DNA of 64,000 bases from Bacteroidetes bacterium HGW-Bacteroidetes-5 (GTDB lineage Bacteria; Bacteroidota; Bacteroidia; Bacteroidales; UBA932): the NCBI GenBank assembly GCA_002842515.1, contig PHDC01000001.1, positions 1,364,001 to 1,428,000 on the forward strand, read 5' to 3'. Shown one piece after another: positions 1 through 64,000 of this stretch; within the stretch, counting starts at the first letter, position 1; each line of letters opens with the position of its first letter. The translations under genes were made by a program, and so were the position numbers. The notes under the pieces were generated by a model. It was not told where the DNA came from. It made no database searches and saw only the letters and a list, made by a program, of their open reading frames with translations.

Positions 1-436
1 TGAATTTGCCTTCGAAAGAGTATTCTATGATATTATGAAAAGTCAATATTACGATATTATTCTTATAGGTATCAATACTATTTATTGATGTATACTCTTC
101 CGGTCCTCGTCCTAATCTGCTTAGTGTGTTATGAAATTGACCTTTCCTGTCGAATACCTTTAGTATTCCTTTGGAATTCTTAAATGTGTTCAGAACAAAA
201 AAACCATTTGTATAATAAACCTGGCTTAAATCTCCAACCAGTGATGAATCGGTTGTCTCGAGGGCGATATATTCGACGCTTTCGGCTATTTCGCTAATAT
301 TTAATAAATACCCCCTACCAATATTATCTGCGATGTTAATGGTAGAATATTTTTTATTGGAAACATCTGAAGAGGTACAGGCATTAATCAATAAAATAGC
401 CACCAAAGCGAATGTTTTTATGCTGCAATATTTCAT
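1..436 (-). CDS. 6-bladed beta-propeller lipoprotein, 3' part cut by window edge
   Basis: Reading from an ATG at 436, the minus strand stays open to the window edge, so about 145 N-terminal residues are visible and the C-terminus is missing. The N-terminus is a hydrophobic signal with a lipoprotein-type cysteine at about residue 20 (INAC), so the protein is probably lipid-anchored and exported. A GRGPEEY motif at about residues 109-115 and the phrase NISEIAESVEYIALET before it recur in the next two genes, marking it as their paralogue. The family (6-bladed beta-propeller, NHL-like, common in Bacteroidota) has no firm function; proteins of this kind often sit near polysaccharide or surface-protein genes. 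It lies 20 bp downstream of the next gene in the same direction, so the two are probably cotranscribed. Confidence 0.8.
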   Translation of the reverse strand, partial: MKYCSIKTFALVAILLINACTSSDVSNKKYSTINIADNIGRGYLLNISEIAESVEYIALETTDSSLVGDLSQVYYTNGFFVLNTFKNSKGILKVFDRKGQFHNTLSRLGRGPEEYTSINSIDTYKNNIVILTFHNIIEYSFEGKF

Positions 437-456
437 ATTTTTTAATTATGAGCGAT

Positions 457-1683
457 TTACTTCTTAAGTTTCACCAACACAACTACCGGATTGTCGGTCT
501 CTTTTAATCCATCGGCTATCTTTTTGAATTTGTCAGATACTTTATGGGTTTGGGCGTGTTGGATAAATTTATAAGCGTCAATTATAGTCACCATAAAATC
601 ATCTTCGCTTATATAATTGGGCCATATTGCCGGACCACCCTCAAAATCATCAACAAAGCCAAACTGATTAATCTCCGGTTGATCTACATATTGAAATTGT
701 CCGGTTTTTTTGTTGAAGAGTGAAGCTGTTATAGGTAATTCTACTTTTTTCTCATTTTTTTCTCTTTCATATCTTAATATTATCTTTGGTTTATGGGGTA
801 AAGAGCCCATAAAAAATTCCATAAAGAGGTAGTTTGTGCTTTCATATACGCTTCTGTATCGCCGGATGAATGGTAGATTATTATAATTGCGAACATTCAA
901 ATTAATATTTTTATAGTGATACTCCCCATAATTTAAAATAAAAGAGGTATCAACTCCTTTGGAATTACTAGCGGAAAGAATGTTTTCACCATAGCCGTTA
1001 AATATTCTAACACTATCTCTGAATTTATAGAAATATGGATCAAGAAAATATATTTGTTTCGAACTGTTCAAACGAGTACTAAGATCTTTATCAGAAAAAC
1101 TTATGAAGTAAAGAACATTAAACAGACTATCTGTTACACAGGATGTATATTTGGATTTATAGTTCCTAAATGTAATTAAATTCAAATTCTCTTCAATTTT
1201 GAAATATCTATTTGGACCAAATATTGAAATTTCTTCTTTTTGGTGTAATAAAATTCTTTTAATAAAATCACCTTCGCTGTTGTATTCTGATAACTTTCTG
1301 TGTGAGTAAATCAACAAATTGCTAGTTAAAGGATCAATATAAAAATCAAAAAGGGACTCATACTCTTGCGGGCCTCTGCCTTTTTTGTTGAAAATTTTTA
1401 TAAAAGAGCCATCTTGGTTAAATATTTTTATTTCAGTCATAAACTGTCTAATATATAACTTCCCGTTTACAAAATTTAGGTTTGTCAATGGAGGTGCAAG
1501 TAATGATTCATCATTTGTTTCTAAGGGAATGTAGTCTATACTCTCCGCAATTTCTGAAAGATTAACTACACTGGTTTTCCCAACATTACTTGCTAAATCA
1601 ATTACTCTTAAGTCCTTCGTTTTTTCTTCTTGTATGCAAGAGAATAACGTAATCGTTATTAGAATAATTATCAGTTTCTTCAT
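457..1683 (-). CDS. 6-bladed beta-propeller lipoprotein
   Basis: A 408-residue exported protein with a short hydrophobic N-terminus ending in LFSC, so Cys16 is the likely lipidation site. The conserved block is NLSEIAESIDYIPLET followed by GRGPQEY at residues 102-108, a blade-turn signature of 6-bladed propeller proteins of Bacteroidota. The remainder is repeated beta-strand segments with no catalytic motif that I recognise. It is the middle of three tandem paralogues on the minus strand, 20 bp before the truncated one and about 200 bp after the third. The gene is clearly more AT-rich than the housekeeping genes to its right. The molecular role is unknown; a surface or periplasmic binding role is inferred from the fold. 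Confidence 0.8.
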   Translation of the reverse strand: MKKLIIILITITLFSCIQEEKTKDLRVIDLASNVGKTSVVNLSEIAESIDYIPLETNDESLLAPPLTNLNFVNGKLYIRQFMTEIKIFNQDGSFIKIFNKKGRGPQEYESLFDFYIDPLTSNLLIYSHRKLSEYNSEGDFIKRILLHQKEEISIFGPNRYFKIEENLNLITFRNYKSKYTSCVTDSLFNVLYFISFSDKDLSTRLNSSKQIYFLDPYFYKFRDSVRIFNGYGENILSASNSKGVDTSFILNYGEYHYKNINLNVRNYNNLPFIRRYRSVYESTNYLFMEFFMGSLPHKPKIILRYEREKNEKKVELPITASLFNKKTGQFQYVDQPEINQFGFVDDFEGGPAIWPNYISEDDFMVTIIDAYKFIQHAQTHKVSDKFKKIADGLKETDNPVVVLVKLKK

Positions 1684-1888
1684 TTATTTGTTTTTATTAA
1701 AAAATATAAACCCTCTATCTAAGAAATTAATATTTTAAATATGATTTCATCATAATTTTTGAATTTTTCAATAATACTGTTGTTTATCATATAAATTAAT
1801 CTCACAATTAATATTGCAACAATTTCCCATTTTATCTTGGATTTTTGCTACATATCTCATCTTTAGTGGATACTAGTGAAATTATACG

Positions 1889-3001
1889 TTAAAATTTTAA
1901 TGATGCTAATTTACATTTTAAAATTACGATTTCTTCACTTCTGTTTTTATTAAAAAAAGCATCATCAACTATTCCTATAAAATTTTCTTTTAAGAAACTA
2001 CCTGGATTACACAGAATAAAAAAACAATTATCATTAGTCAACCAAAAAGCTTCATATCTTTTTCCTAATTTCTCACCATCGAAGAATAAACATTTGGTTT
2101 TTTTAGTTTTTTTATCTGTAAATGTGTAATATAGGTTTTTATAAGCGGGTCCCTCGCCAAAAATTGCAACAAAAAAATCTTCGTTTTCCATATATTTATC
2201 TAAATATAGACTCTTTTTACTGTTTAATAATCCGAAATATTCTTGCGCATTTTTAGCATTAACAACAATATGTTTAAGAGATCTTTCGCCTAAATTAATT
2301 TCATATCGTTTTGATAATTCACCATTAAAAATATTATAAATAGTAGAATTATAGAAATCTTTAAATAAAAGAGTATCATTAAATTTCCAAAATGCATTTG
2401 CATTAACAGGATTTATCGCCATTGGTTCTTTTGGTAAGAATTTCTCTTTAAAATTTCCAAGTGAGTCGTACTTTAACAAATTAAAACCAGGATTTTTTTT
2501 GTGATAATTCGTGAAATAATAATTTCCTATAGTGTTTTTTTCAAAGTAATTATATCCAATATCTGTTACCACCCTACTTTTATATTGCCCGCTTGATTCA
2601 TATTTATACACCTCGCCTTTCTCGTTAACTGAAATATCAACAGAGCCATCTGAATTAATTGAAAAGTCTGTTACTGATATATATTCATTTGGTCCCCTTC
2701 CAAATGTACCAATACTTTTTACAAAAATACCTTTATCGTTAAACACATTAATAGAATAATTTCCTTTTAAATCTAGGATATAATATTCAGAATTATGCAT
2801 TTTTATATTTAAAGTTCCTCCTAAAATAGCTGGTTTGTCTTGCTTTAATAAAAAAATTGGATATATGCTGTCACAAAATTTATCAAATGAAAATTCAACA
2901 ACATTCAAGCTATCAAAGTCAACAATATAACTTGTTTTCTTTTCATCTATAGTACATGATGTTAATAACAAAACAAGTAAAAAATAAAATAATCTGCCCA
3001 T
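1889..3001 (-). CDS. 6-bladed beta-propeller lipoprotein
   Basis: A 370-residue paralogue of the two preceding genes. The signal segment ends LLLTSC, giving Cys16 as lipobox cysteine, and GRGPNEY lies at residues 101-107. After that it is strand-rich and contains many Lys, Asn and Tyr residues, reflecting the AT-rich DNA. The first part (residues 25-60) diverges more from its neighbours than the GRGP block. The 205 bp between this gene and the next one downstream holds no gene. No enzymatic motif is visible; assignment is to the propeller family only, with location in the envelope inferred from the lipobox. Confidence 0.75.
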   Translation of the reverse strand: MGRLFYFLLVLLLTSCTIDEKKTSYIVDFDSLNVVEFSFDKFCDSIYPIFLLKQDKPAILGGTLNIKMHNSEYYILDLKGNYSINVFNDKGIFVKSIGTFGRGPNEYISVTDFSINSDGSVDISVNEKGEVYKYESSGQYKSRVVTDIGYNYFEKNTIGNYYFTNYHKKNPGFNLLKYDSLGNFKEKFLPKEPMAINPVNANAFWKFNDTLLFKDFYNSTIYNIFNGELSKRYEINLGERSLKHIVVNAKNAQEYFGLLNSKKSLYLDKYMENEDFFVAIFGEGPAYKNLYYTFTDKKTKKTKCLFFDGEKLGKRYEAFWLTNDNCFFILCNPGSFLKENFIGIVDDAFFNKNRSEEIVILKCKLASLKF

Positions 3002-3303
3002 AATAATTATAATCTATATTTAAAAACAGAAAAGACATTGTTCTATTCCATAAGGATCTGGTAAATTTATCAGAAAACCTCCTCCAAATTTATTTATTAA
3101 TAATTTACTAACCAAATTATTACGTCATTTTTTCAAAAATATTTTACAAGTTAGCTCAAAACCCGTATAGACACATCTTCACCCGCAGGCACGTTTTTCT
3201 ATACCTTAATTTCCGCAATGGCTCGGTGGGAAATTGTATTGTAATATTTAAATATTTCGCACTATCGAAAATTTGTCAACTCATTGACGATTTTAGCGTG
3301 AAT
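3002..3303. other. AT-rich intergenic region between divergent units
   Basis: No open reading frame of interest is seen. The stretch separates the minus-strand propeller lipoproteins from the plus-strand ATPase gene. It is AT-rich on the lipoprotein side and contains no strong hairpin or tandem repeat that I can identify. The only clear signal is the ATPase promoter at its right end, listed separately. No consensus -7 box was found for the lipoprotein genes. Confidence 0.5.
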
Positions 3304-3334
3304 TTTGTCAATGTGTAGTTTAATTTTACATTTG
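3304..3334 (+). promoter_or_regulatory. Bacteroidota-type promoter of the DUF4143 ATPase gene
   Basis: TTTG at 3304-3307, a 19-bp spacer, and TACATTTG at 3327-3334 match the -33/-7 consensus TTTG-N19-TAnnTTTG exactly. Transcription would start near 3338, giving a leader of about 20 nt before the ATG at 3357. Confidence 0.75.
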
Positions 3335-3356
3335 CATAGAAAATTTTATAGTGTAG

Positions 3357-4490
3357 ATGATGGAACCAATAAAAAGATTACTACAAGACAGGATCGCTGA
3401 AAGAATTGAACCCAATAAAGTGGTTTTAATATTTGGTGCGCGAAGAGTTGGAAAAACCATACTGATGCGCCAGTTAATTAATGGTTTTTCGGGTAAAACA
3501 CTATTATTGAACGGCGAAGACTATGATACGTTAGCTTTGATGGAAGAGCGTTCAATTGCTAATTATCGACATTTGTTAGAAGGAGTAGATTTATTGGCAA
3601 TAGATGAAGCACAAAACATACCTGAAATTGGCTCAAAATTGAAACTAATTGTTGATGAAATTGAAGGTGTTAGAGTAATTGTAAGCGGATCATCGTCCTT
3701 CGACTTATTAAATAAGGCTGGAGAGCCGTTGGTAGGTAGAAGAACTCAATTCCATTTAACTCCTTTTTCACAAAAAGAAATTGCACCTTCTGAAACAGCA
3801 TTAGAAACTCGACAAAATTTGGAGTCACGTCTGATATATGGTTCTTACCCAGAGGTAGTAATAATGGATAGTTTTGGAGGAAAGACCGACTACTTACGAG
3901 ATATTGTAGGAGCATATCTGCTAAAAGACATTTTGTCTATTGACGGATTGAAAAATTCGGGCAAGTTGAAAGAGCTACTGCGTTTGATTGCCTTTCAACT
4001 TGGCAATGAAGTTTCGTATGATGAACTTGGCAAACAAATTGGTATGAGTAAAAATACGGTCGAGAAATATCTTGATTTACTCTCTAAGGTATTTGTTGTT
4101 TATCGCTTGGGTGCATATGCTCGTAATATTCGTAAGGAAGTATCTAAAGCCGGGAAATGGTATTTCTATGATAATGGGATACGCAATGCAATTATTGGTA
4201 ACTTCAATCCTCTGTCTATCCGTCAGGATGTTGGTGCATTATGGGAAAACTACATAATTAGCGAACGTATAAAAGCCAATTATAATAACGGTTTAGGAAA
4301 AGAGTTTTACTTTTGGAGAACATATGACCGTCAGGAAATAGACCTAATAGAAGAGGCCTCTAATTCACTTATGGCACTGGAAATAAAGTGGGGTAATAAA
4401 AACCCTGAAGCACCCGGTATTTTCAAAGAGGCATACCCAAATGCAACTTTTGATGTAATAAACAAGGATAATTACCTGATAAAATTTTAA
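3357..4490 (+). CDS. AAA-type ATPase with DUF4143 C-terminal domain
   Basis: A 377-residue P-loop protein of the AAA_14/DUF4143 type, common and multi-copy in Bacteroidota. Walker A is GARRVGKT at residues 27-34, Walker B LLAIDEAQ at 79-86 and a sensor-1 strand VIVSGSSS at 107-114. A winged-helix-like middle segment (about residues 200-260) precedes the C-terminal DUF4143 region, which carries an E-D...E-x-K pattern (EIDLIEE, then LEIKW) resembling a PD-(D/E)XK nuclease fold. The physiological role is unknown; links to toxin-antitoxin or DNA-repair functions are only proposed for the family. There are two in-frame ATGs at 3357 and 3360. The gene has its own consensus promoter and ends 10 bp before aroB, with no evident functional tie to aromatic synthesis. 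Confidence 0.85.
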   Translation: MMEPIKRLLQDRIAERIEPNKVVLIFGARRVGKTILMRQLINGFSGKTLLLNGEDYDTLALMEERSIANYRHLLEGVDLLAIDEAQNIPEIGSKLKLIVDEIEGVRVIVSGSSSFDLLNKAGEPLVGRRTQFHLTPFSQKEIAPSETALETRQNLESRLIYGSYPEVVIMDSFGGKTDYLRDIVGAYLLKDILSIDGLKNSGKLKELLRLIAFQLGNEVSYDELGKQIGMSKNTVEKYLDLLSKVFVVYRLGAYARNIRKEVSKAGKWYFYDNGIRNAIIGNFNPLSIRQDVGALWENYIISERIKANYNNGLGKEFYFWRTYDRQEIDLIEEASNSLMALEIKWGNKNPEAPGIFKEAYPNATFDVINKDNYLIKF

Positions 4491-4500
4491 CTTTGCGTTA

Positions 4501-5502
4501 ATGGTTGGAAATTCTGTCAAACTTCTAAATTGTAACTCTCTTGATGAGATTTCTCACCTTCTTCCAAAAGAGAAGAGGGTGATTGTTATTATTGACTCTA
4601 ATGTAAAGGCCATTTACGGCAAATATTTCCCTTTCCCACATATTGAGGTCAATGCTTCGGAAAAGGAGAAGTCGCTCTTTGTTGTTGCAGATATTGCCCG
4701 TAAGCTGATGGATCTGGAGGCAGACAGGGATACCTTTTTGCTTGCCGTTGGAGGCGGAATAACAACCGATATTGCTGCTTTTACCGCATCCATCTATTTT
4801 AGGGGTGTAGACTTTGCACTGGTTCCCACAACTCTTCTCTCTCAGGTAGATGCAGCAATCGGCGGAAAGAACGGGGTCAATCTGGACGGGTACAAAAATG
4901 TTCTCGGAGTCATCCGCCAGCCGTCATTTACACTCATCTGCCCGCAATTTTTAAAAACGCTCCCACAAAGCGATATAAAAGGTGGGTTGGCCGAGATGCT
5001 TAAAACGCTCATTCTTAAAGATAGGGAGGGGTACTGTAAGGCTGCCTCTCTGCTAAAAAGGGGTTACACTCTGGAGGAGCTCTCTCCATATATCTCCCGG
5101 GCGGCAGCTATTAAGGCTCAGATTGTTGAGAGTGACCAGTTTGAAAATGGAGATCGTAAACTTCTAAACCTTGGCCACACCTTTGCTCACGCTATTGAGA
5201 AGGAGATTGGTACTTCTCACGGAGAGGCTGTTGCAATAGGCATAATCCTGGCTTCCAGGCTATCTGTAAAGCTTGGTATTCTTGCTCACCAGGAGGCAGT
5301 TACAATTGAAGAAGATTTCATTAAAATAGGTCTGGAGACAAAATCTCCAATAAAACCGGAGCATCTGTTTTCATCTATGAAGAGAGATAAAAAGAGATCC
5401 GGAGACTCAATTTCATTTATATTAATCGAGAGGATAGGTAAATGTACAATACATCCTGTTCAAATAGCCCGTTTGGAGGAGGCTCTTTATGATTTGTCTT
5501 AG
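4501..5502 (+). CDS. aroB: 3-dehydroquinate synthase
   Basis: Converts DAHP to 3-dehydroquinate, the second step of the shikimate pathway, in the cytoplasm with NAD and a divalent metal. At 333 residues it is slightly short for the family (about 350). Visible signatures are GGGITTD at 84-90 (NAD binding), PTTLLSQVDAAIGGKNGVN at 109-127, GLAEMLK at 162-168, and metal-ligand segments NLGHTFAH at 223-230 and SHGEAVAIG at 239-247. It overlaps the next gene by 14 bp, so translation of the two is probably coupled. A TAACTTTG box at 4488-4495, overlapping the stop codon of the preceding ATPase gene, lies only 5 bp before the ATG, so a near-leaderless aroB transcript is possible besides readthrough from the ATPase promoter. 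Confidence 0.95.
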   Translation: MVGNSVKLLNCNSLDEISHLLPKEKRVIVIIDSNVKAIYGKYFPFPHIEVNASEKEKSLFVVADIARKLMDLEADRDTFLLAVGGGITTDIAAFTASIYFRGVDFALVPTTLLSQVDAAIGGKNGVNLDGYKNVLGVIRQPSFTLICPQFLKTLPQSDIKGGLAEMLKTLILKDREGYCKAASLLKRGYTLEELSPYISRAAAIKAQIVESDQFENGDRKLLNLGHTFAHAIEKEIGTSHGEAVAIGIILASRLSVKLGILAHQEAVTIEEDFIKIGLETKSPIKPEHLFSSMKRDKKRSGDSISFILIERIGKCTIHPVQIARLEEALYDLS

Positions 5503-7540
5503 TATTGGAGTATCGGGATTAAACAAAGTAAACGATGCTCTCTCAAAGGCACGTCTGGCCGAAATAAGGCTGGATCTGACCAACCTTTCCAGAGAGGAGA
5601 CAGTTGCTGTTTTCCGGTCAAAAAAAGATCTTATTGCAACCAGCAGAACCTATCAAATCTCTTATGAAGAGAGTAAAAAACGCCTGCTGTGGGCAATTTT
5701 GGGCACCCGTACAAAAAAGTCTACAGGTAAAAGATATATAGACCTGGATTATGACTCTCCGGAAGATTACCGGGATGAGATCATAACTGCTGCTCATAAA
5801 AGAGGGTTCTCTATTATCCTCTCTTACCATAACTTTAACGCAACCGAAAGTTACGAAAGGCTTTGCGAAATTTACGAGAGCTCTATAGAGCGTGGGGCAG
5901 ATATTGTAAAGATTGTTACCAACGCAAAGAGTATTCAGGAGTGCTCCCGTATTTTGCAGCTGTATAAGAAGTACCCTGTAAATACGCTTGTTGCATTTTC
6001 TGTAGGGGATGAGGGTAAGTTTACCCGCCTGATATCTCATTTTATAGGGGCTCCTTTTGTCTATTGCACTCTTGACGACAACTCCAGAACTGCCCCCGGC
6101 CAGTTTACAATCGCCGAAGCAGACAGGCTTATCTCAAAAAAATTCTATCCTCATCAGGTTTCAAAAAAAGGTATATTAACAAAGATTACCGCTCCTGCTT
6201 CAAAAAGTCACGCCCAGAGGGCTATTCTGGCATCTGCCTGGGCAAAAGGAAAGAGTGTGCTCTACGGCTACACCCCTTGTGCAGATAGCGATGCAGCTCT
6301 CAATGTGATAAGGACACTTGGAGCCAAAGTGAAGATAGAGAAGTGCAAACTTCCAAAGTTTCGCATTGAAATTGTGAGCCCGGGGATTGAAGAGCTCGCG
6401 AAAAAACTTGCAAAAGAGGAGATCTTCTCAAAGAACATCAAACCTGTTGAGCTCAATGTGGGGGAGTCCGGGCTTCTTTGCCGTCTAATGATTCCTACAT
6501 CGGGCCATCTGCCTGGTAAAAGCAAAGGTGTAGACGAGATTACCATCAAAGGCGAGGGCGGCCTTAACCACCGGGAGTTGTTTGTCTCAGATGAGCCATT
6601 AAGAGAGTTGGGTATGGAGATAAAAACTCAGGAGGGCAAACTGCCTGCGGTGATATCGGGTGGCTTAAAGGGCACATCACTCAAGATCTCGGGCAAGGGT
6701 GGTTCACAACTGCTCTCCGGGTTGCTTATGTCTCTCCCAATGTGTGAAAAGAGCAGTGTGATAGAGCTCTCCGAGCCAACCAGTATTCCATATATAGATC
6801 TCACAATCAAGACTATTAAAGATTTCGGGATTAATGTAACCACAACCGACTACAGAGAGTTTCGCATACCGGGTAAACAGCGGTACAAGGCAAAGACCTT
6901 CTTTCCCATTGAGGGAGACTGGAGCGGTGCCTCAATGATTCTGGTTGCGGGAGCTATTAAAAACGGGGTGACCGTAACCAATCTTCCGGTGGGGTCAAAA
7001 CAGGCAGATGAGAAGATTCTGGATATTTTAAGAGGTTGCGGTGCCGAGATTAACATCACTGAGTACCCTAAATATCTGGTTATGTGCGGAGATGAGCCGT
7101 GTGTTTTTAAAGAGGACGATAAAAAAGAGATAATACTGGGCTCGCAGATAGATATCCCCAAACCAAAAAACCCACTGCTGCCATTTGAATTTGATGCAAC
7201 CAACGCTCCGGACCTCTTCCCTACCCTTGTAGTACTTGCGCTCAACTGTGCCGGAACAAGCAAGATTAAGGGGGTTCAGAGACTCTCAAACAAGGAGAGC
7301 AATAGGGCAGAGAGTCTGTTGTGTGAATTCACTAAATTGGGTGCCCATATAGATATTGAAGGAGACTGGATGATTGTAGAGGGTGGCAGGCTTCACGGAG
7401 GCTATTGCAGCTCCCATAATGACCACAGGATTGCTATGTCTATCATCACTGCATCACTTAACATAGATCAAAAAGTCTATGTAGATGATCTTAACTGTAT
7501 CTCTAAATCTTTTCCGGATTTTATTAAGAATTTCAAATAA
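5489..7540 (+). CDS. Fused type I 3-dehydroquinate dehydratase / EPSP synthase
   Basis: A 683-residue bifunctional protein. Residues 1-215 are a type I (class I aldolase) dehydroquinase: EIRLDL at 25-30, SYH with catalytic His114, Schiff-base Lys141 in VKIVT, an Arg at 170 and APGQ at 202-205. Residues 228-683 are 5-enolpyruvylshikimate-3-phosphate synthase: APASKSHAQRA at 235-245 (phosphate and shikimate binding), GESGLLCR at 325-332, a SQLLSGLLMSLP segment, and NDHRIAMS near the C-terminus. It would catalyse steps 3 and 6 of the shikimate pathway; steps 4 (AroE) and 5 (AroK) are not encoded in this window. It sits between aroB (overlapping 14 bp) and aroC. Long uninterrupted frame and intact motifs on both sides argue for a real fusion and not a frameshift artefact. 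Confidence 0.9.
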   Translation: MICLSIGVSGLNKVNDALSKARLAEIRLDLTNLSREETVAVFRSKKDLIATSRTYQISYEESKKRLLWAILGTRTKKSTGKRYIDLDYDSPEDYRDEIITAAHKRGFSIILSYHNFNATESYERLCEIYESSIERGADIVKIVTNAKSIQECSRILQLYKKYPVNTLVAFSVGDEGKFTRLISHFIGAPFVYCTLDDNSRTAPGQFTIAEADRLISKKFYPHQVSKKGILTKITAPASKSHAQRAILASAWAKGKSVLYGYTPCADSDAALNVIRTLGAKVKIEKCKLPKFRIEIVSPGIEELAKKLAKEEIFSKNIKPVELNVGESGLLCRLMIPTSGHLPGKSKGVDEITIKGEGGLNHRELFVSDEPLRELGMEIKTQEGKLPAVISGGLKGTSLKISGKGGSQLLSGLLMSLPMCEKSSVIELSEPTSIPYIDLTIKTIKDFGINVTTTDYREFRIPGKQRYKAKTFFPIEGDWSGASMILVAGAIKNGVTVTNLPVGSKQADEKILDILRGCGAEINITEYPKYLVMCGDEPCVFKEDDKKEIILGSQIDIPKPKNPLLPFEFDATNAPDLFPTLVVLALNCAGTSKIKGVQRLSNKESNRAESLLCEFTKLGAHIDIEGDWMIVEGGRLHGGYCSSHNDHRIAMSIITASLNIDQKVYVDDLNCISKSFPDFIKNFK

Positions 7541-7602
7541 ATCATATTCGCAGTTTCTGCCAATAGCTAGTTGCGTTTTTCATAATTACAAAAGAAATAC
7601 AA

Positions 7603-8568
7603 ATGAACAGTTTTGGATCAAAATTTCGGGTAACGCTTTTTGGTGAATCACACGGACCTGCCATAGGTGTTGTAATTGATGGAATACCTGCCGGAATTTC
7701 AATTACTACAGATGAGTTTCGTGAAGATCTGCTTCGCAGGTCGGGCGGCAAAAAGGGAGGTACACCAAGGGTTGAGGAGGATAGCCTTCAGTTCCTCTCC
7801 GGAGTATTTAATGGTTTTACAACCGGCTCTCCAGTTGCTGTGGTGGTAAATAATCTCAACACCAGATCTGCCGACTATGATAGTTTTGCCAATTCACCTC
7901 GTCCCGGACACGCAGATTTTGTCTCAAAAATCAAACATAATGGTTTTGCAGACCCGCGCGGTGGCGGGCACCACTCAGGCCGGGTCACTCTCGCTCTGGT
8001 TATTGCAGGAATCTTTGCCAAGAAGATTATATCTCCGGTTACTATTGAGACCAAAATCATCCATATCGGGGGGGAGAATCCTTGGGATAAAAAGCTGGAT
8101 GAGGCGCTTGCCGCAGGAGATTCGCTCGGTGGCGTTATCGAGTGCACAATCAAAGGTTTACCGGCCGGGGTAGGTGAGCCCTTCTTTGACTCTCTTGAAT
8201 CGCTTATCTCCCATATTGTCTTCGCAATTCCGGGCATCCGCGGTATTGAGTTTGGTGACGGCTTTGCAAGCGCCCGTATGTGGGGCTCCCAACACAACGA
8301 CCCCATTTTATCTGCCGGCGGTGCAACACTGCGCAACGGTGCAGGAGGAATAAACGGAGGCATCTCAAACGGAAACGACATTATTTTCCGTATTGCAGTA
8401 AAGCCTACCTCCAGTATATCAAAGGTTCAGCACACATTTAACTTTGCAAAAGGAGTTGCAGAGGATATTCAAATAGAAGGCCGCCACGACACCTGCTTTG
8501 CCCTGCGCGTTCCCGTCGTCCTGGAAGCTGTAACTGCAATTGCTATCTCCAATCTGCTGGAGAGTTAG
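7603..8568 (+). CDS. aroC: Chorismate synthase
   Basis: Removes phosphate from EPSP to give chorismate, using reduced FMN, in the cytoplasm. Family signatures are FGESHG at residues 13-18, RPGHAD at 100-105, a Gly-rich GGGHHSGR at 120-127 and a C-terminal GRHD motif. At 321 residues it is shorter than the common 350-390. The loop that usually reads GGGRSSAR is GGGHHSGR, with a His-His in place of Arg-Ser, a deviation worth noting at an otherwise highly conserved site. It lies 62 bp after the aroD-aroA fusion in the same direction, completing a chorismate cluster. Its 3' end overlaps the convergent next gene by 4 bp. Confidence 0.93.
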   Translation: MNSFGSKFRVTLFGESHGPAIGVVIDGIPAGISITTDEFREDLLRRSGGKKGGTPRVEEDSLQFLSGVFNGFTTGSPVAVVVNNLNTRSADYDSFANSPRPGHADFVSKIKHNGFADPRGGGHHSGRVTLALVIAGIFAKKIISPVTIETKIIHIGGENPWDKKLDEALAAGDSLGGVIECTIKGLPAGVGEPFFDSLESLISHIVFAIPGIRGIEFGDGFASARMWGSQHNDPILSAGGATLRNGAGGINGGISNGNDIIFRIAVKPTSSISKVQHTFNFAKGVAEDIQIEGRHDTCFALRVPVVLEAVTAIAISNLLES

Positions 8569-9695
8569 AGTTTTTTACAAACACACCTTCTCACCATATA
8601 GGGCTCCATCGGGTAGTAGTCAAACAGTCGAATAACGGCCGTGTTGCTCTCCAGTTGTGGGTATGCAATCACCTTTTTAACTCCGTATTTTATGAAATTC
8701 TGGTGCAGATGGTGAAAGATTACTGCATTTAGACCTTTGTTCTGATACTCCGGAACCACCCCGATAATGTACATATCCAGCAGTTCGTACTTCATAAGAG
8801 CCCTTTTAATATGGATTATCCCCATTGGCAACAACCGCCCTTTTGCCTTGTTGAGCGCTTTGGATATGGTTGGAATGGTTACGGCAAATGCGACAACCCT
8901 ATCCTCTTTATCAAGAACAATTGACAAAAATTTTTGATCTACCATTGGGATAAACTGCTTGAGAACCCCCTCAATCTCTCTTTCGGTTACAGTGTTAAAG
9001 CAGTATAGTGGAGTATAAGATCTGTTGTAAGCCTTAAAAAGCTCCCTTCCGTAGTGGCGAAGTTTGCGGGAGGATACCTTTCCCAGAATTTTCACACCAT
9101 ATCTATCCTTAACAATCTGAGAGAATACGGCCAGCTTCTCGGGAACTTTATCCGGTATATTTAATGTTCTCTGGCTCCAGTCCACCTCTTTTGAGTATCC
9201 GAGACTCTCCAGATGTGTAACATAATATGGAAAGTTGTAGATAGTCTGCGATGTAGATAGATTTTCGAACCCCTCTACCAACATTCCCTGTTTATCCAAA
9301 TCGTTGAATCCCTGAGGGCCGCTCACAATCTCAAATGAGAGCTCTGCTGCCCACTCCTCAACTTTGGCCATCAGCGCTCCGGAGACATCTGCATCGTCAA
9401 TAAAATCTATCCATCCGAAACGCATCCTCTTCTCCCCCCAGGCAGAATTGGATTTGTGGTTGATAATGGCTGCCACTCTGCCCACTATCTCCTCTCCCTT
9501 AAAGGCAAGAAAAAGCTTTGAATCACAGTATTCATAAGAAGGGTTTCTATCTTTCCTTAAGATATTCAATTCGTCCCACCTTATTGGGCACACCCAGTTG
9601 GGCTCATCCCGGTAAAGCTTCTCGGGGAATTGTACAAAAGAGAGGTGCTCCTTTGCAGTGAGCACCTCTTTTATGGTTACGCCGTTGTTTTTCAT
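8565..9695 (-). CDS. GNAT-like acetyltransferase-fold protein
   Basis: A 376-residue cytoplasmic protein with no signal peptide. The C-terminal half, particularly MYIIGVVPEYQNKGLNAVIF and the following segment with SNTAVIRLFDYY, resembles the acetyl-CoA-binding motif A/B of GNAT enzymes (V-P-x-Y-Q-x-K-G). The N-terminal half also contains a GNAT-like beta core (KLFLAFKGEEIVGRVAAI), suggesting a tandem or extended fold. Close relatives are widespread in Bacteroidota as uncharacterised proteins. Substrate is unknown. It is convergent with aroC, overlapping it by 4 bp, so not part of that operon. Confidence 0.65.
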   Translation of the reverse strand: MKNNGVTIKEVLTAKEHLSFVQFPEKLYRDEPNWVCPIRWDELNILRKDRNPSYEYCDSKLFLAFKGEEIVGRVAAIINHKSNSAWGEKRMRFGWIDFIDDADVSGALMAKVEEWAAELSFEIVSGPQGFNDLDKQGMLVEGFENLSTSQTIYNFPYYVTHLESLGYSKEVDWSQRTLNIPDKVPEKLAVFSQIVKDRYGVKILGKVSSRKLRHYGRELFKAYNRSYTPLYCFNTVTEREIEGVLKQFIPMVDQKFLSIVLDKEDRVVAFAVTIPTISKALNKAKGRLLPMGIIHIKRALMKYELLDMYIIGVVPEYQNKGLNAVIFHHLHQNFIKYGVKKVIAYPQLESNTAVIRLFDYYPMEPYMVRRCVCKKL

Positions 9696-9735
9696 TTAGC
9701 GTTATTTGATTAATAATCTGCACTAATGAGCGCAG

Positions 9736-10932
9736 CTATTTTACAATAGAGCCGGCAACAACATTGGCTACCAGTGCCCTAAGCCTAACAACGCTGCCCT
9801 TGTCTTCCGGGTGAACTCTGTTGGTAAGCAGTATTACTGCAGTCTTAGAGACCGGGTCTATCACAATTGAGGTTCCGGTATATCCGGTGTGGCTGAATGT
9901 CTTTGTGGGGTGGAACAGGTTTCCGTTATTTGAGGCATAAGATGAGTAGTTGTCCCATCCCAGAGAGCGTCCCATAGCAGAAACCTCTGCAGGCACTCTT
10001 GTCATAGTCTCTACCGTGAGGTTTCCAAGCACTCTTTTGCCGTTATATTCGCCTCCGTTCATCATAGCGGCAGCAAGTATTGCCAAATCATCTGCATTTG
10101 AAAATACCCCCGCATTTCCCGAATTTCCGCCGTTAAGAAGCCGTGCAAGCGGGTCGTGAACCAACCCAAGAATTACAGTACCATCTTTTTGTTTCTCTGT
10201 CGGGGCAATCATATTGTATAACTCCGGTTTCGGGTTAAAAGTTGTATGGCTCATACCCAAAACATCAAATACGTTTTTTTGGGTATAATCCTGAAGTTTC
10301 ACTCCGGTAATGTTCTGAAGAACATTTTGAAGAGTTATAAAATTGAGACAGCTATACTGAAACTTTGTTGTCGGACGAAAGTCCCTTTTGCAGGTTGCTA
10401 TATACTCGATGAGCCCCTGAGGTGATGGAGATCCATATTTTGCCACCAGCTCGGCTGCGGGCGCATAAGGGGGCAGTCCGGAGGTGTGTGTAAGCAGATC
10501 AACAATCCTTATATCAATACTCTTTCCTGTTTCGGTATCCAGATACCCTTTGAATCCCTCAATGTACATTGCAACATTATCTGAAAGTCTCAGTTTGCCC
10601 TGCTCTACAAGTTGCATTATTGAGATTGCTGTTCCAACCGGTTTTGATACCGATGCCATATCAAAAATTGTGTTGACCTCCATCTTTTCAATCTTTGGAT
10701 AGAGAGCTTTATTGCCATAACTCTTGATATAGGCCATCTTGCCGTCACGCACAACAGCAAGAACTGCTCCCGGAATCTCACCCTTCTCGATAGAGCTGTT
10801 TATAATATTATCTACCCTAACAAGACGATTCGGGTCCATACCCGCCTTCTCCGGTGAAACTCTTTGCAGAGGTTGAGAGAAAAGTACTGCAGATGTTACA
10901 ATTGCAATTAACGAAATGAGAATCCTTTTCAT
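9736..10932 (-). CDS. Exported beta-lactamase-family serine hydrolase
   Basis: The ATG at 10932 is preferred to one at 11076 because it starts directly with a signal peptide (MKRILISLIAIVTSAVLFSQ), giving 398 residues; the upstream extension looks non-coding and covers a TACTTTTG -7 box at 10987-10994. The fold is the class C beta-lactamase/penicillin-binding-protein type: SVSK at residues 94-97 supplies the nucleophile Ser94 and Lys97, the Tyr motif is YSC at 193-195 instead of the usual YSN or YAN, and a C-terminal SHTG gives the third motif. Such proteins act on cell-wall peptides, D-amino-acid peptides or esters in the periplasm; true beta-lactamase activity is not implied. It is followed at its 5' side by a Spy-like gene on the same strand. 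Confidence 0.85.
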   Translation of the reverse strand: MKRILISLIAIVTSAVLFSQPLQRVSPEKAGMDPNRLVRVDNIINSSIEKGEIPGAVLAVVRDGKMAYIKSYGNKALYPKIEKMEVNTIFDMASVSKPVGTAISIMQLVEQGKLRLSDNVAMYIEGFKGYLDTETGKSIDIRIVDLLTHTSGLPPYAPAAELVAKYGSPSPQGLIEYIATCKRDFRPTTKFQYSCLNFITLQNVLQNITGVKLQDYTQKNVFDVLGMSHTTFNPKPELYNMIAPTEKQKDGTVILGLVHDPLARLLNGGNSGNAGVFSNADDLAILAAAMMNGGEYNGKRVLGNLTVETMTRVPAEVSAMGRSLGWDNYSSYASNNGNLFHPTKTFSHTGYTGTSIVIDPVSKTAVILLTNRVHPEDKGSVVRLRALVANVVAGSIVK

Positions 10933-10986
10933 TTTTCTATGTTTTAGTTTAAGGTTATCTTTTAAAAGTCTAAACTCCACGTTGAA

Positions 10987-10994
10987 CAAAAGTA
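10987..10994 (-). promoter_or_regulatory. -7 box of the serine hydrolase gene
   Basis: TACTTTTG on the minus strand matches TAnnTTTG and would start transcription about 50 nt before the ATG at 10932. No good -33 TTTG is visible at the expected spacing. Confidence 0.4.
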
Positions 10995-11131
10995 ATAAAA
11001 AAACAGTGCTAAATAGCGGAATTCCGATATCTATGCACTGTTTTCGCTCAACAAAACTAATTATGCCGGTAAGCAATAATTACTGCTAGCCACTACTACC
11101 GTACTAATTCTCTCCCGGCGATTGCCCGACA

Positions 11132-11500
11132 TTACCTTGCATTTCCGGCCGGTCTTCCCCCTCTCCTCTGTCTGTTAGGATCTGCCTCGAGTTTCTCTAA
11201 ATAAGTTTTATACTTTTCTGCACCTAAAGCAGCCTCTATTTTTGGATGAAATGTCTCCCGAATCTTCATAAACTTTTCTCTATCCTGGCCTGCAGATGCC
11301 ATCTCTTTTTGCATATCCTCATAAACCTTATGAAGTTTGGTGCTATCCTCTTTGGTAACGGTAACATACTTTGCAATATCTGCAATTCTCTCTTTTGCAA
11401 ATGTTGCAGGATCTACATTGCGTCTTTGAGCCGGCTGCATCTGAGCGCTTGCACCTATGGCGAACATCACCACTGTGATAGTTAGAATAAACTTTTTCAT
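11132..11500 (-). CDS. Small exported Spy/CpxP-like protein
   Basis: A 122-residue protein with a cleavable signal peptide (MKKFILTITVVMFAIGASAQ) and a mature part that is almost wholly helical, Lys/Glu-rich and ends in a Gly/Arg-rich tail (RRGGRPAGNAR). The layout, a small periplasmic helical protein with a repeating pattern of charged and hydrophobic positions, resembles the Spy/CpxP/DUF4890 group, which act as periplasmic chaperones or stress sensors. No motif proves this. It stands alone, about 200 bp before the serine hydrolase gene on the same strand and 300 bp after rpsC. Confidence 0.6.
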   Translation of the reverse strand: MKKFILTITVVMFAIGASAQMQPAQRRNVDPATFAKERIADIAKYVTVTKEDSTKLHKVYEDMQKEMASAGQDREKFMKIRETFHPKIEAALGAEKYKTYLEKLEADPNRQRRGGRPAGNAR

Positions 11501-11720
11501 ATTATTGATTTAATTGTTATAGACCTTTGACTAAAAAAACTGCAATTAGTTTAATCTTTACCCGCGCGAAGCTGTGAAAATTCAACTGGCAGTGTTATGT
11601 GAAACAAGCTGGTTTATAAGTGTTTAAAAATAGGAAATTGGCCAATTAAGAAAAACGCAAAAATTAATCTATTAGGCTACAAATACTTACACAAAACACT
11701 AACAGATGAAACTTTCAAAA

Positions 11721-11754
11721 AAAAAGATAACCAACTAAAGTTGGTTATCTTTTT
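11721..11754. terminator. Bidirectional terminator after rpsC
   Basis: A perfect 16-bp inverted repeat (AAAAAGATAACCAACT and its complement) around an AA centre, with A-tract on one side and T-tract on the other, so it can stop transcription in both directions. It lies 47 bp beyond the rpsC stop codon and closes the ribosomal operon where rplP would normally follow. The rest of 11501-11800 holds nothing else recognisable apart from the repeat at 11776-11802. Confidence 0.9.
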
Positions 11755-11775
11755 GTCTAATCTTCTGATATTTAG

Positions 11776-11802
11776 CAAAGACCCACGATGCTTGGCAAGG
11801 TT
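11776..11802. repeat. 27-bp dispersed direct repeat, copy 1 (at rpsC stop codon)
   Basis: This segment matches 30596-30622 at 25 of 27 positions (core CCCACGAT, one variable base, then CTTGGCAAGGTT), same orientation. Its right end runs into the rpsC stop codon. The final 12 bp are also found in the tRNA-Gly anticodon arm (17771-17782). Confidence 0.7.
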
Positions 11803-12628
11803 ATTCCTCCCTGCGTGGTCCTCTGTCGCGTCCTCCGGCATTACCTCCGGCGTTGCCGCCTCTTCCGCCTCTGGATGGTCCGCCGCCGCCTCTACGATCG
11901 TTGTTACGGTCGTTGTTTCTGCGAGGACGATCGTTGTTACGTCCGGATTGTGGGGCAGATGATGGTCCTGCAGTTACTCCCATATTTGGAGAGAGGTCTC
12001 TCTTTCCGAATATTTCGCCATTGCAGATCCATACTTTAACACCGATTACACCTACTTTGGTATGAGCCTCAGCGTGTGCGTAGTCGATATCTGCACGGAA
12101 TGTGTGAAGTGGTGTACGTCCCTCTTTGTAAAGCTCTCTTCTTGCCATCTCGGCTCCACCCAAACGACCGCTCACAAGAACCTTGATTCCCTCTGCGCCC
12201 ATTCTCATTGTAGATGCCATTGCCATTTTAATGGCGCGACGATAAGATACACGACCTTCTACCTGACGAGCAATATTGTTGGCTACAATATTTGCGTCAA
12301 TCTCCGGTCTCTTTACTTCAAAGATATTTATCTGAACCTCTTTGTTAGAGATTTTTTTCAACTCCTCTTTCAGTTTGTCTACCTCCTGACCACCTTTTCC
12401 GATAATGATACCGGGACGGGCTGTGTGGATAGTTACTGTGATAAGTTTAAGAGTTCTCTCTATCACGATTTTAGAAAGGCTTGCCTTTGCAAGACGAGCA
12501 TTAAGATATTCGCGAATCTTTGAATCTTCCAATAGTTTCGCAGCATAGTCTTTTCCACCGTACCAGTTAGAGTCCCAGCCACGGATAATACCAAGTCGGT
12601 TTGATATAGGATTTGTCTTTTGTCCCAT
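11801..12628 (-). CDS. rpsC: 30S ribosomal protein S3
   Basis: A 275-residue S3. The KH type 2 RNA-binding region ([16 protein letters not shown] at about residues 66-82) and the C-terminal S3 domain ([13 protein letters not shown], then RADIDYA) are intact. S3 forms part of the mRNA entry tunnel and unwinding site of the 30S subunit. After about residue 227 it carries a low-complexity tail of Asn, Asp, Arg and Gly (RNNDR repeats, GGNAGG), longer than the usual 210-240-residue forms. It is the last gene of the operon here: 1 bp separates it from rplV upstream, and a strong terminator follows instead of rplP. Its stop codon lies inside a short dispersed repeat. Confidence 0.97.
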
Positions 12629-12629
12629 T

Positions 12630-13052
12630 TTATTGCTCCTCTTTTTCGGTTTTTACTTTCTTACCCAACACTATAGTTACGTGGTTAGAACGCTTACGAA
12701 TTCTAGCTGCGCGACCTTGTGGTGCTGTTCTGATACGCTTTAGAGAACGACCTTGTCCAACCATAATAGTTTGAACACATACATTGCCGTTTTCCAACTC
12801 TTTACGATCTGATTCGTTTTTGGCTTCCCAGTTGGCTATTGCCGAACGGAGCAGTTTTTCCAAACGAATAGATGCCTCCTTTTTGGTATACTTAAGTATA
12901 TCCAAAGCGCGGTTTACCTCAACTCCTCTGATGATATCTACAACGAGTCTCATCTTTCTAGGAGAGGTAGGAAGATCATTCAGCGATGCAATTGCTGTCT
13001 GCTTCTTTATTTCTTTACGCCTTTCGGCTGATTCTCTTTTTCGAGCTCCCAT
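12630..13052 (-). CDS. rplV: 50S ribosomal protein L22
   Basis: A 140-residue L22, which lines the peptide exit tunnel. Recognised from [15 protein letters not shown] (about residues 29-43) and the C-terminal loop region ending in [14 protein letters not shown]. An N-terminal lysine-rich extension of about 20 residues precedes the core, as is common in Bacteroidota. It lies in the usual order between rpsS and rpsC, 1 bp from rpsC and 32 bp from rpsS. Confidence 0.97.
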
Positions 13053-13084
13053 TATTGTGAATTTCTTTTACTCATTAACATAAA

Positions 13085-13348
13085 TTAACGATTACCCGAG
13101 TGACCTTTAAAGGTGCGGGTAGGTGCAAACTCTCCAAGTTTGTGTCCTACCATATTCTCGGTTACATACACCGGAATAAACTTGTTGCCATTGTGAACAG
13201 CAATAGTGTGGCCTACAAAGTCCGGCGATATCATACTGGCTCTTGACCAGGTCTTGATGACCTCCTTTTTACCAGCCTCATTCATAGCAAGTACTCTATT
13301 CTCGAGACTTGCCTGTATGTATGGTCCTTTTTTCAGTGAACGACTCAT
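13085..13348 (-). CDS. rpsS: 30S ribosomal protein S19
   Basis: An 87-residue S19, full length for the family. It begins [11 protein letters not shown] and ends with the [14 protein letters not shown] motif; the basic C-terminal part binds 16S rRNA in the head of the 30S subunit beside S13. Twenty-three bp after rplB and 32 bp before rplV in the operon. Confidence 0.97.
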
Positions 13349-13371
13349 AATTCTCTTTTCAGTTTAATCCG

Positions 13372-14196
13372 TTATTTTTTCCTTCTTTCAATTATGAACT
13401 TCTTGGTTGTCTTTTTAGGATTACGTGTTTTGTAACCTTTAGCAAGCAAGCCTTTTCTAGAACGAGGGTGACCTCCGGAAGCACGTCCTTCTCCACCACC
13501 CATCGGGTGATCTACAGGGTTCATCGCTACACCGCGAACACGAGGCCTGCGGCCAAACCAGCGATTTCTTCCTGCTTTTCCGAACGATTCAAGATTGTGA
13601 TCTGAATTGGATACAGTTCCAACAGTTGCACGGCAGGTAACAAGTACCATCCTAATCTCACTTGAAGGGAGTTTAAGAATAGCGTGTTTTCCTTCTCTTG
13701 CAGTTAATTGAGCATAAGTTCCGGCACTGCGGGCCATTGCGGCTCCCTGTCCCGGGCGTAACTCAATGTTGTGAACTAATGTACCCAACGGGATCTCTGA
13801 AAGAGGTAGAGTGTTCCCAATTTCTGGGGCTACTCCGGGTCCGGATGCTATTACCTGACCCACTTTAATTCCGTTAGGAGCTATTATATAGCGTTTCTCT
13901 CCATCTGCATATAAAACCAGGGCAATTCGTGCACTCCTGTTAGGGTCGTACTCGATGGTCTTTACTGTAGCTGTATAATTGTCCTTATCTCTAAGGAAGT
14001 CAATCATACGGTACATTCTTTTGTGACCGCCTCCGATATAACGCATTGTCATCTTTCCCCTGTCATTTCTACCACCGGATTTGCTGATAGGCGCCAATAG
14101 CGACTTCTCCGGTTTATCACAGGTAATTTCAGTAAATGCGCTTATTGCTTTATGTCTTGTACCGGGTGTTACCGGCTTGAATTTACGTATTGCCAT
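13372..14196 (-). CDS. rplB: 50S ribosomal protein L2
   Basis: A 274-residue L2 beginning [16 protein letters not shown]. The start at 14196 is chosen because the longer in-frame start at 14235 would lie inside rplW and adds residues foreign to L2. The conserved GRNNRGKMT-type block ([19 protein letters not shown]) and the C-terminal [13 protein letters not shown] loop near the peptidyl-transferase centre are intact. L2 supports subunit association and the catalytic centre. Four bp separate it from rplW. Confidence 0.97.
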
Positions 14197-14200
14197 GGAC

Positions 14201-14491
14201 TTAAATATTACTGTAGAAATCAATCTTATCTTCACTGGCCAATGTTACAATCGCTTTCTTGAAGTGATTGGTACGACCTGACAATAATCCCGCTTTAGTG
14301 AAGCGGCTTTTACGTTTTCCGTGGTAGTTAATTGTATTTACATCCAACACTTTAACTCCGTAAATCTCCTCAACCGCAGCCTTGATCTCAATCTTATTGG
14401 CATTGCGGTCAACTACAAAACCGTAACGATTCAACTTCTCGCCCTGAATCGTCATCTTTTCTGTTACTATAGGCTTAATTAAAATTTCCAT
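14201..14491 (-). CDS. rplW: 50S ribosomal protein L23
   Basis: A 96-residue L23, located at the tunnel exit where trigger factor and SRP dock. It begins with the typical [10 protein letters not shown] and contains [19 protein letters not shown] and a short basic loop GKRKSR. Standard position between rplD (11 bp) and rplB (4 bp). Confidence 0.96.
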
Positions 14492-14502
14492 TGTTCCACG
14501 GT

Positions 14503-15135
14503 TTAATTATTTCCATACTGCCCCTGCAGGATATCCTGAACACCATCCATAAAGATAAGTGAGGTAGCGTTAACCACATCATAGGTGTTAAGTTCGTTAA
14601 CGTTAATTACCTTAACGTTTTGCAGGTTACGTGAAGAGACATAAATATTACTTATATTCTCCGGAAGCACGAATAGAACTCTTCTATCGTTAATCTTAAG
14701 ACCTTTAAGAATCTTCATAAAGTCCTTAGTTCTTGGAGCCTCCATTGAGAAGTTTTCAATAATTGTCAACGACTCCTCTTTCACCTTATAAGAGAGTGCA
14801 GAGAAACGTGCCAGTTGTTTTAACTTCTTGTTAAGCTTAAATCTATAATCTCTTGGTCTCGGTCCGAAAACGCGTCCACCACCTACATAGATGTTTGCTT
14901 TAATACTACCGTGACGAGCACCGCCTGAGCCTTTCTGACGAACGACCTTTTTAGTACTGTATGCCACTTCCCACTTCTCCTTTGTCTTGTGAGTTCCCTG
15001 ACGCTGGTTGGCCAGATACTGCTTCACATCAAGGTAAATAGCGTGATCGTTTGGCTCTATACCAAAGATACCGGGATCCAAAGTCACCAATTTTCCTGAC
15101 TCTGTTCCATCAATTTTGTAAACTGATAATTCCAT
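14503..15135 (-). CDS. rplD: 50S ribosomal protein L4
   Basis: A 210-residue L4. The tunnel loop is recognisable from RQKGSGGARHGSIKANIYVGGG (given here in part) at about residues 68-88, and PRDYRFKLNKK follows. L4 binds 23S rRNA early in assembly and, in some bacteria, represses its own operon; nothing here proves such control. It follows rplC by 6 bp. Confidence 0.96.
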   Translation of the reverse strand: MELSVYKIDGTESGKLVTLDPGIFGIEPNDHAIYLDVKQYLANQRQGTHKTKEKWEVAYSTKKVVRQKGSGGARHGSIKANIYVGGGRVFGPRPRDYRFKLNKKLKQLARFSALSYKVKEESLTIIENFSMEAPRTKDFMKILKGLKINDRRVLFVLPENISNIYVSSRNLQNVKVINVNELNTYDVVNATSLIFMDGVQDILQGQYGNN

Positions 15136-15141
15136 ATACGC

Positions 15142-15771
15142 TTATTCCTCCACGATTACATATGAACCCTTAGCACCGGGAACAGATCCCTTAACTATCA
15201 GAAGATTATTCTCTGGAATAATCTTTAGAACTCTTAGGTTCTGTATTTTCACCTGATCGCCACCCATACGGCCGGCCAATCTTTTTCCTTTAAATACTCT
15301 TGAAGGCCAAGATGATGCGCCCATTGAACCGGGAGCACGAAGTCTGTTGTGCTGACCGTGGGTCTGACCGCCAACTCCGCTGAATCCGTGGCGTTTCACA
15401 ACCCCCTGGAATCCTTTTCCTTTAGATATTCCTACAACATCTACCCATTCCAATGTATCGTGTCCGAATACATCTGCAACGGTAACAGTGTCACCTAGCT
15501 GAAACTCCTTTAAAAAGTCGTTCTTAAACTCAACGACTTTGCGCTTAGGTGTGGTGTTTGCCTTTTTAAAGTGACCCGACAGGCCACCGCTGGTGTGTTT
15601 TTCCTTTTTTTCGTCATAGGCAAGCTGTACAGCGGCATAACCATCTTTCTCTTCTGTACGTACTTGCGTAACAACACACGGACCAGCCTCAATAACGGTG
15701 CATGGAATATTTTTTCCATCGGCACCAAAAACAGAAGTCATTCCGACTTTCTTTCCAATTAATCCAGGCAT
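15142..15771 (-). CDS. rplC: 50S ribosomal protein L3
   Basis: A 209-residue L3, first gene of this operon; it begins [15 protein letters not shown] and carries the [15 protein letters not shown] and [13 protein letters not shown] motifs around the central loop that reaches the A-site entry. In most Bacteroidota rpsJ lies immediately upstream; here rpsJ is 30 kb away on the other strand and rplC has its own promoter with a 5' hairpin leader. Confidence 0.97.
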
Positions 15772-15810
15772 TGGTTTTTAATTTGGTGTTTTTTAAATAA
15801 TTAATACTAA

Positions 15811-15828
15811 CCGCACAAAAAATGCGGG
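15811..15828 (-). promoter_or_regulatory. 5' leader hairpin of the rplC operon
   Basis: On the minus strand the first nucleotides of the predicted transcript form CCGCA-loop-TGCGG with a T-rich seven-base loop. It sits directly at the expected transcript 5' end, about 40 nt before the rplC start. It may stabilise the mRNA or take part in ribosomal-protein feedback; this is inference. Confidence 0.4.
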
Positions 15829-15831
15829 CTG

Positions 15832-15862
15832 CAAAGATACAATAAAAAGTTATAATTGCAAT
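15832..15862 (-). promoter_or_regulatory. Promoter of the rplC operon
   Basis: On the minus strand ATTG at 15859-15862, a 19-bp spacer and TATCTTTG at 15832-15839 fit TTTG-N19-TAnnTTTG with one mismatch in the -33 element. This explains how the rplC-rpsC block is transcribed away from rpsJ. Confidence 0.7.
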
Positions 15863-15943
15863 AGCCCAGGCGAATATATTAACAAGATATGAACACTCTT
15901 CCCGGATTTTTTTGTGAGCTATGTGTCTAAGTGAGCCGGGATT

Positions 15944-16516
15944 TTAGGTGAGCAGTGAATTCAGGTTGGAGGTGATAAGCTTAACGGCTATTGCGAGCAG
16001 AATAATTCCAAAGAATTTTCTCAATACGTAAATACCCCCCTTCCCAATCTTTCTCGAAATATAATCTATATTGTTCAAAACAAAGAAGACAACCACAATA
16101 TTTAAAAAGAGAGCAGAAATAATATTGATGAGCTCATACTCTGCCCTTAACGAAAGCAGCGTAGTAAACGATGCGGCACCGGCAATCAGCGGAAACACAA
16201 TAGGAACAATGGTTGCAGATTCTGTTGGGCCATCGTCTTTAAATATCTGAATTCCAAATATCATCTCAATGGCCAGCACCAGCAGCACCAAAGCACCCGC
16301 AACGGCAAAAGATGAGATATCCACTCCAAATAGCCCAAGCATCGCCTGCCCCACAAAAAGGAACGCCAGCAATATTCCAAACGATATAAGTGATGCATTT
16401 ACAGCGCTATAGCTCTTTTTCTTCTCCTTTAGCCCTATAATAATAGGCACCGAACCCAGTATGTCAATTACTGCGAACATAACAATAAAGGCGCTGAAGA
16501 TCTCTTTTAGGGACAT
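15944..16516 (-). CDS. MarC family integral membrane protein
   Basis: A 190-residue protein with about six hydrophobic helices and no signal peptide. The sequence FAVIDILGSVPIIIGL at the first helix and the later VPIVFPLIAGAASFTT segment match the MarC/UPF0056 family, whose two halves are related repeats. Despite the name, MarC proteins are not proven antibiotic-resistance factors and the transported substrate is unknown. It lies alone on the minus strand, next to the divergent RAYT gene. Confidence 0.8.
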   Translation of the reverse strand: MSLKEIFSAFIVMFAVIDILGSVPIIIGLKEKKKSYSAVNASLISFGILLAFLFVGQAMLGLFGVDISSFAVAGALVLLVLAIEMIFGIQIFKDDGPTESATIVPIVFPLIAGAASFTTLLSLRAEYELINIISALFLNIVVVFFVLNNIDYISRKIGKGGIYVLRKFFGIILLAIAVKLITSNLNSLLT

Positions 16517-16524
16517 AACTCTGG

Positions 16525-16636
16525 CAGTGTTTGATGCAACAATTTGATATTCTTTGTTTTACAAAACCCAGTTTTCCAAGTTTGGAAAACTGCCCTTTCT
16601 AATCCACTGTTATTCAGCAATATTCATCAAACACTG
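16525..16636. repeat. Nested inverted repeats upstream of the RAYT gene
   Basis: Outer arms CAGTGTTTGATG (16525-16536) and its exact complement (16625-16636) flank an inner perfect 11-bp inverted repeat, CAGTTTTCCAA/TTGGAAAACTG with a 2-bp centre (16569-16592). The block lies between marC and the RAYT start codon. REP-like recognition structure, transposon-end remnant or operator are all possible. Confidence 0.6.
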
Positions 16637-16700
16637 GCAAAGGTTGTTTGCAAAGTTAACTCTTTTGGTTAAATTCGTAAAACTTTTTAATTTGAGAGAG

Positions 16701-17513
16701 ATGGAAGGGAAGATCAATAATGGGAGTAATTCTCAGTTAATCAAGCGTATCCAGACGGGCAACAATCACGTCTATTTAAGGGGAAATGGAAAGAATACAG
16801 TATTTTATAAGGATTCTGAAAGAATTGAATTCTTAAAAAGGTGTAACTCTGCCGCTAAGAGGCATAATTGCAAAATTCTTGCATTTGTACTAATGGATAA
16901 TCACCTTCATCTGCAGGTGGAATCTAAGAAGCTGGTATCTTTTGTTAAATCAATTTTGATAGGATACGTTCAGTGGTACAACAAACAAAACGGACTTTCA
17001 GATAAACTTTTCAAAACACCCTTTAGCAGTGCCTGCAAATATACAGATGAAAGTGTCGTTGAAAGCATTATGTATATTTTATGCAATCCCGTCAAAGCTG
17101 GTATATGCTCACATCCGGGCGAATACTTATGGAGTTCATACGATGCGTACTTTAATAGTAGAAGCCCCATTTTAAAGTACATTGATATTGACACCGAGTT
17201 AATCAGAACCATATTTAAAACTAAGAAGGAGTTTGAAAGCGCTGTTCTCAATTACTCTTCGGACATAGATAGGATAAGAAAAAGGGGTAAGGGATATTGG
17301 CCAAGAGAGTTACACAACGACATTATTAACCATCTGTCAAAAATTTTAAAAGGCAGGAATATTTTTCAACTCAATAGAGATGAGATCTCAAATCTAATTC
17401 TTCGACTTCGGAAAGAGACTGGTGCATCGTTCAGACAAATAGCATCAATTACACACGAGAGCTACGAAGAGGTTCGCAGAATAATTGTCGGCAAAAAAGG
17501 AGTTGGGATTTAA
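16701..17513 (+). CDS. REP-associated tyrosine transposase (RAYT, Y1/HUH family)
   Basis: A 270-residue protein if started at the ATG at 16701; a longer in-frame start at 16554 would cross the inverted repeats and adds 49 residues unlike the family. The HUH motif is HLH at residues 67-69 (in DNHLHLQVE), followed by the helix with the candidate nucleophile Tyr88 or Tyr92 (GYVQWYNKQNG) and NPVKAGI about 50 residues later, the usual RAYT order. A C-terminal helix-turn-helix-like stretch (FRQIASITHESYEEVRRII) would bind DNA. RAYTs are domesticated IS200/IS605-like single-strand nucleases that act on REP hairpins. The gene is single and intact, flanked by inverted repeats upstream and a terminator-like hairpin downstream, with no second transposon gene. 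Confidence 0.85.
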   Translation: MEGKINNGSNSQLIKRIQTGNNHVYLRGNGKNTVFYKDSERIEFLKRCNSAAKRHNCKILAFVLMDNHLHLQVESKKLVSFVKSILIGYVQWYNKQNGLSDKLFKTPFSSACKYTDESVVESIMYILCNPVKAGICSHPGEYLWSSYDAYFNSRSPILKYIDIDTELIRTIFKTKKEFESAVLNYSSDIDRIRKRGKGYWPRELHNDIINHLSKILKGRNIFQLNRDEISNLILRLRKETGASFRQIASITHESYEEVRRIIVGKKGVGI

Positions 17514-17521
17514 TAGATGGT

Positions 17522-17550
17522 GTCCCTGCCAGCAGGGACTGTTTTTATTT
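17522..17550 (+). terminator. Terminator after the RAYT gene
   Basis: GTCCCTG and CAGGGAC form a perfect 7-bp stem around CCAG, followed by TGTTTTTATTT. It begins 8 bp beyond the stop codon. The same hairpin could also serve as a REP-like target. Confidence 0.75.
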
Positions 17551-17594
17551 AGTTGATATCCCCCCGTTTCACAAAAGACTGGCAGTTGAAAAAG

Positions 17595-17680
17595 TACTCG
17601 GGACGGGAATCGAACCCGTACGGGCATTTCTGCCCACAGGATTTTAAGTCCTGCGTGTCTACCTATTCCACCACCCGAGC
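17595..17680 (-). tRNA. tRNA-Leu (anticodon TAA)
   Basis: On the minus strand an 86-nt cloverleaf begins GCTCGGG. The anticodon arm presents TAA in the loop CTTAAAA, there is a long class II variable arm (GGGCAGAAATGCCC), and a T-arm with GGGTTCGATTCCC. CCA is not encoded. The first acceptor pair is G-U. It lies downstream of tRNA-Gly on the same strand, separated by a hairpin. Confidence 0.95.
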
Positions 17681-17703
17681 ATTTCAATCAACTTAATTCA
17701 AAA

Positions 17704-17733
17704 AAACCTCTCCATTACGCGGAGAGGTATTTT
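17704..17733. terminator. Hairpin between tRNA-Gly and tRNA-Leu
   Basis: ACCTCTCC and GGAGAGGT form an 8-bp stem with a 7-nt loop, with T-tracts outward on both strands. On the minus strand it would end or attenuate the tRNA-Gly transcript before tRNA-Leu; no clear separate promoter for tRNA-Leu is visible. Confidence 0.7.
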
Positions 17734-17736
17734 TAG

Positions 17737-17809
17737 AGCGGAAAACGAGACTCGAACTCGCGACCCTAACCTTGGCAAGGTTATGCTCTACCAACTGAGC
17801 TATTTCCGC
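17737..17809 (-). tRNA. tRNA-Gly (anticodon GCC)
   Basis: A 73-nt cloverleaf starting GCGGAAA on the minus strand. The anticodon stem TAACC/GGTTA encloses TTGCCAA, giving GCC. The T-arm is GAGTTCGAGTCTC and the discriminator is T, as expected for glycine. CCA is not encoded. A consensus promoter lies directly upstream. Confidence 0.96.
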
Positions 17810-17820
17810 ATTTGGGACTG

Positions 17821-17851
17821 CAAAAGTAATAAAAATTTTACAAGCTCCAAA
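17821..17851 (-). promoter_or_regulatory. Promoter of tRNA-Gly
   Basis: On the minus strand TTTG (17848-17851), a 19-bp spacer and TACTTTTG (17821-17828) match the Bacteroidota consensus exactly, with a start near 17817, 8 nt before the mature tRNA. Confidence 0.75.
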
Positions 17852-17964
17852 ATTTACATCAAAAACGTTTTAAAAATATAATCCCAAAACTGTACTGCCT
17901 ATCTCTTAAATTAAAGCGTGTTGAGATTATAGACTAAATTGCAAGCTAAATTTGCTGCTCCTTC

Positions 17965-18990
17965 CTAGATAACTGTTTCAAACTCTTTGAGGAAACGGAT
18001 ATCGTTTTCGAAGTAGTGGCGAAGGTCTTTCACCTGCCACTTTAGCATTGCGATGCGCTCTATGCCCATTCCGAAAGCGAAGCCGGTATAAACTTTACTG
18101 TCGATGCCGTTTGCTTCCAGCACATTGGGGTCAACCATTCCGCAGCCCATAATCTCGAGCCAACCGGTTCCTTTGCAGATATTGCACCCTTTACCTTTGC
18201 AGATGTTACAACTTACATCCACCTCGGCGCTTGGCTCTGTGAAAGGGAAGTAGGATGGGCGAAGGCGAATCTGGGCATCTTCGCCAAACATTTCGCGAAC
18301 GAAAAGCAGGACAGCCTGTTTAAGATCTGCAAATGAGACCTTTGTATCTATATAGAGACCCTCCACCTGGTGGAAGATGCAGTGGGCGCGTGCAGATATC
18401 GCTTCGTTGCGGAAAACCCTTCCGGGGCAAACGATTCGGATAGGCAGCTTCATATTCTCCATTGCTCTCACCTGCACAGAGCTGGTGTGAGTGCGCAAAA
18501 GAACAGGATTTTCTCCGGCGGAGATAAAGAATGTATCCTGCATATCTCTGGCAGGGTGTTCGGGCGGGAAGTTAAGTGCCCCAAATACGTGCCAGTCATC
18601 TTCAATCTCCGGCCCCTCTGCAAGAACATAGCCGAACTTATTGAAAATTGAAAGAATCTCGTCTCTGGTAATAGATATAGGGTGTCTGCCGCCAAGCTCA
18701 ACAAGGTCGCCCGGCTTTGTGAGGTCATATTTTGACTCTACCGGCTGCTGGTTCTCCTCCAAAAAAGATTTTAGCTCTTCAATCTTTTGGTTTGCAGCAA
18801 CTTTGAGCTTGTTCAAGACCTGCCCCAATTCACGTTTCTGCTCAGGAAGAACATCCCGAAACTCATCAAAAAGCTGAGTTACAGAGCCCTTTTTGCCCAG
18901 CAATTTTACTCTGATCTCCTCAATTTCCTGCTCTTTTTGAGCCTTTAGCTCCTCAATTTCGGCAAGCAGCCTCTCTATTTTCTCTTTCAT
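17965..18990 (-). CDS. pheS: Phenylalanyl-tRNA synthetase alpha subunit
   Basis: A 341-residue class II synthetase alpha chain, which joins with PheT to charge tRNA-Phe. The N-terminal 90 residues are a long charged coiled coil that binds the tRNA. Motif 2 (RTHTSSVQVRAME, then PGRVFRNEAISARAH) and motif 3 (GFAFGMGIERIAML near residue 310) are intact, with a Cys-rich insertion (CNICKGKGCNICKG) that suggests a bound metal. pheT is not adjacent in this window. A TACCTTTG box at 19044-19051 lies about 50 bp upstream, with a TTTG at a short 15-bp spacing. Confidence 0.96.
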   Translation of the reverse strand: MKEKIERLLAEIEELKAQKEQEIEEIRVKLLGKKGSVTQLFDEFRDVLPEQKRELGQVLNKLKVAANQKIEELKSFLEENQQPVESKYDLTKPGDLVELGGRHPISITRDEILSIFNKFGYVLAEGPEIEDDWHVFGALNFPPEHPARDMQDTFFISAGENPVLLRTHTSSVQVRAMENMKLPIRIVCPGRVFRNEAISARAHCIFHQVEGLYIDTKVSFADLKQAVLLFVREMFGEDAQIRLRPSYFPFTEPSAEVDVSCNICKGKGCNICKGTGWLEIMGCGMVDPNVLEANGIDSKVYTGFAFGMGIERIAMLKWQVKDLRHYFENDIRFLKEFETVI

Positions 18991-19122
18991 CTCTTATTAT
19001 TTACTATATGGGCAGATCTTAATTCCCGGTAACTCCCAGCCCGCAAAGGTAATAATTTCTGTTAAACAAAGCCCGCTAACAACGATGCAGGTGGCAGTCT
19101 CTTTATGAAACTACTTATGCAA

Positions 19123-22100
19123 CTATTTCTGCAGCTCTTTGAGCAGCTCTTCTATGGCTTTTTCGAGTTGGGGGTCTTTTGATTCAAGCCTGTCTTTGAA
19201 GGTGTTGCGGATGTAGATGTCGGGTGCAACCCCCTCGAATTCGAGGTCTTTGCCCTCCAGGGTATAGCATCCCCAGGCAGGGAGTCTCACAGAGGAGCCG
19301 TCTACCAGGCGGGCGCCGGAGGTGAAGATTATCCAGCGGTAGGTCTCTGTACCTATGAGCTTTGCCATCTTGAGCGCCTTTATACCGTTTGAGGTAACCT
19401 CTGCATCGCTCAGGCTCCTTTCGTTTATCAGAACTACTAATGGCCTGTTTGCCGGAATTACATTCGGGTGAGAAACTTTGGGGTTGTCGCGGTGGCTCCA
19501 GCGGTAGTGCTCCCTCTGGTTGAGGAAATCGATCACCTCTCTGTGGACATTGCCACCGTTATTGAACCTAAGATCCAGGATAAGAGCCTCTTTATGAACA
19601 GCATCTGTGTTCATCTCAATAATGAACCTCTCCAGAGACTCCGGTGACATATCTCTCATATGAACATAGGCAATTTTGCCCTTACTCATTGATGTAACTT
19701 TGGCCCTGTTCCAATCCTCCCACTCAGAATAGAGAAGTGACCTCAAATCTCCGCTTCCAATTGTGTGAAGTTTAACATCAAACTCAACACCGGCTCTTGC
19801 AAATTTCAATACCATCTCCTTTGGAAGGGTTGCAGATGTGAAATAGAACTCCCTGCTCACCCTCTCATTTACCCTAACCCCGTTTACTGCAACAAGCCTG
19901 TCGCCACCCATAAGCGGATTCCCTGAATAATCTGCACCGGAGCCAGCAACCACTCTTTCGAGCGTATATGGCTGTTCATTAGAAAAGATAAGCCCTGTAG
20001 CCGCAGTGACATACCTTGTTAAAGTCTCCTCCTCCTTGCCGGCAGAGCTGAATCCCATATGCGAAGAGTTAAGTTCGTTGAGCATATCGTTCAAAAGAGT
20101 TCGAAGATTATCCCTGCTGTTTACATATGGCAAAAAGGTGAGATAGTAGTCTCTCTTTGCACGCCAATCTACTCCGTGATATTTTACATCATAAAAATTC
20201 TGCTCCAGGGAAGCCCAAACCTCAAAAAACATCTGGCGATACTCGTCCATATTGCTCTTCTCAAATGTGAATTTGAGATCTACTTTGGTTGCCGCTACCC
20301 CTGCCGGGTCTATCTTATATAGAGACTCTCTGTCCATTGCAAAAAGATCTTTCCCTGTGCTCCTGAAAGAGGATACGCTCCCGACCCCTTTGAGCTTCTG
20401 GGGAGGCTTTTGGTCCCACTCCTTAAGCTCCTGAACATAACAGGCCCAATCTCCCTCGTGATTTGAATTGAAAAGCAGATAGCTCTTCTCCCCACGGGAG
20501 AGTATAAACGGAGAGTTCTGCTCCCCTCTGCCTACCACGCTTAGATACCTTCTCTGGATATTTTCCAGAAGCAATACTACAGAGGAGTCCCTTTTTGCCC
20601 CTTTAGCCCCAAAAAGTTTGTCATACTCATCTGCCTCAAAAGGTGCCGCTACCTTATCCAGCGCAACCTTGTAAAGCTGCGTGGCTGCACCCCTTGGAAA
20701 TGCAGAGTTAAGGCGGTTGGAGAGCAGATAGAGATTTTTACCATCGGGAGAGAATATCGGGTCGTTCTCAAAGTTTGCAGAGTTTGTGATGTTGATACTC
20801 CTTGCCGCAACAAAATCGTAGACGAAAACATCTCTCTCAAAAAGATTTACTGCAGTATAGGTCAAATATTTTCCGTCGTGAGAAAAGCTAAGCCCGTAAC
20901 TCTGAAATGCCCAGAACTCGTGCGTGGAGAGCTCTGTTACCTTATTGGTAGGGAGATCCAGCAACATAAGAGATTTACCGCCGCTTAAAAATGCAATTTT
21001 ATCACTTTTTGCAGATGGTGTCAAAGACCTTATGGATGACTCCGGAGTATAAACAGCAGACTCTCCCAGGGAGAGATCTGCCTTTTGGGTGTAGATTCCG
21101 GTCCATCCGCCGTTGGTTCTGGTGTAGTAGAGACTCTTGCTGTCCGAAGACCAGAGCACCTCATCTACCCGCTCTGTTTGCGGAGTTGGCAACTGTTTAA
21201 TGAAGCTTCCTTTTATATCTGACACAAAGAGCAGACCCCGGAATGAGAAAGCGAGCTTCTTACCATCCGGAGATGGAGAGTAGCTCTGCGGCCTGCCAAG
21301 GGGAATTGAACTCTTGTTTGCGATTCTGTTATCTGCAAGCTCTATAGAGGGCAAAAAAGTTTTACCTGTTTGAATATCAAGAACATTAATTTTGTAGCCC
21401 TTAATAAAGACAATCTTAGTTCCGTCAAAGCAGATAGAGGGATATTGTATAGACTCTTTAAAAGAGGTGAGGTATTTATTGTCGCTGTGTCTTACAATGT
21501 TGGCCTCGCCGTTTTTCTCGTCCGATACGTAGTAGAGGTTGCCGCGGGCATCCACCATCGGCCAGATATCTTTTCCTCTGTAGCTTGTAAGCTCTTTATA
21601 CTCTTTTGTGGAAGGGTTCCAGGATTTAATATCCGGGTTGTGATCTCCCCTATAGCCCTTTCTGGTTGCAAAGCGATAACTTTCAGAAGATTCGTTAAAA
21701 TAGAACTCGCCTGTGAGCGGGTTTTGTGTAAGATTTGCTATTGTATTGAAATAGTGAGCGAAGAGTCTTACCGGAGTTCCTCCCTCAACTGATACAGAGT
21801 ATGTACTTATTGTGTTATATCTGTTGGACTCGAAGTAGATATTCTTAGATTGAGGGCACCACCCCACCGGGACATCAGATGCGTCGTGAAATGTGAGCTG
21901 TTTTATCTCCCCCCCGGCTACAGGTACAATATAGACATTGTTGTTTCCCTGGTCATTCGATGAGAAAGCAAGATATTTGCCGTCCGGCGATATTTTTGGG
22001 CTCGTTTCGTTACCACCCATTGTGACCACCTTCAGGGCAACCCCTCCAGAAGTGGGAACCGAATAGATATCTCCACAGTAGGAGAAGTAGATGGTCTCTC

Positions 22101-22200
22101 CATTGGGAGATAGCGATGGTCTTGAGGCGAATACCACGCCGTTGGCATATGTTGCAGCACAAATGAGCAACATAGATAGCAGAGATAGCACTTTTTTCAT
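19123..22200 (-). CDS. Exported tricorn-like S41 peptidase
   Basis: A 1025-residue protein with a signal peptide (about residues 1-19). Residues 20-600 are repeated WD40/PD40-like propeller strands (SPNGETIYFSY, SPDGKYLAFSS, SPDGKKLAFSF and others), forming two propellers as in tricorn protease. Next come a helical C1-like region, a PDZ-like domain (GDRLVAVNGVRVNE) and an S41 catalytic core ending near the C-terminus. The nucleophile is probably the Ser in SLSDAEV, followed by LIGTET. Tricorn-type enzymes degrade oligopeptides; the signal peptide puts this one in the periplasm. It is encoded alone; two tandem 18-bp repeats lie just upstream. Confidence 0.9.
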   Translation of the reverse strand: MKKVLSLLSMLLICAATYANGVVFASRPSLSPNGETIYFSYCGDIYSVPTSGGVALKVVTMGGNETSPKISPDGKYLAFSSNDQGNNNVYIVPVAGGEIKQLTFHDASDVPVGWCPQSKNIYFESNRYNTISTYSVSVEGGTPVRLFAHYFNTIANLTQNPLTGEFYFNESSESYRFATRKGYRGDHNPDIKSWNPSTKEYKELTSYRGKDIWPMVDARGNLYYVSDEKNGEANIVRHSDNKYLTSFKESIQYPSICFDGTKIVFIKGYKINVLDIQTGKTFLPSIELADNRIANKSSIPLGRPQSYSPSPDGKKLAFSFRGLLFVSDIKGSFIKQLPTPQTERVDEVLWSSDSKSLYYTRTNGGWTGIYTQKADLSLGESAVYTPESSIRSLTPSAKSDKIAFLSGGKSLMLLDLPTNKVTELSTHEFWAFQSYGLSFSHDGKYLTYTAVNLFERDVFVYDFVAARSINITNSANFENDPIFSPDGKNLYLLSNRLNSAFPRGAATQLYKVALDKVAAPFEADEYDKLFGAKGAKRDSSVVLLLENIQRRYLSVVGRGEQNSPFILSRGEKSYLLFNSNHEGDWACYVQELKEWDQKPPQKLKGVGSVSSFRSTGKDLFAMDRESLYKIDPAGVAATKVDLKFTFEKSNMDEYRQMFFEVWASLEQNFYDVKYHGVDWRAKRDYYLTFLPYVNSRDNLRTLLNDMLNELNSSHMGFSSAGKEEETLTRYVTAATGLIFSNEQPYTLERVVAGSGADYSGNPLMGGDRLVAVNGVRVNERVSREFYFTSATLPKEMVLKFARAGVEFDVKLHTIGSGDLRSLLYSEWEDWNRAKVTSMSKGKIAYVHMRDMSPESLERFIIEMNTDAVHKEALILDLRFNNGGNVHREVIDFLNQREHYRWSHRDNPKVSHPNVIPANRPLVVLINERSLSDAEVTSNGIKALKMAKLIGTETYRWIIFTSGARLVDGSSVRLPAWGCYTLEGKDLEFEGVAPDIYIRNTFKDRLESKDPQLEKAIEELLKELQK

Positions 22201-22234
22201 ATAATTTTTATTGGAGATTTGTCAACTTATTGGT

Positions 22235-22271
22235 TATCTGGAAACTGATAGGGTATCTGGAAACTGATAGG
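22235..22271. repeat. Two tandem 18-bp copies upstream of the tricorn-like gene
   Basis: TATCTGGAAACTGATAGG occurs at 22235-22252 and again identically at 22254-22271, one base apart. The pair lies in the 100 bp between the arcA stop codon and the tricorn-like gene start on the same strand, a suitable place for a paired operator or simply a recent slippage product. Confidence 0.7.
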
Positions 22272-22301
22272 CAATTGTTAAGCCCGATAATAGCGGGAAA
22301 T

Positions 22302-23573
22302 TTACCACTTTACCGGGGCACGCCTCAGAGGCATTGTCATACATCTCGGGCCACCGCCACCGCGGGGCAGCTCCGAACCGTCTATTGTAATTACACACTG
22401 TTTGCTCTTTTTAACATCGCTCTTCCCGTTAATCACATCCCAGGCGGTAAATATGTCGAATCCGTTTTTATTCAGCTCGTTAAGTGTGTGTACATTTCTT
22501 GCGTAGGAGATAACCTTTCCCGGCTCCAGGGCAAAAAAGTTAGCTCCGCTGTGCCACTGCTCCCTCTCCTGGTTCCACTCATCTGCACTCCCTCCACAGA
22601 CAACCGGCTCCACCTCCATACCCAGTTTTTTAAGAATTGAGGGGATGTTGGAGACCGATTTTATTTTGGAAACTTTACCATTATCAATAGTTATATGGAC
22701 TGTCTGGTATTGGTTCTCTCCCAGAATAAGAGGTTCAAAGACCATTGCAGTATGGGTGTCCAACAGTGTAAATGCCATATCCAGATGGATAAATGACTCG
22801 GGAGTTTCGGGCAGCTGTTGTACCACAATGTGCATCCTCTCTTTACACCCTGTGCGGCAGAGCCTGTTGATGAGCATATCTATCCCCTGACTGCTGGTTC
22901 TCGGGCCGTTCCCCACCAGAAGAATATCCTCCCTGGCAATGAGGATATCGCCCCCCTCCATATAGATATCGTTATTGCCTGGTTGAAAATCGTGAGAGTT
23001 AATCAATTCACAGTCAAAGACTCTCTTTTTGCGAAAAATAGCCTCATTTATTAACGACTCACGCATTCTAACACTGCTTGCCATTTTGCAGATAAGTATT
23101 CTGTTGCCAATAGTTACAGATGCATCTCTTGTAAAGTAGTAGTTGTAAAGAGGCGGAAGAGCGTAATAGTCATCTTTTAGAAAAGCAGATAGGGTGTTTA
23201 TCTTTGCCGGCAACCCCTCAATAAGCACCTGAGCAAGATTTTTTGAGGACATATCCATCAGATCTTCAAAATAGTCTGTCACCCCTTCGCTTACGCAAAT
23301 CTTACCTATTAATGCCTCTCTCTCTGTGTGGTTGTCCAATAGCTTAACCAACAGATCTTTTATCTGATATGTTTTTGCAAACATATTAATCACCCCGGAA
23401 ACCTGCTCATACTCCTTTTGAGCAATGGATAAGTTTAAAATATCACTATAGAGAGCACGCTGAGCATTTCTTGGCGTCATATTCTCTACCTCTGCACCAG
23501 GTGTGTGAAGTAAAACCGCCTCCAGTTTTCCAATCTCCGATTTTACATCAATTGTTACCAATTTTCCCGTCAT
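22302..23573 (-). CDS. arcA: Arginine deiminase
   Basis: Hydrolyses L-arginine to citrulline and ammonia in the cytoplasm. At 423 residues it is normal length. The guanidino-group hydrolase motifs are present: FTRD at 147-150, MEGGD in the substrate pocket, HLDM with the catalytic His, GGSADEWNQEREQW and the C-terminal RGGGGPRC with nucleophile Cys411. It is not next to arcB or arcC; the downstream user of citrulline in this genome may be CtlX, encoded about 17 kb away. It lies 14 bp after manC on the same strand, although no functional link to mannose activation is evident. Confidence 0.95.
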   Translation of the reverse strand: MTGKLVTIDVKSEIGKLEAVLLHTPGAEVENMTPRNAQRALYSDILNLSIAQKEYEQVSGVINMFAKTYQIKDLLVKLLDNHTEREALIGKICVSEGVTDYFEDLMDMSSKNLAQVLIEGLPAKINTLSAFLKDDYYALPPLYNYYFTRDASVTIGNRILICKMASSVRMRESLINEAIFRKKRVFDCELINSHDFQPGNNDIYMEGGDILIAREDILLVGNGPRTSSQGIDMLINRLCRTGCKERMHIVVQQLPETPESFIHLDMAFTLLDTHTAMVFEPLILGENQYQTVHITIDNGKVSKIKSVSNIPSILKKLGMEVEPVVCGGSADEWNQEREQWHSGANFFALEPGKVISYARNVHTLNELNKNGFDIFTAWDVINGKSDVKKSKQCVITIDGSELPRGGGGPRCMTMPLRRAPVKW

Positions 23574-23587
23574 AAAATATATATATA

Positions 23588-24682
23588 TTATTGATATTTG
23601 CCCAAATTAGAAAGTGGCAGGTCTGTAAAAATACTTTTGATTACAGATTCATCCCTCGGACAAATTAATAGCAGATCATCGGTATTTACTATCATAAAGT
23701 TATCCAGATTTGCAGCTATAACCACCTGTTTATCGTCTTGCGAATAGACTATTGAGTTAGTAACATTTTTCAACAACCTCTCCGAACCCCTTACAAAGTT
23801 TCCATCTTCGTCTCTCTTGTTTAAACCATAAAGGGACTCCCAGGTTCCGATATCTGACCAACCAAATGAGACAGGATATACTATTGCCTTCTCTGTCTTC
23901 TCCATTATCCCGTAATCGATAGAAATACTCTTACACTCCTCATATACCTTGTTGATGAACGGAGCCTCCTGTGTCGTATAATAGAGACTCTCTCCCTCTC
24001 CAAAGAGATGAGCAATATCGGGTTGATGAGACTCCAACTCCTCCACAAGAGTCTTAAGATTTGCTATAAACATTCCTGAGTTCCAAAGAAATTCACCACT
24101 GTTTACAAATACCTCCGCCAAATCGGCTGTGGGCTTCTCAGTAAATGTTTTTACACTATAGGCTACATTCCCGTTAATGCTGATATGCTTGGTTTTATTG
24201 GCCTGAATATATCCATAGGCAGTCTCAGCTCTGTATGGTTTTATCCCCAGAGTAATAAGAACATCATTTTTATCTGTAAACCTGAGAGCATTGTCAATAG
24301 TTTGGGTAAATATCTCATCATTGAAGATAAGGTGATCTCCCGGGGTAACCACTACAGATGCATTTGGATTTTTCTTTAACAACTTATAGGTTGCATATGC
24401 CATACAAGGTGCGGTATTTCTTCTGTAGGGCTCCAATAATATGTGCTCCGGCAGAATTTGAGGCAGCTGTTCCGTCACGAGATCTTTATAGAGATGAGAT
24501 GTAACCACCAGAATATTCTCAGATGGTATTATCTTGGCGAACCTCTCAAAAGTCTGCTGAATGAAGGTTTTCCCTGTACCAAGAATATCCAGAAACTGTT
24601 TCGGTTTCTGACTCCTGCTCACAGGCCAGAAGCGGCTTCCCGGACCCCCGGCCATAATTATACAGTAATGATTGTTTGCCAT
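23588..24682 (-). CDS. manC: Mannose-1-phosphate guanylyltransferase
   Basis: Makes GDP-mannose from mannose 1-phosphate and GTP for glycan synthesis. The 364-residue protein contains the nucleotidyltransferase signature AGGPGSRFWPVSR followed by KPKQFL (residues 11-30) and the product-site motifs TPGDH and FTEKP. It lacks the C-terminal isomerase domain of bifunctional ManC/AlgA enzymes, so it is the short monofunctional form. It lies 19 bp after yraN and 14 bp before arcA, a tight same-strand series. Confidence 0.92.
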   Translation of the reverse strand: MANNHYCIIMAGGPGSRFWPVSRSQKPKQFLDILGTGKTFIQQTFERFAKIIPSENILVVTSHLYKDLVTEQLPQILPEHILLEPYRRNTAPCMAYATYKLLKKNPNASVVVTPGDHLIFNDEIFTQTIDNALRFTDKNDVLITLGIKPYRAETAYGYIQANKTKHISINGNVAYSVKTFTEKPTADLAEVFVNSGEFLWNSGMFIANLKTLVEELESHQPDIAHLFGEGESLYYTTQEAPFINKVYEECKSISIDYGIMEKTEKAIVYPVSFGWSDIGTWESLYGLNKRDEDGNFVRGSERLLKNVTNSIVYSQDDKQVVIAANLDNFMIVNTDDLLLICPRDESVIKSIFTDLPLSNLGKYQ

Positions 24683-24701
24683 ATGCTATAATATTAATTC
24701 T

Positions 24702-25097
24702 TTACCATTTAGGGTTGAAGGCTTCGGGTAGATAATCTATCCTTATATTACCATCCTTTTCAAATAGAACCGATACAATGTCAAACTGAGTTTCGCACAT
24801 TATTTGGTTTCTGTATATGTAGGCAGATGCTGCAGATATAACAGCCCGCTGTTTTTTAATGTCAACCGTTTCAAAAGGCAGTTGCAAATTTGGTTCCGAA
24901 AGAGACCTAACCTCAATAACGTGCAGCCTCTGTTCTTCAGTTGCTTCATTTGTGCTCTTCATTAAAAGATCCAACTCTTTATGTCCTACCCTCCAGTTTC
25001 TCCCGAGTAGCACCATCCCTCTTTTCAAGAGAAACTCCAGCGCGAGATCCTCTGCAGCACTACCCTTCTCTCTCCTCCCTACCTTTACAAGATTCAC
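24702..25097 (-). CDS. YraN family endonuclease-fold protein (UPF0102)
   Basis: A 131-residue protein of the UPF0102/YraN family, with the restriction-endonuclease-like core: GSAAEDLALEFL at the N-terminus, RNWRVGHKELDLL containing an E-x-D pattern, and IEVRSLSE with the E-x-R/K position. In most members the last motif reads VEVK; here the residue is Arg. The start codon is GTG at 25097. A TATATTTG box at 25150-25157 could be its promoter, about 55 bp upstream. It is the first gene of a yraN-manC-arcA series. Confidence 0.85.
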   Translation of the reverse strand: MNLVKVGRREKGSAAEDLALEFLLKRGMVLLGRNWRVGHKELDLLMKSTNEATEEQRLHVIEVRSLSEPNLQLPFETVDIKKQRAVISAASAYIYRNQIMCETQFDIVSVLFEKDGNIRIDYLPEAFNPKW

Positions 25098-25425
25098 AGC
25101 TTCTGTCCCGAAATTAATTATTTACCTGCTTTTTATGCCCAATTGTATTCAAATATACTATATATTTTGATAAAAGTCGGAAAATCCTAACCTATTTGCT
25201 GCTCTGTTACGTTGCGGGCCTGCGCAACCCTGTGCACATCGGGCAAGTCCATCCTCAAAACTCTTGAATTGACTCACAACAGGAAAGCATATTTCACACG
25301 TTGATTTCTTATTAAAACTGTCGCCCTAATTTTATGCATTGTAAAGCTCAGCAAAGGAGAATTTTAAAATAGGATTGAACGCATCTCCTGGCAGGAAAAT
25401 TTAGGTTCTTACCCCCATCTACTCC
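25098..25425. other. Intergenic region without recognised gene
   Basis: No credible open reading frame. It contains a possible -7 box for yraN (minus strand, 25150-25157) and a small GC-rich hairpin with GTTGCG/CGCAAC arms at 25211-25228. The rest shows no feature that I can name. It joins the long structured segment at 25426-25563. Confidence 0.4.
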
Positions 25426-25563
25426 TTTGTGCCGACAATAACGACAATGGCGATGCGGTATCAGCTAAGGAAAACATTGGCTCCCGAAAAGGGACGGGAC
25501 CCGCCGTAGGTGGGGAGGATTTTCCGGGCTGATACCGCAAGACAAAGTTATTGCCGGCACAAA
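25426..25563. ncRNA. Candidate structured RNA: long bipartite hairpin
   Basis: Outer arms of 17 bp (25426-25442 and 25547-25563) match at 16 of 17 positions. They are followed by an asymmetric internal loop (12 and 8 nt), a perfect 11-bp inner stem (GCGGTATCAGC 455-465 with 528-538, prefix 25), a GGAAAA/TTTTCC pair of arms, and small apical hairpins (TCCCG/CGGGA and CCCGCC/GGTGGG). The overall rod with a central bubble resembles 6S RNA. The single outer mismatch becomes a G-U wobble on the minus strand, whereas one apical pair is G-U only on the plus strand, so the strand is undecided. A TACTTTTG box on the minus strand (25612-25619) could start it. No strong terminator is seen on its minus 3' side. 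Confidence 0.5.
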
Positions 25564-25611
25564 AACAGATTGTAAACGGGGGGATACCCAGCATTTATTT
25601 GGGTCTGGATA

Positions 25612-25647
25612 CAAAAGTAAAAGAGGCTGCCAGTTAAGACAGCCTCC
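25612..25647. terminator. Terminator of the Oar-like receptor gene
   Basis: GAGGCTG (25623-25629) and CAGCCTC (25640-25646) form the stem; on the minus strand it is followed by TTTTACTTTTG. It lies 25 bp beyond the receptor stop codon. The T-rich tail also contains a TACTTTTG -7-like box that could serve the structured RNA candidate. Confidence 0.75.
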
Positions 25648-25670
25648 TTAAAATTATTTGTTTTAGAAAA

Positions 25671-28600
25671 TTAGAATAGCAATCTAACTCCTAATAGCAT
25701 TCCCCAAGTACTTCCTGTAGTAACAGATTTGATCATCTTATTTTTAGAATCAAAGTTCGCAATATCTGTTGCATTTAGAGTATAGGTTGGTGCACCAAGA
25801 TGGTTTACTCCTTTGTATGTCAATGGCATAATTACATCGTATGAGTTTGCCAAACCACTTCTTTGGAATGCTCCCCAATCTTTGTTTAGAAGGTTTGCTG
25901 CGTTTACAATGTCAAGACTTAACTGAAGTGTGTATTTCCTGTCTGAACCGAATTTTGCAAATACATCCTGGATAATCTTAACATCCCAACGATTTCTCCA
26001 AGGGTTAACAGCACCAAATCTCTCTGCATACTGTCCTTTTCTCTTACTCAGATAGGCATCAGAATCTATATACTCCTGGAATTTTGCACTCTGCTCTGCT
26101 GCTGTCATCTTACCTGCAACATCAACAAATGTAAGTTCACTTGCGCTATTTGGAATATAAAGAATATCTGAAGCTGCACCATCTCCTGTCATATCATTAG
26201 AGTATGCATAGGTAGAACGACCCACTGCAGATCCGTTATAATAGAGTGAAATTGAAGTTGCAAGATGTCTTAGATATTCAATTCTGTATGACAATGATCC
26301 AACAACTCTGTGAGGAACAGAGAAACTTGAGTAACTTAACTGAGGGTCATTCAGGTTGTAAACATCCAGATTACTTGTCCAGGCCGAATATGCTGTAGAA
26401 CCTGGATTTGCAGATACATCTTTAGAGATATTGTATGTATATGCAACCATACCGGATAGACCGTATGAGAAGTTTTTAGTCAATTGGGCAGTAAAGTATG
26501 ATTGGTAACCTTCACTTGAGTTATCCAAAACCATAGCAGATCCAACTGTACTTATAACTTTGTTTCCGACCCAATAACCCCTTCTGTCAGATCCCGAGAA
26601 TACTCTGTTAGCTTCCGGAAGGTTCATATTCTTCTGAACAACTGCATTGATATCCTTTGTAAAGAGGGCCTCAAGGGTTAGAATCATATTTCCAGGTAAC
26701 TCAATGTCTCCTGCAAGATTTGATCTCCATACTCTTGGCATTTTAAAGTCTTTACTAACCTCTGCAAGAGCAGCTCCTGAGGCAAGAGTTGTACTCACTG
26801 CCTGAGGGAAGAGAGCAGGATATTTTGCAACCTGTGCTTTGAAATCTTTATTGAAACGGAAATCTGCAGGAAGATTTGCTCCCGTTATTCCAAGTTCCGG
26901 GCTCTGAACTGTACCGGAAGCATTTGGCTGGTTTGTAAACCACACAAATGGGAGTACCCCGGCAAACAGACCTGTACCTCCGCGAATCTGAAGACTTCTG
27001 TCACCTTTAACATCCCAGTTGAAACCTATTCTTGGGTTAACCTGAATCTTTGAGTTCGGCCAGGTAGAGATGTCCATTTTGTATCCATCCTTAAATGTAA
27101 GAGCAGAGATTGCAGGGTTATCCATCAGCTTGTTGTGGTACATTGGAAGCTCTGCACGAAAACCATAAGTCAATTTAAGATTTTTGTTAACCTGCCACTC
27201 ATCTTGCAGATATAAACTACCAAGACCGAAGCTCATCTCAACACCTTTTGGATCTGCACCGTTGTAACCATAAGTTACACCAAACCCTGCCGGTTTTACA
27301 TTATTGATAAAGTCATCCAGTGATGCATATCTGTAGTAGCTTGTTCCCTCACGAATATATGAGTTGTTTACATAGATGTTGTCATATGAGATACCTGCTG
27401 TAATAGCGTGGTTGTTAAGGTTTAAAGTAAGGTTGTTAACAACAGAGAATGTGTTGTTTTCTACCTGATTACGATATGTAAAGAGTTCGTATCCGAATGA
27501 CATATATGGGTTTCCGTCTTTGTAGATATCTACAAATGGGAAGAAGTCACTGTTACTTGTTCTCTTAGGGTCAGTTGTTGCTGTATAGGATACAAGAAGT
27601 TTATTTGAAATCTTGTTCCCGAAAGTTGAGTTTAACTCAGCTGCGAAAGCGTCAATTGCATTTTCGTTCCCGTAGAAAGAGTTTGAGAATGAGATTGAAT
27701 AATCCGATACCCTGGAGATGTTTGATCTTGGCACATTAGGCGGGCCGGATGTTCCATTTGTAAGAGATGTACTTGTATTTCTCAACCTGTTGTAACGGAA
27801 TGCAAATTTATGATTCTTCGCAATATTCCAGTCCAAGCGTGCAAGAATCTTGTAGTTGGTAGAAGGGAATGAACCAAAATTTTGGTAATCACCCGGATCG
27901 TAGTTATATGTAGATAACAGGTGGTTCTTTGCTCTTTCAAGATCTGCTACTGTTGTGCGTGAAACTCTGTTTGTCAGGTCTACTACGCCATTTGTGCTTG
28001 GCTCCCATCCACTGCTTGGGCTATTCTCCTTCTCAGTTTCGTAGCTGGCAAAGATGAATAGTTTGTCTTTAATGATCGGGCCACCAACAGTAACACCCCA
28101 CATCTGTGAGTCTCTGTCACGTGCTCCTTTAACAATTGATTCTCCAACCTTCTCTCCCGTAAAAGATTTAGGTCTTTGATATGTATAGACAGAAGCTTTC
28201 CATTTGTTGTCTCCGGACTTTGTTACAGCATTTATAGATGCACCGGTAAATTGTGAGAGACGAACATCAAATGGGGCAAGATTAACAGAAACCTGCTCAA
28301 TAGCATCCAGCGATATTGGCTGAGATGAACCCCCGGGCATAGCACTGCTTGAGAGACCGAAGTTGTTGTTAAATGCAGCACCGTCAATAGTTACTGTGTT
28401 GAAACGACCATCGCGTCCGGCAAATGATGTACCATTTGCCTGAGGAGTCATTTTAGTAAAATCTGTAATACTTCTGCTGATAGATGGAAGAGTGTTTATC
28501 TCTCTTGAACTTACGTTCATAGATGCTCCGGTTCTGTCGGCATTTAGAATAGGATTTCTGATACCTGCAGATACTACAACCTCAGAAAGAGTCAAAGCCT

Positions 28601-28937
28601 CCTCCACAAGTTGAGCATTATAGACAAAGTTCTCTCCAAGGCGAAGGTTCATATTGTCCGCCTTGATTGTTCCAAAGCCAAGATATGTTACCTCAACGGC
28701 ATAAGGGCCGCCGACACGCATATTCTGGATACGATAGTTTCCTGAATTGTCGGTAATTGAGTAATACTTGGATCCGGAAGGTGTGTGGACTGCAACAACG
28801 GCAGCTCCGATAACCGGAGTTCCATTTGCCTCCGTAATTCGACCACTCATAGAGGATGTTGTAACCTGTGCAATAGCGGCAAAAGCTACAAACAAGCTCA
28901 AAGCCGTAAGGGCAAATTGCTTAATCGTTTGTTTCAT
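25671..28937 (-). CDS. Oar-like TonB-dependent outer-membrane receptor
   Basis: A 1088-residue outer-membrane protein with a signal peptide ending near residue 23 (FAAIAQ). Residues 25-110 are a carboxypeptidase-regulatory-like beta sandwich (SMSGRITEANGTPVIGAAVV, ending in YLGFGT), residues 125-260 a plug domain containing the NTVTIDGAAFNNNFG segment, and the rest a long beta barrel ending in an aromatic terminal strand (GVRLLF). This fits the Oar/TonB-dependent receptor family of Bacteroidota. No SusD partner lies beside it, so it is not a classic polysaccharide-utilisation pair; the substrate is unknown. It is single, with its own terminator, and is divergent from metK. Confidence 0.9.
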   Translation of the reverse strand: MKQTIKQFALTALSLFVAFAAIAQVTTSSMSGRITEANGTPVIGAAVVAVHTPSGSKYYSITDNSGNYRIQNMRVGGPYAVEVTYLGFGTIKADNMNLRLGENFVYNAQLVEEALTLSEVVVSAGIRNPILNADRTGASMNVSSREINTLPSISRSITDFTKMTPQANGTSFAGRDGRFNTVTIDGAAFNNNFGLSSSAMPGGSSQPISLDAIEQVSVNLAPFDVRLSQFTGASINAVTKSGDNKWKASVYTYQRPKSFTGEKVGESIVKGARDRDSQMWGVTVGGPIIKDKLFIFASYETEKENSPSSGWEPSTNGVVDLTNRVSRTTVADLERAKNHLLSTYNYDPGDYQNFGSFPSTNYKILARLDWNIAKNHKFAFRYNRLRNTSTSLTNGTSGPPNVPRSNISRVSDYSISFSNSFYGNENAIDAFAAELNSTFGNKISNKLLVSYTATTDPKRTSNSDFFPFVDIYKDGNPYMSFGYELFTYRNQVENNTFSVVNNLTLNLNNHAITAGISYDNIYVNNSYIREGTSYYRYASLDDFINNVKPAGFGVTYGYNGADPKGVEMSFGLGSLYLQDEWQVNKNLKLTYGFRAELPMYHNKLMDNPAISALTFKDGYKMDISTWPNSKIQVNPRIGFNWDVKGDRSLQIRGGTGLFAGVLPFVWFTNQPNASGTVQSPELGITGANLPADFRFNKDFKAQVAKYPALFPQAVSTTLASGAALAEVSKDFKMPRVWRSNLAGDIELPGNMILTLEALFTKDINAVVQKNMNLPEANRVFSGSDRRGYWVGNKVISTVGSAMVLDNSSEGYQSYFTAQLTKNFSYGLSGMVAYTYNISKDVSANPGSTAYSAWTSNLDVYNLNDPQLSYSSFSVPHRVVGSLSYRIEYLRHLATSISLYYNGSAVGRSTYAYSNDMTGDGAASDILYIPNSASELTFVDVAGKMTAAEQSAKFQEYIDSDAYLSKRKGQYAERFGAVNPWRNRWDVKIIQDVFAKFGSDRKYTLQLSLDIVNAANLLNKDWGAFQRSGLANSYDVIMPLTYKGVNHLGAPTYTLNATDIANFDSKNKMIKSVTTGSTWGMLLGVRLLF

Positions 28938-28970
28938 AAATATTTAAATAATTTGTTAGGTATTCTTGGA

Positions 28971-29003
28971 CAAAAATAGCAATTTCTCAGCGATTACTTA
29001 CAA
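28971..29003 (-). promoter_or_regulatory. Possible promoter of the Oar-like receptor gene
   Basis: On the minus strand TATTTTTG (28971-28978) matches the -7 box; TTG at 29001-29003 is 22 bp upstream, a little farther than the usual 19. The start would be about 35 nt before the ATG. Confidence 0.45.
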
Positions 29004-29101
29004 TTAATTCTAATTATTTAACAAATTCTTAAATAAAGTTTATGTTTGGTATCTATCATTAATTCAGCAATATAGTGTTGTGATAATTTAAATTGTCAAT
29101 A

Positions 29102-29132
29102 TTTGGTTAATAAGTTTTTTTTCATATCTTTG
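29102..29132 (+). promoter_or_regulatory. metK promoter
   Basis: TTTG at 29102-29105, a 19-bp spacer and TATCTTTG at 29125-29132 match the consensus exactly. The start near 29136 lies just ahead of the riboswitch, so the full aptamer is in the transcript. Confidence 0.8.
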
Positions 29133-29142
29133 CGCCCAAATT

Positions 29143-29198
29143 ATGTGGAGAGATTTGACTGCTTGCAACCACTTTAAAAAAATGCTAAAACGTTCCAT
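29143..29198 (+). promoter_or_regulatory. SAM-II riboswitch controlling metK
   Basis: The leader carries the SAM-II (metA/SAM_alpha) aptamer pattern: a P1 arm GTGG (29145), the loop segment AGATTTG, the invariant GCTTGCAACCAC which closes P1, an A-rich spacer and the 3' pseudoknot strand GCTAAAACG (29184-29192). Binding of S-adenosylmethionine would stabilise the H-type pseudoknot and reduce expression of SAM synthetase, closing a feedback loop. The aptamer ends about 120 nt before the start codon, an unusually long distance for a class that commonly hides the ribosome-binding region, so the expression platform is unclear. Confidence 0.85.
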
Positions 29199-29316
29199 AT
29201 CGCGCCCTTATCTGCTTTAATTTCTCTTTTTGGGCTTTCCGGTAACTTTTTAGTATGGCTTAGCTGTTGAACTCTTACATCAGGTAAAGTGTTTAATAAC
29301 TCTAATTATTTATAAT

Positions 29317-30594
29317 ATGTCTTATCTATTTACTTCGGAATCTGTTTCAGAGGGGCATCCCGACAAAGTTGCCGATCAGATTTCGGACGCTGTTCTTGAC
29401 CAGTTTCTTTGTCAGGACTCAGAATCTAAAGTGGCGTGTGAAACATTTGTCAGTACAGGGCTGGTAGTTATCGGCGGGGAGGTTAAATCTGACGCCTATG
29501 TAGATATCCAGCAGGTGGCACGCAGAGTAATAAACCGCATAGGGTATACAAAAGCCGAATATATGTTTGACGGAAACTCGTGCGGAATCCTATCTGCAAT
29601 ACACGAACAATCTGCAGATATCAACCGCGGAGTAGAGGTTGCAGATCCTCAGGAGCAGGGGGCGGGAGACCAGGGGATGATGTTTGGTTATGCCTGCCGC
29701 GATACTCAGGAGTATATGCCTCTTCCGCTCACACTCTCTCATATTGCCCTTTTAGAACTTGCAAAAATCCGCAGAGAGGGCACTCTTATGCCATACCTTC
29801 GTCCCGATGCAAAGTCACAATTTACCATCGAATATAACGACGACAACACCCCAAGCAGAGTACACACCATTGTTATATCTACCCAGCACGATGATTTTGA
29901 TACCGACGACTCGATGCAGGTGAGAATAAAGAGTGATGTTAAGAACATACTCATACCAAAAATTTTGGAGAGGCTTCCCCAAGAGACAAAAGCGCTGTTT
30001 AAGGATGACTATATCCTGCACGTTAACCCAACCGGGAAATTTGTGATTGGAGGTCCGCACGGAGATACCGGCCTAACGGGAAGAAAGATTATCGTAGATA
30101 CATACGGCGGGAAAGGGGCTCACGGCGGAGGAGCATTCTCCGGCAAAGATCCTAGTAAAGTTGACCGGTCTGCCGCCTACGCTGCAAGATATATTGCCAA
30201 GAACCTGGTAGCTGCAGGAGTAGCAGATGAGGTTCTGGTTCAGCTGGCCTATGCAATTGGGGTAGCACGCCCGGTGAGCATCTTTGTAAACACATACGGA
30301 ACAGCTTTTAGAGACAACAAAAAGCAGTTTGTAAACGACAGCGTAATTGCAGATCGGGTTCAAAAGCTGTTTGACCTTCGTCCTGCAAGCATTATCAAAC
30401 GATTTTCGCTCAAGAAACCTATCTATGAGGTGACTGCCGCCTATGGCCATATGGGAAGAGACCCCTTTAAAAGAGAGGTTGAACTATGTGTTAACGGTGA
30501 GTTGGTAAAGGAGGAGATTCAGTTTTTCGGTTGGGAGCTTTTAGACTCAGTAGATCTTATAAAAAAGGAATTTGGCCTAAATAGCTCATTTTAA
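29317..30594 (+). CDS. metK: S-adenosylmethionine synthetase
   Basis: Makes S-adenosylmethionine from methionine and ATP in the cytoplasm. The 425-residue sequence has the N-terminal [17 protein letters not shown] motif (substrate and metal binding), [12 protein letters not shown] (about residues 115-126), and [18 protein letters not shown] near residue 270. It is longer than the usual 380-400 residues, owing to small insertions typical of Bacteroidota. It is preceded by a SAM-II riboswitch and a consensus promoter and is transcribed alone; its stop codon overlaps that of the convergent YhbP-like gene. Confidence 0.97.
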
Positions 30595-31103
30595 ACAAAG
30601 CCCCACGATCCTTGGCAAGGTTCCCCTCGTTTCCAGATTATTTTTTTGCCAAACCCAAGACGGTTGTCTGTGAATTTTAGTTCGCAGATTTTAACTAGCC
30701 ACAAATCGCCCCCTTTTAGGATTGCATAAGGAAACCGCTTCAGGTAACTGAGGCGGTAGTTGTTTAAAAATGGGCCGTCACACTGCTCCATAGTCGCACG
30801 AAACTGAACCCCGCGAATTAGCCCGATGGTCTCTGTCTCGAGCCCTATCGCTCCGGATACAATACCGGATGCCCCTTTTTTAAAGATTTGTATATGTCTG
30901 GTCTTATCTTCCGATGTTATGACAAAGAGCATCTCCTTTGGGGAGAAGTGATAGAAGGCGTGCCAGCTCCACATATCTGTACCGTCACCGGCAGTAAGGG
31001 TTACCAGATGGTGCTCCTCAATAAACTCAATAACCCGTTTGTCGGGCAGCTCCGGATTGTTTTTATCCGATGGGATTGGTTTGCTACTCTCATTCATCTC
31101 CAT
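30591..31103 (-). CDS. YhbP-like protein (pyridoxamine-phosphate-oxidase fold)
   Basis: The start at 31103 (MEMNESS) is preferred to one at 31193 because the longer form would overlap the preceding gene by 86 bp. The 170-residue protein has the split-barrel flavin-binding look of the UPF0306/YhbP family: [19 protein letters not shown], then [18 protein letters not shown], and [11 protein letters not shown]. Its biochemical role is unknown. It directly follows the U32 gene by 4 bp, a likely operon. The last codons (PCQGSWGFV) are encoded by the 27-bp repeat also found after rpsC. The stop codon overlaps that of metK. Confidence 0.75.
30596..30622. repeat. 27-bp dispersed direct repeat, copy 2 (end of YhbP-like gene)
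   Basis: Matches 11776-11802 at 25 of 27 positions in the same orientation. It encodes the C-terminus of the YhbP-like protein and begins just beyond the metK stop codon. In copy 1 the equivalent sequence lies beyond a stop codon and is not translated. Confidence 0.7.
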
Positions 31104-31107
31104 AAGA

Positions 31108-32373
31108 CTATCTCCAAATGTAGATTTTATCTGAGCGGCGAAGCCGTACCCCACTCTCCACCGGTATTGAGCAGTACTCACCTTTTGTGGCAACCTGTAC
31201 AGGGTTGAGCTCTACTCTTATCTCGTTCACTTTATGCTCGTATACTCCTGTAGATGGGCCGATTATCAAAACATCATCTCCTACGGTAAGCTCTCCTGTC
31301 TCTATAAGTACCTCGGCTACAGAGAGGTTGGAGAAGAAGTTGGTTACTTTGCCGACATAAACTTTCTTCTTTGTGGCCTTGTTGCCATATACATCGCTCC
31401 ACTCCCCCAGTTTAGCCCCCTGGTAATATCCGTCCCAGAACCCTCTGTTAAATACCTTTGAGAGGTTTAGTTCCAGATCTGCCTTAAGCTCTGGGGTGTA
31501 ACTCCCATCACAGACTGCATCTGCAGCTTTACGGTAGGAGGCTGTTACCGCCTTAACATACTCGGCAGCTCTTGCCCTCCCCTCAATTTTAAGAACTCTC
31601 ACTCCACTCCCGATTATCTTATCTACAAATGCTATCGTGGAGAGATCTTTTGGTGACATAATATATTTGTTATCTACCTCCAGTGAGGTGCCGGTCTCAA
31701 TATCGGTAACCTCATACCCCCTGCGGCACAGCTGGTAGCAGGAGCCTCTGTTTGCAGATGCGTTGTACTCGTGCAGGCTTAGGTAACACTTCCCGGAAAC
31801 TGCCATACAGAGTGCCCCGTGGCAGAAGAGCTCCAGCCTTACAAGCTCGCCAGAAGGGCCTGTTATCCTCTCTTTTATAATTGTGTCATAGATATCCCGC
31901 ACCTGAAACAGGGTTAGCTCTCTTGCCAGAACAATAACATCTGCAAAACGAGCGTGATAGCGGACACTTTCAATGTTTGAAACATTGAGCTGAGTCGAGA
32001 TATGAACCTCCACACCAATCTCTCTTGCATAGAGTATTACTGCCATATCGGAGGCGATAATTGCAGATATTCCCGCCCTCTTTGCCGCCAGAACTGTTTG
32101 GCGCATCGGCTCCAAATCGTTATCGTAAAGTACTATATTGAGAGTGAGATATGACTTAACACCTGCACTTGTGCAGATGGATGCAATCTCTTGAAGAGAC
32201 TCTATGGTAAAGTTGTTTGCCGAGTGGGAGCGCATATTGAGGTTACCCACACCAAAATAGACCGAGTTGGCTCCACCCTGAATTGCGGCCGTCAGAGACT
32301 CGAAATTGCCGGCCGGAGCCATTATCTCAATATCCTTGGCACAAATTCCCAAACTACTTCTCTCTTCAATCAT
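31108..32373 (-). CDS. Peptidase U32 family protein (TrhP/RlhA-like)
   Basis: A 421-residue protein beginning with the U32 barrel motif (IMAPAGNFESLTAAIQGGANSVYFG, shown in part). The four-cysteine set FCHGALCMAVSGKC followed by NRGSCYQLCR at about residues 195-235 fits the iron-sulfur-dependent RNA hydroxylases TrhP and RlhA, which were long annotated as collagenase-like proteases. The reaction is therefore more likely prephenate-dependent hydroxylation of tRNA or rRNA than proteolysis; which RNA cannot be told from sequence alone. It is followed within 4 bp by the YhbP-like gene. Confidence 0.88.
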   Translation of the reverse strand: MIEERSSLGICAKDIEIMAPAGNFESLTAAIQGGANSVYFGVGNLNMRSHSANNFTIESLQEIASICTSAGVKSYLTLNIVLYDNDLEPMRQTVLAAKRAGISAIIASDMAVILYAREIGVEVHISTQLNVSNIESVRYHARFADVIVLARELTLFQVRDIYDTIIKERITGPSGELVRLELFCHGALCMAVSGKCYLSLHEYNASANRGSCYQLCRRGYEVTDIETGTSLEVDNKYIMSPKDLSTIAFVDKIIGSGVRVLKIEGRARAAEYVKAVTASYRKAADAVCDGSYTPELKADLELNLSKVFNRGFWDGYYQGAKLGEWSDVYGNKATKKKVYVGKVTNFFSNLSVAEVLIETGELTVGDDVLIIGPSTGVYEHKVNEIRVELNPVQVATKGEYCSIPVESGVRLRRSDKIYIWR

Positions 32374-32452
32374 CTTCTAAAAATTCTATTTAATTTTCCA
32401 GACAAAGTCTTTCTCCAATCATCTTCTTGAAACTCGCCGGTCTCCACAAATA

Positions 32453-33502
32453 CTACAATCTCTGTTCAAAAAAGTTGACTATCTTTTTAAAAACCATATC
32501 GGGAGTTATCTCGTTTAGGCAGGCGTAGTCACCTCTAAAGCACTCCTTTTTACCTGATGATGAGCAGGGGCGGCACTCAATTGAGCTCTGCACAGCCATC
32601 TCAATATCCTGACCCCAGCCGTAGAATCCAAGGTAGGGGTGAGTTGCTCCCCAAATTGAGATTACCGGCACTCTCATACAGCAGGCAAAGTGCATATTGG
32701 CGGAGTCCATCGTGAGCATAAGCTCTCTCCCGGCGATTAGTTCAAGCTCCTGCGCGAATGAGAGCTCTCCTGCAACAGATTTAACTCCGGAATATTTCAT
32801 CTCCCAGGATTTTAAAATCGCAACCTCCTTTTTGCCCCCTCCAAAAAGGGTAACCGAAAATCTCTCATCTTCACTCAGCATCTCAACGAGCCTCTCCATC
32901 GCAGCCGGAGGCCAAATCTTTCCTTTATGGTTAGCAAACGGAGCTATCCCTATTTTGTAATGTGTACTCTCTACTTCAGGCTCTGCGTTCGGGCTCTTCT
33001 TTTTATGACTTTGGACAACAGGCGCAAAGGCAAAACCCAGATCTTTAAGACCCAGAGATATTAAAACCTTTTCGTATCTGCGTAGGGTAGTGAGAAGGGG
33101 CACCAATTTTTTAGAGTACCTCCTTGTGAGTTTTTTTTTCTCCCACCTACCCTTTCTCAGAAACGAGAGCGGAGTGAAGGAGATAAAGAAGAGTACCCTC
33201 AGGATAAAGGTTCTGAGTACAGAGTTTATATCTGCAACAGCGGTTGGGTTAAGTGCAATTAGCTCTTTGTAGAGTTGGAGAATCCCTTTGAATCCCTTAT
33301 GCCTCCCTTTGAAATCTGTCGGGAAAAATGAGATGTTAGGGGTTCCCTCAAACAGGGGCTCAAGCATTGGCAAAGATACCATTGTGAATTTGGTGCCCGG
33401 GTTGTGTGCAGCATAGGCCTTTAAAAGTGGTGAGGCTATTGCCACATCTCCCAGCGCAGAGAATCGCAAAACCAGGATATGGTCAGGCCTTTTTTCCCGC
33501 AT
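32453..33502 (-). CDS. Glycosyltransferase family 9 (heptosyltransferase-like)
   Basis: A 349-residue GT9 enzyme with GT-B fold. The N-terminal ILVLRFSALGDVAIASPLL is the family signature, and the C-terminal donor-site region contains TMDSANMHFACCMRVPVISIWGATHP. GT9 enzymes transfer ADP-heptose or related sugars to the LPS core. The exact acceptor is unknown. It overlaps the DUF4254 gene by 20 bp, a pair frequently conserved in Bacteroidota, supporting a joint role in LPS or core-sugar assembly. Confidence 0.88.
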   Translation of the reverse strand: MREKRPDHILVLRFSALGDVAIASPLLKAYAAHNPGTKFTMVSLPMLEPLFEGTPNISFFPTDFKGRHKGFKGILQLYKELIALNPTAVADINSVLRTFILRVLFFISFTPLSFLRKGRWEKKKLTRRYSKKLVPLLTTLRRYEKVLISLGLKDLGFAFAPVVQSHKKKSPNAEPEVESTHYKIGIAPFANHKGKIWPPAAMERLVEMLSEDERFSVTLFGGGKKEVAILKSWEMKYSGVKSVAGELSFAQELELIAGRELMLTMDSANMHFACCMRVPVISIWGATHPYLGFYGWGQDIEMAVQSSIECRPCSSSGKKECFRGDYACLNEITPDMVFKKIVNFFEQRL

Positions 33503-34106
33503 AGAGTACAGGATTTAGTGAAGGGTCGTTGTACATCTTCATCTGCTTATAGAATTTCATATATTTTCGCCCACTCTCTATATCGTTAAGCAGATTATCT
33601 ATTGCCGTGGAGAGATCTTCCCGCTGGGTGAGCAGAGTATCAAGTTTGGTCTTGCAGTTGCTGCGATGGCTCTCGGTGGCATCTGCCCGAAGGGCCTCTG
33701 CACGCATATGGTAAATCTTGAGAGCCAGTATTGAGAGCCTGTCTATTGCCCAGGCAGGGGTCTCGGTGTTGATGGTGGCGCCGGTTTCAACTTTTACATT
33801 GGAGAATCTCTCCATAAAGTAGCTGTCTATCATCTCCACCATATCTGTACGCTCCTGATTTGAGCTGTCTATTCTTCTTTTAATAGCAAGCGCATCTACA
33901 GGGTCTATGCCCGGCTCGCGGATAATATCCTCAAGGTGCCACTGTACTGCGTCAATCCAGTTTTTTGAGTAGAGGAACCACTCTAAAGTCCCTTGTGAAT
34001 ATGGATTTGAGATCGGAGTCTCTACATTGTCGGTTTTATGATAATCATTGACGCATCTGTCAAAAATGTTATTGCAATTGGTGCTGAAAGACATATCTTT
34101 TTTCAA
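33483..34106 (-). CDS. DUF4254 protein
   Basis: A 207-residue, predominantly helical soluble protein of the DUF4254 family, which is confined to Bacteroidota and typically adjacent to a GT9 gene, as here (20-bp overlap). The region EWFLYSKNWIDAVQWHLEDIIREP and DRLSILALKIYHM are characteristic. No catalytic motif is visible; a helper role for the LPS glycosyltransferase is inferred only from the neighbourhood. Confidence 0.8.
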   Translation of the reverse strand: MKKDMSFSTNCNNIFDRCVNDYHKTDNVETPISNPYSQGTLEWFLYSKNWIDAVQWHLEDIIREPGIDPVDALAIKRRIDSSNQERTDMVEMIDSYFMERFSNVKVETGATINTETPAWAIDRLSILALKIYHMRAEALRADATESHRSNCKTKLDTLLTQREDLSTAIDNLLNDIESGRKYMKFYKQMKMYNDPSLNPVLYAGKKA

Positions 34107-34136
34107 AATTGATTGTTGTTACTGGATATAGAAGAT

Positions 34137-35114
34137 CTATTTCTCTCTGTTTATGACAGAGTCTGCAAACTCGGCAAGGCGAGCTCTCTGTTCTTTGTTA
34201 AGCCCGGAGTTACTCAAAGCCTCTGTCGCTTTGTTATGATAAAAGGTCATCGCCTCTTCGGCTGCCTCCTTAATCCCAAGCTCATTATAGATTGAGAGCA
34301 CTCTCTCTATCTTCTCTTTGTCTGTAATCGTTTTGTTATTGAGCAGATCTTGAAGCTCCTTTCTTTTGTTGAGGTCTCCTCTTCTGAGTGACTCTGCCAG
34401 AAGCCAGGTCTTTTTGCCGCAAAGAATATCTCCGCCAATTTTTTTACCGAAGAGTGCACTATCGCCAAAACTGTCAAAATAGTCGTCTTTAATTTGGAAG
34501 GCTAGCCCCAGCTGGTAACCATAGTTGTAAATTGCATCCGATACACTCTGAGGTGCATCTGCAATTATTGCCCCAATCTTCGCCGAAGCAGCTATTAACA
34601 CAGCCGTTTTAAGCCCTATCATCGATATATAATCTTCCATCGCTATAAACGAAAGATTCTCAAAATTCATATCATACTGCTGCCCCTCGCAAACCTGCGC
34701 TGCTGTTAAAGAGAAGAGATCCAATACACTTTTAAGTTTTAAAGCAGGCGCATCGGATATATATTGATATGACTTAATGCACATAACATCTCCGGACAGG
34801 ATAGCTATGTTATCGTTCCATTTTTTATGCACGGTGGCTTGATTGCGTCTAAGATCTGCCTTATCCATAATATCGTCGTGGATAAGTGTGAAGCCGTGAA
34901 AGATCTCAAGACCCATAGCCGGGTGAATTATAAATCTGTCAATTTTGTCACTAAAGAGGTTGTATGTGAGAATTGCAATTTTTGGCCGTAATCTCTTGCC
35001 TCCTATTGAGATAAGGTATTTAATGGGGTCATAAAGTTCATCGGGTTCTCCCTTAAGTTCCAGAGAGAAAATACTCTTTTCAACTATTGAATCTATCTCG
35101 CTAATGCTAAACAT
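34137..35114 (-). CDS. Polyprenyl diphosphate synthase
   Basis: A 325-residue trans-prenyltransferase that extends farnesyl or geranylgeranyl diphosphate with isopentenyl diphosphate. Both aspartate-rich motifs are present: HDDIMDKADLRR (first, about residue 85) and QIKDDYFDSFG (second, about residue 215), with GGKRLRP near residue 33. The product is probably the quinone side chain or a shorter prenyl carrier; length cannot be decided here. A TAGCTTTG box at 35135-35142 lies 20 bp before the start codon, in the region shared with the divergent rsgA. Confidence 0.9.
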   Translation of the reverse strand: MFSISEIDSIVEKSIFSLELKGEPDELYDPIKYLISIGGKRLRPKIAILTYNLFSDKIDRFIIHPAMGLEIFHGFTLIHDDIMDKADLRRNQATVHKKWNDNIAILSGDVMCIKSYQYISDAPALKLKSVLDLFSLTAAQVCEGQQYDMNFENLSFIAMEDYISMIGLKTAVLIAASAKIGAIIADAPQSVSDAIYNYGYQLGLAFQIKDDYFDSFGDSALFGKKIGGDILCGKKTWLLAESLRRGDLNKRKELQDLLNNKTITDKEKIERVLSIYNELGIKEAAEEAMTFYHNKATEALSNSGLNKEQRARLAEFADSVINREK

Positions 35115-35134
35115 ATAAAAAGAATTATTTTTGG

Positions 35135-35142
35135 CAAAGCTA
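35135..35142 (-). promoter_or_regulatory. -7 box of the polyprenyl synthase gene
   Basis: TAGCTTTG on the minus strand fits TAnnTTTG and predicts a leader of about 17 nt. No -33 TTTG at standard spacing is visible. Confidence 0.45.
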
Positions 35143-35175
35143 ACCCTTTTTCAACAATTTCGTATATTCGCGGCC

Positions 35176-36117
35176 GTGGAAATTAAAAAAACAGAACAGG
35201 CTACAGTCGTTAAACACACCGGCAGTCACTATTTGGTGAGTAACCTCCCCGAATGGAGTTTAATTACTTGCGTATTAAGGGGCAAGCTCCGTCTAAAGGA
35301 GGGAGTAACCACCAATCCGGTTGCAGTGGGAGACCGCGTATTATATGAGAGTGAGGACGAAGGGAGGGGAGTTATTACAGAGATCTTACCAAGGAAAAAT
35401 TATATTATCCGCAAATCTACAAATCTCTCCAGACAAGCACACATAATTGCATCCAATCTGGATCAGGTTTTTCTTATTGTAACCCTCAATTTTCCTCAAA
35501 CAAAATTTGAATTCATAGATCGTTTTCTTGTTACCTGCGAGGCCTATAAGGTTCCGGTGAAGATTATCATTAATAAGATTGACCTCTTCACAAAAGAGTA
35601 TGATCAATCCCTGGAGATGTTCCGCCATATATACAACGAGAGTGCCGGCTACCAAATAATTGAGGTGTCGGGTTTAAAGAGTATCAATATAGAGAGTGTA
35701 CGGAGTGAGTGTAGAGGTAAGCTCTCCCTCTTCTCCGGAATTTCGGGTGTGGGAAAATCCTCTTTGATAAACTCTCTCGACCCAATGCTCGCACTTAAGA
35801 CCGGAGAGATTTCGGACTACCATAAACAGGGGAAACACACAACAACTTTTTATGAGATTCACCCTCTTAGCAGTGGCGGATTTATAATTGATACCCCGGG
35901 TATAAAGGGTTTCGGGTTGATTGAGATGGCAAAGGAGGAGCTGAGTCACTACTTCCCGGAGATGTTCCGGCTGCTGGACCACTGCCGTTTTGCTCCGTGC
36001 ACACACACTCACGAGCCGGGTTGTGCCGTAAAAGCTGCCGTAGAGGATGGATCTATCACAGAAGAGAGGTATGTTTCATATCTTAGTATGCTTGAAGGGG
36101 AGGATAAATACCGATGA
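35176..36117 (+). CDS. rsgA: Ribosome small-subunit-dependent GTPase RsgA
   Basis: A circularly permuted GTPase that checks late maturation of the 30S subunit. Using the GTG at 35176 gives 313 residues; a TTG at 35131 would add 15 residues that fit no RsgA. Order of motifs is G4 (NKID), then G1 GISGVGKSSLIN, then G3 DTPG, the RsgA arrangement. The N-terminal OB fold (TVVKHTGSHYLV) and the C-terminal zinc site (HCRFAPCTHTHEPGC) are intact. A TATATTCG box ends 5 bp before the GTG, suggesting a leaderless or very short leader. It overlaps the MATE gene by 4 bp (ATGA). Confidence 0.9.
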   Translation: MEIKKTEQATVVKHTGSHYLVSNLPEWSLITCVLRGKLRLKEGVTTNPVAVGDRVLYESEDEGRGVITEILPRKNYIIRKSTNLSRQAHIIASNLDQVFLIVTLNFPQTKFEFIDRFLVTCEAYKVPVKIIINKIDLFTKEYDQSLEMFRHIYNESAGYQIIEVSGLKSINIESVRSECRGKLSLFSGISGVGKSSLINSLDPMLALKTGEISDYHKQGKHTTTFYEIHPLSSGGFIIDTPGIKGFGLIEMAKEELSHYFPEMFRLLDHCRFAPCTHTHEPGCAVKAAVEDGSITEERYVSYLSMLEGEDKYR

Positions 36118-37415
36118 ACAGACGAATTCTTAAGTTAGCCGGCCCGAGCATACTCGCAAACATTACGGTACCACTGGTCGGAATGGTAGATCTCGCAATT
36201 GCCGGTAGGCTGGGCGACGCAGCAAGTATAGGCGGAATAGCCATCTCCACAATGCTCTTCGATCTGCTCTACTGGAATATGGGTTTCCTAAGGGTGGGCA
36301 CAGGTGGTTATGCTGCCCAGGCCTACGGTCGCAGAGATTTTTCGGATGCTTTCCGGGTTCTTGTTCAGGCAGTAGGGACTGCTGTTCTGGCAGCAATGTT
36401 TATCTGGGCAATCCAGCTTGTATATCTGGAGAGCGCTTTTCTTATTATAGATTGCACCCCACAAGTGGAGTCTCTGGCAAGAGAGTATTTCTTTATCAGG
36501 ATCTGGGCAGCTCCCGCAACGCTCTCTCTGTTTGCATTCAAGGGTTGGTTCATTGGGATGCAAAACACCATCAGCCCTATGGTGGTGGATGTAACGGTTA
36601 ATGTTCTGAATCTTATCCTTAGTGTCATTTTCGGTATCGGTCTAAAGATGGGTATCCCGGGAATTGCACTGGGCACGCTATTATCTCAATATATTGGACT
36701 CATTGTGGCTCTAACACTAATGTATGTCTACTACAAAAAGCTATTCCACTACATAAATGTGAAGGCGAGTCTTAAGCTCAAGGAGATGAAAAAATTCTTC
36801 GTTCTCAACGGGAACCTCTTCCTTCGCTCCACCTCACTTCTGCTGGTCTACTCCGGATTTACGAGCATTGCTGCCAGATATGGAGACAATCTGCTTGCCG
36901 TTAGCACAATAATGATGAAGCTGATGCTTCTCTACTCCTATTTCATAGATGGGTTTGCCTATGCAGGAGAGGCAATTACAGGAAGGTTAGTTGGGGCAAA
37001 GGAGCTGAATATGCTTAAAAAGGCTATAAGAGTTTTGTTTATCTGGACATTTATCATTTCCATTGTCTCGACCTTTGTATACGCATTTGCCGGAGAGCCT
37101 ATTTTCCGGCTTATGACCAATAACAGCGATGTTTTACTATCTGCCAAAACATATCTCCCCTGGCTTCTGGCTGTGCCTGTGCTCAGTTGTGTCGCTTTTA
37201 TCCTGGACGGCATATTCATCGGAGCTACCGCCTCTGTTGCAATAAGAGATACAATGCTGTTATCTGCAGCATCCTTTTTTATCTCCTATTTTATGATGGA
37301 GAGTTTTATGGGCCTTCACGCACTCTACCTCGCCTATATGGTTCATCTGGTTGTAAGAACAGTTATGATGTCCCTGCTAATGAAGCGAAAGGTACTCAGT
37401 AAAGCAACCCGCTAA
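36114..37415 (+). CDS. MATE family efflux transporter
   Basis: A 433-residue inner-membrane protein with about 12 hydrophobic helices in two related bundles. It matches the DinF-like branch of the MATE family (SILANITVPLVGMVDLAIAG at the N-terminus). Such proteins export cationic compounds in exchange for Na+ or H+; substrate unknown. Its ATG overlaps the rsgA stop codon, so the two are translationally coupled. Confidence 0.88.
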   Translation: MNRRILKLAGPSILANITVPLVGMVDLAIAGRLGDAASIGGIAISTMLFDLLYWNMGFLRVGTGGYAAQAYGRRDFSDAFRVLVQAVGTAVLAAMFIWAIQLVYLESAFLIIDCTPQVESLAREYFFIRIWAAPATLSLFAFKGWFIGMQNTISPMVVDVTVNVLNLILSVIFGIGLKMGIPGIALGTLLSQYIGLIVALTLMYVYYKKLFHYINVKASLKLKEMKKFFVLNGNLFLRSTSLLLVYSGFTSIAARYGDNLLAVSTIMMKLMLLYSYFIDGFAYAGEAITGRLVGAKELNMLKKAIRVLFIWTFIISIVSTFVYAFAGEPIFRLMTNNSDVLLSAKTYLPWLLAVPVLSCVAFILDGIFIGATASVAIRDTMLLSAASFFISYFMMESFMGLHALYLAYMVHLVVRTVMMSLLMKRKVLSKATR

Positions 37416-37429
37416 AGCAGATCAACCCG

Positions 37430-38008
37430 CTAATATCTTGCAGAAACTGCGTCCCAGTCAACTATTGTCCACAAAGCGTTTATGTAGTCTGCCCTTCTGT
37501 TTTGATAATCGAGATAGTAGGCGTGCTCCCACACATCAAAGGTTAATATTGGGGTAAGCCCTTTGGTGAGAGGGTTGCCTGCATTGCTCTCTTTAACAAT
37601 GGAGAGTTTACCGGCAGAGTCTTTAACCAGCCAGCCCCATCCGGAGCCAAAAACCGAGAGAGAAGCTGCAGAGAACTCACTCTTAAAGTTTTCGAATGAG
37701 CCCCACTCGGCATCAATTGCCCCTGCGAGTGCTCCTTTAGGTACTCCAGGATGTGTGCTTTTTTTAAAGGAGTAGAAGTAGAAGGTGTGGTTCCAAACCT
37801 GTGCAGCGTTGTTAAAAATTGCACCGTCAGATTTAAGAATAATCTCTTCGAGAGACATATTCTCAAAGGTTGTTCCCTTGATAAGGTTGTTTAGGTTTGT
37901 AACGTAGGTCTGGTGGTGTTTCCCGTGGTGAAACTCAATTGTTCCAGCGGCAATTACTGGCTCCAGTGCATCTTTGGCATAAGGTAAAACCGGCAGTTGA
38001 AAATTCAT
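37430..38008 (-). CDS. sodB: Superoxide dismutase (Fe type)
   Basis: Removes superoxide in the cytoplasm. The 192-residue protein has metal ligands in FEFHHGKHH-like IEFHHGKHH (His27), VWNHTFY, and DVWEHAYY (Asp and His near residues 158-162). The glutamine in NNAAQVWNH is the position used by iron enzymes, so Fe-type is favoured over Mn-type, though cambialistic activity is possible. It is single and convergent with the MATE gene, divergent from fbp. Confidence 0.93.
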   Translation of the reverse strand: MNFQLPVLPYAKDALEPVIAAGTIEFHHGKHHQTYVTNLNNLIKGTTFENMSLEEIILKSDGAIFNNAAQVWNHTFYFYSFKKSTHPGVPKGALAGAIDAEWGSFENFKSEFSAASLSVFGSGWGWLVKDSAGKLSIVKESNAGNPLTKGLTPILTFDVWEHAYYLDYQNRRADYINALWTIVDWDAVSARY

Positions 38009-38025
38009 AATATTTATTATCTTTG
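37997..38025 (+). promoter_or_regulatory. fbp promoter
   Basis: TTG at 37997-37999, an 18-bp spacer and TATCTTTG at 38018-38025 fit the Bacteroidota consensus. The -33 part lies within the sodB start region. Confidence 0.6.
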
Positions 38026-38058
38026 GTTACTGCTAATATATGCAAAAAAATCTGAAAA

Positions 38059-40020
38059 ATGAAAGATCTCAAATACCTGAAGCTCCTCTCCAGAAGCTTT
38101 CCAACAATTTCTGATGCTACGACAGAGATAATAAACCTCGAAGCAATACTGAACCTGCCTAAAGGGACAGAGCATTTTCTCACCGATATACACGGAGAGC
38201 ACGAAGCTTTCCGCCACGTTCTCAAGAATGCATCCGGGGTAATCCGCAAAAAGGTTGAGATGATTTTCGGCCACAGGTTGCGGGAACAGGAGAAGAAGGA
38301 GATCTGCTCTCTTATCTACTATCCGCAGGAGAAGCTTGATGTTATTAAGCAGAGGGAGGGCAAAGAGATTGACGATTGGTACAAGGTAATACTTGTGCAG
38401 CTGATAAGCGTATGCAGTAATGTCTCTTCCAAGTACACACGCTCAAAGGTGAGAAAGGCTCTCCCAAAAGAGTACTCATACATTATTCAGGAGCTGCTCC
38501 ACGAATCATTTGCAGAGCCCAACAAACAGGAGTATATATCCTCAATTATATCGACAATCGTTTCTACCGGTCGTGCAGAGCACTTTATTACAGCCATCTG
38601 CAACCTTATCCAGAGGCTTACTATAGACTCACTCCACGTTATAGGGGATGTTTATGACAGAGGACCGGGGGCTCATATAATAATGGATCTGCTTTGCAAC
38701 TATCACAATTTTGACATTCAGTGGGGGAATCACGACATTGTCTGGATGGGTGCTGCCTCGGGAAGTGAAGCGTGTATGGCAAATGTGGTGAGGATGTCGC
38801 TTCGCTATGCAAACCTGAAGACACTGGAGGAGGGTTACGGAATAAATCTTATGCCTCTGGCCTCATTTGCAATGGAGTGCTACAGTGATGACCCTTGTTC
38901 GCTCTTCAAACCAAAATTAAATGAAGACGAACCGGTAAAGAACAAAGATATCAAGATTATATCCCAGATGCATAAGGCCATAACCGTTATTCAGTTTAAA
39001 CTGGAGGGGGCTGTTATAGATCGCAACAAAGAGTTTGGAATGGAAGATCGCAGGCAGCTGCATTTGATAAACTACGAAAAGGGAACAGTAATGATCAATG
39101 GGGTGGAATACCCGCTAAAGGATACCAACTTTCCTACCATAGATCCGGCTAATCCTTATAAACTCACAGAGGAGGAGCAGGATGTTGTGGATAAACTGAT
39201 GCACTATTTCCTATCCAGCGGTAAGCTCAAAAAACATATGAGGTGTATGTACAATAACGGCTCTCTCTATCTGGTAAGAAACGCCAATCTGCTATATCAC
39301 GGTTCAGTTCCGCTTAATGAAGATGGCTCCCTCAAAAAGGTTCGGATAGGCAATGAAGAGCTTAGCGGCAAGGCTCTTTTCGATAAAATAGACAAACTGG
39401 TAAGACAGGCATTCTTTGAGGAGAGGGGTAAGCCGGGGAAAACAACCGGGAGAGATCTTATCTGGTATCTATGGTGCGGCCCCTACTCACCACCATTTGA
39501 CAAGGAGAAGATGGCCACCTTCGAGAGGTATTTTATTGCAGATAAAGAGACCCATAAAGAGAAGAAGGGTCACTACTATTATCTTAAAGACAATAAAGAG
39601 ATCTGCGAAATGATTCTAAAGGAGTTTGGAATTGAAGAGGCGCAATCTCACATAATTAACGGCCACATCCCGGTAAAAACCGGCAAGGGGGAGTCTCCGA
39701 TAAAGGCCGGCGGGAAACTTCTGGTCATAGACGGAGGGTACTCAAAAGCCTACCAATCTGAGACCGGAATTGCCGGATACACATTAATCTACAACTCACA
39801 CGGGCTGCAACTGGCGCAACACCAACCTTTTGTAACAACAGCCAAGGCAATAAGGGATGGAGATGATATAATCTCGGAGACAACCGTAGTTGAGTTCAGC
39901 AACAAACGTATGCTGGTAAGGGATACCGACATTGGTGCCGAGCTTCAGAAACAGATTGACGATCTTCTACACCTTGTGAGTGCATACAGAAACGGTCTTA
40001 TTAAAGAGGCGCTCTTGTAG
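38059..40020 (+). CDS. fbp: Fructose-1,6-bisphosphatase class III
   Basis: Dephosphorylates fructose 1,6-bisphosphate in gluconeogenesis. At 653 residues it is the large class III form of Firmicutes and Bacteroidota, a metallophosphatase unrelated to E. coli Fbp. The metal-site motifs are TDIHGEHEAF (about 42-51), IGDVYDRGPGAH (about 194-205) and WGNHDIVWMG (about 223-232), with a C-terminal NGHIPVK and DGGYSKAY. It is encoded alone, with its own promoter. Confidence 0.93.
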   Translation: MKDLKYLKLLSRSFPTISDATTEIINLEAILNLPKGTEHFLTDIHGEHEAFRHVLKNASGVIRKKVEMIFGHRLREQEKKEICSLIYYPQEKLDVIKQREGKEIDDWYKVILVQLISVCSNVSSKYTRSKVRKALPKEYSYIIQELLHESFAEPNKQEYISSIISTIVSTGRAEHFITAICNLIQRLTIDSLHVIGDVYDRGPGAHIIMDLLCNYHNFDIQWGNHDIVWMGAASGSEACMANVVRMSLRYANLKTLEEGYGINLMPLASFAMECYSDDPCSLFKPKLNEDEPVKNKDIKIISQMHKAITVIQFKLEGAVIDRNKEFGMEDRRQLHLINYEKGTVMINGVEYPLKDTNFPTIDPANPYKLTEEEQDVVDKLMHYFLSSGKLKKHMRCMYNNGSLYLVRNANLLYHGSVPLNEDGSLKKVRIGNEELSGKALFDKIDKLVRQAFFEERGKPGKTTGRDLIWYLWCGPYSPPFDKEKMATFERYFIADKETHKEKKGHYYYLKDNKEICEMILKEFGIEEAQSHIINGHIPVKTGKGESPIKAGGKLLVIDGGYSKAYQSETGIAGYTLIYNSHGLQLAQHQPFVTTAKAIRDGDDIISETTVVEFSNKRMLVRDTDIGAELQKQIDDLLHLVSAYRNGLIKEALL

Positions 40021-40024
40021 ACCT

Positions 40025-40939
40025 CTATTTTACAGGAGTTAGAAAGAGCTCGGCCATCATACATCTGGCAGATCCACCTCCGTTGTTCTCTATGGTTGTA
40101 AGGTTTGGTGCAACAATTTTGCAGTGCTGCCCAATTTTATCTACCTGATCCTGAGTTAAAGAGTTGTAGGCTGTTTTTGACATTACTAAAATAGACTCGG
40201 CCGTTTTACTCTCTACCTCCAGCATATTCCCAGCAAATTTCTCCATCTGCTCCAGAGATATCTCAATAATCTCTTTGTCGCTCTCCTCAATAAGGGCGAT
40301 AAGGTTCTGCCTCTCATCTATATCTTTAACGGCATCCAGACAAACAACGGCAAAGCTTCCCGCGATACACATCATAACATTTGTGTGGTAAATTGGGTTC
40401 CCGGCAGAGTCGGAGGCATTGAACAGAAAGTAGTCGTAGTCCAGTTCGTCGCAGAATGCCTCAAGAACTGTCTCATCTGTTCTTACAGAGCGGCAGGCAA
40501 ATACCAGGTTATGGTCTCTGTCAAATATCATACTGCCTGTACCCTCCAGAAAAAGAGATTTTTCTTCAAATTTTGTAAGGTCTACTACTCTCTTGACCCG
40601 GAAGTTTTTCCTGATAAAATCCAGCACGGCGGGTTTTCTCTCAAGGCGCCTGTTTGGGGCAAACATCGGGTATAGCACCAGCGTACCCCCCTCGTGAGCC
40701 GAGAACCAGTTGTTCGGAAATATTGAGTCCGGGGTGTGTGGTTCGGGTGTATCTTCAATAACGAAAACCTCAACTCCTGCCGAACGGAGAAGTTGCACAA
40801 ACTCGTCAAACTCTTTAATTGCTCCTTCGCGAGCATTACTCTCGTGCCCTCTTTGCTGGAAAGCGTTATTTGCAGATGTCTGTTCATTGAACCCGAAATT
40901 CACGGGTCTCACCATTAAAATTCTGGATGTAGATTGCAT
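40025..40939 (-). CDS. ctlX: Citrulline-utilisation hydrolase CtlX-type
   Basis: A 304-residue guanidino/ureido hydrolase of the amidinotransferase fold. Conserved elements are DSIFPNNWFS, LEGTGSMIFDR, YHTNVMM with the catalytic His, and the C-terminal GGGSARCMMAELF with nucleophile Cys293. The CtlX group hydrolyses citrulline to ornithine, releasing ammonia and carbon dioxide. The gene directly follows rocD by 35 bp, whose enzyme consumes ornithine, which supports this assignment; together with ArcA a route from arginine to glutamate semialdehyde is complete. Confidence 0.88.
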   Translation of the reverse strand: MQSTSRILMVRPVNFGFNEQTSANNAFQQRGHESNAREGAIKEFDEFVQLLRSAGVEVFVIEDTPEPHTPDSIFPNNWFSAHEGGTLVLYPMFAPNRRLERKPAVLDFIRKNFRVKRVVDLTKFEEKSLFLEGTGSMIFDRDHNLVFACRSVRTDETVLEAFCDELDYDYFLFNASDSAGNPIYHTNVMMCIAGSFAVVCLDAVKDIDERQNLIALIEESDKEIIEISLEQMEKFAGNMLEVESKTAESILVMSKTAYNSLTQDQVDKIGQHCKIVAPNLTTIENNGGGSARCMMAELFLTPVK

Positions 40940-40974
40940 TATCTCTTTTCTGATTAATTTGCTTTGATTTTAAC

Positions 40975-42204
40975 TTACTCCAATGCTCTGAAAGACTTTT
41001 TAATAATCTCTATAGCCTCCATAAGCTCAGTTTCGGTTATCACCAAAGGAGGTGCAAATCTTATAATGTGTTTATGGGTTGGTTTTGCAATGAGTCCGTT
41101 CTGGGCCATTTCAACACATACATCCCACGCCTCTTTGCCATTGTATGGTTTCACAACAATAGCGTTGAGCAGCCCCTTTCCTCTTACCAACTCTATGAAT
41201 GGTGAGTCAAAATTTCTCATCTCCCGGCGGAAGATCTCACCCAGTGTAGCTGCCCTCTCTGTGAGTCTCTCCTCTTTAACAACCTCAAGTGCTGCCATAG
41301 CCACACGGTTTGCGAGCGGAAATCCACCGAATGTAGAGCCGTGCTCTCCCGGTTTTATGGTAAGCATAATCTCATCATCTGCAAGTACGGCAGATATCGG
41401 AAGTACCCCTCCGGAGATGGCTTTACCCAGAATAACTATATCCGGCCGTATCTCTTCGTGGTCACAGCATAACATCTTACCGGTACGGGCAATTCCTGTC
41501 TGAACCTCATCTGCAACAAATAGAACATTGTGCTTCTTGCACAGGTCGTAACATTTTTTTAGATAGCCGTCATCCGGAACAAAGACACCGGCTTCGCCCT
41601 GAATTGGCTCTACCAGAAATGCGGCAATGTTTTTCCCATAATCTGTAAGCACCTTTTCCAGTGCAGATACATCGTTATAGGGTATCTTAATGAGGCCCGG
41701 AGTAAATGGGCCGTAACCTGCGTATGAATCCGGGTCTGTGGAGAGTGAGACAATTGATATTGTACGGCCGTGAAAATTGCCTTCACACCCTACTATCATC
41801 GCCATATTCTCGTGAATTCCCTTTTTTGAATATCCCCACCTTCTGGAGAGCTTAAGTGCAGTCTCAACCGCCTCTGCACCTGAGTTCATCGGAAGGATCT
41901 TGTCGTATCCGAAATAGTTGTGCATAAACTCCTCATAAGGGCCTAATGTGTCGTTGTAAAAGGCTCTTGATGTGAGACATAGCTTCTGCGCCTGCTCGGT
42001 GAGTGCCTTTACAATCTTTGGGTGACAGTGACCCTGGTTAACTGCAGAGTAGGCAGAGAGAAAATCGAAATATCTCTTACCGTCTACATCCCATACATAC
42101 GCCCCCTCTCCTCTTGATAAAACAACCTCTAAAGGGTGGTAGTTGTGAGCTCCGAAATGCTCTTCCTGTGTAATAAAAGCCTGAGATTTTGGTGAAATTT
42201 TCAT
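40975..42204 (-). CDS. rocD: Ornithine aminotransferase
   Basis: A 409-residue PLP enzyme of class III aminotransferases that transfers the delta-amino group of ornithine to 2-oxoglutarate, giving glutamate 5-semialdehyde. Recognised from [45 protein letters not shown] and the PLP lysine in ILGKAISGG. High similarity to ornithine aminotransferases over N-acetylornithine types is inferred from the N-terminal [10 protein letters not shown]-like region ([19 protein letters not shown]). It is the first gene of the rocD-ctlX pair; a TAAATTTG box lies at 42244-42251. Confidence 0.92.
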
Positions 42205-42243
42205 TACTTTGTTTTATGAAATGAGTAAACTTGTCTTCTACCG

Positions 42244-42251
42244 CAAATTTA
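42244..42251 (-). promoter_or_regulatory. -7 box of rocD-ctlX
   Basis: TAAATTTG on the minus strand, 40 bp before the rocD start. No clear -33 TTTG is seen. It lies back to back with the rpsL promoter. Confidence 0.45.
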
Positions 42252-42285
42252 GCTCATATTTTGGTCGTAAAATGTTAATAAGTTG

Positions 42286-42316
42286 TTTGTAATTACGGAA
42301 AATAGTCTTACCTTTG
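42286..42316 (+). promoter_or_regulatory. Promoter of the rpsL (str) operon
   Basis: TTTG at 42286-42289, a 19-bp spacer and TACCTTTG at 42309-42316: an exact match to TTTG-N19-TAnnTTTG. The leader is about 48 nt. Confidence 0.8.
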
Positions 42317-42367
42317 CAACCCGTTTTGTATAACGAAAATAGTTAAAGCTAAGAATAACAAGTAATT

Positions 42368-42772
42368 ATGCCAACAATTCAACAGTTAGTTCGCAAGGGA
42401 CGTGAGGTTATCGTAGAGAAAAGTAAATCTCGCGCACTTGACTCTTGTCCTCAGAGACGCGGAGTATGTGTACGTGTTTACACAACAACTCCTAAAAAAC
42501 CAAACTCAGCTATGCGTAAAGTAGCTCGTGTACGCCTTACAAATCAGAAAGAGGTGAACGCATATATCCCGGGTGAAGGTCACAACCTTCAGGAGCACTC
42601 AATTGTGCTTGTACGCGGTGGTCGTGTGAAAGATCTTCCTGGTGTTCGTTATCACATCCTTCGCGGTGCTCTTGATACTGCAGGTGTAGACGGACGTAAG
42701 CAAAGCCGCTCACTTTACGGTACGAAGAGGCCTAAGAAAGGCGCAGTTAAAGCTGCGGTAAAGAAAAAGTAA
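42368..42772 (+). CDS. rpsL: 30S ribosomal protein S12
   Basis: A 134-residue S12, located at the decoding centre. The invariant [18 protein letters not shown] and the later [23 protein letters not shown] are intact. It opens the str operon, 22 bp before rpsG. C-terminal lysine-rich tail as usual in the phylum. Confidence 0.98.
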
Positions 42773-42794
42773 TAACAAAATCAAATTTAAGTAA

Positions 42795-43271
42795 ATGAGA
42801 AAAACGAAGCCTAAAAAGAGGATTCTGCTTCCCGACCCAAAATTTCACGACTCTTATGTAACAAGATTTGTGAATAACCTTATGATTCAGGGAAAGAAGA
42901 GTATCGCCTATCGCATCTTCTACGATGCGCTTGACATCATCGGCGAAAAGATGAAAGATTCTGACAAGGCTCCTTTAGAGATCTGGAAAAAAGCATTAGA
43001 GAATGTAACACCACAAGTTGAGGTTAAAAGCCGCAGGGTTGGTGGAGCAAACTTCCAGGTTCCTACAGAGGTGCGTCCCGAAAGGAAAATTTCAATCTCG
43101 ATGAAAAACCTTATTATGTACGCACGCAAACGTTCCGGTCACACTATGGCCGACAAACTTGCCGCAGAGATTATGGCAGCCTATAACAACGAGGGTGCTT
43201 CTTACAAGAGAAAAGAGGATATGCACAAAATGGCAGAGGCTAATAAGGCGTTTGCACATTTCCGTTTTTAA
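42795..43271 (+). CDS. rpsG: 30S ribosomal protein S7
   Basis: A 158-residue S7, which nucleates assembly of the 30S head and contacts the E site. Recognised from the start MRKTKPKKR, the YDSxxVxxFVNxLM-like segment ([18 protein letters not shown]), [16 protein letters not shown] and the C-terminal [19 protein letters not shown]. Second gene of the str operon. Confidence 0.98.
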
Positions 43272-43299
43272 GCACCAAATAGCACCACTATCCAAATAA

Positions 43300-45420
43300 A
43301 TGGCAAGAGATTTAAAATATACAAGAAATATCGGCATAATGGCCCACATTGATGCCGGTAAAACTACTACATCCGAACGAATTCTTTTTTACACAGGTAA
43401 AACTCACAAGATCGGCGAAGTACACGACGGAGCCGCAACAATGGACTGGATGGTTCAGGAGCAGGAGAGGGGAATAACAATCACATCTGCAGCGACTACA
43501 GCCTTCTGGGACTACAATGGAGACCTGTATCAGATTAACCTTATAGACACTCCGGGACACGTAGATTTTACAGTAGAGGTCGAGAGATCTCTTCGTGTAC
43601 TTGATGGTACTGTTGCCACATTCTGCGCCGTTGGCCGCGTTCAGCCTCAATCTGAGACTGTTTGGCGCCAGGCAGATAAGTATCACGTTCCCAAAATGGC
43701 TTATGTAAACAAAATGGACCGTACCGGCGCCGATTTCTATGCTGTTGTCGAAGAGATAAACAGCAAGTTGGGTGCCAATGCAGTTCCGATTGCTCTGCCT
43801 ATCGGGGCTGAAGATAAATTCGAAGGAATAATTGACCTTATAGCAAATAAAGCATACTATTACGACCAGGATAATAAAGAGCTTATAAACTACGTCGTAA
43901 AAGAGGTGCCTGCAAATATGGTTGCAGAGGCAGCTGAGTGGAGAGGAAAACTAGTTGAGTCAATTGCAGAGTATAACGATGCAATTCTTGAGAAGTTCTT
44001 CGACGATCCTGACTCTATATCCGATACCGAAATTATAGATGCACTTCGCAAAGCTACCATTGATATGGCGGTTGTACCTGTGACGTGCGGCTCATCATTC
44101 AAAAACAAAGGCGTTCAATATCTGCTGGATTCTGTGATGCGCTACCTGCCATCACCCCTTGACATCGGTGACATTAAGGGTATCAACCCGGACACCGAGA
44201 AAGAGGAGATTCGTAAAACAGATATCAAAGAGCCTTTCTGCGGTCTTGTTTTCAAGATTGCAACCGACCCTTATGTGGGACGTCTGGCATACATCAGAGC
44301 TTACTCCGGCAAACTGGATTCGGGATCTTATGTCCTGAATACACGCTCCGGCAAGAAAGAGAGAGTTGCCCGTCTCTACCAGATGCACTCAAACAAACAG
44401 AACCCAATTGAATTTGTAGAGGCTGGCGATATTTGCGCTGCAGTGGGCTTCAAGGAGCTTCGCACCGGAGATACAGTGTGTCTTGAGAGCAAACCAATCG
44501 TTCTGGAATCTATGTCTTTCCCGGATCCCGTTATCGGTCTTGCAGTTGAGCCAAAAACTCAAAAAGATCTTGACAAACTGGGAATGGCCCTCTCTAAACT
44601 ATCGGAAGAGGATCCTACATTTACAGTTCGTACAGACCACGAGACAGGGCAGACAGTAATCAGCGGAATGGGTGAACTCCACCTGGAGATTATTGTAGAC
44701 CGTCTTAAGAGGGAGTTTGGAGTGGAGATTAACCAGGGTGCTCCTCAGGTTAACTACAAAGAGGCTATCCGTTCAACTGTCCAGCATCGCGAGGTGTTCA
44801 AGAAGCAGACCGGTGGTAGAGGTAAATTTGCAGATATCATTTTTGAGATAGGACCTGCAGATGAAGGTATCTCCGGACTTCAATTCATAGATGAGGTAAA
44901 AGGCGGTAATATCCCAAGAGAGTATGTACCATCTGTTGAGAAGGGCTTCAAAGCTGCTCTCTCAAATGGTGTTCTTGCAGGATATGAGGTAACATCCCTT
45001 AAGGTTGTTCTTAAGGATGGTTCATTCCACGCAGTTGACTCAGATGCCCTTTCGTTTGAAATTTGTGCAAGACAGGCATTCCGTAAGGCTTGCCCTAAAG
45101 CGCACCCTTATATTCAGGAGCCTATTATGTCTCTTGAAGTTGTTACACCGGAAGATTATCTTGGAGATGTAATTGGTGACCTTAACAAACGCAGGGGCCA
45201 GATAAACAATATGGACTCGAAAGGTAATGCAAGGATTGTAAAGGCTAAAGTGCCCCTCTCGGAGCAGTTTGGCTATGTAACTATACTTCGTACTCTATCA
45301 TCCGGACGCGCTACCAGCACAATGGAGTTCTCTCACTATACCGAACTTCCTGCTAATCTTGCAAAAGAGGTTATTGAGAAGGCCGGCGGAAAGAAATTTG
45401 ATAACGACTTAGACGAATAA
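43300..45420 (+). CDS. fusA: Elongation factor G
   Basis: A 706-residue translocation GTPase. G1 is AHIDAGKT at residues 15-22, switch I includes the [11 protein letters not shown] segment, G3 DTPGHVDF and G4 NKMDRTGAD are intact, and domains II-V follow with the [18 protein letters not shown] stretch of domain III. It lies in the str operon 28 bp after rpsG and 20 bp before rpsJ, in the canonical order. Confidence 0.98.
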
Positions 45421-45440
45421 AAAGAGAAAAAAATAAAGAT

Positions 45441-45746
45441 ATGAGCCAAAAAATAAGAATTAAGCTAAAATCTTACGATCATATGCTCGTTGATAAATCG
45501 GCAGATAAGATCGTTAAAACAGTAAAAGCTACCGGTGCTGTTGTAAGTGGCCCTATTCCACTCCCTACAGACAAGAAGATTTTCACCGTAAACCGCTCTA
45601 CCTTCGTTAACAAGAAGGCTCGCGAGCAGTTCGAACTGAACTCTTTCCGCCGTCTGCTGGACATCTACAGCTCAACTCCTAAAACAGTTGATGCATTGAT
45701 GAAACTTGAACTTCCCAGCGGAGTTGAAGTAGAAATCAAAGTCTGA
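45441..45746 (+). CDS. rpsJ: 30S ribosomal protein S10
   Basis: A 101-residue S10 beginning [14 protein letters not shown] and containing [17 protein letters not shown]. In most bacteria of this phylum it is followed by rplC; here it is the last gene of the operon and a tRNA gene follows after 83 bp. No terminator lies between them, so the tRNA may be partly transcribed from the str promoter. Confidence 0.98.
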
Positions 45747-45810
45747 TAAAGAAGTTTGAAAAAATTGAAATAGTGACTGTATTTAATAATAGGAGTTAAG
45801 AGATTTTTAT

Positions 45811-45818
45811 TATTTTTG
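45811..45818 (+). promoter_or_regulatory. -7 box of the CAT tRNA gene
   Basis: TATTTTTG matches TAnnTTTG and lies 12 bp before the tRNA. The -33 region has no convincing TTTG. Confidence 0.45.
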
Positions 45819-45829
45819 CAGTCCGTTTC

Positions 45830-45904
45830 GGGCCCATAGCTCAGTTGGTTAGTAGCACCTGACTCATAATCAGGGGGTCGCTGGTTCAAGCCCAGCTGGG
45901 CCCA
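45830..45904 (+). tRNA. tRNA with CAT anticodon (tRNA-Ile2 more likely than elongator Met)
   Basis: A cloverleaf with a perfect acceptor stem GGGCCCA/TGGGCCC, anticodon loop CTCATAA and T-arm GCTGGTTCAAGCCCAGC. The anticodon stem is CTGA-type and lacks the three G-C pairs of initiator tRNA. The T-arm closely resembles E. coli tRNA-Ile2, whose CAT is modified to lysidine. The D arm carries an extra T (GTAGC where GAGC is usual), leaving a C-U mismatch and one extra base, for 75 nt. CCA is not encoded. Confidence 0.85.
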
Positions 45905-45905
45905 C

Positions 45906-45935
45906 AAAAAAAGCAGTCGAGAGGCTGCTTTTTTT
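45906..45935. terminator. Terminator after the CAT tRNA
   Basis: AAAAAAAGCAG and CTGCTTTTTTT form an 11-bp stem with an 8-nt loop. It begins 2 bp after the tRNA and would also end any readthrough of the str operon. Confidence 0.9.
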
Positions 45936-46008
45936 ATGGGCCCGGGGCCCATCGTTTCTATCCTCCCCCAAACCCCCTCCAAGGAGGGGGCTTTGCAGCT
46001 AAAGCTGC
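45936..46008. repeat. Cluster of three palindromes, REP-like
   Basis: ATGGGCCC/GGGCCCAT with one central base (45936-45952), CCCCCTCC/GGAGGGGG with AA centre (45973-45990) and GCAGCT/AGCTGC with AA centre (45995-46008) follow each other directly. All arms are perfect. The middle one is of the C-tract/G-tract kind often dispersed in Bacteroidota genomes. The rest of the gap to 46248 shows only a possible TAATTTTG box at 46062-46069. Confidence 0.6.
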
Positions 46009-46248
46009 GAATTCAATTTTTCATTGACTCACTCTTTATAGCTGTGTATAACAATAATTGCTAATTTTGAATTTAATAACACAAATTAACAGAAAACGTA
46101 GTGTAAAATATTTCTGTTATGATTCCAAAATAGGTCTCGATCTTAGCTACTCAACCAGTGTGCAGATAACGAAATTAGTTTGGGATAGCGTAGTATATAA
46201 AATAGAAATCAGGTAACCCTTAATAATGAGAAATCAGATCAAACTCTA

Positions 46249-47730
46249 ATGAAGAAAACACTTATAATCAGCGGTATAGTTTTAACCGCAGCAATCATTA
46301 CACTTGTTGTAATAAACAAGATTGTATCAAAAAAGGACGCATCAATCCTATATGTTGAATCCATAAGAGGTCAATTTGACATTATTGTCACTACTACAGG
46401 AGAGTTACAGGCAAAACAGTCGACCGAAATTTATGGTCCTGAGATGGCACAGGGCAGAAATTTCAGGTCTATGGAGATTAAGATAACCGATCTGGTTCCG
46501 GAAGGAACAGAGGTTAAACAAGGTGATTATGTGGCTACTCTTGACAGAACTTCCTTTGATAACAGCCTAAAGGAAGAGCTTGAAAAGCTGAGATCATTAG
46601 AAACCAATATGGAGATGAAGCTTCTTGACACAACCGTAAATCTTAGCAACTTAAGGGATAATGTGAAAAATCTCACATATACAGTTGAAGAGGCAGAAAT
46701 TACACTGCAGCAGTCTAAATATGAACCTCCAACAACGATACGTCAGGCAGAACTCTCTCTCGATAAAGCAAAGCGGTCACTGGAACAGTCTCAAAGAAGC
46801 TATAGCTTAAAGGTAGAACAGGCAAAATCAGATATAAGATCCTTAAAAGCCAGCCTTGTAGATCAGCGTATAAAAGTAAGTGACCTTCAGGAGGTCTTGT
46901 CAAATTTCGTTATTAAAGCACCATCGGCAGGGATGATTATCTATAAAAGGGACAGAGGAGGGTCAAAAAGAAAAATTGGTTCTTCAATAAATCCGTGGGA
47001 TAATGTAGTTGCCACACTTCCAGATATGACCTCTATGATATCTAAGACCTATGTTAACGAAATTGATGTAAGCAAAGTTAAACTGGACCAAAAAGTTGAG
47101 ATAATAGTAGATGCATTTCCCGATAAATCCTATTCCGGAATTGTAAGAAGTGTTGCTAACATTGGTGAGCAATTACCAAATGCCGATGCTAAAGTATTTG
47201 AGGTAAACATAGAGGTAGAGGGATCCGATCCGATTTTAAGACCGTCAATGACAACTGGTAACAAGATAATTACCAAAACTATTCCAGATGTTATCTATAT
47301 TCCTATGGAGTGTGTTCAGGCCGGGACAGACAGTATCCCGTTTGTTTATATGAAAAACAGGAAAAAACAGATTGTAGTTTTAGGAGACTCTAATGAGAAC
47401 GATGTCATTATCGAACATGGCCTTAATGCAGGTGAAAAGATTTATCTAAGCATTCCTGAAGATGCCGAAAGGTTTAATTTAGTTGGGCAGGAGTTGATAT
47501 CTGTAATAAAGGATAAGATAAAAGCATTAAAGGAGGAGGAGAAGCGTATTAGGATGGAGGCAGAAAAAGCCAAAGTAAAAAGAGGAGGGACAATGAACAT
47601 TACGCCAGAAATGATGAATCAATTCCAAAACAACAGAAACAGACAGCCAAGAGGAGAGGTTAATACCAGAGACACCTCCTCTGCCAGACCTAGAAGAAAC
47701 TTACAGCAAAGTCCTCAAAACAGAAATTAA
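46249..47730 (+). CDS. MacA-like periplasmic adaptor (HlyD family)
   Basis: A 493-residue membrane-fusion protein with an N-terminal membrane anchor (residues 6-25), a biotinyl-lipoyl-like half (EGTEVKQGDYVATLD), a long coiled-coil hairpin (about residues 95-225), the second lipoyl half (FVIKAPSAGMIIYKR) and a beta-barrel domain. It would link the inner-membrane permease to the TolC channel. The C-terminus has an unusual charged, Asn/Arg/Gln-rich tail of about 70 residues not seen in standard MacA. It starts a three-gene operon with 1 bp to the next gene. Confidence 0.88.
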   Translation: MKKTLIISGIVLTAAIITLVVINKIVSKKDASILYVESIRGQFDIIVTTTGELQAKQSTEIYGPEMAQGRNFRSMEIKITDLVPEGTEVKQGDYVATLDRTSFDNSLKEELEKLRSLETNMEMKLLDTTVNLSNLRDNVKNLTYTVEEAEITLQQSKYEPPTTIRQAELSLDKAKRSLEQSQRSYSLKVEQAKSDIRSLKASLVDQRIKVSDLQEVLSNFVIKAPSAGMIIYKRDRGGSKRKIGSSINPWDNVVATLPDMTSMISKTYVNEIDVSKVKLDQKVEIIVDAFPDKSYSGIVRSVANIGEQLPNADAKVFEVNIEVEGSDPILRPSMTTGNKIITKTIPDVIYIPMECVQAGTDSIPFVYMKNRKKQIVVLGDSNENDVIIEHGLNAGEKIYLSIPEDAERFNLVGQELISVIKDKIKALKEEEKRIRMEAEKAKVKRGGTMNITPEMMNQFQNNRNRQPRGEVNTRDTSSARPRRNLQQSPQNRN

Positions 47731-47731
47731 A

Positions 47732-49105
47732 ATGTTTAAATTTATATACCGGTACTTTCATGATATTGAAATTGCTATAGAATCACTTGTTTCCAATAAA
47801 CTAAAGTCGGTTCTGACAGCTCTTGGAATTATATTTGGTGTTGCTGCAGTAATAGCTATGCTTGCCATTGGAAAGGGGGCAAAGCAGGAGATTATGGAGC
47901 AGATGAAAATGGTTGGAGTCAACAATATTATTATTAATCCGATAATTGAAGACAAATCCTCTTCAAGCGAAGAGGGAGAAAAACAGCAGAAGAAATTCTC
48001 ACGAGGATTGAATATGCTCGACGTAGATGCCATAAAGGAGACACTCCCATCGGTTAAGAGAATTAGCCCCGAAATATCATTCACGTCAAACGCAATGCTC
48101 AATGGCGTAAAATATAGCGCCAAACTAGTCGGGGTATCAAATGACTATTTTTATTTATATAATCTTCCTTTGGTGGAGGGAGCTTTTTTTAATGAGTATC
48201 AGGAGAAGAATGGCATACAAGTCTGTATTATAGGTGCTAACATACGGGCGAAATTCTTTAGTAAAATCAATCCACTCAACCAGTATATAAAATTTAACGG
48301 TATCTGGCTTAAGGTAATAGGCGTACTCCAGAAAACAAATGTCACCCTCACCGGATTTGAGGAGAAGGGTGTGAACGTCTACAACGACAACATCTATATT
48401 CCAATTCAGACATTGTTGTTAAGATATCAGAACAGAGCGCTCCTTAATACAAAAATGGTTTCGGAGGTAAGCACGGTAAGTTTTTTCGGAGGTGGTGGTA
48501 TGGGACGAATTGTTATAAACACTTCCGATGCAACAAGCAAAACCGAAACAAATTACAATCAGTTGGACAGAATAGTGGTGCAGGTAAATGAGACAGAACA
48601 GCTTGCCACAACTACCGAAGTTTTGAGCCGGATGTTGACAAGGCGCCATACAGGAGTGAAGGATTTTGAGATAACCGTGCCTGAATTACTGCTCAAGCAA
48701 CAACAACGGACAAAGGACGTTTTCAATATTGTTTTAGGAGCGATAGCAAGTATCTCTCTTATTGTTGGAGGTATCGGAATTATGAACATAATGTTCGCCT
48801 CTGTTATGGAAAGGATTAAGGAGATAGGTACAAGAATGGCTCTTGGAGCGAAGAAAATGGACATTGTAGTACAATTTCTTGCAGAAGCGGTTCTTATTAG
48901 TGTCAGCGGAGGTTTTATAGGAGTGTTTATTGGGGTTATAATGGCTAAGCTGATTGAACAGGTGGCGGGAATAATGACTATAGTATCGTTTTTTTCTGTT
49001 TTTATTGCTTTCGGAGTCTCTGTGAGCATAGGAATAATATTTGGCTATTCACCGGCAAAGAGAGCGTCAGAAAGAGACCCGATTGAATCATTGAGATATG
49101 AATAA
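47732..49105 (+). CDS. MacB-type ABC transporter permease lacking ATPase domain
   Basis: A 457-residue protein with four membrane helices in the FtsX/MacB layout: one near residues 28-48, a large periplasmic MacB_PCD domain (about 50-330), then helices near 335-360, 385-410 and 420-445. SLIVGGIGIMNIMFASVMERIKEIGTRMALGA (in part) is the characteristic MacB segment. True MacB has an N-terminal ABC ATPase, absent here, and no separate ATPase gene lies in the operon. It overlaps the TolC-like gene by 8 bp. Confidence 0.88.
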   Translation: MFKFIYRYFHDIEIAIESLVSNKLKSVLTALGIIFGVAAVIAMLAIGKGAKQEIMEQMKMVGVNNIIINPIIEDKSSSSEEGEKQQKKFSRGLNMLDVDAIKETLPSVKRISPEISFTSNAMLNGVKYSAKLVGVSNDYFYLYNLPLVEGAFFNEYQEKNGIQVCIIGANIRAKFFSKINPLNQYIKFNGIWLKVIGVLQKTNVTLTGFEEKGVNVYNDNIYIPIQTLLLRYQNRALLNTKMVSEVSTVSFFGGGGMGRIVINTSDATSKTETNYNQLDRIVVQVNETEQLATTTEVLSRMLTRRHTGVKDFEITVPELLLKQQQRTKDVFNIVLGAIASISLIVGGIGIMNIMFASVMERIKEIGTRMALGAKKMDIVVQFLAEAVLISVSGGFIGVFIGVIMAKLIEQVAGIMTIVSFFSVFIAFGVSVSIGIIFGYSPAKRASERDPIESLRYE

Positions 49106-50597
49106 ATTATTAAAAATGAATAAATTACTTTTATTTTCGATAGTAACATTGCTTCTCTTCTCCACAAAGAAAATCAATGCTCAGGAGGTTATAAAACTCA
49201 CTTTCCAGGAGGTTATAAAACTCTCCGAAGAACAATCACCTAATGCACTTATGGCCAAGCACACATACCGAGCGAGTTACTGGAACTACAGGACATTTGT
49301 TGCACAGTACAGACCCTCTCTCACGCTTACCGGAACAACGCCCGACTATAGTACTGCCTATGATAAAGTATGGAATTCTCAATTTGAAAGGTGGGATTAT
49401 AAAGCAACAAATATAATAAGCAACTATTCATCACTCGTCCTTTCTCAAAACATCGGTTTTACAGGCGGTTCAATATCTCTCTCTTCCGATCTTACACTAT
49501 ATAACGATATTGAGAACAATTCACACAGGTTTATATCCTCTCCAATAAATATAGGCTTAACACAACCTTTGTTTCGATACAATGCCCTTAAGTGGCAAAA
49601 GAAGATAGAACCCCTACGGTATCAAGCTGCAAAAAAAACCTTCATTACAAGCATAGAATCTGTGCATCAACAAGCCGTTTCTTTTTTTTTCTCGCTTGCA
49701 CTTGCACAGATCAATAAGCAGATTGCCGATATAAACTATTCTAATGCAGATACTCTCTGGAGGATATCCAAGGGACGATATGAACTTGGAACAATTGCAG
49801 AAGATGAGCTATTACAGATGCAGCTATCGTGGCTCAATGCTGAGACATCAAGAAAAGAGGCAGAAATAAATCTCAGGGACAGGGAGATAAGAATGAGGTC
49901 TTTTTTAGGATTTAATGAAAATGTCCGGTTGGAACTTACACTCCCTACAGAGATTCCATCCTTGCAGGTTAGTATCCAGGAGGTCTTTGATCTTGCAATG
50001 ACAAATAACCCGGAGATACTAACCCAGCAACTTAAGTTACTTGCAGCCCAAAGCAATGTGGCACAAGCAAAAGCAGAAAGTGGATTTAATGCAAACCTTA
50101 TTGCTTCTTTTGGATTACGCGATCAGGACCCCAATTTTAGACTTGCCTATTCTGACCCGAATCAACAACAGAGAATAAGAATAGGTTTTTCATTTCCAAT
50201 TCTGGATTGGGGCCTTGGCAGGGGCAAATATAAAATGGCCAAATCTAGTCTGGAACTTGCACAGGTTCAGTCACAACAGGCGATTGCCGACTTCCAGCAG
50301 AATCTTTTTCTTGATGTAGAGAAGTTCAATCTCCAGGCAGCTCAGGTAGGAATTGCCGCAAAATCCGATACTGTAGCTCAAAAAATGTTTGAAGTAACAA
50401 AACAGAGGTTTCTTATCGGGAAAATTTCAGTGCTTGAACTTAATAACGCGGATTCAAAAAAAGACCAGAATAAGCGGGCATATGTCCAATCACTACAGAA
50501 CTACTGGAACTTTTTCTATAATCTCCGTAGCCTTACTTTATACGATTTTGTCAACAAGAGACCACTCGAAACAGATTATGACAATCTGATCAAATAA
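49098..50597 (+). CDS. TolC family outer-membrane efflux protein
   Basis: A 499-residue outer-membrane channel with a signal peptide ending about residue 29 (KINAQ), helical barrel segments and the OEP repeats typical of TolC (KQRFLIGKISVLELNNADSKKDQNKRAYV in part). The N-terminus is doubled, MNKLLKMNKLL, by an 18-bp duplication, so the second ATG at 49116 may be the real start; the first overlaps the permease stop codon and fits translational coupling. It completes a tripartite export system with the two genes before it; the cargo is unknown. Confidence 0.9.
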   Translation: MNKLLKMNKLLLFSIVTLLLFSTKKINAQEVIKLTFQEVIKLSEEQSPNALMAKHTYRASYWNYRTFVAQYRPSLTLTGTTPDYSTAYDKVWNSQFERWDYKATNIISNYSSLVLSQNIGFTGGSISLSSDLTLYNDIENNSHRFISSPINIGLTQPLFRYNALKWQKKIEPLRYQAAKKTFITSIESVHQQAVSFFFSLALAQINKQIADINYSNADTLWRISKGRYELGTIAEDELLQMQLSWLNAETSRKEAEINLRDREIRMRSFLGFNENVRLELTLPTEIPSLQVSIQEVFDLAMTNNPEILTQQLKLLAAQSNVAQAKAESGFNANLIASFGLRDQDPNFRLAYSDPNQQQRIRIGFSFPILDWGLGRGKYKMAKSSLELAQVQSQQAIADFQQNLFLDVEKFNLQAAQVGIAAKSDTVAQKMFEVTKQRFLIGKISVLELNNADSKKDQNKRAYVQSLQNYWNFFYNLRSLTLYDFVNKRPLETDYDNLIK

Positions 50598-50737
50598 TAT
50601 TTTTCCACACCGGATATGTCAATTTTTCGCGCTATCATTATTCAATGAATACAAGTATTGAATCTATGATAACCAACGATTCATAGAGTTCATTATGAGG
50701 TATCCCCCACTAGGTTAAAGCCCGACGGGAGATAATG

Positions 50738-51082
50738 CTATGGTTGATTCTTCAGGAAATCTCCGTCAATAATTAAAAGCTTTACTCCGTTTTCGGTAGT
50801 GGAGCGATGCGAACTCAAATCATCTGTTACAATGTAGGTCATTCCTTTAGTCAGTAAAGAGCTCTCTCCTGTTTGGAGTTCGCTTACAAACTCGCCATCC
50901 AGACAATGTACAATATGCCCTTTGGTACACCAGTGGTCGGCAACATATCCTTTTGAATACTCAACCACTCTTACACGTAAACCACCAAACTGCTTAGTTT
51001 GCCACCAGGCTGTTCCGGTTTCTCCCTTATGTTCGCTTCTGGGCACATTTGCCCAATCAATGGTCTCAAATGGAATATTCAT
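50738..51082 (-). CDS. Small cupin-fold protein (DHCW-motif cupin family)
   Basis: A 114-residue single-domain cupin when started at the ATG at 51082; a longer start at 51121 adds an unrelated segment. The central motif DHWCTKGHIVHCLDGE carries the His and Glu positions of cupin motif 1, and SSHRS supplies motif 2. The family is uniform in Bacteroidota, but no reaction is known. It stands alone and is divergent from the next gene. The 140 bp on its other side contains a short imperfect hairpin at 50665-50690 and nothing else. Confidence 0.75.
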   Translation of the reverse strand: MNIPFETIDWANVPRSEHKGETGTAWWQTKQFGGLRVRVVEYSKGYVADHWCTKGHIVHCLDGEFVSELQTGESSLLTKGMTYIVTDDLSSHRSTTENGVKLLIIDGDFLKNQP

Positions 51083-51242
51083 TTTGTAATAATTTAATGG
51101 TTTTATAGTGTAAATATGCAATTTTTATTGATAGAGCGCAGTATGATCCTTTATCAGATGCCAGTATTAAATAAAATTAATTTATATTTATGTGATATAA
51201 TTCTATTTCAAAAACCGTAAAAAAGTATCTGCATTTAATACA

Positions 51243-52151
51243 ATGACAAAAAACACAAACTCTTTATTAACAATTATCCTTGGATTATTCATTATAACCA
51301 GTTGTACTAATAATCAGGATATTAAAAATAAAAAAAGTAGTAACCATTGGGAGTTGAATAATCTAAAGGGGTTGGTTCAATCGTCAAATGAAACTATTTA
51401 TTCATTTGTTGAAAATTCGGATGATCTTCAAAAAGAAGAATCGCGCTTCGTTTTGTTTAATGAGAATGGGAAGATAATAGAAGAGATTACTTTTAATGCC
51501 GTTGACAATCTGGAAAGTAAATTTAAGTACACTTATAATGACAGAGGAGAGAAGATTGAAGAGATCGAATACAATTCAGAGGATAGTATCGTCTCTGCAT
51601 CAACTTATAAATATGATGAAAAAGGTAATATGATTGCGTGGGAAGAGGATGATGGTAAATGGATTTATAAATATAATGAACAAGGGTATTTGATTGAAGA
51701 ATCCCGCTATAATTATGAAGGAGGTTTAGATCAAAAACTTATCTATGTGTACGATAAAAAAGGTAATGTGATAAAAGAAAATCAGTATAATTCATCCGGT
51801 GAGCTTTTAAGGAGAACGACTAAAAGGTATGATAAATCTGGAAATTTGATTAAGAAAATTGATTATGAGGCTGATGGAAGATTGGACTCAAAGTCGGTTT
51901 ATAAATATAATGAGAAAGATAAAATGACAGAAAGTATCTTTTATTATTCTGATGGAACAGTAGTTTATAAGTATAGTTACAAATACGACGAAAATGGCAA
52001 TGTAGTTGAGAAGGTAAGTGACCCTAAAGAAAACATAACTAATCAATTTTCTTATAAATATGATGATAACGGAAATTGGATTACCTTAATTCTACAGGAA
52101 AATAATATCAAGAAATATATTACTGAGCGTGAAATCAAATACTTTAATTAG
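51243..52151 (+). CDS. YD-repeat lipoprotein
   Basis: A 302-residue exported protein with lipobox LFIITSC (Cys21). Residues 90-290 consist of about eight YD/RHS-type units of 20-23 residues (KYDEKGNM, KYNEQGYL, VYDKKGNV, RYDKSGNL, KYDENGNV). Isolated short YD-repeat proteins usually form a beta structure binding carbohydrates or proteins; no toxin domain of full RHS proteins is present. The gene is AT-rich. It is 10 bp before the C1 peptidase gene, so the two are likely coexpressed. Confidence 0.78.
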   Translation: MTKNTNSLLTIILGLFIITSCTNNQDIKNKKSSNHWELNNLKGLVQSSNETIYSFVENSDDLQKEESRFVLFNENGKIIEEITFNAVDNLESKFKYTYNDRGEKIEEIEYNSEDSIVSASTYKYDEKGNMIAWEEDDGKWIYKYNEQGYLIEESRYNYEGGLDQKLIYVYDKKGNVIKENQYNSSGELLRRTTKRYDKSGNLIKKIDYEADGRLDSKSVYKYNEKDKMTESIFYYSDGTVVYKYSYKYDENGNVVEKVSDPKENITNQFSYKYDDNGNWITLILQENNIKKYITEREIKYFN

Positions 52152-52161
52152 AAATTAGACT

Positions 52162-53310
52162 ATGAAAAAGCTTTTAACTACTCTTTTTGCTGTTGCTATT
52201 CTGGTTATCCCCAAAGAATCTCATAGCCAAATTACCGCAAAATGTCCTGTTTATCAATTTGAGTATACTGCAATGCTTCCTGCCACTCCGGTCAAGAACC
52301 AGGCTGTGACGGGTACCTGCTGGTCGTTTGCGACAACCTCATTTTTTGAATCGGAGCTTTTAAGGATGGGAAAAGGTGAGTTTGACCTCTCGGAGATGCA
52401 CACTGTGAGATACAACTATATTAATCGTGTGAAAGACAATTTCTTAAAAAATGGTAAGGGAAATCTTCAGGAGGGTAGTCTTTCAAATATACTGTTTGAT
52501 GTGGTAAATGAACACGGGATTGTTCCGGAGATGGTATATAATGGCATCAACTATAACTCTGCAACACATAATCACACACTTCTTAATGAGTATGTTAATG
52601 TGATGGCGCAGGTTCCGGTTAAGCACAAAGAGATTACTCCGGAATTTGACAAGCTTCTAAGCTCTCTGCTGGATATATATCTGGGGGTGGTGCCGGAAAA
52701 ATTTATCTGCAAAGGAGAAGAGTATACTCCAAAGAGTTTCTATAAAAGCCTTGGACTAAACACGAATGACTATATCTTTCTTACAAGCTTCACCCATCAC
52801 CCCTATTACAAAGAGTTTGTGCTGGAGATTCCGGACAACTGGAATGGTGGCAGATACTATAATCTGCCTTTGGATGAATTTATTCGGGTAATTGACAACT
52901 CCATTGAGAAGGGGTTCACCGTTTGCTGGGATGGTGATATGAGCGAGAAGAGCTATTCAGATAAAGCAGGATTGGCGATGATGCCAGCTCCTAACGAGCT
53001 CGCCACAGAGGAGGGGACAAAACTCTCCTTTAATAAAATTTACACAGAGGTAAAAACCGATGCTGCTTCACGACAGATGGGATTCGACTCCAAAGCCACC
53101 ACCGATGACCACCTGATGCACCTTATAGGAAAGGCAAAAGATAAGAATGGTACAGTTTACTATGTAGTTAAGAACTCCTGGAAGCCCGAAATCAACCGCT
53201 TTGGCGGATATAACCACCTCTCCCTGGAGTACGTAAAGGCAAAAACCATCTCAATACTGGTGCATAAAGATGCTGTTCCTGCGAAGATTCTTGAAAAACT
53301 AAATAATTAG
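52162..53310 (+). CDS. Exported C1-family cysteine peptidase (aminopeptidase C/bleomycin hydrolase-like)
   Basis: A 382-residue papain-fold protein with signal peptide (about residues 1-23). The oxyanion Gln47 and nucleophile Cys53 are in VKNQAVTGTCWSFA, the catalytic His in DDHLMHLIG (about residue 318) and Asn in VVKNSWKP (about 342). Unlike cytoplasmic PepC it is exported, so it acts on peptides in the periplasm or outside. It follows the YD-repeat lipoprotein by 10 bp. Confidence 0.87.
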   Translation: MKKLLTTLFAVAILVIPKESHSQITAKCPVYQFEYTAMLPATPVKNQAVTGTCWSFATTSFFESELLRMGKGEFDLSEMHTVRYNYINRVKDNFLKNGKGNLQEGSLSNILFDVVNEHGIVPEMVYNGINYNSATHNHTLLNEYVNVMAQVPVKHKEITPEFDKLLSSLLDIYLGVVPEKFICKGEEYTPKSFYKSLGLNTNDYIFLTSFTHHPYYKEFVLEIPDNWNGGRYYNLPLDEFIRVIDNSIEKGFTVCWDGDMSEKSYSDKAGLAMMPAPNELATEEGTKLSFNKIYTEVKTDAASRQMGFDSKATTDDHLMHLIGKAKDKNGTVYYVVKNSWKPEINRFGGYNHLSLEYVKAKTISILVHKDAVPAKILEKLNN

Positions 53311-53390
53311 CTATTTTTCACCAAAAACCTCATCCAAAGATTTATAGCTGTCATACCCATCTATTTATATTAGGTTTTTCCAATGAAGAG

Positions 53391-54464
53391 TCAAAAAATA
53401 GCCGGAAACAAAAATGTCACAATAGCTGTCCATATTACATAAACCGGCAGATATCGGGAGATGACCTCGCCTACTGCGTCGATTTCTCTTTTTCGTGAAA
53501 TCACTTTGTAGATTTGAATTGTAACGAGTACGAGGTTTACCAGGATTAGCAGATTTGCACCAAGTACTGCTGCTCTGTTTGGAGTTATACCCCACTCCGA
53601 AATTCGGAATAAAATGGCAGATAGTGCTACTCCATTTACAATTATGGTTACTGCAGATAACAGGAAGAGAATCCAGTTCTGGAAATTAGTTTTAGGCTTT
53701 TCGGAGATATCTGCAGCAGAGAAAAATATCAAGGCCATTACTCCAATCAACAACACATTGAAGATGAGCAGAAACTCTCTGTTGTTATATGGGTCTTTGC
53801 CGGAGAATATAATTGCCGCCAGATATACTACAAGCATTACCAATACCAGTGGACTGAAAATTTTGGCAATCAGCGGAGAGACCTTCCCTATCAACTGAGG
53901 GTTTGTCCGAATTAGGTATGTGCCTACAATAGGGGCTGCCACCAATCCGAAAATTCCGATATTTTGGAAGTAGAAATCTGCAATCTTCAAATCTATCAGC
54001 TCAAAAAGTGCTATTGTAATTGCAGATAACAGCCCTCCCGATATAAGAATCAGTGTTGTAATTACTGCAAGGTCTCCGCTATATTTTAAGTATCCGAGGC
54101 GCTTTTGAAGAGTGTTTTTTAACTCTCCCGTAAATGCAAACCCAAGCACTGACCACATAAGTAGAATAAGATGTATACAAGAGAGAATAAGGGTGTCATT
54201 TTCTATATTTGGGAGTGAGTTAATAAAAACGGCACTTAGAACAAAAAATGCGGCAATGAATGCCATTTTTGGTGCAGTTAGTTGATTCTTCCAACCGAAA
54301 TAGAGTGCCAATACCGGAAAAATTATGAATCCCATATTTCTTGGATAGAAGAACTCCTCATCCAGAGAAAAAATGAGGGGTAGTTTTGCAATTAAACCTG
54401 CAATTATTGATGCGAAAATAATAAACAGAATCTCTTTATGTTTGGTCAGCTCTTTTTTCATCAT
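53391..54464 (-). CDS. DUF4153 family membrane protein
   Basis: A 357-residue integral membrane protein with about ten hydrophobic helices. The region DPYNNREFLLIFNVLLIG and later ISEWGITPNRAAVLGANLLIL matches the DUF4153 pattern. Function unknown. It is followed in the upstream direction by a small membrane protein, a winged-helix regulator and another membrane protein, all on the minus strand, a set that recurs in Bacteroidota. Confidence 0.7.
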   Translation of the reverse strand: MMKKELTKHKEILFIIFASIIAGLIAKLPLIFSLDEEFFYPRNMGFIIFPVLALYFGWKNQLTAPKMAFIAAFFVLSAVFINSLPNIENDTLILSCIHLILLMWSVLGFAFTGELKNTLQKRLGYLKYSGDLAVITTLILISGGLLSAITIALFELIDLKIADFYFQNIGIFGLVAAPIVGTYLIRTNPQLIGKVSPLIAKIFSPLVLVMLVVYLAAIIFSGKDPYNNREFLLIFNVLLIGVMALIFFSAADISEKPKTNFQNWILFLLSAVTIIVNGVALSAILFRISEWGITPNRAAVLGANLLILVNLVLVTIQIYKVISRKREIDAVGEVISRYLPVYVIWTAIVTFLFPAIF

Positions 54465-54506
54465 TTTTATTTTTATTATTTATTATTGGTATTTTTATTG
54501 CCCTTT

Positions 54507-54842
54507 TTAGTTCCATAATGTCCCGTCAAGACCAAGGACAGATCCTAACCAAATGGCAACCAGGTATGCAAATAGACTTATTACATTTGCAAGAATCTTT
54601 ATCCAGAGTCCTTGATTTCTCATAAAGTCCATAAAGTAATAGAAGACTCCCCCCATTGCACCTGCTATTGGAACTACCAGTAGCGGTTTTACCATCCAGA
54701 ATTTTGGCCAATCGGGATTTGGGTCATCTACTCCGGCTAAAAAAATAGTGATAAGTACCAAAGCTATTCCGGCCCCCTGAAGCATTCGCTTATATACCGA
54801 TCCGGTATGAAATTGATTTGAATTAGTGTCGTTTGTTGTCAT
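54507..54842 (-). CDS. Small membrane protein of unknown function
   Basis: A 111-residue protein with three hydrophobic helices (residues 22-40, 52-70 and 82-103) and a polar N-terminus. It resembles small Bacteroidota proteins sometimes labelled as KefB-like, but contains no ion-channel motif that would justify that name. It lies 42 bp upstream of the DUF4153 gene on the same strand. A motif, CAAAGTAAAAAC plus A-tract on the plus strand, lies 50 bp before its start and is shared with the promoter region of the 55225-55848 gene. Confidence 0.6.
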   Translation of the reverse strand: MTTNDTNSNQFHTGSVYKRMLQGAGIALVLITIFLAGVDDPNPDWPKFWMVKPLLVVPIAGAMGGVFYYFMDFMRNQGLWIKILANVISLFAYLVAIWLGSVLGLDGTLWN

Positions 54843-54922
54843 TGTTATAATTATTAAAGTTATTATATCGTATCAAAGTTCTTTGTTTTTCAAAGTAAAA
54901 ACGCAAAAAAATAGGGTCTTCA

Positions 54923-55228
54923 CTATAATGATCTATTTGATTTTATGTAGTTTTCCAATGCCTCCAGATGTGCGCTAAATGCACTCTTACCCTCATTGGT
55001 TATAAAGTATCTTGTATTTGGTTTCTTGCCGATAAATGATTTTTCTACACCAATAAATCCCTCTTTATCGAGAGCTTTAATGTGACTTGCAAGATTTCCG
55101 TCGGTAACTCCAAGATAATCCTTGAGAGAGATGAAATCTAACTTGTCATTCACTGCAAGTGCCGACATAATTCCCAGCCGGATCCTGCTTTCAAATGCTT
55201 TATGTAATTTGTTTATTGAGATTTTCAC
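54923..55228 (-). CDS. Winged-helix transcriptional regulator
   Basis: A 101-residue DNA-binding protein with the winged-helix fold used by the HTH_34/ArsR-like group: FESRIRLGIMSALAVND, recognition helix LGVTDGNLASHIKALDKEG, and wing IGKKPNTRYFITNEGKSAF. No metal-binding cysteines are present. Its start codon overlaps the stop of the membrane protein upstream (4 bp), so they are cotranscribed and coupled; the regulator may control this membrane cluster. Confidence 0.8.
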   Translation of the reverse strand: MKISINKLHKAFESRIRLGIMSALAVNDKLDFISLKDYLGVTDGNLASHIKALDKEGFIGVEKSFIGKKPNTRYFITNEGKSAFSAHLEALENYIKSNRSL

Positions 55229-55848
55229 CTTTCGTATTTATAATACATATAGATTCCGTAAATAATGTGGGCAACCCCAAAACCTAGAGCCCACAGGAGT
55301 AATCCGTACTCAACAAAGAGTGATCCTGTAAGTCCTAAAAATATCTGTACATATCCCAAAATCTCCACCTCTTTAATTGTCAATCTGCTTGCATTAAAAA
55401 GAGCCAGCCCGTAAAATAGAAGTGAAAATGGGGCAATCAGTCCTGTAAGTCCGTTTATAATGAGCACAATTATTACAACTCCACCTGCAACCATAGGTAC
55501 CGCCATATTTACCAATAATCTTTTTGAGGTTGAGTTCCATAGCTTCTCACCCCTCTTATCCGATTTTTTGTAAGTGAAATATAAAGCAGTTGTAAGAGCA
55601 AGAAATAACACCATTATTGCCAGTAAGATAATATTGATGTAAATTGCAGATACTCCATCTCTTCCCGAAAAATTAAAAATAATCTTATCCGGGTTGAAAT
55701 CAAAAACTTTGTAGGCTATAACTGCACCTGCAAGTGCGTAGATTCCTGCAAGGATACCTGCCCAGCCAGATAGTGATAGGAATTTTGAAGATCGCTCCAT
55801 CATAGAGCGAATCTCTGATATCTCTTTTATATAATCTTTGTCTTTCAT
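55225..55848 (-). CDS. Membrane protein of unknown function
   Basis: A 207-residue protein with about six hydrophobic helices and a charged N-terminus (KEISEIRSMMERSSKF). The opening helix LSGWAGILAGIYALAGAVIAY is typical of a group encoded before winged-helix regulators in Bacteroidota. No function known. It overlaps the regulator gene by 4 bp and is divergent from the methyltransferase gene, with about 80 bp of shared promoter DNA. Confidence 0.65.
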   Translation of the reverse strand: MKDKDYIKEISEIRSMMERSSKFLSLSGWAGILAGIYALAGAVIAYKVFDFNPDKIIFNFSGRDGVSAIYINIILLAIMVLFLALTTALYFTYKKSDKRGEKLWNSTSKRLLVNMAVPMVAGGVVIIVLIINGLTGLIAPFSLLFYGLALFNASRLTIKEVEILGYVQIFLGLTGSLFVEYGLLLWALGFGVAHIIYGIYMYYKYER

Positions 55849-55928
55849 TATAAAAGTACTTTTTTTTGCAAAGTAAAAACAAAAAAATCAATTACGCAAT
55901 AGTTGACAAAATATTACCTTTGTTTATT

Positions 55929-56549
55929 ATGAAATTTAGTAGGAAATTTGGTGCAGGTTACGACTACTTTATGTATTTCATAGAGAAGTTCTACCTTAAA
56001 TCGAGAAGGGCAAAACTTTTATCTTCTCTTTCGGGAAAGGTTCTGGAAATTGGGGTTGGAACAGGAGCCAACTTCGAGCACTACAGCAACGATATTGAAC
56101 TAACAGGAATTGAACCATCGCCTTTTATGCTAATTCACGCATCCGGCAAAAGGGATATAATGCTCTTCCCCGATAGAATAACTCTTCATAATATTGGTTG
56201 CGGTTATCCGGAGATGGAAAACCTTATCTCTCCCGAATCACTGGACTATGTTGTCTGTACACTTGTGCTATGTACTATCCCGGATCCGGTAAAAGCAATC
56301 CATAATTTCGTTAAATGGCTAAAACCCGGGGGAGGCCTTATAATCCTTGAACATATTCGGGCACATAACCATATAGCTGCTAAATTTCAAGACTTTATAA
56401 ACCCTGTGTGGGAAAAACTTGCAGAGGGTTGTCAGTTAAACAGAGCTACCGATTTAATCTTAAAAGAGTCCGGCTTGACTCTCGTCCGGGAGGAGCGGTT
56501 TAAAATTCTAATTCCATTTTACGAAGCCCAATATATAAAACCTCTCTGA
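55929..56549 (+). CDS. Class I SAM-dependent methyltransferase
   Basis: A 206-residue enzyme when started at the ATG at 55929; a start at 55866 would lie upstream of the likely promoter. Motif I is VLEIGVGTGANF, motif II region LTGIEPSPFML, and motif IV DYVVCTLVLCTIPDP; LKPGGGLIILEH follows. It resembles UbiE/METTL7-type methyltransferases. The substrate is unknown. TACCTTTG at 55915-55922 lies 6 bp before the ATG, so the mRNA may have almost no leader. Confidence 0.83.
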   Translation: MKFSRKFGAGYDYFMYFIEKFYLKSRRAKLLSSLSGKVLEIGVGTGANFEHYSNDIELTGIEPSPFMLIHASGKRDIMLFPDRITLHNIGCGYPEMENLISPESLDYVVCTLVLCTIPDPVKAIHNFVKWLKPGGGLIILEHIRAHNHIAAKFQDFINPVWEKLAEGCQLNRATDLILKESGLTLVREERFKILIPFYEAQYIKPL

Positions 56550-56695
56550 TATCTGACCTTTAGAAGTTAAAGAGCTTTGAAAAGTGCGATGTGTGAATAT
56601 TACAACAATAATTCATTTCTGTATAACATAGTAAGGGGATAAAAAATGAACCTTTGTCCATCAATCAACTTGATTGGTTAATAAATAACAAGGAA

Positions 56696-57331
56696 ATGAA
56701 AAAAACACTTTTAATTTTTGCAATGGTCGCCTTAACTACGGTAACCGTGTTTGGACAGAACAATACCGATTACAGGAGAAAGGTTTCTGTTGGCTTGAAG
56801 GGCGGTATAAATTTATCAAATGTATATGACTCAGAGGGTGAGCAATTCAACTCTGATGCTAAAATGGGTTTGGCCGGTGGTCTATTTGTCTCCATTCCAT
56901 TGGGATCCCTTTTTGGAATCCAACCGGAAATTCTCTTTTCACAAAAAGGGTACCAAGGGTCAGGTTCAATTCTGGGAAGCAGTTACAGCTATAAGTACAC
57001 TAGTAATTTTGTAGATGTACCTCTTTTGATAGCATTCAAGCCTGTATCGTTAATAACAATTCTTGCAGGCCCTCAATACTCTTTTCTGGTAAGTGACAAG
57101 TATGTTTTTAACAGTGCTGTTGTAAACATAGATCAGCAAAATGAGTTTGAAAACGATAACATCAGAAAAAACATTCTATGCTTTGTTGGCGGTGCAGATA
57201 TCAATTTTAGTAAAATTGTAATTGGCGCCAGAGTAGGATGGGATATTCAGGATAATAAAGGCGACGGAACATCAGAGACACCTCGTTACAAAAATGTCTG
57301 GTATCAGGCAACAATAGGATTCAGATTCTAG
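56696..57331 (+). CDS. Outer-membrane beta-barrel protein (PorT/OMP_b-brl_2-like)
   Basis: A 211-residue protein with signal peptide (MKKTLLIFAMVALTTVTVFGQ). The start at 56696 follows AAGGAAATG and is favoured over an upstream ATG at 56654. The mature part is amphipathic strands (VSVGLKGGINLSN, LFGIQPEILFSQKG, VIGARVGWDI) ending in a terminal aromatic strand IGFRF, as in eight-stranded barrels. Function unknown. A strong terminator follows. Confidence 0.75.
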   Translation: MKKTLLIFAMVALTTVTVFGQNNTDYRRKVSVGLKGGINLSNVYDSEGEQFNSDAKMGLAGGLFVSIPLGSLFGIQPEILFSQKGYQGSGSILGSSYSYKYTSNFVDVPLLIAFKPVSLITILAGPQYSFLVSDKYVFNSAVVNIDQQNEFENDNIRKNILCFVGGADINFSKIVIGARVGWDIQDNKGDGTSETPRYKNVWYQATIGFRF

Positions 57332-57354
57332 CCCTTCATAAAATTGAATCCATA

Positions 57355-57393
57355 AACACCTTACTCGATTTTCGGGTAAGGTGTTTTTTTTTA
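57355..57393 (+). terminator. Terminator after the beta-barrel gene
   Basis: AACACCTTAC and GTAAGGTGTT form a 10-bp stem with an 11-nt loop, followed by nine T residues. Confidence 0.9.
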
Positions 57394-57414
57394 TTATAGA
57401 CCGGAAAAAAGTGA

Positions 57415-57422
57415 TAAGTTTG
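57415..57422 (+). promoter_or_regulatory. -7 box of the dicarboxylate symporter gene
   Basis: TAAGTTTG matches TAnnTTTG, 33 bp before the ATG at 57456. The -33 element is not convincing. Confidence 0.45.
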
Positions 57423-57455
57423 TACAAAAGAGTCTCACCCGAATTAATGATTTTT

Positions 57456-58688
57456 ATGAGTAAAACACTTAAACTTACGCTGCCCTGGCAAATTCTGATA
57501 GGAATAACAGTTGGCTTTCTTTTTGGTATTTTTGGTCACGAGTATACTCAATACACAAACTGGCTGGGGGAGATATTTTTAAGAGCGTTACAGATGGTGG
57601 TGATTCCTCTGGTGTTTAGCGCGTTAATTATGGGAGTCTCCAGCATAGGAGAGAGTACAGATCTTGGACGAATTGCCGGAAAGACTTTCGCCTACTACAT
57701 AATTACAACACTAATAGCGTGCATAGTAGGTTTACTGCTGGTAAATATTTTTCAACCCGGAGTGGGTGTAGATCTCAACCTTAAAGAGAGCGTTACAAAT
57801 TTGGCAGCAACAGAGATCTCCTTTGTAGATCAGTTACTGGCAATCGTACCGAAAAATATTGTTAATGCAATGGCCCAGGGGCAGATGCTCCCTGTAATAT
57901 TCTTTGCCATTTTGTTTGGATATTTCATAACTGTTACATCTCCAAAGTCTAAGACCATACTTACAGATTTTTTTAACGCTATGTATGAGGTTATGATTAA
58001 AATCACATTCCTTGTTATAAGATTTGCTCCGATTGGACTGTTTGGTGTGGTCTCCAAAATGGTTGGTACCCACGCCGGTAACACCGAGAGCCTGACAACT
58101 ATGTTCGGAAGCCTTGGAGTATATGCTGCAATAGTAGCAGGAGGTTGCCTTTTACAGGGTCTTGGAGTTCTTCCGGCAATCTTTTTTTTCTTTACCCGCA
58201 AGAATCCGTTTAAGTTTATGCAACAAATGGGTACAGGACTTTTAACCACCTTATGGACAGCATCATCTGCAGCATCACTTCCTATTACAATTCCGGATAT
58301 TCAAACCAAGAGTGGAGTCTCCCGCAAAATTGCAAGCTTCTGTCTTCCTCTGGGAAATACGGTCAATATGAACGGAACTGCTCTTTATGAGAGTGTAACA
58401 GCTATTTTTATAGCACAAGTATATGGTATAGATCTTACAGTCGGTCAGCAGATTGTAATTATATTAACCAGCCTTCTTGCCGCTATTGGCTCTGCGGGGA
58501 TTCCGCTAGCAGGTCTGGTAATGCTTGCAGTAGTTCTCAATGCAGTTGGTCTACCGCTGGAGGGGATAGGGCTTGTACTTGTAGTTCAGCAGCCACTGGA
58601 TATGATTCGCTCCTCAGTAAATGTATGGGGCGACCTCACCGGTGCCGTTATCGTTGCCAACAGCGAGGGAGAGACACTTACAATCTGA
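57456..58688 (+). CDS. Dicarboxylate/amino acid:cation symporter (DAACS family)
   Basis: A 410-residue inner-membrane carrier of the GltP/DctA family with about eight helices and two re-entrant loops. Start at 57456 (MSKTLKLTLPWQILIG) is chosen because the GTG at 57381 lies in the preceding terminator. The substrate signatures TASSAASLPITI and NMNGTALYE are intact, and the C-terminal DMIRSSVNVWGDLTGA is the substrate-binding segment; the Arg in DMIRS favours acidic amino acids or dicarboxylates. Sodium or proton coupling cannot be told. Confidence 0.9.
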   Translation: MSKTLKLTLPWQILIGITVGFLFGIFGHEYTQYTNWLGEIFLRALQMVVIPLVFSALIMGVSSIGESTDLGRIAGKTFAYYIITTLIACIVGLLLVNIFQPGVGVDLNLKESVTNLAATEISFVDQLLAIVPKNIVNAMAQGQMLPVIFFAILFGYFITVTSPKSKTILTDFFNAMYEVMIKITFLVIRFAPIGLFGVVSKMVGTHAGNTESLTTMFGSLGVYAAIVAGGCLLQGLGVLPAIFFFFTRKNPFKFMQQMGTGLLTTLWTASSAASLPITIPDIQTKSGVSRKIASFCLPLGNTVNMNGTALYESVTAIFIAQVYGIDLTVGQQIVIILTSLLAAIGSAGIPLAGLVMLAVVLNAVGLPLEGIGLVLVVQQPLDMIRSSVNVWGDLTGAVIVANSEGETLTI

Positions 58689-58708
58689 CGTTTAAATGGG
58701 TCTGCTTT

Positions 58709-60673
58709 TTATTTGACAGCTTTAGTATATTTTTCTCCATTAATAATCAGCGTCTTCCCCTCAAATCTGAATTCAAGTACAGCGTTTGTTCCCATTTTAT
58801 TAGTCAACCAGATTCTTCCGTCTATCAAATCGTATGTATTGTAACCGCCACCATCCGGTATCACCTGGCCGGAAACAGTCGTTGACTTGCTGTAACTCCA
58901 GTCGGCGTTGAAAACTACCTTATTGGTGACGTTGTAACTTTTGTGTTCGTTGGGGACATCTACCTTTTGGGAGTTAGTCCAGGTGCCAACAATTCCGGCT
59001 TTAATGTTTGATTTGTCTGTTGCCCTGTCATATTTCATAGCAGGATTGGCTCCTTTTGCCAATAGCAGTTCTGCCGATTTGGTGCGGCCGAAGCGTTGCG
59101 CCCAATATAAAGCAGTATGCCCTTCTTTATCTACAGTTTCAAGCTTAGCTCCTTTTTCAAGAAGAATCTCCAGCATCTCGGTATAGGTGCTGTATTTATC
59201 ACCCTGGGCATTAACGCCACTCGCAGCGTGCATCAAAGCCGTTTTACCCCATTTATCCTGCAAGTTTATATCGGCGCCTTTTTCAATCAATAATTTTGCA
59301 GCATCTGTAAAGCTACCTGTTACCGGCATTTTTAAAAGTGACAATTTTAAAAACCCGCCTTTCACTGCATACATCAAAGCGGTCTCTCCATTGCTGTTTT
59401 GAAGATCGAGTTTAGCCCCTTTTTCTATCAATACTTTTGTTGGCTCAATTTTTTCTACAGCACCCATCAACGGAGTGACTCCGCCAACAACCGGGAAATC
59501 TACATTTGCACCCTTCTCCAAAAGCAGGTTTATTATTTTTTCGTTATCCTTAGTTTTTAAATTAGGTTTTCTGAAATTAGCGACAGCTTGATATAAAGGC
59601 GTATACATATTATCGGCATTTGCGTTTACATTTGCTCCACGGTCAATGAGCAACTGCACCATTTCAAACATAGAAGTTTCCATTAGCGGTGTCATTTTTT
59701 GCTGAGCGCTGTATGTTTCGGTTTTCGCACCTTCATCTATCAGATACTTGGCCATCTCCACCTGATTCCCAACCACTGCGTAGTGAAGCGCGCAACGTAT
59801 AATCTCCTCCCTTATACCAAGGCTTGTGGCTCTGGCTAAAATTAACTTTGCAGATTCAATATTTCCGTTTTGAGCAGCAAAATCCAATGCATTTGGTGTA
59901 AAGTCATATTTTGGATTCTGTCTCAGTTTTATGTTTGCCCCTTTATCTATCAATAGCTTTACAACTTCCGAATTTATTGGAGCAGCAAGCATTAGGGCTG
60001 TTTGGCCGCTTAGATTTACTACATCCAATTTGGCTCCTTTGTCTATCAGCATTTTAGCAATATCGGTATTGTGAACACCTACCATTAGTGCATTATTGCC
60101 ATACCAGTTCAAAAGTTCAATATTCGTTCCTCTCTCTATTAAAATTCTCGCTGATTCGGTGAAAGCATCCTCTTTTGTATGAGCAGCTGCAAGCATCAGG
60201 GCTGTATTCCCGTTATCCACCACCTTACCTTGCCAATCGGTCCAGGAGTCCTGCATATTAACTAATGCTCCTTTGTCCAGTAATAGCTTAACAAGTTCGG
60301 GAGAAGATACAGATGTCATCAATGCTGTAAAATGCCAGGAGCGTTCCGGCTGCAACATAATATTCCACGCATTAACCTTTATACCTTTGGCATTTATCAG
60401 TAATAACGCTAGTTCAAGGTCCTGATTTGCATTACCATTGTAATAATTCGGAAGTACGCTTCCCAACCAGGTCATCTCACCATCTTTGCGGTTAGGATCT
60501 ACGGCACCGGAGGCTAAATCGGCTGTGGTTTTTTCAATAAAAGCTTTATGCTCAATCTCTTTTTTTTGCTCATACTTAGATTTTTTCTTATTCTGACCAT
60601 CAAGAGTGTTGTAACTTCCCAACAAAACTATGGCAACTACAATAATAAAACTATAACCAACTGATCTTCTCAT
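58709..60673 (-). CDS. Exported ankyrin-repeat protein with C-terminal beta domain
   Basis: A 654-residue protein with an N-terminal hydrophobic signal or anchor (residues 7-24). From about residue 100 to 555 it holds some twelve ankyrin units (TALMLAA, VKLLIDKGANI, TALMHAASG and similar). The last 85 residues (GIVGTWTNSQK to NGEKYTKAVK) form a lipocalin-like or copper-resistance-like beta domain unrelated to ankyrins. Ankyrins bind other proteins; export of such a protein in a bacterium is unusual. The partner is unknown. Confidence 0.82.
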   Translation of the reverse strand: MRRSVGYSFIIVVAIVLLGSYNTLDGQNKKKSKYEQKKEIEHKAFIEKTTADLASGAVDPNRKDGEMTWLGSVLPNYYNGNANQDLELALLLINAKGIKVNAWNIMLQPERSWHFTALMTSVSSPELVKLLLDKGALVNMQDSWTDWQGKVVDNGNTALMLAAAHTKEDAFTESARILIERGTNIELLNWYGNNALMVGVHNTDIAKMLIDKGAKLDVVNLSGQTALMLAAPINSEVVKLLIDKGANIKLRQNPKYDFTPNALDFAAQNGNIESAKLILARATSLGIREEIIRCALHYAVVGNQVEMAKYLIDEGAKTETYSAQQKMTPLMETSMFEMVQLLIDRGANVNANADNMYTPLYQAVANFRKPNLKTKDNEKIINLLLEKGANVDFPVVGGVTPLMGAVEKIEPTKVLIEKGAKLDLQNSNGETALMYAVKGGFLKLSLLKMPVTGSFTDAAKLLIEKGADINLQDKWGKTALMHAASGVNAQGDKYSTYTEMLEILLEKGAKLETVDKEGHTALYWAQRFGRTKSAELLLAKGANPAMKYDRATDKSNIKAGIVGTWTNSQKVDVPNEHKSYNVTNKVVFNADWSYSKSTTVSGQVIPDGGGYNTYDLIDGRIWLTNKMGTNAVLEFRFEGKTLIINGEKYTKAVK

Positions 60674-60711
60674 TTTTAATTAAATTTTTTTAGCTCATAA
60701 AGCTATGCTAA

Positions 60712-60742
60712 TTTATTCGCATTTAAAAAAATATTAAATTTG
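60712..60742 (+). promoter_or_regulatory. Promoter of the small lipoprotein gene
   Basis: TTTA at 60712-60715, a 19-bp spacer and TAAATTTG at 60735-60742 fit the Bacteroidota consensus with one -33 mismatch. Confidence 0.5.
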
Positions 60743-60805
60743 TTTGAGGATGTAACATTCTCTGTGGTTTTCTCGTATTGTATTAAGAGAATAATTGCAT
60801 TAGCT

Positions 60806-61366
60806 ATGAAACCAGGTAAATTTTTGTTGCTTATAATTACTGGAACACTTTCTCTTTATAGTTGTAGTAAGGAGATTAAATTAGACCAGCTTAACCATTT
60901 CGACCAAAAGGTCCTGCTCCAATATGAATATATAAACTATGCCTGGGGGCGTCAGCACAGCGGCTGGTTTGCAGATTCTACTGGAAATATTTATACATAC
61001 AACCTGCCCTCCGGCTGGAATTTTTGTGATGCCAACGAATCACTCACACAAGAGCAGATGGAGAGTAATCTTTCAAAATGCTTAGATTCTGGTCTTTACT
61101 ACTCTCAAAACGATCTGTATTCTGCCAGCAAACTTTTTAAATCTGCACAGAAAGGCTTCGTAACAGACCCTGTTCACGAGATGTGCGATGCAGGGGCAAG
61201 AATCTATTCTTGTTTCATATACAACCCTACCGACAGGACATATAAAAAGGTGATGCTTAAAGAGACAGGCGATTGGAGGGTAGAGAATAGCAGTAGCGCT
61301 GCCAAAGATATCGTTAAGATAATGGAGTCTATTACCAACGAACTAATTGGACATAAAAAACTTTGA
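60806..61366 (+). CDS. Small lipoprotein of unknown function
   Basis: A 186-residue protein if started at the ATG at 60806, which places a standard signal (MKPGKFLLLIITGTLSLYSC) with lipobox cysteine 20 at the front; an earlier in-frame start at 60740 lies in the predicted promoter. The mature part is cysteine-containing (five Cys) and Asp/Ser-rich with no family that I recognise. It overlaps the next gene by 4 bp. Confidence 0.65.
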   Translation: MKPGKFLLLIITGTLSLYSCSKEIKLDQLNHFDQKVLLQYEYINYAWGRQHSGWFADSTGNIYTYNLPSGWNFCDANESLTQEQMESNLSKCLDSGLYYSQNDLYSASKLFKSAQKGFVTDPVHEMCDAGARIYSCFIYNPTDRTYKKVMLKETGDWRVENSSSAAKDIVKIMESITNELIGHKKL

Positions 61367-61860
61367 GAAGATTTTTCACTCTGCTTATCTCTCTTTTGAT
61401 CTCTTCCGGGATTTTTTCCCGGGATTTGAATTCTGGTGACTCTACATATAAATACTTTCACGATTTTCAGCTGGGTGTTACTGTTGCATTCACCGAGATT
61501 GGCCCATTTCCTCTTGCCGAACTCTCTACATCTCACGGAATCTGTTTCACAAATCGCTTCTGGGCAGGAGTTGGCGTCTCCACAATCTATTTTATGACAG
61601 TTACACCCTATTTGATTGGGAGAGTTAATTTTATCGCAAAAGAGAAACCCTCAAAAAACACCCCCTGGTTTGCACTTAAAGCCGGTTATATGGTCTATTT
61701 TGATACCGGCGAAAGTGATTACAACAGTATTAATATTGAACCCCGTTTAGGACTTTCACACCTCAGACGAAACGGTAAAAGCTCCTGGTCTTTTTTTATA
61801 TCTGCAAATGCTTTTCAAGGCAGAGTCTTCCCCAAAATGGGAGTTGGATTTGAGTTCTGA
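61363..61860 (+). CDS. Small outer-membrane-like protein, TTG start
   Basis: A 165-residue protein with signal peptide (MRRFFTLLISLLISSGIFSRD). No ATG is in position; the only start that keeps the signal is TTG at 61363, overlapping the stop of the lipoprotein gene (TTGA). The mature region alternates hydrophobic and polar residues and ends in VGFEF, typical of a small beta barrel. Function unknown; likely a partner of the preceding lipoprotein through translational coupling. Confidence 0.65.
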   Translation: MRRFFTLLISLLISSGIFSRDLNSGDSTYKYFHDFQLGVTVAFTEIGPFPLAELSTSHGICFTNRFWAGVGVSTIYFMTVTPYLIGRVNFIAKEKPSKNTPWFALKAGYMVYFDTGESDYNSINIEPRLGLSHLRRNGKSSWSFFISANAFQGRVFPKMGVGFEF

Positions 61861-61869
61861 TATTTAAAC

Positions 61870-62556
61870 TCAAAGCTGTATTCTCTCTTTATACTTTCTG
61901 GAGATTTCGATTGTTTTTCCTCCTGCGTAAACGCAAGATGAGTCGGTTTTTGTGATGTGGGCTTTATTGACCAGATAGGAACGGTGGACCCGTATGAATC
62001 TTGAATCCAGGACCTCTTCCCAGTGAGAGATATTCATTTTTGTTCTGTATGATAATCCATCTGCACATCTTACCCACACTTCGTAATCTCTCGATTCAAT
62101 GAATATTATTGAATCAACCGGTATTGAGATCTTTTTACGATCGGAGGTAAATTCAATAACTCTGTTCTCTTCGACTCTCTCTGCAGGCAGATATTTTATC
62201 TCGATTAACTTCTCCAATGAAAGGAGGCAGATCATTATAAGCCACAAAAAGAATGGGTTGAATAATATTTCCGACTCTTTGTTCAATCCGAAATTGAAAA
62301 GATAATTTTGAACAAATATAATTGACAAATATTCTATTAGTAACGTAATAATTGCCAGATAGATTGAGTGCAGCATTGCTGTTCTTCTGTCATTTTTCGA
62401 GATCTCTTTGATTAGAAGTTTTGCGGCAATCACTCCGGGCAAAAGAGCAATTGCAAGAAGTAATGAGGAGTAGTAATCTTTAGTAACACTCCTTAGAACG
62501 CCACTCAGAAGCAATACCGAAGCAACCCAGAATATTAAATTGTAATACCTTCTCAT
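61870..62556 (-). CDS. Membrane-anchored LytTR transcriptional regulator
   Basis: A 228-residue protein with four hydrophobic helices (about residues 5-24, 30-46, 62-80 and 96-114) followed by a LytTR DNA-binding domain (about residues 130-228): FIESRDYEVWVRCADGLSYRTKMN, FIRVHRSYLVNKAHI. There is no receiver domain, so it is not a classic response regulator; the membrane part may sense a signal directly. TAATTTTG at 62561-62568 ends 4 bp before the ATG. Confidence 0.82.
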   Translation of the reverse strand: MRRYYNLIFWVASVLLLSGVLRSVTKDYYSSLLLAIALLPGVIAAKLLIKEISKNDRRTAMLHSIYLAIITLLIEYLSIIFVQNYLFNFGLNKESEILFNPFFLWLIMICLLSLEKLIEIKYLPAERVEENRVIEFTSDRKKISIPVDSIIFIESRDYEVWVRCADGLSYRTKMNISHWEEVLDSRFIRVHRSYLVNKAHITKTDSSCVYAGGKTIEISRKYKERIQL

Positions 62557-62727
62557 AACTCAAAATTACTCTATTTTCCATTCAATTTTAAAGAATCTGC
62601 CCAATAATATCTTCAAACATTGAAACCAGTGGGATTCAACAGCTGGAGAGAGGGATAATGAACAGACAATTTATAAAACATAAGCATAATCGGGATAACT
62701 TTGAATTAAATTTTAATCTTAAATATC

Positions 62728-63045
62728 ATGCGTTTATTTGAACTATTTATCGAGGGAGGATCTCTCTATATGACAATTCTCACCATAGAATTTATTTTGT
62801 TAATCCTCGCTGCCTGGAAAGCCCCTGCCTGGGTAAAGGAGATTGGAATTATTGCTGTATTAACAGGTATTATTTCAATTTTGACTGGATTTTGGGGATT
62901 TGTTGAAGCAGTACAAAAAGCAGGAATGATTCCGGCAGTTGTGATTCTAGGTGGATTTAAAGTCGCAATGATCCCTCTTTTGTATGGGATAGCTATTTAT
63001 TTTATATCGTTAGTTATCCGAATCATTCAGAAGCCCCGCATTTAA
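62728..63045 (+). CDS. Small MotA/TolQ/ExbB-like membrane protein
   Basis: A 105-residue protein with three hydrophobic helices. The opening FELFIEGGSLYMTILTIEFILLIL and the segment QKAGMIPAVVILGGFKVAMIPLLYG resemble the N-terminus and the channel-forming helices of ExbB/TolQ, but the protein is less than half their size and lacks an ExbD partner nearby. Related mini forms occur in Bacteroidota. TAACTTTG at 62696-62703 may be its -7 box. Confidence 0.6.
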   Translation: MRLFELFIEGGSLYMTILTIEFILLILAAWKAPAWVKEIGIIAVLTGIISILTGFWGFVEAVQKAGMIPAVVILGGFKVAMIPLLYGIAIYFISLVIRIIQKPRI

Positions 63046-63058
63046 ACCCACAAAGTAG

Positions 63059-64000
63059 CTATTTGGAGTGACTCAGGTTCTTTTTAATTATTGTGAGCAG
63101 GTCACTAATGCATATCGGTTTGGAGATATAGTCGTTGCACCCGGCCTCGATAGATTTCTCCCTGTCCCCGGACAAACCGTATGCAGTTTGAGCAATAATA
63201 ACAACATCTTTATTAAAAGTCCTTATCTGCCTGGTGGCCTCATAGCCGTTTATTCCCGGCATTTGAATATCCATAAAAACTAAATCTATATCCGGATTAG
63301 CTCTGCAAATGTTTACGGCTTCTATGCCAGATCTCGTTTTTAGCATCTCTTTGCAGATCTTTCTAACCCCTAACTCTAAAAGAAGCTCAGATGTTTCATC
63401 ATCTTCGGCAATTAATATTTTAAGTTTATCAATGCTCTCTTCCATATTATTATCTATTTTAAGATTTTTGGAAAGTCCTTTTGATTTTTTGTCTTTATCC
63501 AATGGTAATGTGAAGAAAAATGTTGATCCTTTGCCCTCAACGCTCTCAACCCAAATTTTCCCGCCGAGCATCTCAACATACGCTTTAGAGATGGATAGCC
63601 CAAGCCCGGCGCCCTGTGATGCCTTAATATTTAGAATATCCGCCTGAACAAAGCGTTCAAAAATAGCCTTTTGCCGGTTTGCAGGGACTCCAGATCCTGT
63701 ATCTTTTACAAAAAACTCCAGATACTCTTCACCTTTTGTGAATCCGAGCTCAATTGTTCCCTTTGAGGTAAATTTAATTGCATTCTTTACCAGGTTCGAG
63801 AGTATTCCTAAGAGTTTCTCTCTGTCTGTATTGATAACAGTATCTTTTACAAATAGTGGCTTTTTGCACAGGAACAGAATCCTCTTAGCCTCAGCTTCGG
63901 CGATAAAGAGATTGTACACATAATCTATCTGTTCGTTTATATTTGTCCGGGTTGAATTGATATTCATCAGCCCGGATTCAATCTTGGCAATCTCTGTGAT
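63059..64000 (-). CDS. Hybrid sensor histidine kinase, C-terminal part (cut by window edge)
   Basis: About 313 residues are visible; the frame runs off the right edge. The edge encodes ITEIAKIESGL, the second helix of the HisKA dimerisation domain after the phospho-His, so the sensor part lies outside. The ATPase domain shows N-box NLVKNAIKF, G1 DTGSGVP and G2 GAGLGLSISK. After a linker, a receiver domain (about the last 120 residues) has the acidic pair AEDDE, phospho-Asp in VFMDIQMPG and Lys in YISKPI. It is a hybrid kinase that would pass phosphate to its own receiver; signal unknown. Confidence 0.9.
   Translation of the reverse strand: MTEIAKIESGLMNINSTRTNINEQIDYVYNLFIAEAEAKRILFLCKKPLFVKDTVINTDREKLLGILSNLVKNAIKFTSKGTIELGFTKGEEYLEFFVKDTGSGVPANRQKAIFERFVQADILNIKASQGAGLGLSISKAYVEMLGGKIWVESVEGKGSTFFFTLPLDKDKKSKGLSKNLKIDNNMEESIDKLKILIAEDDETSELLLELGVRKICKEMLKTRSGIEAVNICRANPDIDLVFMDIQMPGINGYEATRQIRTFNKDVVIIAQTAYGLSGDREKSIEAGCNDYISKPICISDLLTIIKKNLSHSK

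Follow-up and report, generated by a model that had tools for sequence, protein, structure and literature searches.

Layout of the ribosomal protein genes

The window, a stretch of 64,000 nucleotides from a draft Bacteroidales genome (5 contigs, 92.85% complete), carries two blocks of translation genes. The block rplC-rplD-rplW-rplB-rpsS-rplV-rpsC occupies positions 11801–15771 of the minus strand and the block rpsL-rpsG-fusA-rpsJ positions 42368–45746 of the plus strand; all eleven genes were identified with NCBIfam equivalog models. The features of the two blocks, in window coordinates, are as follows.

11716..11755, minus: terminator-like repeat after rpsC, AAGATAACCAAC/GTTGGTTATCTT with a T-run, bidirectional in form
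11801..12628, minus: rpsC (S3), 275 aa, final gene of the isolated block (TIGR01009, 287.8 bits)
12630..13052, minus: rplV (L22; TIGR01044)
13085..13348, minus: rpsS (S19; TIGR01050)
13372..14235, minus: rplB (L2; TIGR01171); the listed GTG probably lies upstream of the true start, as the model match begins at residue 16
14201..14491, minus: rplW (L23; NF004363)
14503..15135, minus: rplD (L4; TIGR03953)
15142..15771, minus: rplC (L3; TIGR03625), opening gene of the isolated block
15772..15831, minus: predicted leader of the rplC mRNA, carrying a 5′-proximal hairpin CCGCATTTTTTGTGCGG at 15827–15811
15826..15839, minus: putative promoter of the rplC block (sequence motif), TATCTTTGCAGCCC, TAnnTTTG −7 element with a CAnnCC extension
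42309..42322, plus: putative promoter of the str block (sequence motif), TACCTTTGCAACCC
42368..42772, plus: rpsL (S12; TIGR00981)
42795..43271, plus: rpsG (S7; TIGR01029)
43300..45420, plus: fusA (EF-G; TIGR00484, 1021.6 bits)
45441..45746, plus: rpsJ (S10; NF001861), with rplC not next

The blocks lie 26.6 kb apart (15771–42368) in opposite orientations; rpsJ is not directly 5′ of rplC, being found at that distance on the other strand. Nor is rpsC adjacent to rplP. The only rplP match in the genome is located at C1:1143960–1144346 on the minus strand, where it heads a spc-alpha-like block; this contig, of 2,179,573 bp, also carries rpsC, at a distance of 231 kb. The genes rpsQ, rplN and rplE were found behind rplP with tblastn, and the spc-alpha genes beyond rplE were assigned from ORF order and size alone. 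Within each of the three pieces, the gene order is that of relatives (beyond rplE by ORF order and size only). The first-pass annotation had described a str-S10 supercluster split at two points, with some 26.6 kb and a change of strand between its blocks and with rplP missing after rpsC; all of this stands, and rplP, which it had proposed to locate, is now placed.

Promoters, leaders and the terminator

All three pieces in this genome are preceded by the same putative promoter form, TAnnTTTGCAnnCC, which appears as TATCTTTG at 15839 (minus) before rplC, as TACCTTTG at 42309 (plus) before rpsL and as TATATTTG 130 nt upstream of rplP. At the sequence level, the rplC-rpsC and rplP blocks each have a promoter of their own. 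The earlier statement that each piece has its own promoter holds at this level, with the amendment that the window contains just two of the three pieces. The TAnnTTTG element is present before rplC in 43 of 44 split genomes (4.4 expected) versus 0/7 intact ones, and before rplP in 40/40 split genomes (6.2 expected) versus 2/7 intact ones. It also precedes rpsL in all 38 split-clade genomes with enough sequence. The distance of the promoter from the gene is near-constant at rplC and rpsL and varies from 34 to 173 nt at rplP. At rplC, the element lies 59–73 nt from the ATG in 42 of the 43 genomes that have it. Exceptions occur in g4: the promoter is 108 nt out in G027, and G050 has none within 150 nt and one at 171 nt.

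Genome-wide, TAnnTTTGCAnnCC has 46 sites, the starts of rplC, rplP and rpsL included, compared with one for the reversed pattern. Thirty of the 46 sites were examined: 12 are directly before tRNAs, 6 precede ribosomal protein genes and 12 have no evident translation gene. TAnnTTTG is the general −7 consensus of the sigma-ABfr housekeeping promoters of Bacteroides (PMC7366714), and in this respect the split-clade promoters resemble them. The CAnnCC extension and its link to translation genes, in contrast, are absent from the consulted part of that account. A scan for sigma-70-type promoters was uninformative (9 sites, 8.2 expected).

The hairpin of the rplC leader recurs across the clade, with 38 of 39 distinct leaders at z below −1; when 30 of the 39 were aligned with MAFFT, the 3′ arm was not lined up. 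Similar hairpins precede some tRNAs, and the stem begins to open within the first 6 nt at 10 of the 18 translation sites and at 3 of the 12 others. Since some tRNA leaders share this feature, the rplC hairpin is at most a candidate for a specific ribosomal protein leader. The leaders of rplP have no common hairpin (19/40 below z −1), and a single hairpin type for all three pieces is not supported there. Rfam matches in the window were confined to tRNA and SAM-II. Candidate ribosomal protein leaders of Bacteroidia have been listed for L13 and S4, L3 and S12 being absent from the part of the table considered (PMC7247131). The rplC leader hairpin is among the sites of the terminator scan, and thus an attenuator role may apply.

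The repeat after rpsC has a mismatch-free stem of 12 bp, a 4-nt loop and a T-run, in agreement with the perfect terminator reported by the first reading. The mechanical terminator scan of the stretch gave 6 sites (3.6 expected) and did not list this one, possibly a result of the A and T runs, by which the stem is prolonged into the tail. By a criterion of this analysis's own and in raw counts, a terminator-like repeat was found 3′ of rpsC in 34 of 46 split loci versus 0 of 10 intact ones, where the stretch 3′ of rpsC is coding.

Distribution of the split in the family and the phylum

The genes rpsC, rplP, rpsJ and rplC were placed, together with the surrounding DNA, in this genome and 98 relatives, 99 genomes in all. 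The split genomes form a single clade of 19 genera within a family that appears to be UBA932 (GTDB, Bacteroidales), and the 6 other sampled genera of the family are intact. Of the 51 split-clade genomes, 44, from 18 genera, show the two breaks with 2 kb or more of flanking sequence; in the remaining 7, short contigs limit what can be seen. An intact rpsJ|rplC or rpsC|rplP junction is present in none of the 51. In a 15-protein tree, the non-intact genera and the named split loci, 57 tips together, make up exactly one clade (support 0.99), which was also recovered from the block genes alone (0.995) and from the other genes alone (0.939), with a different sister group in each of the latter two trees. 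Among 11 named loci, rplP was found in the genomes behind 8; it lacks rpsC upstream and has TAnnTTTG in 6/6 split genomes, and it has rpsC upstream in 2/2 intact ones.

The pieces have acquired new neighbours that are common to many genera, though not to every genus. A PBP4B/beta-lactamase-like family follows rpsC in 8 genera, and families of DUF4294 (12 genera), metallophosphatase (11) and uppP (9) precede rplP. Gene order, neighbours and the tree show that the supercluster was cut at both points in an ancestor of most genera of the family and that the three pieces have been inherited as separate units ever since. The split is an old common property of most genera in one family, which the first-pass annotation, having recommended a comparison with relatives, could not know.

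In the phylum sample, rpsC is followed by rplP in all 122 other genomes that have the two genes, whereas rpsJ|rplC is broken in 7 of the 122. The seven (G100, G110, G147, G178, G193, G197 and G220) share this break with the split clade but, unlike it, keep rplC-rpsC-rplP continuous. The rpsC|rplP break is therefore the rare one of the two, as had been suspected. In cyanobacteria and plastids, rpsJ ends the str operon and S10 begins at rplC, the same boundary as in the split clade; rpsC and rplP remain joined there, unlike in the split clade.

Origin and meaning of the split

The reading that we favour, with a probability of about 0.8 for the explanation as a whole, is an ancestral double cut. 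In an ancestor of most genera of the family, the str-S10-spc-alpha cluster was cut at rpsJ|rplC and rpsC|rplP, and the three pieces, two of which the window contains, have been passed on since then as separate transcription units. By its sequence, the rplC-rpsC block is equipped with a housekeeping-type promoter and a short leader bearing a 5′ hairpin, and most genomes add a terminator-like repeat; a promoter of its own precedes the rplP block as well. Balanced, growth-linked synthesis would be kept by a common promoter class acting in trans, replacing co-transcription. Such a class probably substitutes for physical linkage, as the three pieces carry the same TAnnTTTGCAnnCC form, found mostly before tRNA and ribosomal protein genes. 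The breaks could have come about by stepwise insertion and transposition or by duplication with reciprocal loss; a comparison of synteny between intact (G047, G030, G031) and split (G000, G011, G027, G028, G033) genomes yielded no rearrangement path.

An assembly or binning error joining unrelated contigs at the junctions could be imagined in a draft genome, as ribosomal regions can assemble badly. It has a negligible probability and is untenable for the clade, because the double split recurs in the 44 genomes, among them the single-contig G010, G011 and G027; neighbours, promoters and terminators recur as well, and all pieces here are on one contig. A foreign rplC-rpsC block that displaced the native genes, the native cluster losing its middle, is very improbable. 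The block is a separable unit and has another sister group than the remaining genes do, but both gene sets place the split clade within this one family, free of tips from outside, and each family genome searched has at most one match to rpsC and one to rplC; separate trees do not support a foreign origin. The IS200-like gene at 16554–17513 is an unlikely cause of the split, given that members of its family turned up in just 6 places, in g1 and g4.

Two further possibilities are taken more seriously, though each is still doubtful. The split may be neutral, resulting from relaxed selection, with generic Bacteroidota promoters that coordinate nothing. Breaks at rpsJ|rplC do recur in the phylum, recurrent relaxed selection on gene order has been proposed (Brandis 2021, PMC8046335) and TAnnTTTG is a general consensus (PMC7366714); against this, promoter spacing is near-fixed and the hairpin is kept at rplC across the clade, and the extended form is scarce and, among the sites examined, rich in translation genes. 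It is also conceivable that a large segment was duplicated in tandem and alternate copies were lost (SNAP-type) in one episode. Every informative clade member has both breaks, none being known with one junction kept, and rpsJ and rplP are co-oriented, 39–58 kb apart, in G027, G028, G033 and G052. However, aroC, which in the intact G047 is situated some 32 kb upstream of rpsL, is near rplC-rpsC in several clade members, a placement that transposition or inversion explains equally well.

Dispersal of str, S10, spc and alpha is described for Aquifex aeolicus, of a different phylum, whose relatives keep them together (PMC3879981). According to the part of that account considered, scattering there is mostly by E. 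coli-type operon; in the split clade, the cut at rpsC|rplP falls inside S10, whose first gene remains with str. The insertion-then-disconnection model for altered operon clusters was put forward by Brandis 2021 (PMC8046335), whose catalogue, in the portion considered, covers Proteobacteria, Acidobacteria, Firmicutes and Tenericutes; there, 75 of 115 rearrangements left operons intact, unlike the S10 cut described here.

Under the ancestral double cut, we tentatively suggest that rplC-rpsC is a natural module able to leave the supercluster and autonomous once given a translation-class promoter and a 5′ hairpin. It would have left the cluster a single time at the base of most of UBA932, and perhaps a second time, with the same two boundaries, in L046, a Bacteroidales MAG outside the family. 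TAnnTTTGCAnnCC with the hairpin, shared with tRNA genes, might be the growth-control element making linkage dispensable. No published account of the double split was noticed among the titles and abstracts covered by a partial literature survey.

Few bacterial gene orders are as conserved as that of the str-S10-spc-alpha cluster, for reasons that are a matter of continuing debate. With 19 sampled genera cut inside S10, beside intact sister genera, the split clade is a natural experiment on this conservation. Its carriers form a large branch of uncultured gut bacteria, in which the cluster is held as three units with similar start signals, and the common promoter type suggests one concrete route to dispensing with linkage.

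Three pieces of the supercluster in the genome

The str-S10-spc-alpha supercluster lies in three pieces in this genome (2.82 Mb, five contigs), two of which fall within the window (C1:1364001-1428000).

Ribosomal gene blocks and promoter-form sites in the window
11801-15771, minus strand: rpsC, rplV, rpsS, rplB, rplW, rplD, rplC (NCBIfam models)
42368-45746, plus strand: rpsL, rpsG, fusA, rpsJ (NCBIfam models)
15826-15839, 17815-17828, 42309-42322 and 45811-45824: promoter form TAnnTTTGCAnnCC (46 sites in the genome)

The sole match to rplP in the genome, at C1:1143960-1144346 on the minus strand, shares the 2,179,573-bp contig with rpsC at a distance of about 231 kb. It is followed by rpsQ, rplN and rplE (tblastn) and by further ORFs, the order and size of which fit spc-alpha. 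An IS200-like (Y1_Tnp) gene was found at 16554-17513, 0.8 kb upstream of rplC, between a MarC-like gene and two tRNA genes, and a SAM-II riboswitch at 29139-29198, upstream of an ORF at 29317.

Extent and origin of the split in the family

One set of 99 genomes, made up of this genome and 98 relatives, was searched for each of rpsC, rplP, rpsJ and rplC, and the flanking DNA was examined. The non-intact genera comprise 52 genomes, 51 of which enter the junction counts (G020 was left out). In 44 of the 51, both breaks, rpsJ|rplC and rpsC|rplP, were seen with flanks of 2 kb or more; a single break was visible in five (G005, G006, G008, G012 and G048), and two (G009 and G049) have less than 2 kb of flank at every junction. 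No intact rpsJ-rplC or rpsC-rplP junction was found among the 51, and three of the split genomes (G010, G011 and G027) are single-contig assemblies. The first-pass annotation, which had proposed a split at two points with rplP not following rpsC, was correct in both respects, and the split is confirmed as old, clade-wide and no artefact.

Seven family members, from genera g7, g8, g9 (two genomes), g19, g20 and g24, are intact. The supercluster of genus g9 (G051; locus L157, 3232-5099 and 8372-9858) holds extra genes: between fusA and rpsJ is one whose product resembles, by eye, orotate phosphoribosyltransferase, and genes for related small secreted-looking proteins occur both there and between rpsS and rplV. 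Judged by coordinates, neither junction is interrupted in 35 of the 40 genomes from other families. In G068 all four genes are absent; in G066, G069 and G070 contig ends interrupt, or probably interrupt, the junctions. In G059 (family f2; L165, L166 and L167), no rplC is found over 8 kb behind rpsJ and no rplV over 6 kb behind rpsS, and the pieces with rplC and rplV begin at contig ends; this genome may have breaks of its own, different from those of the split clade.

A FastTree phylogeny of 15 proteins and 82 tips placed 57 tips, none of them intact, in one clade inside the family (support 0.99). These tips are 49 genomes called split by genus and eight named loci, at least one being counted twice, as L005 is evidently the same genome as G003 (zero distance). 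The same clade was recovered when the rplC-rpsC genes (54 split tips, support 0.995) and the other eight (41 split tips, support 0.939) were analysed separately; its sister group differs between these two trees. The split arose once, long ago, and was then retained. The clade covers 19 of the 25 sampled genera; g25 (G048) reveals the rpsJ side only. A PBP4B/beta-lactamase-like family follows rpsC in eight genera, with chorismate-pathway genes further on, and DUF4294 (12 genera), metallophosphatase (11) and uppP (9) families precede rplP; none of these neighbours were seen in some genera, e.g., g2, g6, g13 and g23.

The named records, mostly MAGs, are 80 loci taken from at least 573 confirmed loci. 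rplP lies directly behind rpsC in 66 of these 80, and 14 show no intact cluster (L005-L011, L019, L027, L028, L029, L034, L036 and L046). rplP was sought in the genomes behind nine of the 14 and behind two intact loci. It was present in six of the nine, always without upstream rpsC and always preceded by TAnnTTTG, and had rpsC upstream in both intact genomes; it was not found in the genomes behind L029, L034 and L046. The family name UBA932 is inferred because Ca. Coprenecus, represented by L008 (Ca. Coprenecus merdigallinarum), is assigned to UBA932 in GTDB, as given in PMC8035907, and to Rikenellaceae in the NCBI taxonomy.

Rarity in the phylum and possible paths

The phylum sample consists of 128 genomes at least 90% complete, all Bacteroidota, 127 of them besides this one. 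In all 122 others that have both genes, rplP follows rpsC at short distance and on the same strand (compared by eye); the remaining five have neither. The rpsJ|rplC joint is looser, being broken in seven genomes (L337-L347; families f42, f44 and f49), in each of which the local DNA sequence has rplC-rpsC-rplP continuous: rpsJ is 2 Mb away in G100, on a different contig in G147, and 8.6-23 kb from rpsC in G110, G193, G178, G197 and G220, versus the usual distance of about 4 kb. G113, G137 and G192 were rejected as further separations on account of contig ends. The earlier suggestion that separation of rpsC from rplP is particularly rare is supported by this sample. The break inside S10 was found in no other lineage of the sample; only L046, outside it, may share it.

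L046 (isolate Gx481_bin90, a Bacteroidales MAG) groups with L052 outside the family (support 0.984). In the region 6000-11558 its rplC-rpsC block apparently stands alone, with no rpsJ in the 6.8 kb before rplC and a promoter-like TACCTTTG site some 195 nt upstream of that gene. The 703 bases between rpsC and the contig end hold an inverted repeat and tandem-repeat-like noncoding DNA, and no rplP. L046 is a possible second case of an isolated rplC-rpsC block, and only a lead, because a search of its genome did not reveal rplP.

Two paths fit the breaks: a stepwise rearrangement of the type that Brandis describes (PMC8046335), and tandem duplication followed by loss of alternate copies (SNAP; PMC7055797). 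rpsJ and rplP have the same orientation, 39-58 kb apart, in G027, G028, G033 and G052. The intact G047 has aroC about 32 kb upstream of rpsL. In G000, G010, G011, G021, G027 and G028 the gene is no more than about 15 kb from rplC-rpsC, and in G025, G033 and G038 it is on a different contig from that block.

Promoter-like elements and leaders of the pieces

In Bacteroides, the -7 consensus published for the housekeeping sigma factor is TAnnTTTG (PMC7366714). In the split clade this motif occurs within 150 nt upstream of rplC in 43 of 44 genomes (4.4 expected) and within 250 nt upstream of rplP in 40 of 40 (6.2 expected), the expectations coming from shuffles that preserve base composition only. 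At rplC, 42 of the 43 have it 59-73 nt from the ATG; it is absent from the 150 nt before rplC in all seven intact family members and in both of two others. At rplP it is present in two of seven intact members and none of three others, and within 150 nt upstream of rpsL in 38/38 split-clade, 4/4 intact and 1/2 other genomes. By our own criterion, applied with no shuffle control, 34 of 46 split loci have a terminator-like repeat in the 200 nt that follow rpsC, versus none of ten loci with rplP following, where the same stretch is coding. Each of the three pieces is a unit with a promoter-like element of its own, and rplC-rpsC mostly has a terminator-like repeat as well.

A hairpin (CCCGC..GCGGG type) opens the rplC leader, with z < -1 in 38 of 39 distinct leaders (mean -2.55); z < -1 was also obtained for 20 of 31 rpsL leaders and for 19 of 40 rplP leaders, the latter with no common form. 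The site used is probably not the main one in G006, G010 and G023 (rplP) and G041 (rpsL).

The pattern TANNTTTGCANNCC occurs five times in the window versus 0.23 expected: once intragenically, and otherwise upstream of rplC, of rpsL and of two tRNA genes. Genome-wide there are 46 sites versus one for the reversed pattern; the starts of rplC, rplP and rpsL are all among the 46. Downstream genes were examined at 30 sites: tRNA genes lie directly behind 12, ribosomal-protein genes behind six (rplC, rplP, rpsL and, by eye, L34-, L19- and L31-like genes), and no evident translation gene behind the remaining 12. A hairpin often comes after TAnnTTTGCAnnCC, where the transcript presumably begins. The stem opens in the first 6 nt at 10 of 18 translation sites versus three of 12 others; the hairpin may therefore be tied less to ribosomal proteins than to the promoter class. 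Judging from sequence, this class would be read by the housekeeping polymerase and is probably growth-regulated, and a common promoter class would keep the three pieces in step without co-transcription.
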